Part shown: positions 1 through 40,072 of the stretch, piece after piece
Position numbering within the stretch: position 1 is the stretch's first letter
Layout of the letters: every line of letters begins with the position of its first letter
Source of the DNA: Bacteroidaceae bacterium
GTDB taxonomy: Bacteria; Bacteroidota; Bacteroidia; Bacteroidales; Bacteroidaceae
DNA: 40,072 nucleotides
Direction: 5' to 3'
Assembly: GCA_017535725.1 (NCBI GenBank)
Contig: JAFXTO010000018.1
Location: 1 to 40,072 of the forward strand
Position numbers and translations under genes: made by a program
Notes under the pieces: model-generated
What the model saw: the letters and a program-made list of their open reading frames with translations, nothing else
Told to the model about the DNA's origin: nothing
Databases searched by the model: none

Positions 1-66
1 ATATATAATAAATATATAGTAACATGCTTTTCACTTTCTGCGCGTCAACAATGAAAGTATACCCAT

Positions 67-106
67 GTTACTGTGTTACTGTGTTACTGTGTTACTGCGT
101 TACTGT
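67..106. repeat. Octamer tandem repeat (GTTACTGT)
   Basis: Five head-to-tail copies of the 8-mer GTTACTGT lie at 67-106; the fourth copy ends in C instead of T. It is one of many 8-bp-register arrays in this window. It lies beyond the terminator of the minus-strand peroxidase gene and codes for nothing recognisable. Confidence 0.85.
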
Positions 107-126
107 GTGTGAACACGTTGAATACA

Positions 127-156
127 TGAAAAGAGCGGGCTCATTCGTGCCCGCTC
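127..156 (-). terminator. Rho-independent terminator of the peroxidase-nitroreductase gene
   Basis: A perfect 8-bp stem (GAGCGGGC at 133-140 with GCCCGCTC at 149-156) encloses an 8-nt loop. Read on the minus strand it is followed by TTTTCATG. It lies 24 bp after the minus-strand stop codon at 180, as expected for an intrinsic terminator. Confidence 0.75.
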
Positions 157-179
157 GATGGATGTATGGTAATCTTCAA

Positions 180-1181
180 TTACTTGATATACTTCACCTT
201 CGATGCATCGCGGGGCTTGGCATCGGGTTGCTCGTCGGGATAACCGATGGAGATGACATACAGTAGTTTATAACCTTCGGGGACGTCAAGGCTATCGCGG
301 AAAGTTTTGGCTTTCTCATCCGTTGTCAAAAAGCGAATAGGCCCTGTCTGGATGCATGTGCCAAGTCCCAAGGACTGTGCTGCCAGCATCATGTTCTGCC
401 CCATGAGACCTGCGTCGAGGTCGAACCGGCCTTCGGCAGGAGCACAGACACAGATGAGGTTCGGAGCATTGCGGCACATGCCTTTCACGTCGGCCATCAG
501 CGTCTGGTCTTCGATGATTCGTACCGCCCAGTTCTGACGGTTCATGGCACTTGGGGCATTTATGCCAGCAAGGGCTACTGTTTCCAGTTTCTCATGTTCC
601 ACGGGCTTGTCGAGATACTTACGGATGGAGCGACGCGCCATGATGTTACTCAGTACAGGGTTGACCTCCAACTGCATGTCTGCCTCGATGGTGGCAATCT
701 GATCGCGTGACTCATAGCGTTTGATGACCTTGCCATCACGACCGATGAGGAACTTGGTGAAGTTCCACTTGATGTCACCGCCACCAGCTTGCTCCTTTAA
801 CCATGTATAAAGAGGATGTGCGTTCTCGCCGTTTACATCAATCTTGTCGAATTGAGTGAAATGGATGTCGAAGTTAGCCGTACAGAACTGATGAATCTCC
901 TGAATCGTACCCGGAGCTTGCTGGCCAAACTGGTTGCAAGGGAAGTCAAGAATCTCGAAGCCCTGACCGTGATATTTCTGGTAGAGCGGCTCCAGGTCCT
1001 CGTACTGAGGTGTGAATCCGCATTTGGTAGCTGTGTTGACAATCAGCAGTACCTTTCCCTTGTAGTCGGAGAGTGACACTTCCTGGCCTGCATCGTTCTT
1101 TACCTTGAAATCATAAATGGTTTGTGCAGAGAGGGTCAGCACACTTACCATGGCCATGAGGCAGAATAACAGTCTTTTCAT
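180..1181 (-). CDS. Secreted glutathione peroxidase-nitroreductase fusion
   Basis: The 333-aa protein carries two enzyme domains. Residues 1-20 form a signal peptide ending LSAQ, so export is expected. Residues about 21-170 are a glutathione peroxidase domain: peroxidatic Cys54 in NTATKCGFT, the FPCNQFGQQ motif with Gln87/88, and Trp139-Asn140 in KWNFTKF complete the Cys-Gln-Trp-Asn set. It has Cys, not selenocysteine, so it is probably thioredoxin-dependent. Residues about 177-333 resemble a nitroreductase FMN fold: the N-terminal RRSIRKY motif, then NAPSAMNRQNW, and GLGTCIQTG near the end. Start 1181 was chosen because it opens directly on the signal peptide; the frame stays open 24 codons further upstream without a better start. 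A TAnnTTTG box lies at 1258-1251. The likely role is peroxide detoxification coupled to a flavin reductase, but the substrate of the second domain is unknown. Either domain alone is an ordinary family member; their joining is the odd feature. Confidence 0.9.
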   Translation of the reverse strand: MKRLLFCLMAMVSVLTLSAQTIYDFKVKNDAGQEVSLSDYKGKVLLIVNTATKCGFTPQYEDLEPLYQKYHGQGFEILDFPCNQFGQQAPGTIQEIHQFCTANFDIHFTQFDKIDVNGENAHPLYTWLKEQAGGGDIKWNFTKFLIGRDGKVIKRYESRDQIATIEADMQLEVNPVLSNIMARRSIRKYLDKPVEHEKLETVALAGINAPSAMNRQNWAVRIIEDQTLMADVKGMCRNAPNLICVCAPAEGRFDLDAGLMGQNMMLAAQSLGLGTCIQTGPIRFLTTDEKAKTFRDSLDVPEGYKLLYVISIGYPDEQPDAKPRDASKVKYIK

Positions 1182-1250
1182 AAATAGGTATTTTTTGTGA
1201 TTTGAATTTTTTTCAGGCTTGTGAGAACACATTTGTGGTCTTGATGTGCA

Positions 1251-1258
1251 CAAAGATA
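1251..1258 (-). promoter_or_regulatory. Bacteroidetes -7 box for the peroxidase fusion gene
   Basis: On the minus strand this reads TATCTTTG, a perfect match to the Bacteroidetes housekeeping -7 element TAnnTTTG. It lies about 70 bp before the chosen start codon. The -33 element is weak. Confidence 0.6.
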
Positions 1259-1467
1259 CGGTTTATCTCTGTATGTTGTGCAACGATGGCGAGATTTTGT
1301 GCGAAAATTTACGGAGTTTTAACACATTAGTTTCCTACACCTTATTATAATATTATAGGGTGAACGGATTAATAGCACACTCATGAGGGTCTTGATTTAA
1401 TCGCAGAACAGTTACTTTATATGGTTGAAGCGTGAAGAAAAGTTAAATAAAACGCCAAAAGCATCAT

Positions 1468-1497
1468 TTTCAACTTTCAACTTTCAACTTTCAACTT
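1468..1497. repeat. Heptamer array (CAACTTT)
   Basis: Four copies of the 7-mer CAACTTT sit where the -33 region of the rpsO promoter would be. The vocabulary (TTCAAC) is shared with the octamer arrays around 2857, 8010 and 8647. Confidence 0.7.
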
Positions 1498-1506
1498 AAA
1501 AAGCCG

Positions 1507-1514
1507 TACCTTTG
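1507..1514 (+). promoter_or_regulatory. rpsO promoter -7 box (TACCTTTG)
   Basis: TACCTTTG matches TAnnTTTG. Transcription would start near 1520, giving an rpsO leader of about 105 nt. Confidence 0.65.
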
Positions 1515-1519
1515 CGGCC

Positions 1520-1625
1520 GCAAATCCCGAAACACGGGTGCATTCGAGGGTGGGTGCTCGACGATTGATGACGACGGCTCGCCACCTGAAGGATGTAATT
1601 TATTCACATTTCAATCATCAAAACA
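1520..1625 (+). promoter_or_regulatory. Structured 5' leader of rpsO (candidate S15 autoregulatory leader)
   Basis: The leader is GC-rich and can form a CCCG/CGGG hairpin (1526-1529 with 1535-1538) and a second stem GGTGG/CCACC (1549-1553 with 1582-1586). S15 represses its own translation through mRNA leader structures in several phyla. Assigning that role here is an inference from position and foldability; no known S15-binding motif was proven. Confidence 0.35.
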
Positions 1626-1895
1626 ATGTACTTAGATTCCGCTAAGAAAGCCGAACTCTTTGAGAAGTTCGGAAAGGGCACGACCGACACCGGTAGTGCC
1701 GAGAGCCAGATTGCACTCTTCAGCTTCCGTATTGCTCATCTGACAGAGCACATGAAGAAGAACCGCAAGGACCACAGCACCGAACGTGCCCTCACCGGCC
1801 TGGTTGGTAAGCGCCGTGCCCTGCTGAACTACCTGAAGGCACGCGACATCACTCGCTACCGTGCTATCGTCAAGGCTCTGGGTCTGCGTAAGTAA
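1626..1895 (+). CDS. rpsO: 30S ribosomal protein S15
   Basis: The 89-aa protein has the normal S15 length and its hallmark regions: the GSAESQIALFSFRIAHLTEH stretch and the C-terminal RALLNYLKARD..RYRAIV segment, which contact 16S rRNA helices 20-22. S15 is a primary binder in assembly of the 30S platform. It is a single-gene transcript: promoter at 1507-1514, structured leader, and an intrinsic terminator at 1985-2020. Confidence 0.98.
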   Translation: MYLDSAKKAELFEKFGKGTTDTGSAESQIALFSFRIAHLTEHMKKNRKDHSTERALTGLVGKRRALLNYLKARDITRYRAIVKALGLRK

Positions 1896-1920
1896 TCAGA
1901 CTCTCAAGGACACCTCTCAA

Positions 1921-2121
1921 GTCCCAACCCCAAGCCCCCTCAGAGGGAGGGAGTGGTTACTTTCGAGAAGTGAAATCAAAATGAAGTGAGGAGAGTTCGC
2001 GCTCCTCACTTTCCTTTTTTAGAACGAACAAAGAAATCAACCTAATTTTTTATTTATGAGCGATAACACCCAGTCTAATACAAACCGTTCCCTCCCTTCG
2101 AAGGAAGGCAAGGAGAAGGTC
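1921..2121. repeat. Degenerate third copy of the GACCCC...GGGGTC inverted-repeat element
   Basis: The left arm (about 1921-1970, with CCCCCTCAGAGGGAGGGAGTGGTTAC) matches the left arm and adjoining interior of the elements at 30602 and 32083. The right part (2056-2121) aligns over 66 bp without length change to the right part of the 32083 element, including the internal ATGA, ATAACA, AATACA and the arm ending GGTC. The middle is replaced by unrelated DNA that includes the rpsO terminator. The yfhO start codon lies inside the right part. Confidence 0.55.
1985..2020 (+). terminator. Rho-independent terminator of rpsO
   Basis: A 9-bp stem (AGTGAGGAG at 1985-1993 with CTCCTCACT at 2002-2010) is followed by the T-rich run TTCCTTTTTT. 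Confidence 0.9.
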
Positions 2122-4761
2122 TTTTCGTGGAGCTCGTGGCTTCCTGATTTGTGCGCCATCCTCTTCTTTGCAGCACTCTCCTTCGTCTACTTTCTGAACC
2201 CCGTCATCGAGGGTCAGGTGCTGACGGGCCACGACCATAGCGGTGGTGCCGGAGCCTCCTCGGAGATGGATGCCTACCGCAAGAGCCACGACGGCGAGCG
2301 CACCCGCTGGACGAATACCCTCTTCAGCGGTATGCCCACCTACCAGATGGCACCCTCCTATCCCTCCACGGAGCGGTTGCAGAAAGCGGAGCAGGCCTAC
2401 CGCCTCTGGTTGCCTGATTACGTCCGCTACATCTTTGTCATGCTGCTGGGCTTCTATATCCTGCTGCGTGCCTTCGACTTCAAGGCGTGGATGGCGGCAC
2501 TCGGAGCTGTGCTCTGGGCCTTTTCCTCCTATTACTTTATTATAATAGGTGCAGGCCATATCTGGAAGTTCTACACCCTGGCCTATATCCCGCCTACTAT
2601 TGCGGGAATGGTGCTTTGCTATCGTGGACGCTATGGTTGGGGACTGCTGGTGACGGCCGTCTTCATGGCGCTGCAGATTATGTCCAACCACGTCCAGATG
2701 ACCTACTACTTCGGCTTTGTCATCGCGTTGATGGCCTTGGCGTTCCTGTTTAAAAGTGGAAACGATGAAAAGTTGAAAAGTGGAAACGTTGAAATGTTGA
2801 AAAGTGGAAATGTTGAAACGTTGAAAGACACTTCAACTGCCGGTTCACAAGACAAACTTTCAACGTTTCAACGTTTCAACGTTTCAACTTTCCAGACCTG
2901 GCTGAAAGGCACCACCGTCTTCGTTCTCGGTTGCCTTATCGGCATCGCTATCAATGCTTCCAACCTCTATCATACCTGGGAGTACTCCAAGGAAAGTATG
3001 CGAGGCAAGAGCGAGCTCACCCAGGAGACCAAGGATCCCGCCGACCAAACCTCCAGCGGACTGGAGCGATCCTACATCACCGCGTGGAGCTATGGCATCG
3101 GGGAGACGTGGACATTGCTCATTCCTAACGCTAAGGGCGGCGCATCGCAGCCCCTGACCAAGAGTAAGACGGCCATGTCCAAGGCCAACTCGGCCTATAT
3201 GCAAGTTTACCAGGCTCTGGGTCAGTACTGGGGCGAACAGCCTGGAACCAGCGGCCCTGTGTATGTGGGTGCCTTCGTCCTTTTCCTCTTTGTACTCGGA
3301 CTCATTGTCGTCAAAGGACCCATGAAGTGGGCGCTATTGATAGCTACGCTGCTCAGCATCACCCTTGCGTGGGGTAAGAACTTTATGCGTTTGACGGACT
3401 TCTTCCTCGACTATGTACCTATGTACGACAAGTTCCGCACCGTGGCTTCCATCCTCGTCATCGCAGAATTCACCATTCCGCTTTTAGCCATGTTTGCGCT
3501 GAAGCAGATGGTTCAGGAAGAGGATTGGTGGCCAAAGCACAAAGTTGCCTTTTGGAGCGCTCTGGGGGTAACGGGCGGGTGTTGTTTCCTCTTCTGGCTG
3601 ATGCCCGACGCTTTCTTTGGTAACTATATCAGTTCCGAAGAATCTAAGATGCTTGCCAATGCCTCGGCACAGGGCTATATCCCGAAGGAGATTCTTGCTT
3701 CCATCTTCGCCAACCTGAATGAGATGCGTAGTGCCGTTTTCGCCGCCGATGCAGGACGTTCGCTGCTCATCATCCTTACGGGTTGTGCCGTGCTCCTGGC
3801 GTTCTACTATAAGAAAATCAAGTCGTGGGCTGCCGTCGCTTGCCTCATCGTGCTTTGCACCGCCGATATGTGGGATGTCAACAAGCGCTACCTCAACGAC
3901 GCCATGTTTTCTGCCCCGCAACCGCCAGCACAGTTCTTCCAGAAGACAGCTACCGATGAATACATCCTTCAGGACACCACCCTCTACTACCGCGTGGCCA
4001 ACCTTGCCGTGAGCACCTTCAACGACAACAGTACCAGCTACTGGCACAAGTCCATCGGTGGATACCATGCAGCCAAGCTGCGTCGCTACCAGGAACTCAT
4101 CGAGGCATACATCCAGCCGCAGCTCTTCGAACTCCATCAGGCCGTTGCTGAATCCGCAGGAAGGCTCGATAGCGTGCGCGGCGATAGCCTCTTCCCCATT
4201 CTTAACATGCTCAATATGAAGTATGCCATCTTGCCACTACAGGGAGGAGAGACCGTTCCTGTGCAGAACCCCTGGGCTATGGGCAACGCATGGATGGCAG
4301 AGAGAGTGGTGCTGGCAGACAACGCAGATATGGAGTTGGCAGACCTCGAGATGTTATGTGAAAAACCCAGTACTGCCATCCTTAATAAAGCATTAATTAA
4401 CGGCGAGGACGATAGTGCGTTCCAGCCCGGATCCGGTAACATCACCCTCACCTCCTACGAGGCCAACGCCCTCTCCTATGAAGCAGAGACCGATGGCGGA
4501 CTGGCCGTCTTCTCTGAAATCTATTACCCTGGTTGGCAATGTACCATCGATGGACAGCCCGCACCTATCCAGCGAGCCAACTACGTCCTCCGTGCCGTAG
4601 TCCTTCCGGCTGGTAAGCACCGTGTAGATTTCCGTTTCGACCCCCAGAGTCTCCACACCACGGAAGCCATTGCCAACACCTCCTTCATCGCCCTCATAAT
4701 CCTATTCCTGGGCCTCTGCGGATGGGAAATCTACCGCAGACGCCGCCCGAAAGAAGAATAA
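2056..4761 (+). CDS. YfhO-family multi-spanning membrane protein
   Basis: The 901-aa integral membrane protein begins with a short cytoplasmic segment, followed by a first membrane helix (LCAILFFAALSFVYFLNPV) and about a dozen helices. It ends with a soluble beta-rich domain (YYPGWQCTIDGQPAPIQRANYVLRAV), a last helix and a basic RRRRPK tail. That layout, and motifs such as TGHDHSGG, fit the YfhO family (Pfam YfhO), thought to take part in lipid-linked sugar or glycosyl transfer at the envelope. The exact reaction here is unknown. Residues about 233-278 (NVEMLKSGNVETLK and following) are encoded by an octamer-repeat cassette between two membrane helices and are absent from typical homologues. 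The first ~22 codons derive from a repeat element. No clear TAnnTTTG box precedes it. A hairpin follows at 4771-4814. Confidence 0.9.
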   Translation: MSDNTQSNTNRSLPSKEGKEKVFSWSSWLPDLCAILFFAALSFVYFLNPVIEGQVLTGHDHSGGAGASSEMDAYRKSHDGERTRWTNTLFSGMPTYQMAPSYPSTERLQKAEQAYRLWLPDYVRYIFVMLLGFYILLRAFDFKAWMAALGAVLWAFSSYYFIIIGAGHIWKFYTLAYIPPTIAGMVLCYRGRYGWGLLVTAVFMALQIMSNHVQMTYYFGFVIALMALAFLFKSGNDEKLKSGNVEMLKSGNVETLKDTSTAGSQDKLSTFQRFNVSTFQTWLKGTTVFVLGCLIGIAINASNLYHTWEYSKESMRGKSELTQETKDPADQTSSGLERSYITAWSYGIGETWTLLIPNAKGGASQPLTKSKTAMSKANSAYMQVYQALGQYWGEQPGTSGPVYVGAFVLFLFVLGLIVVKGPMKWALLIATLLSITLAWGKNFMRLTDFFLDYVPMYDKFRTVASILVIAEFTIPLLAMFALKQMVQEEDWWPKHKVAFWSALGVTGGCCFLFWLMPDAFFGNYISSEESKMLANASAQGYIPKEILASIFANLNEMRSAVFAADAGRSLLIILTGCAVLLAFYYKKIKSWAAVACLIVLCTADMWDVNKRYLNDAMFSAPQPPAQFFQKTATDEYILQDTTLYYRVANLAVSTFNDNSTSYWHKSIGGYHAAKLRRYQELIEAYIQPQLFELHQAVAESAGRLDSVRGDSLFPILNMLNMKYAILPLQGGETVPVQNPWAMGNAWMAERVVLADNADMELADLEMLCEKPSTAILNKALINGEDDSAFQPGSGNITLTSYEANALSYEAETDGGLAVFSEIYYPGWQCTIDGQPAPIQRANYVLRAVVLPAGKHRVDFRFDPQSLHTTEAIANTSFIALIILFLGLCGWEIYRRRRPKEE
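2752..2888. repeat. Intragenic octamer cassette with inverted arms inside yfhO
   Basis: The left arm (2752-2823) is nine octamers in strict register, a 24-bp triplet repeated three times: AAAAGTGG, AAACGATG/AAACGTTG/AAATGTTG and a third TTG-ended unit. After a 33-bp core, the right arm (2857-2888) is four octamers CTTTCAAC/GTTTCAAC, the reverse complement of the left-arm units. The cassette keeps the frame open because 24 bp is 8 codons. Confidence 0.85.
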
Positions 4762-4770
4762 ATGCAAAAA

Positions 4771-4814
4771 AATTTGGTCGCGTCGATAATTTCCACTATC
4801 TTCGCGACCAAATT
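4771..4814 (-). terminator. Hairpin between yfhO and ridA, terminator-like on the minus strand
   Basis: A perfect 12-bp stem (AATTTGGTCGCG at 4771-4782 with CGCGACCAAATT at 4803-4814) has an A-run on its left flank, so on the minus strand it ends in a run of seven T. It can terminate minus-strand transcription coming through ridA and antisense to the tRNA. On the plus strand it lacks a good T-run but may mark the 3' end of yfhO. Confidence 0.7.
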
Positions 4815-4832
4815 CAACTCTCGTCGTTCTAA

Positions 4833-4928
4833 AATCGTTTAATCGAATAATCGTATAATCGAATAATCGTTTAACCGTTTAATCTTTAAATCGTCAAATC
4901 TTTAAATCCTTAAATCTTTCAATCTCTT
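4833..4928. repeat. Twelve-unit degenerate octamer array abutting tRNA-Arg
   Basis: Twelve octamers of the form AAYCNNNN stand in exact register from 4833 to 4928. The last ends on the base before the tRNA. The first four bases are nearly fixed (eleven AATC, one AACC) while the last four vary (GTTT, GAAT, GTAT, TTTA, GTCA, CTTA, TTTC, TCTT). Confidence 0.9.
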
Positions 4929-5000
4929 GGCCCTGTAGTTCAACGGATAGAATAGAAGTTTCCTAAACTTTAGATAGGGGTTCGATTCCCCTCGGGGCTA
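4929..5000 (+). tRNA. tRNA-Arg (anticodon CCT)
   Basis: The 72-nt gene folds into a full cloverleaf. The acceptor stem GGCCCTG pairs with CGGGGCT with discriminator A. The D stem is GTTC/GAAT. The anticodon stem GAAGT/ACTTT carries loop TTCCTAA (anticodon CCT, reads AGG). The T arm is AGGGG-TTCGATT-CCCCT. The 3' CCA is not encoded. The last three bases are also the stop codon of ridA on the other strand, and an octamer array ends directly at the 5' end. Confidence 0.95.
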
Positions 5001-5372
5001 CTTTTCAGCTATCACTTCGATTTCCACCAGTGCACCCTTCGGTAGCGTCTTGACCGCTACGGCCGAACGGGCAGGATATGGTTCTGCGAAGAATTCTGCA
5101 TAGACGCTGTTCATCGCTGCAAAGTCATTCATATCAGCCATAAACACCGTAGTTTTGACGACATTGCTCATCGTCAGTCCCACCTCTTCCAAAGTGGCTT
5201 TCACATTGGACAACGATTGGCGTGTCTGTTCCTTGATACCTCCCTCGACAAAGACCCCTGTTGCAGGGTCAATGGGAATCTGACCAGAAGTGAAAACGAG
5301 ATTTTCCACTTGAATGGCCTGACTATAAGGCCCGATGGCAGCTGGTGCCTTCTGTGTACTAATTGCTTTCAT
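4998..5372 (-). CDS. ridA: RidA family reactive enamine/imine deaminase
   Basis: The 124-aa protein has the normal length and signature of RidA/YjgF/UK114: [12 protein letters not shown] near the N-terminus, [13 protein letters not shown], and the C-terminal [21 protein letters not shown] with the conserved Arg that holds the substrate carboxylate. RidA hydrolyses reactive 2-aminoacrylate and related enamines made by PLP enzymes, protecting them from damage. The gene is the last of the minus-strand leuS-yitT-rdgB-porZ-ridA block, 33 bp after porZ, so it may share its transcript. Its TAG stop overlaps the last three bases of tRNA-Arg on the opposite strand. Confidence 0.95.
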
Positions 5373-5405
5373 TGCGTGTTTTATATAATAGATTTGCCTT
5401 TCCTC

Positions 5406-7787
5406 TTAATGAATAAATGCAATTCGAGTGACGATGGCACTTTCACCGTCAGACGTGTTAACGACGACGTGATAGATGCCTGATGCTACTCGTCGTCCTT
5501 GTTTGTTGCAACCGTTCCAGGTACACATGCCTCCATTGGAATGCCCGCTCCAGATGAGTCGTCCGGAGGAGGAGAGGATTTTAACTTCGGAGTCGGATAC
5601 AAGACCTTTGATGACGATGGGACCGCTGTAGTCTGGGGAGACAGGGTTGGGGTAGGCGATGACACTGTCTTTAGATAGTTCGTCGGTAGGTGTGGTGGCG
5701 TCGGAAAGGTAGCTACAGATGCCTTTGTCTGTGGCGAAGAAGACCCGACCGGACTCTCCGTCGATAGCGATATCATAGACGTCATCGGAGATGAGCGGTG
5801 AATTATCTGTCTTGAAGTGATGGATTTCCTCTTGGCAATCTGCGCTCATGAGGTAGACGCCGTTGTTCTGCGTGGCGAACCAGATGCGCTGTGCTCCGTC
5901 GATGGCAATAGCGAGGATGGGTACTCCGCTTAGTAGGTAATCAGCGAGTCCGCTACCGTCGTTGCGCGATACCTTTACTTGCTCGAAAGTGAATCCTGTC
6001 TGTCTGAAGTTCTCAGGTTCGGTGATGAGGAAGGGGCCTTCGTTGGTGCCTATCCACAACTGCCCTTTGAGGTTTTCGGTAATGCAGTAGAATTCGTTGG
6101 GGGTGTAGGTGGTACCGTCCTGATTGGTGATGGTCGTGCGGAGCATGCGTTTGTCATCGGCGGAGCGTGTCACGGTTCCGTTGTAGTCAATGAGTAATAT
6201 TCCGCGCTGTGACATACGGCGGCTATTAATCCATGCCCACCCTCGGCTATCGAAGAATATCTTGTCCGTGGTGGATGCTTCTTGGATTTCGGGACAGGGG
6301 ATGCCAGTCCACGTGTTGTCTTTGAGACGTACTCGGATGGTGGTGTCCTCACGTCCCTCGGTGGGGTTGAGCATCCAGAGGTTGCCGTCGTTGTCGAAGC
6401 ATAGTCCGTCTGCGACGACGTAGTACTGTGCATGACGACTGTTAGGCAAGATAGACTTGAGCGGACTATTCTCTATTCCAATGTGATCGATGCACTTGCC
6501 TTCGCGGAACTCAAAGACTCCGCTGCGTGCGGTACCTATATAATGATGGGTAGGGTCTTCGGGGTCTGGAGCGATGCCTGTTACGTCGAGGAATCGTTCG
6601 TCTGGACATGTCTCGGCGACGGAGGAGGTCAGGAAATGGCTCCAGTTGCCTTGGTCATCCAGACGCATGACAGTGCCCTCCCGGGATGTTGTGGAGTAAT
6701 TGCGGTTGCCTCCGGCCACGTAGAGTCCGTCGGTGAGTGGAAAGAGGTAGAGGCTGTAGTCGTGGAAGGGGCTATTGGGGTGTATCTGGCTGGTGGTGAG
6801 CTGGAATGTGCCGTCGTCAGCGAGCTGGTAGGCTTGGAGTCCTTCTATACCGTCGCTGGCCCAGTAGGTGTCACCTTGTTTGTGGAGGTCGTTCCAGGTG
6901 AAGGTGCCGGTGTATTCCTTTCGTTCCGTGGGGCTGGTATATATATAGGTGTTGGTGGCATCCCCGATGATAAGGCAGTCGTCAGATACGTTCATGAACG
7001 TGGGAATTAGCTCCAACGTGCTGGTGAATGTAGTGAGGCTGGCGTCGGACAGGGACAGCGTATTGTCCTTCTGGGCCCAGAGCCTGCCGGCAAAGAACTC
7101 CAGACGAGTGGGTTTCAGTTTGTCATCGATGCATACCCATGCGGTTTTATCCTGCAGGTTCTGGGAACGGTCGCCGCGCCAGATGCCCTTGTTGGTTCCG
7201 AGATAGATGTGGTCGTCTGTTACTGCGCAGGAAGTGACGGAAAGTTCCAGGTTGTAAGTGTTGTTGATGGTTCCAGCGGTCATATCGATGCAGAGGAGTC
7301 CGAATCCTGTGCAGATGTATGCCATCTTGCCCTGCACTTGCACGTTCTGTACTTGTTTGCTTTGTAGGGTGCTGTTTTTGAGTTGTGCGAGGTTGATGAC
7401 GTCGTGGTCCTCCTCTGTGGACAAGAGGTCGATATTTCCGTTGTCGTAGATGAGGATAAGGCGATGGGCATCGGGGCTGTAGTGCATGAAGCTGATGCTG
7501 ATACCGTTGAGTTGTTGCTGCCAGTCGAATGTGGTGGTGGTCTCGTCCTCGGTGTCGTAGGCCATCAGCTTGCTCTCCATGAGGGCATAGATGCGGTTGC
7601 CGGCAGGGATGTTGCGGGTGCAGACGGTGTAGGCGGGGTATATTTGCCAGGAGCCGACGGTCTGGGCAGAAATGGAAGAATGAAGAATGAAGGATGAAAA
7701 AATGAAAAATGAAAGTGTGCCAATAGCGGGCAGTTGCCTGAACAAGTGCCTCATACTCATTGATACTATGTGATTAAATAGTTTCAT
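5406..7787 (-). CDS. porZ: PorZ-like T9SS beta-propeller protein
   Basis: The 793-aa exported protein has a signal peptide ending SSISAQ, then beta-propeller repeats of the two-component-regulator type (GLLCIDM, LGTNKGIWRG, WIGTNEGPF, IWFATQNNGVYLM, VFFATDKGICSY). A C-terminal sorting-like domain covers about the last 85 residues, with YPNPV, KILSSSGRLIW and GRRVASGIYHVVV. This layout, with the opening VGSWQIYPAYT, matches PorZ, the surface protein of the type IX secretion attachment complex that binds anionic LPS. A different propeller/CTD protein cannot be excluded. ATG 7787 is the longest ATG start; 7760 or 7754 (MRHLFRQL) would give a more typical signal peptide. Part of the signal peptide is encoded by a GAATGAA-type repeat (7675-7715). 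It lies 240 bp after rdgB, with no clear promoter box between. Confidence 0.75.
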   Translation of the reverse strand: MKLFNHIVSMSMRHLFRQLPAIGTLSFFIFSSFILHSSISAQTVGSWQIYPAYTVCTRNIPAGNRIYALMESKLMAYDTEDETTTTFDWQQQLNGISISFMHYSPDAHRLILIYDNGNIDLLSTEEDHDVINLAQLKNSTLQSKQVQNVQVQGKMAYICTGFGLLCIDMTAGTINNTYNLELSVTSCAVTDDHIYLGTNKGIWRGDRSQNLQDKTAWVCIDDKLKPTRLEFFAGRLWAQKDNTLSLSDASLTTFTSTLELIPTFMNVSDDCLIIGDATNTYIYTSPTERKEYTGTFTWNDLHKQGDTYWASDGIEGLQAYQLADDGTFQLTTSQIHPNSPFHDYSLYLFPLTDGLYVAGGNRNYSTTSREGTVMRLDDQGNWSHFLTSSVAETCPDERFLDVTGIAPDPEDPTHHYIGTARSGVFEFREGKCIDHIGIENSPLKSILPNSRHAQYYVVADGLCFDNDGNLWMLNPTEGREDTTIRVRLKDNTWTGIPCPEIQEASTTDKIFFDSRGWAWINSRRMSQRGILLIDYNGTVTRSADDKRMLRTTITNQDGTTYTPNEFYCITENLKGQLWIGTNEGPFLITEPENFRQTGFTFEQVKVSRNDGSGLADYLLSGVPILAIAIDGAQRIWFATQNNGVYLMSADCQEEIHHFKTDNSPLISDDVYDIAIDGESGRVFFATDKGICSYLSDATTPTDELSKDSVIAYPNPVSPDYSGPIVIKGLVSDSEVKILSSSGRLIWSGHSNGGMCTWNGCNKQGRRVASGIYHVVVNTSDGESAIVTRIAFIH
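7675..7715. repeat. Heptamer-like repeat encoding part of the PorZ signal peptide
   Basis: Units GAAGAAT, GAAGAAT, GAAGGAT, GAAAAAAT, GAAAAAT and GAAAG follow one another. Read on the minus strand they encode the hydrophobic FFIFSSFILHSS core of the signal peptide. Confidence 0.7.
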
Positions 7788-8050
7788 ATACAAATATTTA
7801 TCATCAATATTTCCATTTTCAATATTTCAATCTTTCAATGTTTAGCTTCGCTGACTTTCGATTCCCGAGCTTTGCTCGCCCGCTCGACGCTCTGCGGCGC
7901 TTGATACTTCAGGAACCCGTATCCTTTCACGATTCGGCCATTTCAAGCAAGCCATTCCCGACGTGCCGTCGCCTACCCGTAGCCTTTGATGGTGCTCGCT
8001 GCTCCAAAAGTTCAACCTTTCAATGTTTCAACCTTTCAACTTTTTTTTCA
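7788..8050. repeat. Octamer arrays flanking a GC-rich palindrome-bearing core (rdgB-porZ gap)
   Basis: The gap between rdgB and porZ starts with TTCAAYNT octamers (about 7811-7842), holds a GC-richer core with short palindromic stretches such as CGAGCTTTGCTCG (7867-7879), and ends with octamers TTCAACCT, TTCAATGT, TTCAACCT, TTCAACTT (8011-8042). No gene is seen. The right array runs into the end of rdgB and supplies its last codons and stop. Confidence 0.65.
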
Positions 8051-8627
8051 AGAATCCCACCAGCTTTTGTGTTGCTCGTCCGCGGTGGCTGATGGCGTTC
8101 TTCTCGTTGGCCGACATTTCTGCAAAGCTGACTCCGCGTCCTTCGGGCTCGAATACGGGGTCGTAGCCGAATCCTTCGCTACCGTGGCGTTCGTGGAGGA
8201 TTTCTCCTTCGACGATGCCTTCGAAGAAATGTTCCTCTCCTTGATATATTAACGCGAAAACGGTGCGAAATCTTGCGTGGCGGTCGGTTTTATTTTCGAG
8301 ATTCCGCAAAAGGAGGTTCATATTCGCATTGCTGTCATGTGTCTCTCCTGTGCCGAAAAGCTCTGCATAGCGGGCGGTATGCACGCCAGGGGCACCGTTG
8401 AGGGCTCGCACTTCCAGGCCGGTATCATCGGCGAAGCAGTCGAGGTCGTAGTGTTCCTTGACATAGCGTGCTTTCTGCAGGGCGTTGCCCTCAAGGGTTT
8501 CTGCCGTCTCAGGAATATCCTCATGGCAGCCGATATCGGCGAGACCCATTACCTCGAAGCGGTCGCCTAGAATCTGCCGTACTTCTTGCAGCTTGTGCTG
8601 ATTATTTGTTGCAAAAACCAATTTCAT
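8028..8627 (-). CDS. rdgB: XTP/dITP pyrophosphatase (Ham1/RdgB)
   Basis: The 199-aa protein matches RdgB, which hydrolyses XTP, dITP and ITP to monophosphates and keeps deaminated purines out of nucleic acids. Motifs: [14 protein letters not shown] at the N-terminus, [10 protein letters not shown] with the metal-binding Asp, [24 protein letters not shown], and [10 protein letters not shown] near the end. Start 8627 opens directly on MKLVFATNN; an upstream in-frame Met adds ten residues from repeat DNA and is unlikely. The last codons (KKKLKG) and the stop lie in an octamer array. yitT lies 147 bp upstream across a 16-bp VNTR; leuS and yitT overlap further up, so these genes probably form an operon. 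Confidence 0.95.
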
Positions 8628-8646
8628 AAGAAGCTTTTCAACTTTG

Positions 8647-8758
8647 CAATGTTTCAACCTGTCAATGTTTCAACCTGTCAATGTTTCAACCTGTCAATGT
8701 TTCAACCTGTCAATGTTTCAACCTGTCAATGTTTCAACCTGTCAATGTTTCAACCTTT
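8647..8758. repeat. Seven-copy 16-bp VNTR between yitT and rdgB
   Basis: CAATGTTTCAACCTGT is repeated seven times without interruption, each copy being two octamers. Only the last copy differs (CTTT). It fills most of the 147-bp gap between the yitT stop and the rdgB start and continues into CAACTTTTCAACTTTTC. Confidence 0.95.
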
Positions 8759-8774
8759 CAACTTTTCAACTTTT

Positions 8775-9665
8775 CTACGTCTTTATATGGTCAAACCCTT
8801 CGCCGTAGACTCCCACGACCTTGGTCATGGTGACAAAGGCCTTATTATCTGTATGTTTGATGAGTCGGAAAATCTGCTGGCTCTCGCGACGACGAGCCAT
8901 GACGATGAGTACACGGCGTTCGTGTTTTGAGTACCATCCTTCGCCATACAATTCCGTGACACCGCGGCGCACAACCGTATTGATGGCTTCTGCAATTTCC
9001 TCATGCTTGTCCGAAATGATGGTGAACTGCACACTCTGTGTGGCAGAGGTCATGGTGTAGTCCAGCATGAACATGGAAATGAGCAGGATGCAGTAGCCAA
9101 TTACCACTTTGTGCCAATCCTGCAGCACGAGGAAACCGCTGGTGACGATAGCGAAATCCAGCCACATAAGGATTCGGCCCATGGATAAGTTCTTGTACTT
9201 ATTAACTATACTGGCAATAATATCCGTGCCGCCCGTGGAACCGTTGTTGAGGAATACGATAGCCAACCCCGTTCCTTCTATGGTTCCTCCCAAGACGGCC
9301 GCCATGAACTCCTCGTCGTTGGCCAGGCGTGGCAGGGTGCCATCGGGCTGCATGAGGATTCCCTGAATGATTTGCAGCAATATAGTGATAAGTACAACAG
9401 CATAGATGGTTTTTGCGAAGTATTTGAATCCCAATACTTTCAGGCCAATTAACAGCAACATGGCGTTGATGACGAAATAGCTGTACTGAGTGGGAATTCC
9501 TGTGCCGTAGTAGATGAGTGCGGAAATACCTGTACAACCTCCCGGGATGAACTGATAGGGTAGCAGGAAAAGGCAGAAGCCGACGCAGTACATCAGACAT
9601 CCGATGGATATGAAGAAGTAGTCCTTGACTTCATCCCAAATATGTATACGAATCATGCTCGACAT
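8775..9665 (-). CDS. YitT family membrane protein (DUF161 + DUF2179)
   Basis: The 296-aa protein has five to six membrane helices in residues about 15-200 (IGCLMYCVGFCLFLLPYQFIPGG opens the first repeat; GGTIEGTGLAIVFLNNGSTGGTDIIA is the conserved second repeat). A cytosolic DUF2179 domain ends it (VQFTIISDKHEEIAEAI, RGVTELYGEGWYSKHERRVLIV, DNKAFVTMTKVVGVYGEGFD). YitT proteins are widespread; their transport role is not established. The ATG at 9665 overlaps the leuS TAA by one base (TAATG), a layout typical of translational coupling, and was preferred over a TTG three codons upstream. Confidence 0.92.
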   Translation of the reverse strand: MSSMIRIHIWDEVKDYFFISIGCLMYCVGFCLFLLPYQFIPGGCTGISALIYYGTGIPTQYSYFVINAMLLLIGLKVLGFKYFAKTIYAVVLITILLQIIQGILMQPDGTLPRLANDEEFMAAVLGGTIEGTGLAIVFLNNGSTGGTDIIASIVNKYKNLSMGRILMWLDFAIVTSGFLVLQDWHKVVIGYCILLISMFMLDYTMTSATQSVQFTIISDKHEEIAEAINTVVRRGVTELYGEGWYSKHERRVLIVMARRRESQQIFRLIKHTDNKAFVTMTKVVGVYGEGFDHIKT

Positions 9666-12577
9666 TACTTGCAAACAATGTTTATCATGCGCTTGGGCAC
9701 GATGATGATTTTCATAATCTGTTTGTCTTCGAGATATTTGGGCATCAGTTCATGGCTGCGGACTGTTGCTTCGATGGATGCGTTGTCGGCATCGGCCGGG
9801 AAATCGATGGAGAAGCGTGTCTTTCCATTGAATGCCACCATCATCTTCACGGTGTCCTCCACCAGGTATTTCTCCTCGAACATCGGCCATCGGGCATCAC
9901 ATACAGAAGTCTCATGTCCCATACCTTCCCACAGTTCCTCGGCGATATGTGGAGCGAAGGGTGCGATGAGGACGACCATTGGTTCGAGGATGGCGCGCTT
10001 CTGGCATTTCAGCTGTGTCAGCTCGTTGGTTGCAATCATGAAGGCGGGTATGGATGTGTTGTAGCTGAAGGCTTCGATGTCCTCCGTCACCTTCTTGATG
10101 AGTTTGTGCAGCGATTTGAGTTCTGCTTTCGTAGGCTCATCATCTGTGAGATCCAACCGAAGACCCTCTTCTCCCTTTTGGGCGGGTCTGTAGAGATTCC
10201 AGAACTTCTTCAGGAAGCGGAAGCAGCCATCGATGCCAGCTACGTCCCAGGGTTTGGACTGCTCGATGGGACCTAGGAACATCTCGTACAGACGCAAGGT
10301 GTCAGCACCATAGTACTCACAGATATCATCTGGGTTGACGACATTGTACTTTGACTTGGACATCTTCTCAATGGCCTGGCTGACGATGTACTGTCCGCGG
10401 TCGTTCAGGATGAACTCTGCATCGCGGAACTCTGCTGTCCACTGCCTGATTTTCTCCACATCCAGCACGTTGCCATTAACCATGCTGATATCGGCATATA
10501 CGGGGTCTGCCTCGGTACCCTTATAGGAGTATAGGTTCTTTTTCTTGGCATCGTCATAGCGTTCTTCCAGAAGGTCGAAGCTAACGAACTTGTTGGTGCC
10601 CCTCAGACGATAGACAAAACTGGACCAACCCTGAATCATGCCTTGGTTGATAAGCTTCTGGAAAGGTTCTTCCTTCTTGCTGATACCCAGGTCGAAGAGG
10701 AATTTGTTCCAGAAACGGCTATAGATAAGGTGGCCTGTGGCATGTTCGCTGCCTCCCACATACAGGTCTACGTTCTGCCAGTAGGCAGCTGCCTGCTCGC
10801 TGACCAGAGCCTCGTCGTTGTGTGGGTCCATATAGCGTAAGTAGTATGCGCTGCTGCCAGCAAAGCCGGGCATCGTGTAAAGTTCTATGGGGAAAACGGT
10901 AACGTTGTCGATTAAGCTGTTCTCCACGACCTTCTTGTTTTGCTCGTCCCAAGCCCATTTGGTGGCATTGCCCAATGGGGGTTCTCCTGTCTCGGTGGGG
11001 AGAAATTTGTCAACGTCGGGCAGTTGCAGCGGTAGGCACTCCTCGGGAATCATCTGCGGGATGCCGTCTTTATAGTAGACGGGGAACGGCTCGCCCCAGT
11101 AGCGCTGACGGCTGAAGATGGCATCGCGCAGGCGGTAATTCACTTTCACGCGGCCCAGGTGGTGTGCCTTGACGAAGACCTTGGTGGCAGCGATAGCCTC
11201 TTTGATGGTCATGCCGTTCAGGTTGAGGCTTTCGCCATCGTACTCCACGCTTTTGTCGGGGCTAATGGGTGAATTCATGACAATACCCTCCTTGGCATCG
11301 TAGCTCTCCTGGCTCACATCGGCTCCTTCCACAAGGGGAATGATGGGCAGGTCGAAGTGCTTGGCAAAGGCGTAGTCACGCGAGTCATGGGCAGGAACAG
11401 CCATGATGGCGCCTGTTCCGTAGCCGGCCAACACATATTCTGCCACATAGATGGGGCACTTGTCACCCGTGATAGGATTGATGCCGTAGGCACCAGAGAA
11501 GACACCCGTCACCGTGTGGTCTATCATGCGTTCGCGCTCCGTACGACCTTTTACATATTTGATATAAGCATCCACATCTTCGCGCTGATCCGGAGTCGTA
11601 ATCATATCTACGAGCTCACTCTCAGGAGCCAATACGAAGAAGGTCACGCCAAACATTGTATCTGCGCGGGTTGTGAAGATGGTGAAGGTGACATCCTTGT
11701 CGGCCACCTTGATCTGTACTTCGGCACCTTCGCTGCGTCCAATCCAGTTCTTCTGTGTCTCCTTAATGCTCTCGCTCCATTGGATGGTCTCCAGCCCGTC
11801 GAGTAGGCGCTGGCTGTAGGCACTCACCCGGAGGCACCACTGGCGCATCTTCTTCTGCTCTACGGGGAAGCCTCCGCGCTCGCTCACTCCGTTTACTACT
11901 TCGTCGTTGGCCAGCACCGTTCCCAGGGCAGGACACCAGTTCACCATGGTTTCACCCATGAAAGCGAGGCGGTAGTTCATCAGTACGTCGCTTTGCTTTT
12001 TGGCATCCCAGCTGTTCCATTCTTCGGCGGTGAAGCTTATTTCCTCGGTGCATGCAACATCCCAGTCGCCGGTACCTTCTTTGCTGAAGTGCTCAATCAG
12101 CACGCTTATGGGCATAGCCTTCTGCGTCTTGTTGCAGAAGAAGGAGTCGAACATTTTTTGGAAAGCCCACTGCGTCCAATGGTAGTAACTTGGTTCGCAG
12201 GTGCGTACCTCGCGGCTCCAGTCGAAGGAGAAACCAATCTTGTCCAGCTGCTCACGGTAGCGGGCGATATTGGCTTCGGTGGTTACGGCGGGGTGCTGCC
12301 CCGTCTGGATGGCATACTGCTCGGCGGGCAGACCGTAGGCGTCATAGCCCATCGGGTTCAAGACGTTGAAGCCCTGCAGCCGCTTGTAGCGTGCATAGAT
12401 GTCGCTGGCGATGTAGCCTAAGGGGTGTCCTACATGAAGTCCGGCCCCGCTGGGATAAGGGAACATATTCAGGACGTAGAACTTGGGGCGGTTGGGATCC
12501 TCCGTGACTTTATACGTTTGTTGCGCCACCCAGCGTTGGTGCCATTTTTGTTCAATTTCTCTAAAGTTATATTCCAT
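9665..12577 (-). CDS. leuS: Leucyl-tRNA synthetase
   Basis: The 970-aa class I synthetase charges tRNA-Leu. The HIGH-type motif is HVGH at residues 48-51 ([15 protein letters not shown]), and the KMSKS loop is KMSKS at 738-742. The CP1 editing domain lies between, with a [12 protein letters not shown] stretch and [20 protein letters not shown], typical of post-transfer editing LeuRS. A C-terminal anticodon-binding domain follows. The length is slightly above the bacterial norm (~860), as seen in Bacteroidetes. It heads the minus-strand block leuS-yitT-rdgB-porZ-ridA. A GAACTTTG box (near TAnnTTTG) lies at 12613-12606. Confidence 0.98.
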
Positions 12578-12605
12578 AATATAATATTTTTGTATATTTC
12601 GGGCG

Positions 12606-12613
12606 CAAAGTTC
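12606..12613 (-). promoter_or_regulatory. Probable leuS -7 box (GAACTTTG)
   Basis: On the minus strand this reads GAACTTTG, one mismatch from TAnnTTTG. It is 29 bp before the leuS start, followed by GCGCC as in other promoters here. Confidence 0.45.
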
Positions 12614-12688
12614 GTGTTTTTTTTCGAGATTAGGAAGAAGTTCAGTAAAAATGGCAAGTATTTTTCCTTTTTTATCGTTTTTATTGCC

Positions 12689-12696
12689 TAACTTTG
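12689..12696 (+). promoter_or_regulatory. Housekeeping -7 box (TAACTTTG) before the SGNH gene
   Basis: TAACTTTG matches TAnnTTTG. It overlaps by two bases the -35 half of the candidate ECF promoter at 12695-12725, so the two promoters would compete or alternate. Confidence 0.45.
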
Positions 12697-12725
12697 CAAC
12701 CGCATAGACAAAAAATGCGTCTTAT
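12695..12725 (+). promoter_or_regulatory. Candidate ECF-sigma promoter of the SGNH esterase gene
   Basis: TGCAAC at 12695-12700 and GTCTTAT at 12719-12725 are separated by 18 bp. This is the same pair and spacing as the promoter of ECF locus 1 (21041-21070) and close to those of locus 2. Transcription would start near 12731, giving a leader of about 56 nt. Confidence 0.5.
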
Positions 12726-12786
12726 ACGTAGAGTATTTATTCCTAAACTAACACTTAATAACTTCAAAACTTAAAAACTTACAGCA

Positions 12787-13473
12787 ATGAAAAAGCTTTT
12801 CACTCTTATGTTGCTCGCACTCGTCGGAGCTTCGACAACGGTACGTGCTCAACAAGATTTTGCTAACTTCGGTCGCTTCGAGGCCGATAATGAACGCCTC
12901 GCTGCTGAGCCAAACAATGGCAAACGTGTTGTCTTCATGGGTAATTCCATCACAGAAGGCTGGATAGGAACGCATCCCAAGTTCTTCTCCGATAATGGCT
13001 ACATCGGTCGTGGCATCGGTGGTCAGACCAGTTACCAGATGCTGCTCCGATTCACGGAGGACGTCATCAACCTGAAGCCTGCTGCTGTGGTTATCAATGC
13101 AGGCACAAACGATGTCGCTATCAACAATCACCCTTATTCAGAGCGCCGCACCTACGAGAACATTGTCGCTATGGCCACTCTCGCTCAGGCCCACGGCATC
13201 AAGGTCATCCTGACCAGCGTTCTGCCTGCTGCCAGCTTTGCATGGCGTCCTGAAATCACAGATGCAGCCGACAAGATTGCAAGCCTCAATGCACGTATCA
13301 AAAAATATGCAGAGAAGAATGGATTCCAGTACGTAGATTACTATTCTGCACTGGTCTACGGCGAGAATCGCGAACTCAACCCTAATCTCCGAAAGGACGT
13401 AGCTCACCCCAACGCAGCTGGTTATGATGTTATGGAACCATTGGTGCAGAAAGCCATCAAGAAGGTTCTGTGA
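12787..13473 (+). CDS. Secreted SGNH/GDSL-type esterase
   Basis: The 228-aa protein has a signal peptide (MKKLFTLMLLALVGASTTVRAQ, cut near residue 21). The SGNH blocks follow in order: GNSITEGW with nucleophile Ser54, GRGIGGQTS with the oxyanion Gly, GTNDV with Asn108, and DVAHPNAAGY with Asp204 and His207 completing the triad. It should be a periplasmic or surface GDSL hydrolase that removes acyl groups such as acetyl esters from glycans; the exact substrate is not visible. It lies 125 bp before a GH2 glycosidase on the same strand, suggesting joint glycan processing. A candidate ECF promoter is at 12695-12725. Confidence 0.92.
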   Translation: MKKLFTLMLLALVGASTTVRAQQDFANFGRFEADNERLAAEPNNGKRVVFMGNSITEGWIGTHPKFFSDNGYIGRGIGGQTSYQMLLRFTEDVINLKPAAVVINAGTNDVAINNHPYSERRTYENIVAMATLAQAHGIKVILTSVLPAASFAWRPEITDAADKIASLNARIKKYAEKNGFQYVDYYSALVYGENRELNPNLRKDVAHPNAAGYDVMEPLVQKAIKKVL

Positions 13474-13579
13474 GAAATTGAAAATCGAGATTTGACATTT
13501 CGTAAATCCGTAAATCCACAATTTAAGTAGGTGTTCACAAGTTTTATGTTTTAACGCACCTACGGATAAATATGTAAAC

Positions 13580-13587
13580 TAATTTTG
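13580..13587 (+). promoter_or_regulatory. Possible -7 box for the GH2 gene (TAATTTTG)
   Basis: TAATTTTG matches TAnnTTTG and lies 11 bp before the GH2 start codon, which would give a leader of only about 5 nt. The -33 element is not clear. Confidence 0.4.
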
Positions 13588-13598
13588 AATATCTACTT

Positions 13599-15407
13599 AT
13601 GAAGCGAATATTCCTTACTATGGCGGTGGCACTCGGCCTTGTGCTTGGTGCCTTCGCCAATGCACTTCCTCGTGCCGAATATCCGCGTCCGCAGTTCGAG
13701 CGCGAGGCGTGGCAGAACCTCAATGGCATCTGGACCTATGAGTTCGACTTCGCCCTATCGGGTATGCAGCGCAACTTGAAGTCCAGCCAAGGTTTCCAGA
13801 ACCAGATTACCGTGCCCTTCTGCCCAGAGAGCAAGCTTTCTGGTGTGGAATACAAGGATTTCATTGCCGGCATGTGGTACCATCGCACCATCCGTCGTCC
13901 TGCTGAGTGGGCTGGCAAGCGTGTGCGTCTTAACTTTGGTGCTGTGGATTATTTCTGTGCTGTATATATCGACGGTAACCTCATCGGTCATCACTGGGGT
14001 GGCAGTAGCAGTTTCGGCTTCGACATCACTGATGCCGTGGCCGACGGTGCAGAGCATAATTTGGTAGTCCGCGTGGAGGACAACACGCGCTCCGGCGATC
14101 AGGCTACAGGCAAGCAGAGCCATCAATATGGCAGTTACGGCTGCATGTACACCCGCACCACTGGTATTTGGCAGACGGTATGGATGGAAGCCGTCAGCCC
14201 CTTCGGCCTGAAGAATGTCTATATCATCCCTGAGCTCGACGAGAAACGCTTCATCGTCCAGCCCCAGTTCTTCGCACTTCAGGCTGGACAGACCATCGAG
14301 GTCATCGTTCGCGACGGGGAGAAGGTAGTTGCTCGTCAGCAGCAGCGTGCCGCTACTCCTACCAATATCATCCTGCCCCTGAAGAATGTGAAACCCTGGT
14401 CGCCCGAGTCCCCCTTCCTTTATGATATTGAGTTGAACGTAAAGGCCGCCGACGGCACCGTCCTCGACCATGTGACTTCTTACGCTGGTATGCGCAAAAT
14501 ACATATCGAGGGCAACCGTCTCTTCCTCAACAACAAACCGCTGTACCTGCGCACCGTCCTCGATCAGGGCTTCTATCCAACAGGCGTATGGACGGCACCT
14601 TCTGATGACGATTTGCGTCGCGACGTAGAGTTGGGTCTGAAAGCTGGCTTCAACGGTGCCCGCTTACACCAGAAGGTCTTCGAGGAACGTTTCCTCTACT
14701 GGGCCGACAAGCTGGGTTACCTCGTCAGCTGCGAGTCGGCCAGTTGGGGAGTGGAGATGCAGAGCTCGCCCGCTGCACCGCGTAACTTCCTCACTGAGTG
14801 GGAGGAGATAGTAGTACGCGATCGTAACCATCCCGCCATCATTATGTGGACGCCGTTCAACGAGACCTGGGGACGTTCGCGCGATCGCGAGTCTGCCCGT
14901 GAGCATGACCGCTTCGTCAGCGATATCTATCATCTCACCCACAACCTCGATTACCGACCGATAGATGACGTCAGCGGTGGCAATCATGTCGTGGCTGATA
15001 TTTGGAGTCTGCACAACTACGCTTCGACCGGCGATGAACTCGCGAAAGTGCTTACTTGGCAGGACGGCAAAGCACCACAGTTCAACGACCACGAGGCGCG
15101 TTATGGCGGACAGCCCTTCTTCTTCGATGAATACGGTGGTATAAAATGGGTTGTTGGACAACAGTTTGCAGAGAATACCTGGGGCTATGGCGAAGGCCCG
15201 AAGACCCTTGAAGAATTCTACACCCGACTCGAGGGCCTCACCCGTACTATCATCCGTTTTGATTACATCTGTGGTTTCTGCTACACCCAACTGACCGATG
15301 TGGAGCAAGAACAAAACGGTGTCTACAACTTTGACCGCACGGAGAAATTCGACATGAATCGCATCGCTTCCATCTTCCGTCTACAACCCGAAGAATACAA
15401 TAAGTAA
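13599..15407 (+). CDS. Secreted glycoside hydrolase family 2 protein
   Basis: The 602-aa enzyme has an N-terminal signal peptide (MKRIFLTMAVALGLVLGAFA). Its GH2 domains are: a jelly-roll sugar-binding domain (EAWQNLNGIWTYEFD, NFGAVDYFCAVYIDGNLIGHHWGG), an immunoglobulin-like domain (about 205-305), and a TIM barrel (about 310-600). The acid/base Glu422 is in PFNETWG and the nucleophile Glu511 in FFFDEYGG. GH2 members are beta-galactosidases, beta-mannosidases or beta-glucuronidases acting by a retaining mechanism; the specificity cannot be read here. It is shorter than LacZ, with no C-terminal domain 5. It follows the SGNH esterase and is convergent with the U32 gene 7 bp downstream. Confidence 0.93.
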   Translation: MKRIFLTMAVALGLVLGAFANALPRAEYPRPQFEREAWQNLNGIWTYEFDFALSGMQRNLKSSQGFQNQITVPFCPESKLSGVEYKDFIAGMWYHRTIRRPAEWAGKRVRLNFGAVDYFCAVYIDGNLIGHHWGGSSSFGFDITDAVADGAEHNLVVRVEDNTRSGDQATGKQSHQYGSYGCMYTRTTGIWQTVWMEAVSPFGLKNVYIIPELDEKRFIVQPQFFALQAGQTIEVIVRDGEKVVARQQQRAATPTNIILPLKNVKPWSPESPFLYDIELNVKAADGTVLDHVTSYAGMRKIHIEGNRLFLNNKPLYLRTVLDQGFYPTGVWTAPSDDDLRRDVELGLKAGFNGARLHQKVFEERFLYWADKLGYLVSCESASWGVEMQSSPAAPRNFLTEWEEIVVRDRNHPAIIMWTPFNETWGRSRDRESAREHDRFVSDIYHLTHNLDYRPIDDVSGGNHVVADIWSLHNYASTGDELAKVLTWQDGKAPQFNDHEARYGGQPFFFDEYGGIKWVVGQQFAENTWGYGEGPKTLEEFYTRLEGLTRTIIRFDYICGFCYTQLTDVEQEQNGVYNFDRTEKFDMNRIASIFRLQPEEYNK

Positions 15408-15414
15408 GCATTCA

Positions 15415-16719
15415 TTATTCACTCTTGTCGATTCGGAACAGCTTGTCGCTGTGGCGGATTTTGGAATCCACGCGGAAGCTGACGTTGCTTCCCTGACGAG
15501 CCACACTGACAGGCTGGTTTGTGTCGTCGTGCATTTCTTCGATGATGCCATAGATGGCACCTGTAGTGGGACCGGTGACAAGGAATTTGTCGCCAACATG
15601 CAATTCGGTGGCTTCGATGTGGAATTCACCCAGTCCGAGGCGTGAGTAGTACTTGGTGCCGCGCCCCACGTAGACCTTGCGTTCGGTGGCCTGTGAGCCG
15701 TAGGTCTGAGACCATTCGCCAAGGCGTTGTCCTTGGTAATAGCCGTCCCAGAAACCTCGGTTGAAAACGGTCTTTAACCGTTCGTCCCATGCATCGAGCT
15801 GCGATTTCAGGCTGGGGTGTTGGAAGTCAAGTGCCTCCGTGCCGTCTGGTTTCTCCATTGTCCATTGTCCATTGTCCATTTTAATTTTCAAGTCAATGGC
15901 TTCCCTATAGCATTCCACAACGGTTCGCACGTACTCGGGTCCTCGTGCGCGACCTTCTATTTTAAATACGCGCACGCCAGCGTCCACCAGTTTATCGAGG
16001 AAGCGGATGGTCTTCAAGTCCTTGGGAGACATGATATAAGGGCCATCGACTTCCAGTTCGATGTCAGTCTCGCGGTCGCTGACGAGATAGCTACGTCGGC
16101 AGAGCTGCATGCATTCGCCTCGGTTGGCCGAGCGACCCGTGTTCATCAGAGAAAGGTAACACTTGCCCGAGACAGCCATGCAGAGTGCGCCGTGGCAAAA
16201 CATCTCAATTCGGATAAGTTGTCCATTAGGACCGCAGATTTGGTCGCGATTGATGGTGTCGTAAATTTCCCGAACTTGCTGGATGTTCAATTCGCGCGCC
16301 AGTACTACGACGTCCGCAAACTGGGCGTAGAAGCGTAGTGACTCGGAGTTGGAGATATTCAGCTGTGTACTCAGGTGCACTTCTAATCCGATACTGCGTG
16401 CGTAGGTCATCACCGCTACGTCCGATGCGATGATGGCCGAGATGCCTGCCTCCCGTGCGGCATCCAGAATCTGCCGCATCAGAGGCAAGTCCTCACCATA
16501 GATAATGGTGTTCACGGTCAGGTAGCTCTTCACGTTGTGCTCGCGGCAAGTCGCGGCTATTTCCTTTAGGTCATCGATAGTGAACGCTGATGCTGAATGA
16601 GCACGCATATTCAGTCGTTCGATACCGAAATAGATACTATCGGCTCTTGCCTGCAGGGCAGCGGTCAGACTTTCCCGCGAGCCTACGGGAGCCATGATTT
16701 CGAATTCTTCGCGTTTCAT
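15415..16719 (-). CDS. Peptidase U32 family protein (TrhP/YegQ-like)
   Basis: The 434-aa protein begins MKREEFEIMAPVGSRESL. It carries the U32 hallmarks: the TIM-barrel start RADSIYFGIERLNMRA, EMFCHGALCMAVSGKCYLS with the conserved Cys residues, NRGECMQLCRR, and KIEGRARGPEYV. U32 proteins of this type (TrhP) install the hydroxyl of 5-hydroxyuridine at position 34 of tRNA; others were called collagenase-like proteases. Start 16719 was chosen because the upstream frame holds a promoter and antiparallel gene DNA. The -7 box ends five bases before the ATG, so the mRNA may be leaderless. Residues about 279-290 (MDNGQWTMEK) are encoded by a TCCATTG repeat. It is divergent from dus, another tRNA U-modification gene. 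Confidence 0.9.
   Translation of the reverse strand: MKREEFEIMAPVGSRESLTAALQARADSIYFGIERLNMRAHSASAFTIDDLKEIAATCREHNVKSYLTVNTIIYGEDLPLMRQILDAAREAGISAIIASDVAVMTYARSIGLEVHLSTQLNISNSESLRFYAQFADVVVLARELNIQQVREIYDTINRDQICGPNGQLIRIEMFCHGALCMAVSGKCYLSLMNTGRSANRGECMQLCRRSYLVSDRETDIELEVDGPYIMSPKDLKTIRFLDKLVDAGVRVFKIEGRARGPEYVRTVVECYREAIDLKIKMDNGQWTMEKPDGTEALDFQHPSLKSQLDAWDERLKTVFNRGFWDGYYQGQRLGEWSQTYGSQATERKVYVGRGTKYYSRLGLGEFHIEATELHVGDKFLVTGPTTGAIYGIIEEMHDDTNQPVSVARQGSNVSFRVDSKIRHSDKLFRIDKSE
15855..15883. repeat. Heptamer repeat (TCCATTG) inside the U32 gene
   Basis: The 7-mer TCCATTG is repeated three times and followed by TCCATTT. Read on the minus strand it encodes KMDNGQWTME. Three 7-mers are 21 bp, so the frame is kept. 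Confidence 0.85.
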
Positions 16720-16724
16720 GGGGG

Positions 16725-16732
16725 CAAAGGTA
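16725..16732 (-). promoter_or_regulatory. -7 box of the U32 gene (TACCTTTG)
   Basis: On the minus strand TACCTTTG is followed by only CCCCC before the ATG at 16719. The predicted transcription start coincides with the start codon. No good -33 box is seen at the usual distance. Confidence 0.6.
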
Positions 16733-16806
16733 AGGAGAATTTGCGATTTTACGATTTGCAAAGTAGAATTTATTTGAAAAAGGCACGCTGTTTGCGAAAA
16801 AATAGT

Positions 16807-16814
16807 TACTTTTG
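16807..16814 (+). promoter_or_regulatory. -7 box of dus (TACTTTTG)
   Basis: TACTTTTG matches TAnnTTTG and lies 7 bp before the dus ATG, so the predicted leader is 0-2 nt. It is divergent from the U32 promoter. Confidence 0.6.
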
Positions 16815-16821
16815 CGCCGCA

Positions 16822-17964
16822 ATGAAGATAGGAAAGATTGATTTGGGCGAGCGTCCGGTATTGCTCGCACCTATGGAAGACGTCACTGATATTGGTTTCC
16901 GCCTCCTTTGCCGACGTATGGGAGCAGCTATGGTGTATTCGGAATTTGTGGCGGCCGATGCGCTGGTGCGTATGGTCAACAAAAGCCTGCGCAAGCTCGA
17001 AGTGTGCGACGAGGAACGTCCTGTGGCCATTCAAATCTATGGCAAGGAACCTGGGCCGATGGCCGATGCGGCACGAATCGTGGTTGAACAGGCACATCCT
17101 GATGTGCTTGACTTGAACTTCGGTTGCCCCGTGAAGAAGATTGCCACGAAAGGTGCCGGTGCTGGACTGCTGCGCGATGTGCCCAAAATGCTGGAAATCA
17201 CTCGAGCCGTGGTGGATGCCGTAGGCTCTGAGGTTCCCGTCACGGCGAAGACACGATTAGGCTGGGACTACGAACACATGATTATCGTTGAGCTGGCTGA
17301 ACAGTTGCAGGACTGCGGTATCTCTGCTCTAACGATTCATGGACGCACACGTTCTCAACTCTACTCTGACCGGGCCGACTGGACTCTAATCGGTGAGGTG
17401 AAGCGCAATGCACGCATGCATATACCTATTATCGGTAATGGGGATATTACCTCGGCAGAACGTGCCGTGGAGGTCTTCGAACGCTATGGTGTTGATGCCA
17501 TCATGGTAGGCCGCGCCACCTTCGGTAGGCCGTGGATATTTAAGGAAATAGTTGACGAGTTTGCCAAGCGTGAAGCGTTGCAAGGCACCGAACGGACAAA
17601 TAGTCAAGTTGATATTCAAGACAGAAAACTTGTTGACTCGTCAACTAACAATTTGTCAACTAATAACTCGTCAACTAACAACTTGTCAACTAACAACTTG
17701 TCAACTAATAACTCGTCAACTAATCTTGACTGGAAACTGAATATCCTGAAGGAACAAGTCCTCACTTCCGTAGCTCGGACCAACGAACTCAGTGGTATTC
17801 GCCACATTCGCCGTCACCTTGCAGCCTCACCGCTCTTCAAAGGGATTCCCGATTTCCGCCAGACACGTATTCGTATGCTTCAGGCCGATACCGTGGATGA
17901 GCTCTTTGAGGTTATGGAATACACCCGCGGGCTGCTACACCAACAGGAAGGTAACAACGACTAA
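16822..17964 (+). CDS. dusB: tRNA-dihydrouridine synthase (DusB-like)
   Basis: The 380-aa FMN enzyme reduces uridine to dihydrouridine in tRNA. Visible motifs: LAPMEDVTDIGFR (FMN binding), QIYGKEP, the catalytic loop LNFGCPVKKI with Cys102, KTRLGWD, HGRTRSQLYSDRADW and GNGDITS, VGRATFGRPWIF. A helical C-terminal domain (SGIRHIRRHL) binds tRNA. The ATG at 16822 fits the start MKIGKIDLGERPVLLAPM; the frame upstream overlaps the U32 gene. Residues about 250-301 between the barrel and the helical domain come from a 15-bp repeat cassette (STNNL/STNNS units) and are not part of the family. It is convergent with purU and shares a bidirectional terminator with it. Confidence 0.95.
   Translation: MKIGKIDLGERPVLLAPMEDVTDIGFRLLCRRMGAAMVYSEFVAADALVRMVNKSLRKLEVCDEERPVAIQIYGKEPGPMADAARIVVEQAHPDVLDLNFGCPVKKIATKGAGAGLLRDVPKMLEITRAVVDAVGSEVPVTAKTRLGWDYEHMIIVELAEQLQDCGISALTIHGRTRSQLYSDRADWTLIGEVKRNARMHIPIIGNGDITSAERAVEVFERYGVDAIMVGRATFGRPWIFKEIVDEFAKREALQGTERTNSQVDIQDRKLVDSSTNNLSTNNSSTNNLSTNNLSTNNSSTNLDWKLNILKEQVLTSVARTNELSGIRHIRRHLAASPLFKGIPDFRQTRIRMLQADTVDELFEVMEYTRGLLHQQEGNND
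17602..17731. repeat. 15-bp in-frame repeat cassette inside dus
   Basis: Five full copies of 15-bp units, TCAACTAACAACTTG alternating with TCAACTAATAACTCG, run from 17641 to 17715, plus a partial copy. Short inverted arms flank it: AGTCAAGTTGA from 17602 and TCAACTAATCTTGACT ending at 17731. Each 15-bp unit encodes STNNL or STNNS. The same words occur in the intergenic array at 28807-28846, where the period is 16. Confidence 0.9.
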
Positions 17965-17988
17965 AACAGGGATATCGTTTCCTGTTTT
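17963..17988. terminator. Bidirectional terminator between dus and purU
   Basis: An 8-bp perfect stem AAAACAGG/CCTGTTTT (17963-17970 with 17981-17988), with A-rich and T-rich flanks, sits in the 23-bp gap of two convergent genes. It can end transcripts from both sides. Confidence 0.75.
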
Positions 17989-18851
17989 TAGCTGAAAATG
18001 ATGGTCTTGTTTTTGTAGGTGAGAATCTTGCGCTCGATGTGTTTGGTAACGGCGCGGGAGAGTACGATTTTCTCCAGGTCCTTGCCTTTTAGAGCCAGGC
18101 TTTCGGGAGTATCTTTATGGGAGATGCGTGCTACGTCCTGCTCGATGATGGGTCCTGCGTCGAGCTCAGCAGTGACGTAGTGGCTGGTGGCACCGATAAT
18201 CTTCACGCCGCGCGCCCAGGCTTGATGATAGGGCTTGGCCCCCACGAAGGCAGGCAGGAAAGAGTGGTGGATATTGATGATGTGGTGGGGATAGGCCGTT
18301 ATCATTTCGTCGCTCAGTATCTGCATGTAACGTGCCAGAACGATAAAGGTCACACGCTTCTCACGCATCAGCTCCATTTCCGCAGTCTCCACCTCTGCCT
18401 TGTTCGAGTGGTCTTTGTTGATGGACCAGACGTAATAAGGGATGTCGAATTGCTCGGCCACGTAGCGCAAGTCCTCGTGGTTGGAAATAATGCAGGGGAT
18501 ATCCACTTGCCACTCGCCGGCCTTGTAGCGCGCCAGCAGGTCATAAAGACAATGGCTCATGCGGCTGACAAAAATAGCCATACGAGGGCGCTCGTCGGAG
18601 AAATACAGGTTGAAGGTCATCTGATAGCGTTGGGCGTAGAGTGTCATAAGATATTCCTCTATCTTCACTTTGGGAATGAGGAAGCGCTCCAGCTCCCACT
18701 CAATGCGCATGAAGAACATGCCGTCCTCGCGGTCAACATATTGATCCAGATAAACGATGTTGCCCGCGTTGTCGGTAATGAACTTGGTCACCTCTGAAAT
18801 AATACCCGGCTGGTCGGGGCAGTGCAGCAGAAGTATGGCTGTCGATTTCAT
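17988..18851 (-). CDS. purU: Formyltetrahydrofolate deformylase
   Basis: The 287-aa enzyme hydrolyses 10-formyl-THF to formate and THF, balancing one-carbon pools for purine synthesis. An N-terminal ACT domain (LLLHCPDQPGIISEVTKFI, residues about 5-80) is followed by a formyltransferase domain (from RPRMAIFVSRMSHCLYDLL). The catalytic set lies in IINIHHSFLPAF (Asn and His) and AELDAGPIIEQD (Asp). Length and domain order are normal for PurU and separate it from PurN, which lacks the ACT domain. A TAnnTTTG box at 18888-18881 gives a ~30-nt leader; the gene lies after the ECF locus 1 operon but has its own promoter. Confidence 0.96.
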   Translation of the reverse strand: MKSTAILLLHCPDQPGIISEVTKFITDNAGNIVYLDQYVDREDGMFFMRIEWELERFLIPKVKIEEYLMTLYAQRYQMTFNLYFSDERPRMAIFVSRMSHCLYDLLARYKAGEWQVDIPCIISNHEDLRYVAEQFDIPYYVWSINKDHSNKAEVETAEMELMREKRVTFIVLARYMQILSDEMITAYPHHIINIHHSFLPAFVGAKPYHQAWARGVKIIGATSHYVTAELDAGPIIEQDVARISHKDTPESLALKGKDLEKIVLSRAVTKHIERKILTYKNKTIIFS

Positions 18852-18880
18852 AAAATGCGTTCAATTTGAATTTGCGGGCG

Positions 18881-18888
18881 CAAAGGTA
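18881..18888 (-). promoter_or_regulatory. -7 box of purU (TACCTTTG)
   Basis: On the minus strand TACCTTTG is followed by GCGCC, 30 bp before the purU start. Confidence 0.65.
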
Positions 18889-18915
18889 GTAAAGAAAGCC
18901 GACATGACCAAATTT

Positions 18916-19356
18916 TCACACCTCTTTTACTATCTTCTGGATGCAAAGGGGCAGAAGAATCAGGCTGGCGAGGACGATTGCAGACAACTGTAAGGGGGAA
19001 GGAAGTACTTCGGGGAGGTGGTGGATGAAGAGCATCGTCCGGACGAGCAAGGCATCCCAGTCGAGGGTCATCAGGGTTACTAACAAGCGCTCTGCCGCAG
19101 GAATCAAGAAGGTACGCATGGCTCCGAAGAAGTCGAGCGAGAAGAGCAGGATGAAGCCGCCAATAACGGCTGCTACGTTTAATCCTATTGACCAGTACCG
19201 CAGATGCAGGTTTGCGGTCAACCAGTCCGCCTCTCGCTGAGGTAGGGCCCACACGACACGTTCTGTGAAGCCGTTGTCTGCGATGTGCTCCGCATGTTCA
19301 CTGAAGAAACTTTTCAGCAGCGCCTCGTCATCTTTTATGTTGTATGGTTCTTTCAT
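18916..19356 (-). CDS. DUF5056-like membrane protein of ECF locus 1 (possible anti-sigma factor)
   Basis: The 146-aa protein has a ~50-residue cytosolic N-terminus (DDEALLKSFFSEHAEHIADNGFTERV) and then two or three membrane helices (IGLNVAAVIGGFILLFSLDF; a central one; LQLSAIVLASLILLPLCI). The N-terminal motif and size fit the DUF5056 family, often found right after an ECF sigma gene in Bacteroidales. Position 31 bp after the sigma gene suggests a membrane-bound anti-sigma factor or regulator; no classical zinc anti-sigma motif is visible, so this role is inferred. Confidence 0.75.
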   Translation of the reverse strand: MKEPYNIKDDEALLKSFFSEHAEHIADNGFTERVVWALPQREADWLTANLHLRYWSIGLNVAAVIGGFILLFSLDFFGAMRTFLIPAAERLLVTLMTLDWDALLVRTMLFIHHLPEVLPSPLQLSAIVLASLILLPLCIQKIVKEV

Positions 19357-19387
19357 TTCATTCTAATATATTTCATTCTTTCATTTT

Positions 19388-19960
19388 TCAACCGTATCCA
19401 TTCTTTCGGAGGTAGTTTGCCAGATTCTTCTTGCCTCGGAGGAGATGGCTCTTGACGGTGTTCTCGTTCAGTCTGGTAATCTGGGCAATCTCCCTTATAC
19501 TCTGACCCTCCACGCATTGGAGTACCACGCAAGTGCGTTCTATTTCTACGAGGCTGGCCAGCGCCTGATCGAGGTCCATTGATAAGGAGGCTCCTTCGCC
19601 GCCTCCACCCAAGGGGAGCAGTTGCATTTCTGCTTGTTCACTACCAGCCAGGAGTTCTTCCTCTTTTGCGGAGGTGGGGAGAGGACTCCTCTTTCTCGCT
19701 TCATCCAAAAACACGTGGTAGGCAATTCGCAAAAGCCAGGTCTCGAATCCTGAGAGTTGTCGGAAGCCGCCTATCCCCTGCCAAGCTCGGATGAAGGTCT
19801 CCTGAGCCAGGTCATCGGCCAACATCACATCGCCGCTCGTTAGTCGGCGTAGGAAGCGGCGCACAACTTCCTGATGATTTTCAACTAGTTGGCCAAAAGC
19901 GCGGTGACTGCCTGTGGCTATCACCTGCGCTATAAGTGTTATGTCCGAGAGGCGGGACAT
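19388..19960 (-). CDS. ECF RNA polymerase sigma factor (locus 1)
   Basis: The 190-aa protein has sigma region 2 (RAFGQLVENHQEVVRRFLRRL, with DLAQETFIRAWQGIGGF, the -10 reading helix) and region 4 (CVVLQCVEGQSIREIAQITRLNENTVKSHLLRGKKNL, a helix-turn-helix for the -35 box). A 40-residue Gly/Leu-rich linker joins them, and there is no region 1.1 or 3, so it is an ECF (group 4) sigma. It starts 2 bp after the stop of the upstream envelope-protein gene and is followed by the DUF5056-like gene, so the three are one operon read from a candidate ECF promoter at 21070-21041. Confidence 0.95.
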   Translation of the reverse strand: MSRLSDITLIAQVIATGSHRAFGQLVENHQEVVRRFLRRLTSGDVMLADDLAQETFIRAWQGIGGFRQLSGFETWLLRIAYHVFLDEARKRSPLPTSAKEEELLAGSEQAEMQLLPLGGGGEGASLSMDLDQALASLVEIERTCVVLQCVEGQSIREIAQITRLNENTVKSHLLRGKKNLANYLRKNGYG

Positions 19961-19962
19961 GT

Positions 19963-20982
19963 TTATCTCTGATACGTTGAACCGCTATCGTCTTGTGCGT
20001 CCTCCACTACTTCGTAATTCGTAGGGTTGTAGTTGGGTTGCTGGGTGTGCTTCTTCTTCGTGGTTGAGGCAATCACCAACTTAGCAACTCCGATGCAAGC
20101 TACCAGAGCGCCAACTCCCCACAGGTCTTCCAAACCGATTCCGAAGAAGAGAAGAATCAGGCCAACACCCACACAAGACCACATGATTCCGCTCTTCCAT
20201 ATCTCCTGATTCTCATCGGGGTAAGGCTGTACGTAGGCTTGGGCACCTGCAGGTTGTGCATTCGGTGTTGCCTGTGGGTTGCCTGCAGCTTGTGGGTTGG
20301 ATGCATCCTGTGGGTTTTGTGCGGTTGAGGACGAAGCCGTATTGAGGGGTGGGTTCACGTAGGTGGTCGTTCTGTTCCGGCGGGTCGCCAGCCAGATGAT
20401 GAGAATGAGAATCCAGATAGGTGAGGTGAAGAGGGCGAAGAGCAACACCACAACGAAGAGTGCAGCCAAAACCCCGAAAATGCCGCCCAGGATTCCTAAT
20501 GTTCCGCCAAAAAGTCCTCCCCAAAGCCCTGGAAAGCTAAAATTCCATCCGAAGTCACGAGCAATCTCATCAATATCTTCATCCGAGAGTAATGATGCGG
20601 TATCTGTGTCCTCGTCACCTTCGTAGAAGAAAGTGGTGTCTTCAGCCAGCGATTCCAGCGAGTCGCCGAGTCGTTCCATCTCATCGCCCATTGCTTCCAT
20701 CTCGTTGGCCAGACGCTCTGCTTCTTGCGGGTCTGTCACAGCCTTGGCAGCCATTTTCACTCCTTGCTTGGCCATTTTCACTCCTTGCTTGGCCATCTTC
20801 TTGGCCACATCTTTCTGTGCAGGTGTGGCAGGTTTGCCGTTGACAGTCATACCTGTCGTTACTCCCGTTGTGCCGGCATTCTTTGTGGAATCCTGAGCTT
20901 CCTCGGCCAGCAGCGGGGAGCAAGGTGTGGCGGCCACCATCATTGCGGCCAGAGCCATCATAAAAAATTTCTTTGTCTTCAT
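19963..20982 (-). CDS. Exported membrane protein heading ECF locus 1 (DUF6249-like C-terminus)
   Basis: The 339-aa protein has a signal peptide (MKTKKFFMMALAAMMVAATPCSPLLAEE). It is followed by a Lys/Ala helical stretch with a direct duplication (KMAKQGVKMAKQGVKMA), an acidic region, and a long Gly-rich hydrophobic segment (GLWGGLFGGTLGILGGIFGVLAAL then a helix). A Pro/Gln/Asn-rich linker (NPQ repeats) leads to a final two-helix part (WKSGIMWSCVGVGLILLFFGIG, LWGVGALVACIGVAKLVI) resembling DUF6249. It ends in a hydrophilic tail. No enzyme motif is visible. Start 20982 opens on the signal peptide; 23 more open codons lie upstream. As first gene of the operon it may be sensor or target of the sigma response; a specific function is not known. 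Confidence 0.75.
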   Translation of the reverse strand: MKTKKFFMMALAAMMVAATPCSPLLAEEAQDSTKNAGTTGVTTGMTVNGKPATPAQKDVAKKMAKQGVKMAKQGVKMAAKAVTDPQEAERLANEMEAMGDEMERLGDSLESLAEDTTFFYEGDEDTDTASLLSDEDIDEIARDFGWNFSFPGLWGGLFGGTLGILGGIFGVLAALFVVVLLFALFTSPIWILILIIWLATRRNRTTTYVNPPLNTASSSTAQNPQDASNPQAAGNPQATPNAQPAGAQAYVQPYPDENQEIWKSGIMWSCVGVGLILLFFGIGLEDLWGVGALVACIGVAKLVIASTTKKKHTQQPNYNPTNYEVVEDAQDDSGSTYQR

Positions 20983-21009
20983 AGTTATAAATTTTATTAA
21001 TCTTTCAAT

Positions 21010-21035
21010 TTCGAACTGTTTTCGAACTGTTTTCT
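21010..21035. repeat. Duplicated 11-bp sequence in the leader of ECF locus 1
   Basis: TTCGAACTGTT is repeated head to tail (about 21010-21031), followed by TTC, between the candidate ECF promoter and the first gene. It could be an operator or simply one of the local repeats. Confidence 0.5.
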
Positions 21036-21040
21036 GTCCT

Positions 21041-21070
21041 TTAGACGACAAAGGAATAAAAAAAGTTGCA
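21041..21070 (-). promoter_or_regulatory. Candidate ECF promoter of locus 1 (TGCAACTT-N16-GTCTAA)
   Basis: On the minus strand TGCAAC (21070-21065) is 18 bp from GTCTAA (21046-21041). This resembles the sigma-E type pair GGAACTT / GTCTAA and has the same spacing as the site before the SGNH gene. It lies ~60 bp before the first gene of the operon that encodes an ECF sigma, which suggests autoregulation. Confidence 0.6.
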
Positions 21071-21157
21071 CACCATCACATTTTTTTCCAAAATAAGTGG
21101 GTGTTTCCTCCTTATTTGTATAAGAGGTGGAAGTTTTAGCATAATTTAAGTTTTCTG

Positions 21158-21191
21158 TTTTGTCCGAAGTCGTAAATAATGTCTACCTTTG
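21158..21191 (+). promoter_or_regulatory. Promoter of cysE (TTTG-N21-TACCTTTG)
   Basis: The -33 TTTG at 21159-21162 and -7 TACCTTTG at 21184-21191 are 21 bp apart, close to the Bacteroidetes consensus. The ATG follows 9 bp after the -7 box, so the leader is only about 0-4 nt. Confidence 0.65.
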
Positions 21192-21200
21192 CGCCGGAAA

Positions 21201-22121
21201 ATGAATCGTTCTACGCAATCCCTACTGACTTCGGTAGCCACGGAGCTGGCCAGTCCGGAGTCGTTGTGCGGGCTGTTTCATGAGCACCGAGACGGCGATC
21301 CGCTACCTTCTCAGCCAGAGTTGGCTGAGGCAATGGAGTTGTGCCGCAGCATTCTCTTCCCTGGTTTCTACGGGAAGAGCAATGTGAATACCCAGAACCT
21401 TATATATCATATAGGTGTTGCTTTGGAGCGCCTATATTGCATCCTGTGCGAGCAGATTCAGGCAGGCTTGTGTTTTTCCACAGGCTGGGGGGAGGTGGAG
21501 GCATACGGCGAGACTTATGTTTCTGCACAGAACTCCCGCCGGGAAAAGGCGGCACAGCTGGCACAAGCCTTCTTGAAGCGGTTGCCAACGTTGCGCCAGA
21601 CACTGGCTACAGATGTCGAGGCGGCTTACTTAGGCGATCCTGCTGCTGAGTCCTATGGCGAAGTCATCTCCTGCTATCCCGTTATCAAGGCCATTTCGAA
21701 CTACCGCATAGCCCATGAATTGCTGCAGTTAGGCGTGCCACTCATCCCCCGAATCATTACGGAGATGGCGCACAGCGAGACTGGAATTGATATCCACCCC
21801 GCCGCTACCATTGGCCATCATTTTACTATCGACCACGGAACAGGTGTGGTTATCGGTGCCACCTGTATCATCGGCAATGGGGTGAAGCTGTATCAGGGTG
21901 TTACTCTGGGTGCCAAGAGCTTCCCCGTTGACGCCCAGGGGAATCCCATTAAGGGCATTCCTCGCCATCCCATTCTTGAAGACAACGTAATCGTTTACTC
22001 CAATGCTACAGTTCTGGGTCGTATAACCATTGGCCACGACGCTGTCATTGGAGGTAATATTTGGGTGACGGAGGATGTGGAACCAGGAACACGCATTCTG
22101 CAGAATAAATATTGCCACTAA
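21201..22121 (+). CDS. cysE: Serine O-acetyltransferase
   Basis: The 306-aa enzyme acetylates L-serine with acetyl-CoA, the first step of cysteine synthesis. An all-helical N-terminal domain (about 1-180) precedes a left-handed beta-helix built of hexapeptide repeats (GIDIHPAATIGHHFTIDHGTG, VIGATCIIGNGVKLYQGVTLG, VIVYSNATVLGRITIGHDAVIGG). The catalytic His/Asp pair is in TIDHGTG and MAHSETGIDIHP. The extended N-terminus places it nearer the EpsC-type family than short CysE. Start 21201 is preferred to a TTG at 21189 because the -7 box lies on that TTG. The RNA methyltransferase gene follows 34 bp downstream. Confidence 0.95.
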   Translation: MNRSTQSLLTSVATELASPESLCGLFHEHRDGDPLPSQPELAEAMELCRSILFPGFYGKSNVNTQNLIYHIGVALERLYCILCEQIQAGLCFSTGWGEVEAYGETYVSAQNSRREKAAQLAQAFLKRLPTLRQTLATDVEAAYLGDPAAESYGEVISCYPVIKAISNYRIAHELLQLGVPLIPRIITEMAHSETGIDIHPAATIGHHFTIDHGTGVVIGATCIIGNGVKLYQGVTLGAKSFPVDAQGNPIKGIPRHPILEDNVIVYSNATVLGRITIGHDAVIGGNIWVTEDVEPGTRILQNKYCH

Positions 22122-22155
22122 CCTATGAGCTTTGCCCATAATTCCCCCTCAATAA

Positions 22156-23733
22156 ATGACAACAGAACTCATTGCCAAGACCTTTCAGGGTCTTGAACCC
22201 TTGCTGGCCCAGGAACTCACAGAGCTGGGTGCCAGCGATATCCAGATTGGTCGCCGTATGGTCACCTTCACAGGTGACAAGGAGATGATGTATCGTGCGA
22301 ACTTCTGTTTGCGTACCGCCATCCGCATCCTCAAGCCCATCAAGCACTTCAAGGCGAAGAGCGCCGATGATGTGTACAACGCCGTGAAGGCCATTGACTG
22401 GACAGAGTATCTGACTCAGGAGACGACCTTTGCCGTGGACAGCGTGGTCTTCTCGCCCGAGTTCCACCACTCTAAGTTCGTGGCCTACAAAGTGAAGGAC
22501 GCCATTGCCGACCAGTTCCGCGAGCGAACCGGAGCTCGTCCCAACGTGAGTGTCTCCAACCCCGACCTGCAGCTGCATATTCACATCTCAGACTACGATG
22601 CTACCTTGGCGTTTGACAGCAGCGGCGAGAGCCTACACCGTCGCGGCTACCGTCAGGAGACCGTGGCAGCACCGTTGAACGAGGTGCTGGCGGCAGGTAT
22701 CATCCTGATGACGGGCTGGCGCGGCGAGTCGGATTTCCTGGACCCCTTCTGTGGCAGCGGCACGCTGTGCATCGAAGCTGCACTCATTGCCCGAGGCATT
22801 GCACCAGGAGTATTCCGTCAGGGCTATGCTTTCGAGAAATGGGCAGACTTCGACAGCGAACTCTTGGAGAAAATCTATAACGACGACAGCCAGGAGCGTG
22901 ACTTCATGTACCATATCTATGGGCGCGACATCGATCCGAAATCGGTGGGTATTGCCACCCGCAATGTGCGTGCCGCCGGACTTTCCAAGGATATCACCAT
23001 CGAGGAGGCGGACTTCACCAAGACTCCTTTGGCTATAGATGGCTCGGAAACGAAGTGTGAGGCAATAAAGAGACCTCTTATCGTGACCAATCCGCCCTAT
23101 GGCGAGCGCATCACCAGCACCGACCTGCTGGGTCTCTACCACGTCGTCGGCCAGAAGCTGAAGCGGGAGCACACGGGTGGCGAAGCGTGGGTGTTGAGCT
23201 ACCGCGAGGAGTGTTTTGAGCAAATCGGCCTGAAGCCCTCGCTGAAGGTACCTTTATATAATGGGTCGCTGGAATGTGAGTTGCGCAAATATGTGCTCTT
23301 CGATGGCCGGCTGGACTCCCATCGAGCTGCAGGAGGCACGGTGAAGACCGACGAGGAGCGTAGGCAGATGGCGCAGAAACGACGCTTCAAGCAGCATCGC
23401 GACGACTTCAAGCGCAGTTCTGATGACCGCGACGATCGTGGCGAAGACCGTATGGAACGTGGCGACCATCGCTTCAACAAATATTCCAAGCGCGGTCGCG
23501 GTGGACGCAACGACGACTCGGAACGTGGCGAAGGTCGCGGTGGACGCGGCTTCAGAGGCGATTCGTCAGAGCGCGGTGGACGTGGTGGACGTGGCGGTGG
23601 CCGAGGCGAAGGGCGTGGTGATGGCAAGGGTCATCGTGGTGGCGGACACGACTATCGTCAGAAAGGCAACGACCGCGCAGCCCGTCAGGAAGCTCGCCGC
23701 CGTTTCTTCGGCGGACAGGATGAGGATGATTGA
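22156..23733 (+). CDS. THUMP-domain RNA methyltransferase (RlmL-type) with RG-rich tail
   Basis: The 525-aa protein has an N-terminal ferredoxin-like/THUMP RNA-binding part (residues about 1-155; AKTFQGLEPLLAQELTELGA, KSADDVYNAVKAIDW). A class I SAM methyltransferase domain follows (about 160-385): motif I is DFLDPFCGSGTLCIEAA, and the catalytic NPPYGER motif points to N2-guanine methylation of RNA, as in RlmL/YcbY for 23S rRNA. After residue ~395 comes a 130-residue disordered tail rich in Arg, Gly and Asp (RGGRGGRGGGRGEGRG), unlike the catalytic part and typical of RNA-binding RGG tails. It likely sits in one transcript with cysE. The target nucleotide is inferred only from family. Confidence 0.9.
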   Translation: MTTELIAKTFQGLEPLLAQELTELGASDIQIGRRMVTFTGDKEMMYRANFCLRTAIRILKPIKHFKAKSADDVYNAVKAIDWTEYLTQETTFAVDSVVFSPEFHHSKFVAYKVKDAIADQFRERTGARPNVSVSNPDLQLHIHISDYDATLAFDSSGESLHRRGYRQETVAAPLNEVLAAGIILMTGWRGESDFLDPFCGSGTLCIEAALIARGIAPGVFRQGYAFEKWADFDSELLEKIYNDDSQERDFMYHIYGRDIDPKSVGIATRNVRAAGLSKDITIEEADFTKTPLAIDGSETKCEAIKRPLIVTNPPYGERITSTDLLGLYHVVGQKLKREHTGGEAWVLSYREECFEQIGLKPSLKVPLYNGSLECELRKYVLFDGRLDSHRAAGGTVKTDEERRQMAQKRRFKQHRDDFKRSSDDRDDRGEDRMERGDHRFNKYSKRGRGGRNDDSERGEGRGGRGFRGDSSERGGRGGRGGGRGEGRGDGKGHRGGGHDYRQKGNDRAARQEARRRFFGGQDEDD

Positions 23734-23753
23734 ATCAGGAAGTTATAAAGATT

Positions 23754-25868
23754 CTATTTCTCTGGATCGAGGATAAAGTCGAGCTGTTTCTTGTCGAGAT
23801 TCGCACGGGCGACACGTACTCGGATGGGGTCGCCAAGGGTGAAGCGGCGGTGGCGACGCTTGCCCCATAGTTGGTAGTTGCGTTCATCGAACTCATAGTA
23901 GTCGTCGTCCAGTTCTCGCAGGGGAATCATGCCCTCACAGTGGTTGTCGTTGAGTTCTACGTAGATACCGAATTCGGTGACACCCGAAATGATTCCGTCG
24001 AAGGCTTTCCCGATTTTGTCGGCCATGAATTCAACCTGCTTGTACTTGATGCTGGCGCGCTCGGCAAGGGCGGCCGTCTGCTCGTTCTCCGAACTAAGTT
24101 CGCACAGTGCCTCGTACTTCTCCGGGTTACCGCTACGCCCCCCTTCAGCGTAACGCGAGAGCAGGCGGTGAACCATCAGGTCGGGGTAGCGGCGGATGGG
24201 AGAGGTGAAGTGGGTATAGTAGTCGAAGGCCAGTCCGTAGTGGCCGATATTCACGGTGGAGTACTTGGCCTTCATCATGGCACGCAGTGCAACCATTTCC
24301 ACGAGGTTCTGCTCCTTGGCGCCGTGGACGTCGTGCAGGAGCTTGTTGAGATTACGGGAGATTTCCGCTTGGGTACCCGTGTACTTGAACTTACGTCCGA
24401 ACTTCGTAACGAACTGGCTGAGGTTCGAGAGCTTGTCCTGGTCGGGCTGTTCGTGGACACGATAGGGTAGAACCTTTGCTTTCTTGCCTTTGGGAACACG
24501 CCCCACACTCTCTGCTACGGTGCGGTTGGCCAGAAGCATGAATTCTTCGATGAGCTTGTTGGCGTCTTTGGCAACTTTAATATAGGTGCCGAGCGGTTTT
24601 CCTTTCTCGTCGATATCGAACCTCACTTCCGGACGGTCGAAGTCTACGGCTCCCTTCTGGAACCGCTTTTCTCGCAGCAACTTGGCAAGGCGGTTCAAGG
24701 TAATAAGGGCAACCTCTAAGGCCTCGCCCCCGACCTCTCCCGTGGGGGAGGGGAGAAGCTGCGAGGCGACATCTTCTTTCAAACCAGAGGCTGGGGTGGG
24801 GCGGGGCTTTTCGTAATCCTCTGGACTGGCCTCTCCCTTGGCCTCAAACAGAGCCTGCACTTCTTCGTAGGCGAAGCGGCGGTCGCTTCGGATAATAGTA
24901 TGGGCGAGGTGCCAGCGCTTCACTTCCGCCTTGTCGTTCATCTCGAAGATAACGCTGTAGCAAAGTTTGTCTTCATTGGGGCGCAGGGAACAGATGTAGT
25001 TGCAGAGACGTTCGGGCAGCATAGGCACAGTCCGGTCTACAAGGTAAACCGAGGTTCCGCGTCGCATGGCTTCTTTGTCGATGATGGAACCTTCGGTGAC
25101 ATAGTGACTGACGTCTGCAATGTGGACACCGATTTCATAGAGCCCGTTCTTCAGCGTTCTAAAACTCAGTGCGTCGTCGAAGTCCTTCGCGTCGTGCGGG
25201 TCAATAGTAAAGGTGAGGATGTCGCGGAAGTCCTCTCGTCCGGCGAGCTCTGCTGGGGTGATCTGGTCGCTGATGCGGTTGGCGGCTTCCTCGACGTTCT
25301 GTGGATAGGTGTAGGGGAGGTTGAACTCGGCGAGGATAGCGTGCATTTCCGTTTCGTTGTCTCCGGCACGTCCCAGCACCTCCACGACGCGCCCCACGGG
25401 GTTGCGTGCCCCTTCGGGCCAGTCGACGATACGAGCTGTGACTTTGTCACCCGTTTTGGCGCCTCGCAACTGGTTTTTGGGAATAAAGATGTCGCCGCCC
25501 ACCTCGCGGTTGTCGATGAGCAGGAAGGCGAAGTCCTTGCGGACGTCCATACGGCCGACAAAGGTCTTTTGCATCAGTTGCTGGCGCCGCTCTTCAGCCT
25601 CTTGCTGTCGGCGCTCGCGCTCCGTAGGCTGTCCGGTACGTTCGTAGCGCAGCGGTTCGCGCTCGACCAGGAAATCCTGTTCGACGAGGTCGTCCAATAC
25701 ATCCATGCAGAGCAGCTTGGCTGGATGGGTGTTCAGACCGAGCGAGCGGAAGAGGTTACGTACATCGATGAGTTCGCCGGTGTGCATCGAAAAATAGTCG
25801 ATGACCATCTGTGCAAGCTGAGGCTTGCGGAGGTGGCGTGTATTGCCATGTTTCTTTCCTTTTGACAT
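23754..25868 (-). CDS. rnr: Ribonuclease R
   Basis: The 704-aa 3'-5' exoribonuclease degrades structured RNA. An N-terminal helix-turn-helix part (LRKPQLAQMVIDYFSMHTGE) and cold-shock-like OB domains (TFVGRMDVRKDFAFLLID) come first. The RNB catalytic domain has TIDPHDAKDFDDALSF with the metal-binding Asp cluster and YCTHFTSPIRRYPDLMVHR-type motif (here YTHFTSPIRRYPD). A C-terminal S1 domain (GIISGVTEFGIYVEL) ends it. Residues about 349-386, with PTPASGLKEDVASQLLPSPT, are encoded by a palindromic element inserted in frame in the RNB domain. The ATG at 25868 lies ~26 nt after the predicted transcription start. Confidence 0.96.
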   Translation of the reverse strand: MSKGKKHGNTRHLRKPQLAQMVIDYFSMHTGELIDVRNLFRSLGLNTHPAKLLCMDVLDDLVEQDFLVEREPLRYERTGQPTERERRQQEAEERRQQLMQKTFVGRMDVRKDFAFLLIDNREVGGDIFIPKNQLRGAKTGDKVTARIVDWPEGARNPVGRVVEVLGRAGDNETEMHAILAEFNLPYTYPQNVEEAANRISDQITPAELAGREDFRDILTFTIDPHDAKDFDDALSFRTLKNGLYEIGVHIADVSHYVTEGSIIDKEAMRRGTSVYLVDRTVPMLPERLCNYICSLRPNEDKLCYSVIFEMNDKAEVKRWHLAHTIIRSDRRFAYEEVQALFEAKGEASPEDYEKPRPTPASGLKEDVASQLLPSPTGEVGGEALEVALITLNRLAKLLREKRFQKGAVDFDRPEVRFDIDEKGKPLGTYIKVAKDANKLIEEFMLLANRTVAESVGRVPKGKKAKVLPYRVHEQPDQDKLSNLSQFVTKFGRKFKYTGTQAEISRNLNKLLHDVHGAKEQNLVEMVALRAMMKAKYSTVNIGHYGLAFDYYTHFTSPIRRYPDLMVHRLLSRYAEGGRSGNPEKYEALCELSSENEQTAALAERASIKYKQVEFMADKIGKAFDGIISGVTEFGIYVELNDNHCEGMIPLRELDDDYYEFDERNYQLWGKRRHRRFTLGDPIRVRVARANLDKKQLDFILDPEK
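24709..24820. repeat. Palindromic element inserted in frame in rnr
   Basis: About 100 bp with imperfect terminal inverted arms (CTAAGGCCTCGCCCCCGACC on one side, AAAGCCCCGCCCCACCCCAG read from the other) and an inner GC hairpin (CTCCCGTGGGGGAGGGGAG). Base composition is unlike the surrounding rnr sequence. It resembles in style the GC-rich inverted-repeat elements at 30602 and 32083. Confidence 0.7.
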
Positions 25869-25899
25869 AGGTTGTAGGTTTAGTTTCTTAGTTTTGGCG

Positions 25900-25907
25900 C
25901 AAAGATA
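25900..25907 (-). promoter_or_regulatory. -7 box of rnr (TATCTTTG)
   Basis: On the minus strand TATCTTTG is followed by GCGCC. The rnr start codon lies 32 bp beyond. Confidence 0.65.
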
Positions 25908-26034
25908 GGGAAAAGTTCAGAATTTAGGGGTTAGAGTTCGAGGATTTTCTGTTAAAGGATGCGAATTTTGCGTTTTTTTACCAGATGAAGGTACATTTCG
26001 TTCATCCTACCCCCCTAAATTCCAAACTTCTTTG

Positions 26035-26042
26035 TATCTTTG
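26035..26042 (+). promoter_or_regulatory. -7 box of the epimerase gene (TATCTTTG)
   Basis: TATCTTTG followed by GCGCC, 24 bp before the ATG. It is divergent from the rnr promoter. Confidence 0.65.
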
Positions 26043-26066
26043 CGCCAAAAATAAGCAACTAATCCT

Positions 26067-27089
26067 ATGCGCATACTTGTTACCGGAGCTTCTGGTTTCA
26101 TCGGAAGCTTCATTGTTAGCGAGGCACTGGAGCGCGGCCACGAGGTATGGGCCGGCGTGCGTGCCAGCAGTAACCGACAATACCTCACCGACCCTCGTAT
26201 CCACTTCGCGGAGTTGAATTTCAGTTCTCCCAGCCGACTCTGTGGCCAGCTGGCTGTCCTTCGGGAAAAAATGGGCGGCAACAGATGGGACTACATCATT
26301 CACGCTGCCGGAGCCACCAAGGCCATTCGGGAAGCCGACTTCTACCGCACTAACACTCAGGGAACCATCAATTTCGTTCAGGCATTGGAAGACATGAAGA
26401 TGCTGCCCAGCCGCTTTGTCTTTATCAGCTCACTGAGTATTTTCGGAGCCATCCGCGAGGAGGACTATTCCCCTATCCGTGACACCGATACCCCGCAACC
26501 CAACACCTCCTATGGCAAGAGCAAGTGGGAGGCTGAACAGTGGTTGAGGACACAGCAGGACGTGCCTTGGGTCATCCTCCGACCCACCGGAGTCTATGGT
26601 CCCCGTGAGCGCGACTATTTCCTGATGGCCAAAAGCATCAAGCAGCATATTGACTTCGCCGTGGGCTATCGTCCGCAGGAAATTACCTTTGTCTACGTTC
26701 GCGACGTGGTGCAGGCTGTGTTCCTGGCCTGCGAGCGTAAGGAGGAGGACGTGTTGCATCGCGCCTTCTTCCTCTCCGACGGGCGGAGCTACAACAGCCG
26801 CGCCTTCAGCGACCTCCTCCAGCAGGAGATTGGAACACGCCGAGTGTTGCACATAAAGGCCCCCCTGTGGTTCCTCCGCGCCGTGTGTGCGGTCAATGGA
26901 ACTATCTGCAATTGGATGGGGGAGCTCACCACCCTGAATATGGACAAATACCACATTTTGGCACAGCGAAACTGGAACTGCGACATCGAGCCGGCGCGTA
27001 AGTTATTGGGCTATTGTCCACAGTGGGGGCTGGAAGCTGGGGTGAAGGAGACCGTGGCGTGGTACAAGCAGCAAGGTTGGCTTGAATAG
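26067..27089 (+). CDS. NAD-dependent epimerase/dehydratase (extended SDR)
   Basis: The 340-aa protein is an extended short-chain dehydrogenase. The Rossmann motif GASGFIG (residues 7-13) binds NAD(P), and the active-site pair Tyr149-x3-Lys153 is in TSYGKSK with Ser in FISSLSIFG. RPTGVYGPRERD is the substrate-loop motif of nucleotide-sugar epimerases and dehydratases. The C-terminal half is less conserved, so the substrate (nucleotide sugar or another ketone/alcohol) cannot be named. It is a single gene with its own promoter and precedes the V-ATPase operon by 139 bp. Confidence 0.93.
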   Translation: MRILVTGASGFIGSFIVSEALERGHEVWAGVRASSNRQYLTDPRIHFAELNFSSPSRLCGQLAVLREKMGGNRWDYIIHAAGATKAIREADFYRTNTQGTINFVQALEDMKMLPSRFVFISSLSIFGAIREEDYSPIRDTDTPQPNTSYGKSKWEAEQWLRTQQDVPWVILRPTGVYGPRERDYFLMAKSIKQHIDFAVGYRPQEITFVYVRDVVQAVFLACERKEEDVLHRAFFLSDGRSYNSRAFSDLLQQEIGTRRVLHIKAPLWFLRAVCAVNGTICNWMGELTTLNMDKYHILAQRNWNCDIEPARKLLGYCPQWGLEAGVKETVAWYKQQGWLE

Positions 27090-27150
27090 TCCCCTTTTAA
27101 TCATTTATTGTACTCTTTTACTCCAAGAAAACCAAAAAGGTGAGAAAAGT

Positions 27151-27182
27151 TTTTGCTATCTGCAAGATTTTGATTACTTTTG
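27151..27182 (+). promoter_or_regulatory. Promoter of the V-type ATPase operon (TTTG-N20-TACTTTTG)
   Basis: TTTG at 27151-27154 and TACTTTTG at 27175-27182 are 20 bp apart, an excellent match to the Bacteroidetes -33/-7 consensus. The leader to the first gene is about 40 nt. Confidence 0.8.
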
Positions 27183-27228
27183 CCCGCGTTTTTTGAAGAT
27201 TATCACATAAAAACATTATAACAACCAA

Positions 27229-27816
27229 ATGGAAAAGATTCAAGAACTCACCGACAAAATCCGTCGTGAAGGCGTAGAGAAAGGCCAGGAGGAAGCTGCC
27301 CAGATTGTGGCAGAAGCCAAGCAGCAGGCTGAGAAAATTCTGGCAGATGCCAAGGCACAGGCCGAGGCCATCAGTCAGAAGGCCAAGAAAGATGCTGCCG
27401 AACTGGACCAGAACACCAAGAGCGAACTCAGGCTCTACACAAGCCAGGCGCTGAACGCCCTGAAAAGCGAAATCACTAATGTTGTAACAGAGCGTGTGGT
27501 GACACAGAGTGTAGCATCGCTGACCAGTGACAAGGACTTCCTCGGACGCTTCGCCGTGGCCATCGCCACCGAGTGGGCCAAGAACCAGGAAATCGTTATC
27601 AGTACCGAGAACGCCGAGGCCCTGAAGGCTTACTTCGCACGTGAGGCAAAGGCATTGTTGGATAAAGGTGTCAAGATTGAGAAGGTCAACGGACACAAGA
27701 CACTCTTCAGCGTGCAGCCTGCTGATGGCAGTTACCGCGTGGACTTTGGCAAGGAAGAGCTGGAAGCCTTTTTCAAGGATTTCCTCCGTCCCCAATTGAT
27801 TGAAATGCTGTTCTGA
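27229..27816 (+). CDS. V/A-type ATP synthase subunit E (peripheral stalk)
   Basis: The 195-aa subunit has a long N-terminal coiled coil (residues about 5-75, rich in Ala/Lys/Gln: EEAAQIVAEAKQQAEKILAD) and a globular C-terminal part. This is the build of subunit E, which links the catalytic head to the membrane stator. It is the first gene of the operon E-DUF2764-A-B-D-I-K, 5 bp before the next gene. No gene for the usual coiled-coil partner (G/H) is present. Confidence 0.9.
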   Translation: MEKIQELTDKIRREGVEKGQEEAAQIVAEAKQQAEKILADAKAQAEAISQKAKKDAAELDQNTKSELRLYTSQALNALKSEITNVVTERVVTQSVASLTSDKDFLGRFAVAIATEWAKNQEIVISTENAEALKAYFAREAKALLDKGVKIEKVNGHKTLFSVQPADGSYRVDFGKEELEAFFKDFLRPQLIEMLF

Positions 27817-27821
27817 GAATC

Positions 27822-28730
27822 ATGGCAAACTACTATTGTCTGATGGCGGGGCTGCCTCAGGTGAAGCTCACCGACGCACAACCCCAGCACACCCTGCTCC
27901 AGTTGAAGGAAGAGCTGGCAGACATCCTGGAACCACAGGACAAACGTCTGCTCCAGCGCTATTTCCTGCGCTTCGACTGCGAGAACCTGGCGGAGCTGTT
28001 GGAGGCCGGCAGGCGCAAGAGCCCCTACGATATCATCGTGGAGCCCTCCAAAGTGTTACCGCTTCCCGAAGGAAAGGTGAAGTGGAACGACGCTGCCCTC
28101 TACGACGAGGAGACCATGCGACAGTTCGTGGTGGACGCGCGGGCAACGGATGGCGACGTCAAGGGTTTTCCTTCCTTCTTGTCCGACTTTGTCCGCACTT
28201 TTGATGTGCGCCAGGAAGAACAACGGTGGTTCTCGCGCGATGCCATTATGCTTGCCTATTATGACTACGCCCGTCAGTGCCCCAATAAGATGATGGCCGA
28301 CTGGTATGAGTTGAACTTCAACATCCTCAATATCCTGACCGCCCTCATCGCTCGTCGCCAGGGCTGGCACCTGGCCGACTACGTGCAAGGCAGCGGCCCC
28401 GTGGTCAGAACTCTCCTGAACCAGAGCTCGCAGCCTGACTTCGGACTTGGCGCAGAGCTGGACTATGTGTCAGACCTGATGCGTGCTGCCGAGACCACCG
28501 ACCCGGTGGAAAAGGAACGGCAGATAGATGCCCTCCGCTGGGAGTGGTTGGAGGAACGCACGTTCTTCGAGCCCTTCGATATCACGGCCCTCTTCGCCTA
28601 CATCGTTCGTACGGAAATCCTCGAGCGCTGGGCACTGCTCGACCCCGAACTGGGTCGCGAGCGTTTCACCCAGATTATCGAGGACTTGCGCGGCGAGGCA
28701 AAGGTGCCGGAGGAATTCATCAGGAAGTAG
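27822..28730 (+). CDS. DUF2764 protein of the V-type ATPase operon
   Basis: The 302-aa soluble, mostly helical protein begins MANYYCLMAGLPQVKL. It fits DUF2764, a family known from Bacteroidetes and relatives that sits in V-type ATPase operons. It occupies the place where subunit C (the central-stalk socket) would be expected, and no C gene is present. Acting as a C-like subunit is therefore a reasonable inference but not visible as a motif. It is followed by a 129-bp spacer made of inverted octamer arrays; its stop codon lies in the first unit. Confidence 0.8.
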   Translation: MANYYCLMAGLPQVKLTDAQPQHTLLQLKEELADILEPQDKRLLQRYFLRFDCENLAELLEAGRRKSPYDIIVEPSKVLPLPEGKVKWNDAALYDEETMRQFVVDARATDGDVKGFPSFLSDFVRTFDVRQEEQRWFSRDAIMLAYYDYARQCPNKMMADWYELNFNILNILTALIARRQGWHLADYVQGSGPVVRTLLNQSSQPDFGLGAELDYVSDLMRAAETTDPVEKERQIDALRWEWLEERTFFEPFDITALFAYIVRTEILERWALLDPELGRERFTQIIEDLRGEAKVPEEFIRK

Positions 28731-28846
28731 ACAAGTAAACAAGTGGACGAGTTGACAAGTTGATTCTTGATAAAGAACACTTTCAGCTTGTCAACGGAGA
28801 AACAAACAACTCGTTAACTTGTCAACTAAATAACTCGTAAACTAAT
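28729..28846. repeat. Inverted octamer arrays between the DUF2764 gene and atpA
   Basis: Left arm: AGACAAGT, AAACAAGT, GGACGAGT, TGACAAGT, TGATTCTT (28729-28768). Right arm: CAACTCGT, TAACTTGT, CAACTAAA, TAACTCGT, AAACTAAT (28807-28846). The arms are reverse complements in their core (ACAAGT/ACTTGT) around a 38-bp centre, so the transcript can fold back. Confidence 0.85.
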
Positions 28847-28859
28847 ATATATTATATTT

Positions 28860-30599
28860 ATGACAAAAGGAACAGTTAGTGGCGTTATCGCCAATATGGT
28901 AACGCTTCGCGTGGACGGCCCTGTGAAACAAGGTGAGATCTGCTACATCGAGACAGGCGGCGACCGCTTGATGAGCGAGGTCATCAAGGTTATCAAGCAG
29001 GACGTCTACGTACAGGTCTTCGAGAGCACCCGCGGACTGAAGGTCGGTGCAACAGCCGAATTTACGGGACAAATGCTCGAAGTGCAGCTCGCACCGGGTA
29101 TGCTCAGCAAGAACTATGATGGTCTGCAGAACGACCTCGACAAGATGGAGGGCGTCTTCCTCCGTCGTGGTCAGTACACCGACCCGCTCGACCGCGAACG
29201 CCTGTGGGAATTCGAACCCCTGGTCAAGGTCGGCGACAAGGTCGAGGGGAGCGCCTGGCTCGGCAAGGTCGAGGAGAACAGCCAGCCCTTGAAGATTATG
29301 GCTCCCTTCCAGATGAAGGGGACGGCTACTGTCAAGAGCATCGCCAAGGCTGGACAGTACAAGATTACCGACACCATCGCCACGCTCACCCTGGAGGACG
29401 GCACGGATCTCCAGGTGAACATGATTCAGCATTGGCCCGTGAAGTTCGCAATGACGAACTACCGTGAGAAACCCCGTCCCTTCAAGCTGCTGGAAACGGG
29501 CGTTCGCACCATCGATACCTTCAATCCCATCGTCGAAGGGGGTACGGGCTTCATTCCCGGTCCTTTCGGTACGGGTAAGACGGTGCTCCAGCATGCCATC
29601 TCCAAGCAGGCCGAGGCGGACATTGTAATTATCGCTGCCTGCGGTGAGCGTGCCAACGAGGTCGTGGAAATCTTCACCGAGTTCCCCGAGCTGGTGGATC
29701 CCCACACAGGTCGCAAGCTGATGGAACGTACCATCATCATTGCAAACACTTCCAACATGCCTGTTGCTGCCCGTGAAGCCTCTGTCTATACCGCGATGAC
29801 GATGGCAGAGTACTATCGTGCCATGGGATTGCGCGTGCTGTTGATGGCCGACTCCACCAGCCGTTGGGCTCAGGCTCTGCGCGAGATGTCCAACCGTATG
29901 GAAGAGCTGCCTGGTCCCGATGCTTTCCCCATGGACCTCTCCGCCCTCATCTCCAACTTCTACGGCCGCGCCGGTTATGTCTATCTGAACAACGGCCAGC
30001 CCGGTTCCATTACCTTTATAGGTACGGTATCGCCCGCAGGTGGTAACCTGAAGGAACCCGTCACGGAGAGCACCAAGAAGGTGGCCCGCTGCTTCTACGG
30101 ACTGGAGCAGGACCGCGCCGACAAGAAACGCTACCCCGCCGTGAACCCCATCGACTCTTATTCCAAGTACCTCGAGTATCCCGAATTCGCTGAGTATATC
30201 AAGGAACACATCAACGAGAGTTGGATTCCCAAAGTTCTCGATCTGAAGACCCGCATGCAGCGCGGTAAGGAAATCGCTGAACAAATCAACATCCTTGGTG
30301 ACGACGGTGTGCCCGTGGACTACCACGTGACGTTCTGGAAGTCTGAGGTCATCGACTACGTCATCCTCCAGCAGGATGCCTTCGATGAGGTCGATGCCGT
30401 CACTCCGCTGGAGCGTCAGGAGGAAATCCTGAACCTCGTCACAGAAATCTGTCAGCACGACTTCCACTTCGATACCTTCCTCGAGGCCACCGACTTCTTC
30501 CGCAAGCTCATCAATCTCTGCAAACAGTGGAACTATAGTCAGTTCAAGAGCGAACAGTACGAGGACTTCAAGAAGCAGATAATGGATTTCATCAAGTAA
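28860..30599 (+). CDS. atpA: V/A-type ATP synthase catalytic subunit A
   Basis: The 579-aa catalytic subunit has the V/A-type marks: a beta-barrel N-terminus (GTVSGVIANMVTLRV), the non-homologous insert before the nucleotide site, a P-loop GPFGTGKT with Lys240 (Thr where most family members have Ala or Ser), GERANEVVEIFTEFPEL, and MADSTSRWAQALREMSNRMEELPG. It hydrolyses or makes ATP in the A3B3 head. It is longer than F-type beta (~470), which rules out an F-ATPase. A homologous inverted-repeat element fills the gap to the B gene. Confidence 0.97.
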   Translation: MTKGTVSGVIANMVTLRVDGPVKQGEICYIETGGDRLMSEVIKVIKQDVYVQVFESTRGLKVGATAEFTGQMLEVQLAPGMLSKNYDGLQNDLDKMEGVFLRRGQYTDPLDRERLWEFEPLVKVGDKVEGSAWLGKVEENSQPLKIMAPFQMKGTATVKSIAKAGQYKITDTIATLTLEDGTDLQVNMIQHWPVKFAMTNYREKPRPFKLLETGVRTIDTFNPIVEGGTGFIPGPFGTGKTVLQHAISKQAEADIVIIAACGERANEVVEIFTEFPELVDPHTGRKLMERTIIIANTSNMPVAAREASVYTAMTMAEYYRAMGLRVLLMADSTSRWAQALREMSNRMEELPGPDAFPMDLSALISNFYGRAGYVYLNNGQPGSITFIGTVSPAGGNLKEPVTESTKKVARCFYGLEQDRADKKRYPAVNPIDSYSKYLEYPEFAEYIKEHINESWIPKVLDLKTRMQRGKEIAEQINILGDDGVPVDYHVTFWKSEVIDYVILQQDAFDEVDAVTPLERQEEILNLVTEICQHDFHFDTFLEATDFFRKLINLCKQWNYSQFKSEQYEDFKKQIMDFIK

Positions 30600-30601
30600 T
30601 A

Positions 30602-30749
30602 GACCCCTTCCCCGCTCCCCCTCAAGGGGGAGAGTGGTTACCTTTGAAGAATAAGCATACATTTAGATATAACCATAAAAGCAATGACCCTGTAACAACC
30701 TCTCAAATACATTCTACTCTCCCCCTTGAGGGGGAGCGGGGAGGGGGTC
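30602..30749. repeat. Inverted-repeat element 1 in the A-B gap of the ATPase operon
   Basis: The 148-bp element has 31-bp terminal inverted repeats matching at 30 of 31 bases (left begins GACCCCTTCCCCGCTCCCCC; right is its reverse complement). It starts 2 bp after the A stop codon and ends 10 bp before the B start. Its interior (GTGGTTACCTTT..., ...CAACCTCTCAAATACA) is shared with element 2 at 32083. Confidence 0.92.
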
Positions 30750-30759
30750 TTATAAAGTT

Positions 30760-32082
30760 ATGGCACAAGCATTCCAAAAGATATATACAAAGATTAGCCA
30801 GATTACGAAAGCTACCTGTTCGCTGAAGGCAACAGGCGTAGGCTACGACGAACTGGCCACCATCAACGGCAAGCTGGCTCAGGTGGTGAAGATTATGGGT
30901 GACGACGTGACCCTTCAGGTCTTTGAGGGCACAGGCGGCATCCCGACGAACGCAGAGGTCGTTTTCCTCGGCCACTCCCCTTCGCTGAAGGTCAGCGAGC
31001 AGCTGGCTGGACGCTTCTTCAATGCCTACGGCCAGCCCATCGACGGCGGTCCGGCTATCGAGGGCAAGGAAGTGCCCATCGGCGGTCCATCGGTGAACCC
31101 CGTGCGCCGCAAGCAGCCCAGTGAGCTGATAGCCACGGGTATCGCAGGTATCGACCTGAACAACACCCTCGTCTCTGGCCAGAAGATTCCGTTCTTTGCA
31201 GACCCCGACCAGCCCTTCAACGAAGTGATGGCTATGGTGGCCTTGCGCGCCAAGGTTGACAAGATTATCCTCGGCGGAATGGGTATGACCAACGACGACT
31301 ACTACTTCTTCAAGAATACGTTCTCCAACGCCGGTGCGCTCGACCGCATAATCTGCTTCATGAACACCACCGAGGATCCCGCCGTGGAGCGTCTGCTCGT
31401 GCCCGATATGGCATTGACGGCTGCCGAGTACTTCGCTGTGGAGAAGCATGAGACGGTGCTCGTCCTCTTGACGGACATGACCTCCTACGCCGACTCCCTC
31501 GCTATCGTGTCGAACCGTATGGACCAGATTCCTTCCAAGGATTCAATGCCGGGCTCCCTCTACTCCGACCTGGCAAAGATTTACGAGAAGGCTGTGCAGT
31601 TCCCCGAGGAAGCTGGTGGCGGCAGTATCACCATTATCGCCGTGACGACCCTTTCCGGAGGCGACATCACCCACGCCGTGCCCGATAACACGGGTTACAT
31701 CACCGAGGGTCAGCTCTACCTCCGCCGTGACTCCGACGTGGGTAAGGTCATCGTCGACCCGTTCCGCTCCCTCAGCCGTCTGAAGCAGCTCGTGGCAGGA
31801 AAGAAGACCCGCAAGGACCACTCACAGGTCATGAACGCCGCCATTCGCCTGTACTCCGACGCCGCCAACGCTAAGACCAAACTGGAGAACGGATTCGACC
31901 TCACGGACTACGACAACCGTTGCCTCGCCTTTGCCAAGGACTATGCCACGGCAATCCTCGCCATCGACGTCAATGTGGATACCACTGAGATGCTCGATGT
32001 CACCTGGGCACTCTTCCGCAAGTACTTCAAGCTTGAGGAAGTCAACATCAAGAAGGAGTTCACGGATATCTACTGGAAGTAA
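30760..32082 (+). CDS. atpB: V/A-type ATP synthase subunit B
   Basis: The 440-aa non-catalytic nucleotide-binding-fold subunit of the A3B3 head has the expected length and motifs (LKVSEQLAGRFFNAYGQPIDGGP, RRKQPSELIATGIAGID, TDMTSYADSLAIVSNRMDQIPSKDSMPGSLYSDL). It lacks a Walker A lysine motif, as usual for B. The symbol follows V-type naming, not the F-ATPase atpB. It lies between two copies of the inverted-repeat element, so A, B and D are each separated by a strong hairpin. Confidence 0.96.
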   Translation: MAQAFQKIYTKISQITKATCSLKATGVGYDELATINGKLAQVVKIMGDDVTLQVFEGTGGIPTNAEVVFLGHSPSLKVSEQLAGRFFNAYGQPIDGGPAIEGKEVPIGGPSVNPVRRKQPSELIATGIAGIDLNNTLVSGQKIPFFADPDQPFNEVMAMVALRAKVDKIILGGMGMTNDDYYFFKNTFSNAGALDRIICFMNTTEDPAVERLLVPDMALTAAEYFAVEKHETVLVLLTDMTSYADSLAIVSNRMDQIPSKDSMPGSLYSDLAKIYEKAVQFPEEAGGGSITIIAVTTLSGGDITHAVPDNTGYITEGQLYLRRDSDVGKVIVDPFRSLSRLKQLVAGKKTRKDHSQVMNAAIRLYSDAANAKTKLENGFDLTDYDNRCLAFAKDYATAILAIDVNVDTTEMLDVTWALFRKYFKLEEVNIKKEFTDIYWK

Positions 32083-32228
32083 GACCCCCTCCTCACTCCC
32101 CCTCAGAGGGGGAGGGTGGTTACCTTTCAAGAATAGTATTCTTCATTATTCAACCATAAACAATGACCCTATAACAACCTCTCAAATACAATCCGCTCTC
32201 CCCCTTGAGGGGGAGCAGGGAGGGGGTC
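32083..32228. repeat. Inverted-repeat element 2 in the B-D gap of the ATPase operon
   Basis: The 146-bp element is homologous to element 1. The left arm GACCCCCTCCTCACTCCCCC starts directly after the B stop codon. The right arm ends ...GAGGGGGTC 7 bp before the D start. The interiors share CAATGACCCT, TAACAACCTCTCAAATACA and GTGGTTACCTTT. Confidence 0.92.
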
Positions 32229-32235
32229 CGATAAT

Positions 32236-32892
32236 ATGGCAATAAAGTTTCAATACAACAAGACATCGCTCCAGCAGATCGAGAAACAGCTGAAGATGCG
32301 ACAGCGCACCTTGCCTATCATCAAGAGCAAGGAAACCGCGCTGCGCCTCGAGGTCAAGCGCTGCAAGGAAGAGGTGGCTGCGTTGGAAGCGAGACTGCAA
32401 GAGCAAATCGCCGGCTACGAGTCGATGTATGCCCTCTGGGGAGAATTCGATGCGTCGCTGGTGGAGCTGAAGGACGTCGAGATGGATGTGAAGAAGATCG
32501 CGGGCGTGCGCGTACCCGTTCTTTTGAATATTAAGCTCGTGGCGAAACCCTTCGGCATCTTCAGTGCTCCCAAATGGTACTTCGACGGTATCAACCTGCT
32601 CCACGGGCTTGCCAAGACAGCTGTGGAACGTGAGTTCGCCGTTGCTAAGTGCGACCTATTGGAGCATGCTCGCCGCAAGACCACGCAGAAAGTGAACCTC
32701 TTTGAGAAGGTGCAGATTCCCGGATTCCAGGAAGCGGTGCGCAAAATCAAACGATTCATGGAGGACGAGGAGAACCTCTCCAAGTCGTCCCAGAAAATCC
32801 TCAAGTCCCTGCAGGAAAAGCGCAAGGCAGAAGAGGAGGCCAGTGCGTCCGTCGATGCCATCGATGGAGAACAGAAAGGAGGTGACGCATGA
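32236..32892 (+). CDS. V/A-type ATP synthase subunit D (rotor shaft)
   Basis: The 218-aa central shaft subunit consists of N- and C-terminal helices that form an antiparallel coiled coil (QYNKTSLQQIEKQLKMRQRTLPIIKSKETALRLEVKR and the C-terminal VRKIKRFMEDEENLSKSSQKILKS, given here only as parts), with a short globular middle. That is the D-type (gamma-like) build. Its stop overlaps the start of subunit I by four bases (ATGA), which suggests translational coupling. No separate F gene follows, although D normally binds F. Confidence 0.9.
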   Translation: MAIKFQYNKTSLQQIEKQLKMRQRTLPIIKSKETALRLEVKRCKEEVAALEARLQEQIAGYESMYALWGEFDASLVELKDVEMDVKKIAGVRVPVLLNIKLVAKPFGIFSAPKWYFDGINLLHGLAKTAVEREFAVAKCDLLEHARRKTTQKVNLFEKVQIPGFQEAVRKIKRFMEDEENLSKSSQKILKSLQEKRKAEEEASASVDAIDGEQKGGDA

Positions 32893-34748
32893 TACAGAAA
32901 ATGAAGAAACTCAATTTCCTGGTCTACCACAGGGAGTATGATGAGTTCCTGCATCGCCTGCAGGAGTTGGGTGTCATGCACATCCAGGGCGGTACCATCG
33001 CCGACAAGCAGTCCGACACCGTGACCGCCGATATTGCAGACCTGCGCCGCGTCGATGACCTCCTTAAGCAGACCGCCGAAATCCTCGACTCTGACAAGAA
33101 GGAACTCGCCTCTCTTCCCGATGCCTCTGCACCGCAGGACTCCTATACTCAGCAGGAACTCGTCACCGAGTACGAGACCCAGCTGGCCCGCGTCAGCTCC
33201 CTGGATCTCCGCAAGAAAGACCTTGCCGAGCAAATCGACCTGCTCACGCCCTGGGGCGAGTTCGACCCTGCCTACGTGCGCCAGCAGTTGGCAGCAGCCT
33301 CCTGTGAGATGCTCTTCTTCACCGCTCCTACCAAGGTCTTCCATAAGGAGATAGAGCACAACTTCCCCGTTGAGGCTATCAGCGAGCAGAAGGGAACAAC
33401 CTATTTTGTCGCCATCGTGCGCGAGGAACCTCTCGCCGACGGCTTCTCTGCCGCTGACATTCCAGCTACTGCTGTCACGCTGCCCGATGCAGCACTGAGC
33501 ACCCTCCGTGCCGAGTACGATAAGGCGGTGGCAGACTATACGGCGACGCTGTCGCAGCTCAAAGCCCTCGATGCTGCCCGCACCGCCGACCTCCGCACCT
33601 ACCGCGACCAGCTCGCCCAGCGCCTGGCCTTCGACAGCGTGCGCACGACCACCGAGACGGCAGCGGACGACCACCTCATGGTGCTCCGCGGATGGATTCC
33701 TGCCGACAAGCAGGACGCTATCCCCGCCGCCTTTGCCGACAGCTCTGCATGGTACGAAATCAGCGACCCGCAGCCGGGCGACGACGTGCCCGTCTGTCTG
33801 AAGAACAACCGCTTCTTCAGCCTCTTCGAGATGATTACCGAGCTCTATATGCTTCCCAAGTACAACGAGATCGACCTCACGCCCTTCTTCGCACCATTCT
33901 ATATCCTGTTCTTCGGTTTATGTTTGGGCGACTCGGGCTACGGGCTGTTCATCACCTTGTGCGTCATCGCCGCCAAGTGTACCATGAAGAATATGGGCAA
34001 GGGAATGCGTGCCGCTATGAACCTGTTGCTGACACTGGGCATTTCAGCCTTCGTCTGCGGCCTGCTCTCTGGTGCCTTCTTCGGCTTCAACCTGTATGAT
34101 ATGGGCGTTCCTTTCTTCGACCAGATAGGTAATGTCGTGGCACTCGAGAATAGCCAGATGTTCAATCTCTCGCTCATCCTCGGTTTCATCCAGATTATCT
34201 TCGGTATGTGTCTGAAGGCGTACAACCGCGCCATCCAGTTCGGTTTCCGCTATTCGCTGTCAACTATCGGCTGGATGATGGTAATCCTCTCGGTGGGTGC
34301 TCTGCTTTTCCTGCCGGATTATGCCTCCATCGCTACCTGGTTCACCTACGCAGGGTTGCTGCTCGCCTTCTGCTACAACAGTCCGGAACGCTATGCGAAG
34401 AACCCCGTCACGGGCTTCCTCATTAACGTTGGTTCGGGTCTCTGGGATGCTTATAACACCGCCACGGGTATGCTTGGCGATATGCTTTCCTACGTCCGTC
34501 TCTTCGCCCTCGGACTCTCGGGCGGTATCCTGGCTACAGTCTTCGACAGCCTCGCCACCGGTCTGGCGCCCGACGTTGCCGTCGTAGGCCCCATCGTGAT
34601 GGTGCTCATCTTCGTTGTAGGACATGCCCTGAATATGTTCATGAACGTCCTCGGCGCATTTGTCCATCCCATGCGACTAACCTTCGTCGAGTTCTTCAAG
34701 AACGCAGGCTACGAGGGCGGCGGAACAGGCTACAACCCATTCAAATAA
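32889..34748 (+). CDS. V/A-type ATP synthase subunit I (a subunit)
   Basis: The 619-aa stator and ion-channel subunit has a soluble N-terminal half (residues about 1-310, coiled-coil rich; LNFLVYHREYDEFLHRLQELGVMHIQ) and a C-terminal membrane half with about eight helices (starting FFSLFEMITELYMLPKYNEIDLTPF). The helix DMLSYVRLFALGLSGGIL carries Arg537, and MRLTFVEFFKN carries Arg596; arginines at these places are needed for ion passage in the family. It overlaps the D gene by 4 bp. An octamer array lies in the 134-bp gap to subunit K. Confidence 0.95.
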   Translation: MIQKMKKLNFLVYHREYDEFLHRLQELGVMHIQGGTIADKQSDTVTADIADLRRVDDLLKQTAEILDSDKKELASLPDASAPQDSYTQQELVTEYETQLARVSSLDLRKKDLAEQIDLLTPWGEFDPAYVRQQLAAASCEMLFFTAPTKVFHKEIEHNFPVEAISEQKGTTYFVAIVREEPLADGFSAADIPATAVTLPDAALSTLRAEYDKAVADYTATLSQLKALDAARTADLRTYRDQLAQRLAFDSVRTTTETAADDHLMVLRGWIPADKQDAIPAAFADSSAWYEISDPQPGDDVPVCLKNNRFFSLFEMITELYMLPKYNEIDLTPFFAPFYILFFGLCLGDSGYGLFITLCVIAAKCTMKNMGKGMRAAMNLLLTLGISAFVCGLLSGAFFGFNLYDMGVPFFDQIGNVVALENSQMFNLSLILGFIQIIFGMCLKAYNRAIQFGFRYSLSTIGWMMVILSVGALLFLPDYASIATWFTYAGLLLAFCYNSPERYAKNPVTGFLINVGSGLWDAYNTATGMLGDMLSYVRLFALGLSGGILATVFDSLATGLAPDVAVVGPIVMVLIFVVGHALNMFMNVLGAFVHPMRLTFVEFFKNAGYEGGGTGYNPFK

Positions 34749-34772
34749 CCCGATAATCCTTCAATCTCAATC

Positions 34773-34836
34773 TCGATATCACGTTATCCCGTTATTACGT
34801 TATTTCGTTATTACGACATTTTGACATTACGACAAC
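34773..34836. repeat. Octamer array between subunits I and K
   Basis: Eight octamers stand in register: TCGATATC, ACGTTATC, CCGTTATT, ACGTTATT, TCGTTATT, ACGACATT, TTGACATT, ACGACAAC. The pattern is nCGttATt. Confidence 0.8.
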
Positions 34837-34852
34837 TCCGAATAATAATTAA

Positions 34853-35350
<498 letters not shown>

Positions 35351-35422
35351 TCAGGCACGCCGACCACACCCAGGAAAAAACGTCTCGCAAGCCCCCGCTT
35401 CTTGACCGTTTTTCCATCAAAC

Positions 35423-35466
35423 AAACCGTCAAACCATCCCCTTCCGGTCATGGTTTGACGGTTTTC
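35423..35466 (+). terminator. Terminator of the V-type ATPase operon
   Basis: A perfect 15-bp stem (35423-35437 AAACCGTCAAACCAT with 35450-35464) has a 12-nt loop and ends in TTTT. Confidence 0.92.
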
Positions 35467-35481
35467 TTCTTGCCGTTTCTG

Positions 35482-35489
35482 TAACTTTG
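35482..35489 (+). promoter_or_regulatory. Possible housekeeping -7 box before ECF locus 2 (TAACTTTG)
   Basis: TAACTTTG matches TAnnTTTG and lies 32 bp before the ECF site at 35521. It could give basal transcription of the sigma gene. Confidence 0.4.
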
Positions 35490-35518
35490 TTGTCGAAATC
35501 GAAAAAAGATTATACGAG

Positions 35519-35550
35519 AGTGTAATAATTATGAGGTTTTGGCGTCTTAT
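35519..35550 (+). promoter_or_regulatory. Candidate ECF promoter of the locus 2 sigma gene (copy 1 of a 32-bp repeat)
   Basis: AGTGTAATAATTATGAGGT is followed after 6 variable bases by GTCTTAT. The same sequence with identical spacing recurs at 36405-36436. Read as a promoter it is TGTAAT-N17-GTCTTAT; transcription would begin at about 35556, on the start codon. Confidence 0.7.
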
Positions 35551-35555
35551 ATATG

Positions 35556-36104
35556 ATGACAGACAGAGAACTCACATATCAAGTCACACAACGCGGCAAC
35601 CAAAAGGCATTCGCGGAGATTGTCCACCGCTACTCGGGGATGGTGTTTTCGAAGGCTTTGGGCGTGATTCACACCGAGGAAGGAGCTGCGGAGGTGACAC
35701 AACAGACCTTCGTCCGTGCTTACGAGAACCTTGATGTTTGGCGCGGTACGGAGTTGGGGCCTTGGCTCACGGCCATTGCAGCACACACCGCCCTCAAGTT
35801 CCTTGACAAGGAGCGCCGACGGCGCACCAGCTCCCTCGATGACCTTCCGGGCCGTGTGCTCGGTGGAATCCCCGCTGAATCTTCTTACTCCGAAGAGCAT
35901 GAAGCCCGCCTCCAACAGATGGAATCCGCCATCGCCGCCTTGCCTGAATCCGACCAGCTACTGCTTCGCCTCCACTACTACGACGGGTGCAAGACTGCCG
36001 ACATTGCCCGCCACACAGGGCTCTCGCAAAGCAACGTGCTCGTGAAACTGCATAGAATACGCGAACGACTTAAAACCCTCATGAATCATGAACCCAATGA
36101 CTGA
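35556..36104 (+). CDS. ECF RNA polymerase sigma factor (locus 2)
   Basis: The 182-aa ECF sigma has region 2 (KAFAEIVHRYSGMVFSKAL, then EVTQQTFVRAYENLDVWRG) and region 4 (ALPESDQLLLRLHYYDGCKTADIARHTGL, SQSNVLVKLHRIRERLK, helix-turn-helix). There is no region 3. ATG 35556 is preferred to 35553 because it falls on the predicted transcription start; both give the same protein but for one Met. The next gene overlaps its 3' end by 17 bp, so the two are coupled. The direct repeat before it and before the third gene suggests that this sigma reads its own promoter. Confidence 0.93.
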   Translation: MTDRELTYQVTQRGNQKAFAEIVHRYSGMVFSKALGVIHTEEGAAEVTQQTFVRAYENLDVWRGTELGPWLTAIAAHTALKFLDKERRRRTSSLDDLPGRVLGGIPAESSYSEEHEARLQQMESAIAALPESDQLLLRLHYYDGCKTADIARHTGLSQSNVLVKLHRIRERLKTLMNHEPND

Positions 36105-36411
36105 CAAATCCCTCGATAATCTCATTCGTGATACCATCAACCGTCGCGAACTGCTCGCCGATCTCGATCGCCTCATCATCGCTGATGTGCGCCGTCAGGC
36201 ACGACGCGCTTGGCTGCGCCGCTGGGCACGAGCAGCCGTCTTCAGTTTCGGGCTGCCGCTGGTGCTGATGTTCTTCTTCGCATGCGCATACCTTTATATA
36301 AAAGAGTACGACTGGACACCGCAGAGTTTCTTTGTGATGCTGTGGCCCACGCTCGGCCTGCTCTTTTCCACAGTTTATGCCATTAGAACTTTTTCGCCAG
36401 AGGAAGTGTAA
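36088..36411 (+). CDS. Small membrane protein overlapping the locus 2 sigma gene (possible anti-sigma)
   Basis: The 107-aa protein has a basic, charged N-terminal half (residues 1-45, DNLIRDTINRRELLADLDRL) and two membrane helices (AAVFSFGLPLVLMFFFACAYLYI and FFVMLWPTLGLLFSTVYAI). Start 36088 overlaps the sigma gene by 17 bp; ATG 36097 is an alternative with 8 bp overlap. Size, topology and position parallel the DUF5056-like gene of locus 1, so a membrane anti-sigma role is inferred. No family motif is certain. Confidence 0.8.
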   Translation: MNPMTDKSLDNLIRDTINRRELLADLDRLIIADVRRQARRAWLRRWARAAVFSFGLPLVLMFFFACAYLYIKEYDWTPQSFFVMLWPTLGLLFSTVYAIRTFSPEEV

Positions 36412-36436
36412 TAATTATGAGGTATAGAGGTCTTAT
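36405..36436 (+). promoter_or_regulatory. Candidate ECF promoter of the DUF6249 gene (copy 2 of a 32-bp repeat)
   Basis: 28 of 32 bases match the site at 35519-35550, with the first 19 and the last 7 identical. It overlaps the end of the preceding gene and lies ~85 bp before the DUF6249-like gene. Confidence 0.7.
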
Positions 36437-36520
36437 TGTTGTAAGGCCTCAAGGCCGTACACAACAGCGCGCTCTACAAACTCAAAACCCTAAACATAAA
36501 ACTCTAAACTTATAACCACT

Positions 36521-36925
36521 ATGTTTGAAACTTCAGATTTGATACCTATTTTTGGGGTAGTTCTCTCCCTCTCTATTCCCATTGTCGCCATCGTAATGGT
36601 GTTCATCACCAGCATCAAGAAGAAGAACCGCGACACCGAACTCCGCCTCGCCCTCATCGAGAAAGGTGCTGACCCGGAAACCGCCAAGTTGCTTATTGAA
36701 GAACAAGAAGAAAAGCACAACAAGTACAGCAGCTTACGCTGGGCTTGCGTCCTCATCGGCATGGGACTCGGCGCACTCATCAATGCCCTGTTCGGCCTTG
36801 CTCCCAAGCACAACATCTACTTCTGGCTCATCATCGCTGCCGGCATGGGCATCGGCCTCCTCATCTCTTTCATCGTCGAGTACAAACTCACGAAGAAAGA
36901 ACAGCAGGAACAGAGTGAGGCATAG
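36521..36925 (+). CDS. DUF6249-like membrane protein of ECF locus 2
   Basis: The 134-aa protein has three membrane helices: IPIFGVVLSLSIPIVAIVMVFI at the N-terminus, then a charged loop (KKKNRDTELRLALIEKGADPETAKLLIEEQEE), and two more (WACVLIGMGLGALINALFGL and FWLIIAAGMGIGLLISFIV) with a charged tail. This fits DUF6249, a family of unknown function. The loop EKGADPETAKLL resembles a short helical hairpin seen in this family. It has its own candidate ECF promoter and is probably a regulon output. Confidence 0.8.
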   Translation: MFETSDLIPIFGVVLSLSIPIVAIVMVFITSIKKKNRDTELRLALIEKGADPETAKLLIEEQEEKHNKYSSLRWACVLIGMGLGALINALFGLAPKHNIYFWLIIAAGMGIGLLISFIVEYKLTKKEQQEQSEA

Positions 36926-36957
36926 TACTCATCCACGCAACCATAAATACTCTTTTA

Positions 36958-37102
36958 ATTTCAGGTCGCTGCCCGCGTGATGCCGGTGGCGACTTTCTCT
37001 TTCATCGTTGCGCGAGGCCCCAAATTCAGCAAAAACTCTTAACCTGAGTTGAGACCTTAGCCCTCGGCAGACACTTTTTCGGTTTTGCCGAGGGCTTTTT
37101 TG
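36958..37102 (+). ncRNA. Candidate structured small RNA or 3' UTR ending in a terminator
   Basis: Three stems follow one another: AGGTCGC/GCGACTT (36963-36969 with 36989-36995), AACTC/GAGTT (37034-37038 with 37046-37050), and the terminator. No TAnnTTTG box is clear upstream, so it could be a long 3' UTR of the DUF6249 gene. I do not recognise a known RNA family. Confidence 0.3.
37059..37102 (+). terminator. Terminator after ECF locus 2
   Basis: A perfect 11-bp stem (AGCCCTCGGCA at 37059-37069 with TGCCGAGGGCT at 37086-37096) is followed by a run of T. Confidence 0.92.
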
Positions 37103-37145
37103 TGGAATATCCTGTAATTTTGCGCTCACAAACTGGAGCTTGATG

Positions 37146-37166
37146 CAAATGTCAGACAAATGTCAG
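37146..37166 (+). promoter_or_regulatory. Direct repeat CAAATGTCAG upstream of the beta-barrel gene
   Basis: Two identical 10-mers start at 37146 and 37157, an 11-bp spacing (one helical turn), 8 bp before the -33 box. This is the usual layout of a response-regulator activator site, such as an OmpR/PhoB type with TGTCA half-sites. Confidence 0.5.
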
Positions 37167-37174
37167 TAAGATAA

Positions 37175-37207
37175 TTTGCATATCATAGCCTTTGCGACGT
37201 ACCTTTG
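37175..37207 (+). promoter_or_regulatory. Promoter of the beta-barrel gene (TTTG-N21-TACCTTTG)
   Basis: TTTG at 37175-37178 and TACCTTTG at 37200-37207 are 21 bp apart, a good consensus match. The leader is about 30 nt. Confidence 0.75.
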
Positions 37208-37241
37208 CACCCGCAAAAGTTGAACGCAAAACAAAAGAACA

Positions 37242-39443
37242 ATGAAAAGACAGATTCTATTATCAATGGTTTGCCTGATGACCATAGCAACACAGGCACA
37301 GACAGACACTACAACAGTCAAAAATGACTCCGTTATCTGGGACAAAGACTTAGAAGGTATGACCGTCACGGCGATGCGCCAACTCATCAAACAGGATATC
37401 GACCGCATCGGCTACGACGTTCAGGCCGACGAGGATTCGAAGACGGTAAGCGTGCTCGATATGCTGCGCAAAGTGCCGATGGTGACGATTGACGGAGAGG
37501 ATAATATAAAGGTGAAGGGCAGCGAGAACTACAAGATCTACAAGAACGGACACCTTGACCCCAGTTTGTCGAAAAATGCCAAGGAGATTCTGAAAGCCAT
37601 GCCCGCCTCTTCCGTGAAACGCATTGAGGTTATCACTGATCCTGGGGCACGTGAGGATGCCGAGGGAGTGAACGCCATCCTGAACATCGTGATGATGGAC
37701 ACGAAGAAGATGGAGGGCGTGACGGGTTCCGTAACGGGCACTTATAGTTCGCTTAATCTGCCCAGTCTCGGCACATACTTGGCTTCACAATTCGGCAAGG
37801 CAATAGTGTCGGTTGATTACGGTTACAACTATATGTCGAAACAGGCAACTAAGAACGACGGATATATAGAGCGCACATACGTCAACACGGGCAATACGCA
37901 AGTCGTCAACACCGAGGGCAGTAACCCGGGCTACGTCCACTATGTTGATGTCAATGCCAGCTATGATATTGACACACTCAACCTGTTATCGGCTTCATTG
38001 GGAGGTTACTTCTACAAAGTGAATGTTCAGGGCATTAGCGATGTCGCGATGATGAACAACGGCGGCAACCAACTCTATCGTTATACAGAAAACTACTACA
38101 TGCCAGGCTATCGTCACCACTCATGGGATGGTCGATTAGATTATCAGCACAAGACGCGTCGAAAGGGCGAGATGTTCACGCTCTCTTACATGCTCGCCCT
38201 GACGCGCCAACACACGGAACAGGAGACAAACTACACAGACATGCAGAACTTTCCCTACAGTTATAACGGATTCCTTGAGAATGCTAGTGAACGCTTCACG
38301 GAACACACGTTCCAGGCTGACTATGTCCGTCCGCTTTGGGAAGGACATAAGTTGGAGGTCGGCACCAAGTACATCTATCGCCAGAACAACAGCGATAACT
38401 CCCAGCGTTTCTACGATGCGACAATGACCACCACGAGTACCCTTTTCAACCACAACACGCAGATTGCCGCTGCCTACTTCGACTATATGTATAATAAGGA
38501 TAAGTGGTCGGCACGCGCTGGGCTGCGCTATGAGTACAGCCACATGAAAGGGCAATACCCCGACGGCAAAGCACAAGACTTCAGCAAGCACCTCAACGAC
38601 TGGGTGCCGCAGGCCAGCGTGAAGTACCAGATTGATGACCGCCAATCGTTGAAACTGGCTTATACGACCAGCATCACACGTCCCGGCATCACCTACCTCA
38701 ATCCTGCCGTCTACAGTTTTCCTGCTGCTGTGCAATTTGGAAATGCCCACTTGGTGAGCGCCCATGAACGGAGCGTCCTGCTCACCTACATGTATGTAGG
38801 CCAAAGACTCACCCTTCAAATAGTTCCGCAATACCGTTTCTATGACAATGCACTCGGTGCCATTATCTATGCTGATGGCGATACTCGCTATAGAACATGG
38901 GGAAATGTCCTGAAGCAGCACCGATTCCAGATGGAAGGTTATGTGCAGTGGAAACCATTCAACGGCACAACGTTCGTGGCCAACCTCAACTTCACGGACA
39001 ACCATGCAGAAAACATCGCCTCGAACCTCAAACAGCATTGCACCTCCATGTTCTATTACCTGAATCTCAGTCAGAAACTGCCATGGAAGCTTACCGCCAC
39101 CGCCTATACCTACGGACAAGTAGGCCATAGCCCCATGAATATTTACGCCTACAGCCAGTCATGGATAAGATACGCCTTCACCCTGCAACGCTCGTTTCTC
39201 AGCGACGACCGTCTCACCGTGCGCCTCATGGCCAACGCTCCGTTCAACAAGAATATGCACTACAAGACCCGTACCACCCAAGGCGACATCATCGGATGGG
39301 GCGACGAAATCTTAAGTCAGAACGGTCAATACTTCCGCATCGGAGTCACCTATCGCTTCGGCAAGCTCAAAGCCAGCGTGAAGAAAACCGAGACAACGAT
39401 TGAGAATAGCGACGAAGTGGGCGGAATCACGAAAGGAAAGTAA
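37242..39443 (+). CDS. Outer-membrane beta-barrel protein (TonB-dependent receptor-like)
   Basis: The 733-aa protein has a signal peptide (MKRQILLSMVCLMTIATQAQ). It is followed by a plug-like domain (residues about 35-155: KTVSVLDMLRKVPMVTIDGEDNIKVKG, VKRIEVITDPGAREDAEGVNAILNIV) and a long beta-barrel of alternating aromatic strands, ending near YRFGKLKASVKK. It fits the outer-membrane beta-barrel family (Pfam OMP_b-brl_3), relatives of TonB receptors. The N-terminal carboxypeptidase-like domain seen in many of them is missing. No SusD partner follows, so it is not a glycan SusCD pair; the substrate is unknown. The strong promoter and direct repeat suggest regulation by a response regulator. 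Confidence 0.9.
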   Translation: MKRQILLSMVCLMTIATQAQTDTTTVKNDSVIWDKDLEGMTVTAMRQLIKQDIDRIGYDVQADEDSKTVSVLDMLRKVPMVTIDGEDNIKVKGSENYKIYKNGHLDPSLSKNAKEILKAMPASSVKRIEVITDPGAREDAEGVNAILNIVMMDTKKMEGVTGSVTGTYSSLNLPSLGTYLASQFGKAIVSVDYGYNYMSKQATKNDGYIERTYVNTGNTQVVNTEGSNPGYVHYVDVNASYDIDTLNLLSASLGGYFYKVNVQGISDVAMMNNGGNQLYRYTENYYMPGYRHHSWDGRLDYQHKTRRKGEMFTLSYMLALTRQHTEQETNYTDMQNFPYSYNGFLENASERFTEHTFQADYVRPLWEGHKLEVGTKYIYRQNNSDNSQRFYDATMTTTSTLFNHNTQIAAAYFDYMYNKDKWSARAGLRYEYSHMKGQYPDGKAQDFSKHLNDWVPQASVKYQIDDRQSLKLAYTTSITRPGITYLNPAVYSFPAAVQFGNAHLVSAHERSVLLTYMYVGQRLTLQIVPQYRFYDNALGAIIYADGDTRYRTWGNVLKQHRFQMEGYVQWKPFNGTTFVANLNFTDNHAENIASNLKQHCTSMFYYLNLSQKLPWKLTATAYTYGQVGHSPMNIYAYSQSWIRYAFTLQRSFLSDDRLTVRLMANAPFNKNMHYKTRTTQGDIIGWGDEILSQNGQYFRIGVTYRFGKLKASVKKTETTIENSDEVGGITKGK

Positions 39444-39455
39444 ATCACAAACAAT

Positions 39456-39557
39456 ATGAAACGAGCAAAACGTCCCTTCCTCCTGACAGCCGCTCGCTTT
39501 CAACCACCAAGACGTGACGATTTTTTCAAATCAGAAATAGCAAAGAACAATAAATAA
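39456..39557 (+). CDS. Possible 33-aa basic peptide downstream of the beta-barrel gene
   Basis: A short frame begins 13 bp after the beta-barrel stop and encodes a peptide beginning MKRAKRPFLLTAARF with many Arg/Lys residues. The spacing fits an operon partner, but there is no recognisable motif. It may be a chance frame. Confidence 0.2.
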   Translation: MKRAKRPFLLTAARFQPPRRDDFFKSEIAKNNK

Positions 39558-40042
39558 TCACCCAATTAACCCAGAGACAGTAACGAGTCCATAAAAAAGA
39601 AATTTTTTTCAAAAACAACTACACACTACACAAACAGAGCCAATCGGCCCCTACGATTCCGCAGAGGCCAACTTGTCCGTGCAAAAATATGCTCTTTCCC
39701 CGACACAAACAATGACATTCGTGTAGGACACACGATGGATGTTTCGCGTGATATATTTATCTATATTTGCTACATAAATACATAGGTTTTTTATTATCCT
39801 ATTGAAATACTGTTATTTGACTTTCTGTAATCTATGTAGTTTTCCTCAAATTCATGTAGTTTATATGATAATTTTATATCAAATGTGCTACTTTTATGTA
39901 GTTTTATGGCTACTTCTATGTAGTTTCGTGACTTCCTTTATGTAATTTTAAGGCAACTTTTGTATAGTTTTATGGCAACTTCTAAGTAGTTTCATGGCAA
40001 CTTTTATATAGTTTCATTTGACTTCTTGTATGCATCTTCGAG
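39558..40042. other. AT-rich non-coding region
   Basis: About 485 bp without a gene. Base composition drops sharply in GC after 39700. The second half is a 22-bp tandem repeat array. No clear promoter for the beta-barrel side and no RNA gene is seen. Confidence 0.6.
39837..40030. repeat. 22-bp degenerate tandem repeat array
   Basis: Units start with TAGTTT or TAATTT at 39899, 39921, 39943, 39965, 39987 and 40009, each exactly 22 bp, with earlier decayed units back to about 39837. A typical unit is TAGTTTCATGGCAACTTTTA. Copies differ by substitutions only. Confidence 0.85.
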
Positions 40043-40072
40043 TTATTCCCTCATGATTTCCTCGTAGAACCA
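40043..40072 (-). CDS. Possible C-terminal end of a gene running off the window
   Basis: On the minus strand the last 30 bp read WFYEEIMRE and a TAA stop. Codon content is coding-like, and the array begins just beyond the stop. Only nine residues are visible, so neither family nor reality is certain. Confidence 0.3.
   Translation of the reverse strand, partial: WFYEEIMRE

Follow-up and report, generated by a model that had tools for sequence, protein, structure and literature searches.

Two ECF sigma factor modules, each with a predicted promoter class of its own, in a Bacteroidaceae contig

A stretch of Bacteroidaceae DNA 40,072 nucleotides in length (the window) carries two loci encoding ECF sigma factors and a gene for a secreted esterase, all preceded by matches to TGYAAY-N17/18-GTCTWA, which raises the question of whether one regulon joins them, as an earlier note on this DNA proposed, or whether the common pattern covers separate systems. 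All four matches are present where that note had placed them: two with the N17 spacer (35521-35549 and 36407-36435, forward strand) and two with the N18 spacer (12695-12724, forward; 21041-21070, reverse). The expectation from shuffled windows is 0.01 for the N17 form and 0.07 for the N18 form, values which have to be read bearing in mind that the merged pattern was derived from these same four sites. A search of the window's own genome (2.9 Mb, 76% complete) finds the merged pattern exactly four times, at the known places, and its reversed control four times as well, therefore counting the merged motif alone proves nothing. What decides is conservation at the sequence level: strong conservation is seen at three sites, which fall into two different classes, and none at the fourth, that of the esterase, among the homologues at hand. 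The window thus very probably holds two independent autoregulated ECF sigma modules, each using its own promoter class, with the esterase outside both. In the counts that follow, the sets of relatives' loci share species, and numbers from different sets are not additive.

Locus 1, on the reverse strand, begins with a gene for a DUF6249 protein of 339 aa with a signal-peptide-like start (19963..20982; Pfam DUF6249, E 4e-11), followed by ECF sigma factor 1 (190 aa; 19388..19960; Sigma70_r2 and Sigma70_r4_2) and by a DUF5056 membrane protein (18916..19356; Pfam DUF5056, E 1e-10), whose position makes it a putative anti-sigma1. The promoter-like site at 21041..21070 (-35 TGCAACTTT, -10 CGTCTAA) is separated by about 58 nt from the first gene's ATG and belongs to a class with the consensus TGCAACTTt-N14-CGTCTAA. 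With at most 2 of 15 mismatches, it was found at all 12 locus-1 loci (own included) from four families; its spacer is free in sequence and 1 nt longer in the three other families. Elsewhere on the own chromosome, a MacB-type exporter operon is preceded by a one-mismatch copy of the site and would probably also be read by sigma1. Among same-genus genomes, this exporter site occurs in 8 of 9 that carry sigma1 (own included) and in 0 of 7 in which no sigma1 was detected, an association that tracks phylogeny as well as sigma1, and its -10 is degenerate (CGTC followed by variable bases, CGTCAAA in the own genome). Looser searches for the class gave no clear enrichment: TGCAAC-N17/18-CGTCTA has 34 matches in 61 genomes versus about 41 for the reversed pattern, and TGCAAC-N17-CGTCTA with up to one mismatch has 17 in the own genome versus 24 reversed.

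Locus 2, on the forward strand, comprises ECF sigma factor 2 (183 aa; 35553..36104; Sigma70_r2/r4_2; conserved start at the second Met, 35556, by alignment), a membrane protein of 107 aa (36088..36411) whose gene overlaps that of sigma2 by 17 nt, and a DUF6249 membrane protein of 134 aa (36521..36925; Pfam DUF6249, E 1e-14, and alignment). Two candidate promoters of a second class, TGTAATAAt-N13-GGTCTTA, are found here: P1 (35521..35549; -35 TGTAATAAT, -10 CGTCTTA), directly 5' of sigma2, and P2 (36407..36435; -35 TGTAATAAT, -10 GGTCTTA), 5' of the DUF6249 gene. Allowing up to 2 of 14 mismatches, a site of this class precedes sigma2 in 75 of 79 relatives and is present on the DUF6249 side in 70 of 77, where the background is 0.0007 per 120-bp window (11 sites per 2.0 million positions at the same threshold). 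The ends of the site are conserved and the spacer sequence is not, which is the pattern expected of a bipartite sigma site. Every one of the 71 DUF6249-side sites tested has a DUF6249 homologue within 350 nt on its 3' side; 2 of 14 same-genus loci and 7 of 77 relatives lack P2. A start codon lies within 10 nt of the -10 of the P1-type site in 36 of 75 relatives, and the sigma2 mRNA from P1 is predicted to be leaderless or near-leaderless. The ECF-type promoters that the earlier note saw before each of the two sigma loci and before the DUF6249 gene of locus 2 are therefore conserved (12/12 with the own locus, 75/79 and 70/77), and since they stand before each sigma locus, autoregulation is predicted, as that note had suggested.

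The strict sigma2 motif is nearly confined to this operon. Among all 139 same-genus genomes, whether or not they bear sigma2, 29 contain an exact site, with 39 matches in total versus 13 for the reversed pattern; of 38 sites read, 37 lie upstream of sigma2 (11), DUF6249 (21) or a secreted DUF3836 gene (5). In 1.05 Mb of locus DNA, only five further sites with up to one mismatch occur, preceding DUF3836 in L185 and L198, a DUF3836-type gene whose Pfam match sits right at the cut-off in L206, a DUF6249 gene in L246 and sigma2 itself in L188. The earlier note's concern that the motif might be as frequent inside genes as upstream of them is borne out for the loose sigma1-like pattern (14 of the 17 own-genome matches fall inside long frames) but not for the strict sigma2 motif, with its 37 of 38 sites upstream of three target genes. 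The looser TGTAATA-N16-GTCTTW gave 32 matches in 61 genomes versus 23 reversed, no clear enrichment; 21 of these are at the operon or at DUF3836 and 11 elsewhere, one of them (in G005) about 50 nt upstream of a gene. In the own genome, the sigma2 motif with one mismatch has 4 matches versus 10 reversed, the two extra ones being inside long frames.

At P2, regulatory and coding DNA overlap. The 107-aa gene ends GTG TAA, and the -35 includes its stop codon (36409-36411); of 70 DUF6249-side sites, 65 have in the -35 a TAA that closes, in frame, a reading frame of at least 100 codons, and this overlap is retained from rumen Prevotellaceae to Rikenellaceae (Tidjanibacter). The membrane protein ends in V, L or M in 65 of 66 cases, which follows automatically once the TGTAATAA TAA is the stop and is therefore not independent evidence. 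The protein is conserved in its position and N-terminal motif and is a likely anti-sigma2. It matches no Pfam family and no relevant NCBIfam model, no known anti-sigma domain was found in the membrane proteins of either locus, and its predicted structure (two long helices, all-helical, of moderate confidence, pLDDT 74.6) has no Foldseek match among solved folds with E <=0.001; the same search with the locus-2 DUF6249 model (pLDDT 73.3) also returned none.

That a single shared regulon, read through TGYAAY-N17/18-GTCTWA and with the exported esterase as its output, should exist instead now appears improbable. All four sites are real and upstream of genes, the esterase site (12695..12724, forward) departs from the sigma1 consensus at 3 of 15 positions, and related sigma1 promoters of other families begin TGCAACC (L045, L046); however, the -35, the -10 and the spacing all set the two classes apart, and relatives conserve each class separately, so that a single motif is not supported. 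The score of the esterase site is at background level, as the loose own-genome matches (fewer than reversed and mostly inside long frames) would suggest, and none of 27 other homologues, all at most 58% identical, has it upstream; one of them (L056) shows a loose N16 match some 270 bp away on the other strand. Its first two -35 bases are supplied by TAACTTTG (12689..12696, forward), a -7-type box of the primary sigma by its sequence (TAnnTTTG consensus, in an excerpt of PMC7366714). It is probably a look-alike and no ECF promoter, and the secreted SGNH/GDSL esterase behind it (12787..13473, forward; Lipase_GDSL_2, E 1e-26; signal peptide judged by eye) is probably outside both regulons, contrary to its proposed role as their output.

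Slightly less probable again is the idea that the conserved locus-2 blocks are bound by some other regulator, or act as a stop, termination or RNA element, and are not sigma2 promoters. The coincidence of TGTAATAA with a stop codon at P2 and a palindrome, CCTGCGCAGG, within the DUF3836 sites speak in its favour, but the same half-elements at a fixed 14-nt distance also stand before sigma2 and DUF3836, the TAA before sigma2 as a rule ends no gene, the spacer differs between sites, and the boxes are near the AAC/CGT ECF type (as described in part of PMC8103513); moreover, the element accompanies nearly every sigma2 examined and its exact matches in the genus occur almost nowhere else. Use of all four promoters by the primary sigma, with an accidental ECF resemblance, is hardly credible: a TAACTTTG box is found 5' of P1 (35482..35489, forward), possibly as a basal promoter, as well as at the esterase, yet just 19 of 79 relatives have TAnnTTTG in the 200 bp before sigma2 (background 0.077), versus 75 of 79 with the ECF element.

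For the two-module explanation, conservation underlies the promoter classes, their positions, the stop-codon overlap and the content of the strict-motif sigma2 regulon, and we infer promoter activity, the pairing of sigma with class, the anti-sigma role, the signal and the function of DUF6249. Sigma1 would read TGCAACTTt-N14-CGTCTAA before its operon of DUF6249, sigma1 and DUF5056, and sigma2 would read its own class at two places in its operon. The membrane protein would keep sigma2 inactive until an envelope signal frees it, P1 would then raise sigma2 and its overlapping inhibitor in fixed ratio, and P2 would make DUF6249 alone, an extra dose constituting the main output. More tentatively, sigma2 may be a nearly closed membrane-stress switch making one small membrane protein, in which the 107-aa protein founds a domain-less anti-sigma class and P2 uncouples DUF6249, as effector or second brake, from sigma/anti-sigma dosage; a tandem-promoter DUF3836 gene might likewise be a two-input output, and the L188 arrangement a sigma1-to-sigma2 cascade.

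The tandem arrangement itself, sigma1 and sigma2 sites 42-46 bp apart, was found before DUF3836 in 7 of 12 genomes with this gene, and in L188 such a pair precedes sigma2. Cross-talk between the two loci themselves, which the earlier note had considered, is not indicated; in relatives, both regulons would converge on secreted DUF3836, a protein other than the esterase. In G010, the DUF3836 sigma2 site is present with no match to the locus-2 DUF6249 protein, in an assembly which is incomplete, like the window's own.

Both sigma factors have regions 2 and 4 only, with a short linker between them, as ECF (group 4) proteins do, and score above the cut-off of TIGR02937, the sigma70-ECF model; a predicted bipartite AAC/CGT-type promoter stands upstream of each operon, the boxes being AAC and CGT for sigma1, AAT and mostly GGT or TGT for sigma2. 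FecI/FecR and SusCD-linked pairs are Bacteroidota ECF sigma factors with a membrane partner. A FecR-domain anti-sigma characterizes the former, and Pfam gave no FecR match in either membrane protein here. The hallmarks of ECF systems include boxes of the AAC/CGT type, positive autoregulation and an anti-sigma that is co-transcribed, with FecI-type systems as exceptions to self-activation (excerpt of PMC8103513), whereas sigma1 and sigma2 are predicted to be self-activating. The two loci therefore resemble RpoE-type autoregulated operons in their sigma regions, promoter type, sigma-adjacent membrane protein and predicted self-activation; unlike these, locus 2 has a second promoter, also predicted to be self-activated, which lies where the candidate anti-sigma gene ends and whose -35 includes the stop codon, a strict-motif regulon nearly confined to its own operon, and a putative anti-sigma without a recognised domain. 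ASDI, the N-terminal four-helix domain of class I anti-sigma factors, adjoins only 6% of Bacteroidetes ECFs (excerpt of PMC7406223). CirY/CirZ of Phocaeicola vulgatus, compared by description in part of PMC13114119, are likewise an ECF pair from Bacteroidales that acts most strongly on itself and on a few envelope genes close by, but their output consists of a Spy-type chaperone plus two genes downstream. Das/Dma (ECF21) and EcfO/Reo are also ECF pairs of Bacteroidota, encoded in short operons alongside proteins whose function is unknown. In Dma a long tether leads to a C-terminal beta-barrel, and Reo is described as reaching the cell surface (excerpts of PMC13088901 and PMC13114119), whereas the protein described here is all-helical in its model and, at 107 aa, too short for such a span.

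Little is known about the promoter specificities of ECF sigma factors in Bacteroidota: in 2020 none was known for any ECF sigma of B. thetaiotaomicron, although a recognition motif of B. fragilis EcfO is cited as published (both in an excerpt of PMC7366714). Two are proposed here, with predicted targets, from sequence alone. The promoter/stop-codon overlap clearly illustrates how regulatory DNA can dictate where a protein ends, and a two-input gene open to testing is offered by the tandem sigma1/sigma2 promoters. A search of the open-licence literature found nothing on DUF5056 or DUF3836 and nothing relevant on DUF6249, the sole match being an unrelated plant paper. The adjacent outer-membrane protein gene (37242-39443), considered for a link with locus 2, is not a fixed neighbour, since the next gene in G003 (L078) resembles, by eye, leucyl-tRNA synthetase. 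Cultured carriers of the sigma2 class include Prevotella bivia DSM 20514, Hoylesella oralis ATCC 33269 and Prevotella dentasini JCM 15908.

The earlier note had placed one motif, TGYAAY-N17/18-GTCTWA, at 12695, 21070, 35521 and 36407, thereby linking an esterase with two ECF sigma loci. A pattern match in the window bears out these positions, and the pattern is rare in shuffled sequence, with the caveat that it was drawn from those very instances. Across the whole assembly (2.9 Mb, 72 contigs, 76% complete) the merged pattern occurs at the four known places only, and reversing it as a control likewise yields four matches; counting is therefore indecisive, and conservation was used as the test. 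The single shared motif then gives way to two, the loci of the first sigma factor (sigma1) keeping TGCAACTT-N15/16-CGTCTAA and those of the second (sigma2) TGTAATAA-N14-GGTCTTA. Two insulated, self-activating ECF modules are the best reading, and the conserved site before each sigma factor's own operon agrees with the autoregulation that had been proposed for both, which remains a prediction from sequence.

Locus 2, on the plus strand, comprises the sigma2 gene (35553-36104), a gene for a 107-aa membrane protein without a Pfam family (36088-36411, overlapping sigma2 by 17 nt) and a DUF6249 gene, DUF6249-2 (36521-36925), the next gene encoding an outer-membrane beta-barrel protein. Among 61 related genomes searched, 14 complete same-genus loci were found, the window's own included: the element precedes sigma2 in all 14 with no more than 3 of 15 positions mismatched (one spacer, in L018, is a base longer), and DUF6249-2 in 12 with at most one mismatch, L017 and L018 having no site on that side within 4 mismatches. 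When 13 sigma2-side sites (without L018), 12 DUF6249-side sites and nine same-genus sigma1 sites were compared, omitting three sigma1 sites from other families, both promoter ends proved near-invariant and the spacer variable.

The sigma2 alignment was also scanned against 84,980 species (one genome each), and the best 80 of 143 confirmed loci were named; these come mostly from rumen Prevotellaceae and Bacteroidaceae assemblies, with Prevotella bivia, Hoylesella oralis, P. dentasini and Tidjanibacter/Alistipes also present. Among these 80, allowing at most 2 of 14 mismatches, the sigma2-side site occurs in 75 of 79 sufficiently flanked loci (missing in L243-L246) and the DUF6249-side site, 700-1150 nt past the sigma2 start, in 70 of 77 (missing in L226, L227, L228, L244, L246, L248 and L252). 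In L243 the sigma2-side element is present, with a spacer of 15 nt, and in L246 the element precedes a DUF6249 gene located upstream of sigma2. Elsewhere in the same DNA such sites number 11 per 2.0 million positions, or 0.0007 per 120-bp window. A DUF6249 homologue lies within 350 nt downstream of all 71 second-position sites (one short-flank locus included), as judged with 37 DUF6249 queries, 36 of them drawn from these same loci.

In 139 same-genus genomes, the window's own included, exact TGTAATAA-N14-GGTCTT has 39 matches in 29 genomes, against 13 for the reversed pattern. Of the 38 sites inspected (G077:C66:11739 was left out), 21 have DUF6249 as the first matching gene in the 350 nt downstream, 11 have sigma2 and five DUF3836; the sole site without any such gene, in G004, lies across a long frame. 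A looser pattern gives 32 matches against 23 reversed in 61 genomes; 21 of the 32 fall at the operon or at DUF3836, the other 11 outside both. In the window's own genome the pattern is confined to the two operon sites; two one-mismatch matches both fall in long frames.

At 65 of 70 DUF6249-side sites (best 80 of 143 loci), a reading frame no shorter than 100 codons has the TAA of TGTAATAA as its stop. This frame is the gene directly after sigma2 in the 37 loci inspected of the 80, overlapping sigma2 in 27, and 31 aligned homologues from those 37 share the N-terminal pattern of the window's 107-aa protein. Of the 66 frames from the best 80 loci that have 95 codons or more, 65 end NTG-TAA, and the last residue is V in 53, L in seven, M in five and E in one, a bias that the -35 sequence itself dictates and that adds no independent support. 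The Prevotella bivia gene stops instead at a TAG immediately before the element. The sigma2 start codon lies within 10 nt of the -10 in 36 of 75 loci (best 80 of 143), so that the self-made sigma2 mRNA is there predicted to be leaderless or nearly so; in B. thetaiotaomicron, 5' UTRs below 10 nt make up only about 3.7% of the total (PMC7366714).

Locus 1, on the minus strand, encodes a 339-aa DUF6249 protein (20982-19963), sigma1 (19960-19388) and a DUF5056 membrane protein (19356-18916). purU (17988-18916, minus) follows 64 nt past the DUF5056 gene on the same strand and might therefore receive sigma1-driven read-through. All 12 loci collected (E up to 1e-25; nine of the same genus including the window's own, three from other families with a spacer one base longer) keep the sigma1 site with at most 2 of 15 mismatches, the background at 2 mismatches being 0.0027 per 330-bp window; the short sigma1 pattern is not enriched by count in 61 genomes (34 matches against about 41 reversed). 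Another such site in the window's genome, TGCAACTT-N15-CGTCAAA, lies in front of an operon for an ABC ATPase, two MacB-type permeases and an HlyD-type adaptor. It is kept within 2 mismatches in eight of nine same-genus genomes with sigma1, own included (G002 has 4), and in none of seven without detected sigma1, where best scores are 3-6. Kinship could account for part of this association, since most sigma1 genomes also hold the closest ATPases. Five of six ATPase relatives outside the genus score 4-6, including that of sigma1-bearing G038; in G051 TGTAACTT-N14-CGTCTAA precedes the gene. A TAnnTTTG-type box about 15 nt past the -10 makes an additional basal promoter likely. Sigma1-like sites also stand before a yccF-type gene in four Prevotellaceae/Prevotella assemblies (L213 6689, L215 6311, L217 4353, L218 6325; first base 52-93 nt before the ATG), the L213 copy having a Pfam YccF match.

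The esterase, which is of the GDSL/SGNH type and begins with a signal-peptide-like segment, had been proposed as an ECF output, a role that the comparison does not support. The first bases of the 12695 element are the TG of TAACTTTG (12689-12696), which fits the primary-sigma -7 consensus TAnnTTTG (PMC7366714). The element has no counterpart upstream of 27 further homologues from 25 genomes (44-58% identical, none close), where the best ECF-like match within 250 bp upstream differs at 4 or more of 15 positions; in L056 a loose match lies on the opposite strand, about 270 bp away. Sites matching as well number 17 in the own genome against 24 reversed, and 14 of the 17 lie inside long frames, the pattern that the earlier note had named as counting against it. 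TAnnTTTG itself occurs within 200 bp upstream in only nine of 28 esterase loci, so the primary box is likewise unconserved in most. The 12695 element probably arose by chance, extending an ordinary promoter.

Since DUF3836 carries both sites in some genomes, the two regulons do meet in relatives, though not at the esterase. Among 139 same-genus genomes, 12 encode this small, apparently secreted protein, which was not found in the window's own. A sigma1 site (at most 2 mismatches) precedes it in all 12, and a sigma2 site (at most 3) lies 42-46 bp below in seven, being decayed or missing in G015, G116, G127, G162 and G092. A DUF3836-type tandem also occurs before sigma2, about 230 nt off in G144 (one of the 11 sites assigned to sigma2) and about 260 nt off in its counterpart L188 (4119-4421), and likewise in L294; the L188 locus has no DUF3836 gene and its usual sigma2 promoter comes next, an arrangement that may represent a sigma1-to-sigma2 cascade. 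A 10-bp palindrome, CCTGCGCAGG, overlaps the spacer end and -10 start of the DUF3836 sigma2 site (L151, L152, L153, L154, L259, L260, L262, L264, L265) and is retained even in G015 and G116, which lack that site; it is possibly the operator of another regulator.

Mechanistically, sigma2 would be freed from the small membrane protein and would then drive one transcript for itself and its partner from the promoter at 35521 (P1) and another for DUF6249 alone from that at 36407 (P2). We infer envelope stress as the signal from the membrane location and, for sigma1, the exporter; structure models gave no help with mechanism. Class I anti-sigma domain proteins lie near only 6% of Bacteroidetes ECFs (PMC7406223), so unrecognised anti-sigma types are to be expected there. 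Self-activated ECF modules with AAC/CGT boxes are textbook matter (PMC8103513), a small regulon of self and neighbours has already been demonstrated for CirYZ (PMC13114119), and a promoter motif is published for EcfO of B. fragilis (PMC7366714). As far as literature searches show, what appears new is the two specificities, the fusion of -35 and stop codon, the almost closed regulon of sigma2 and the sigma1/sigma2 promoters arranged in tandem.

Elsewhere in the window, a single minus-strand frame (180-1253) joins a glutathione peroxidase domain to a following nitroreductase domain, apparently as a fusion protein, and 5406-7793 (minus) codes for a PorZ-type type IX secretion protein.
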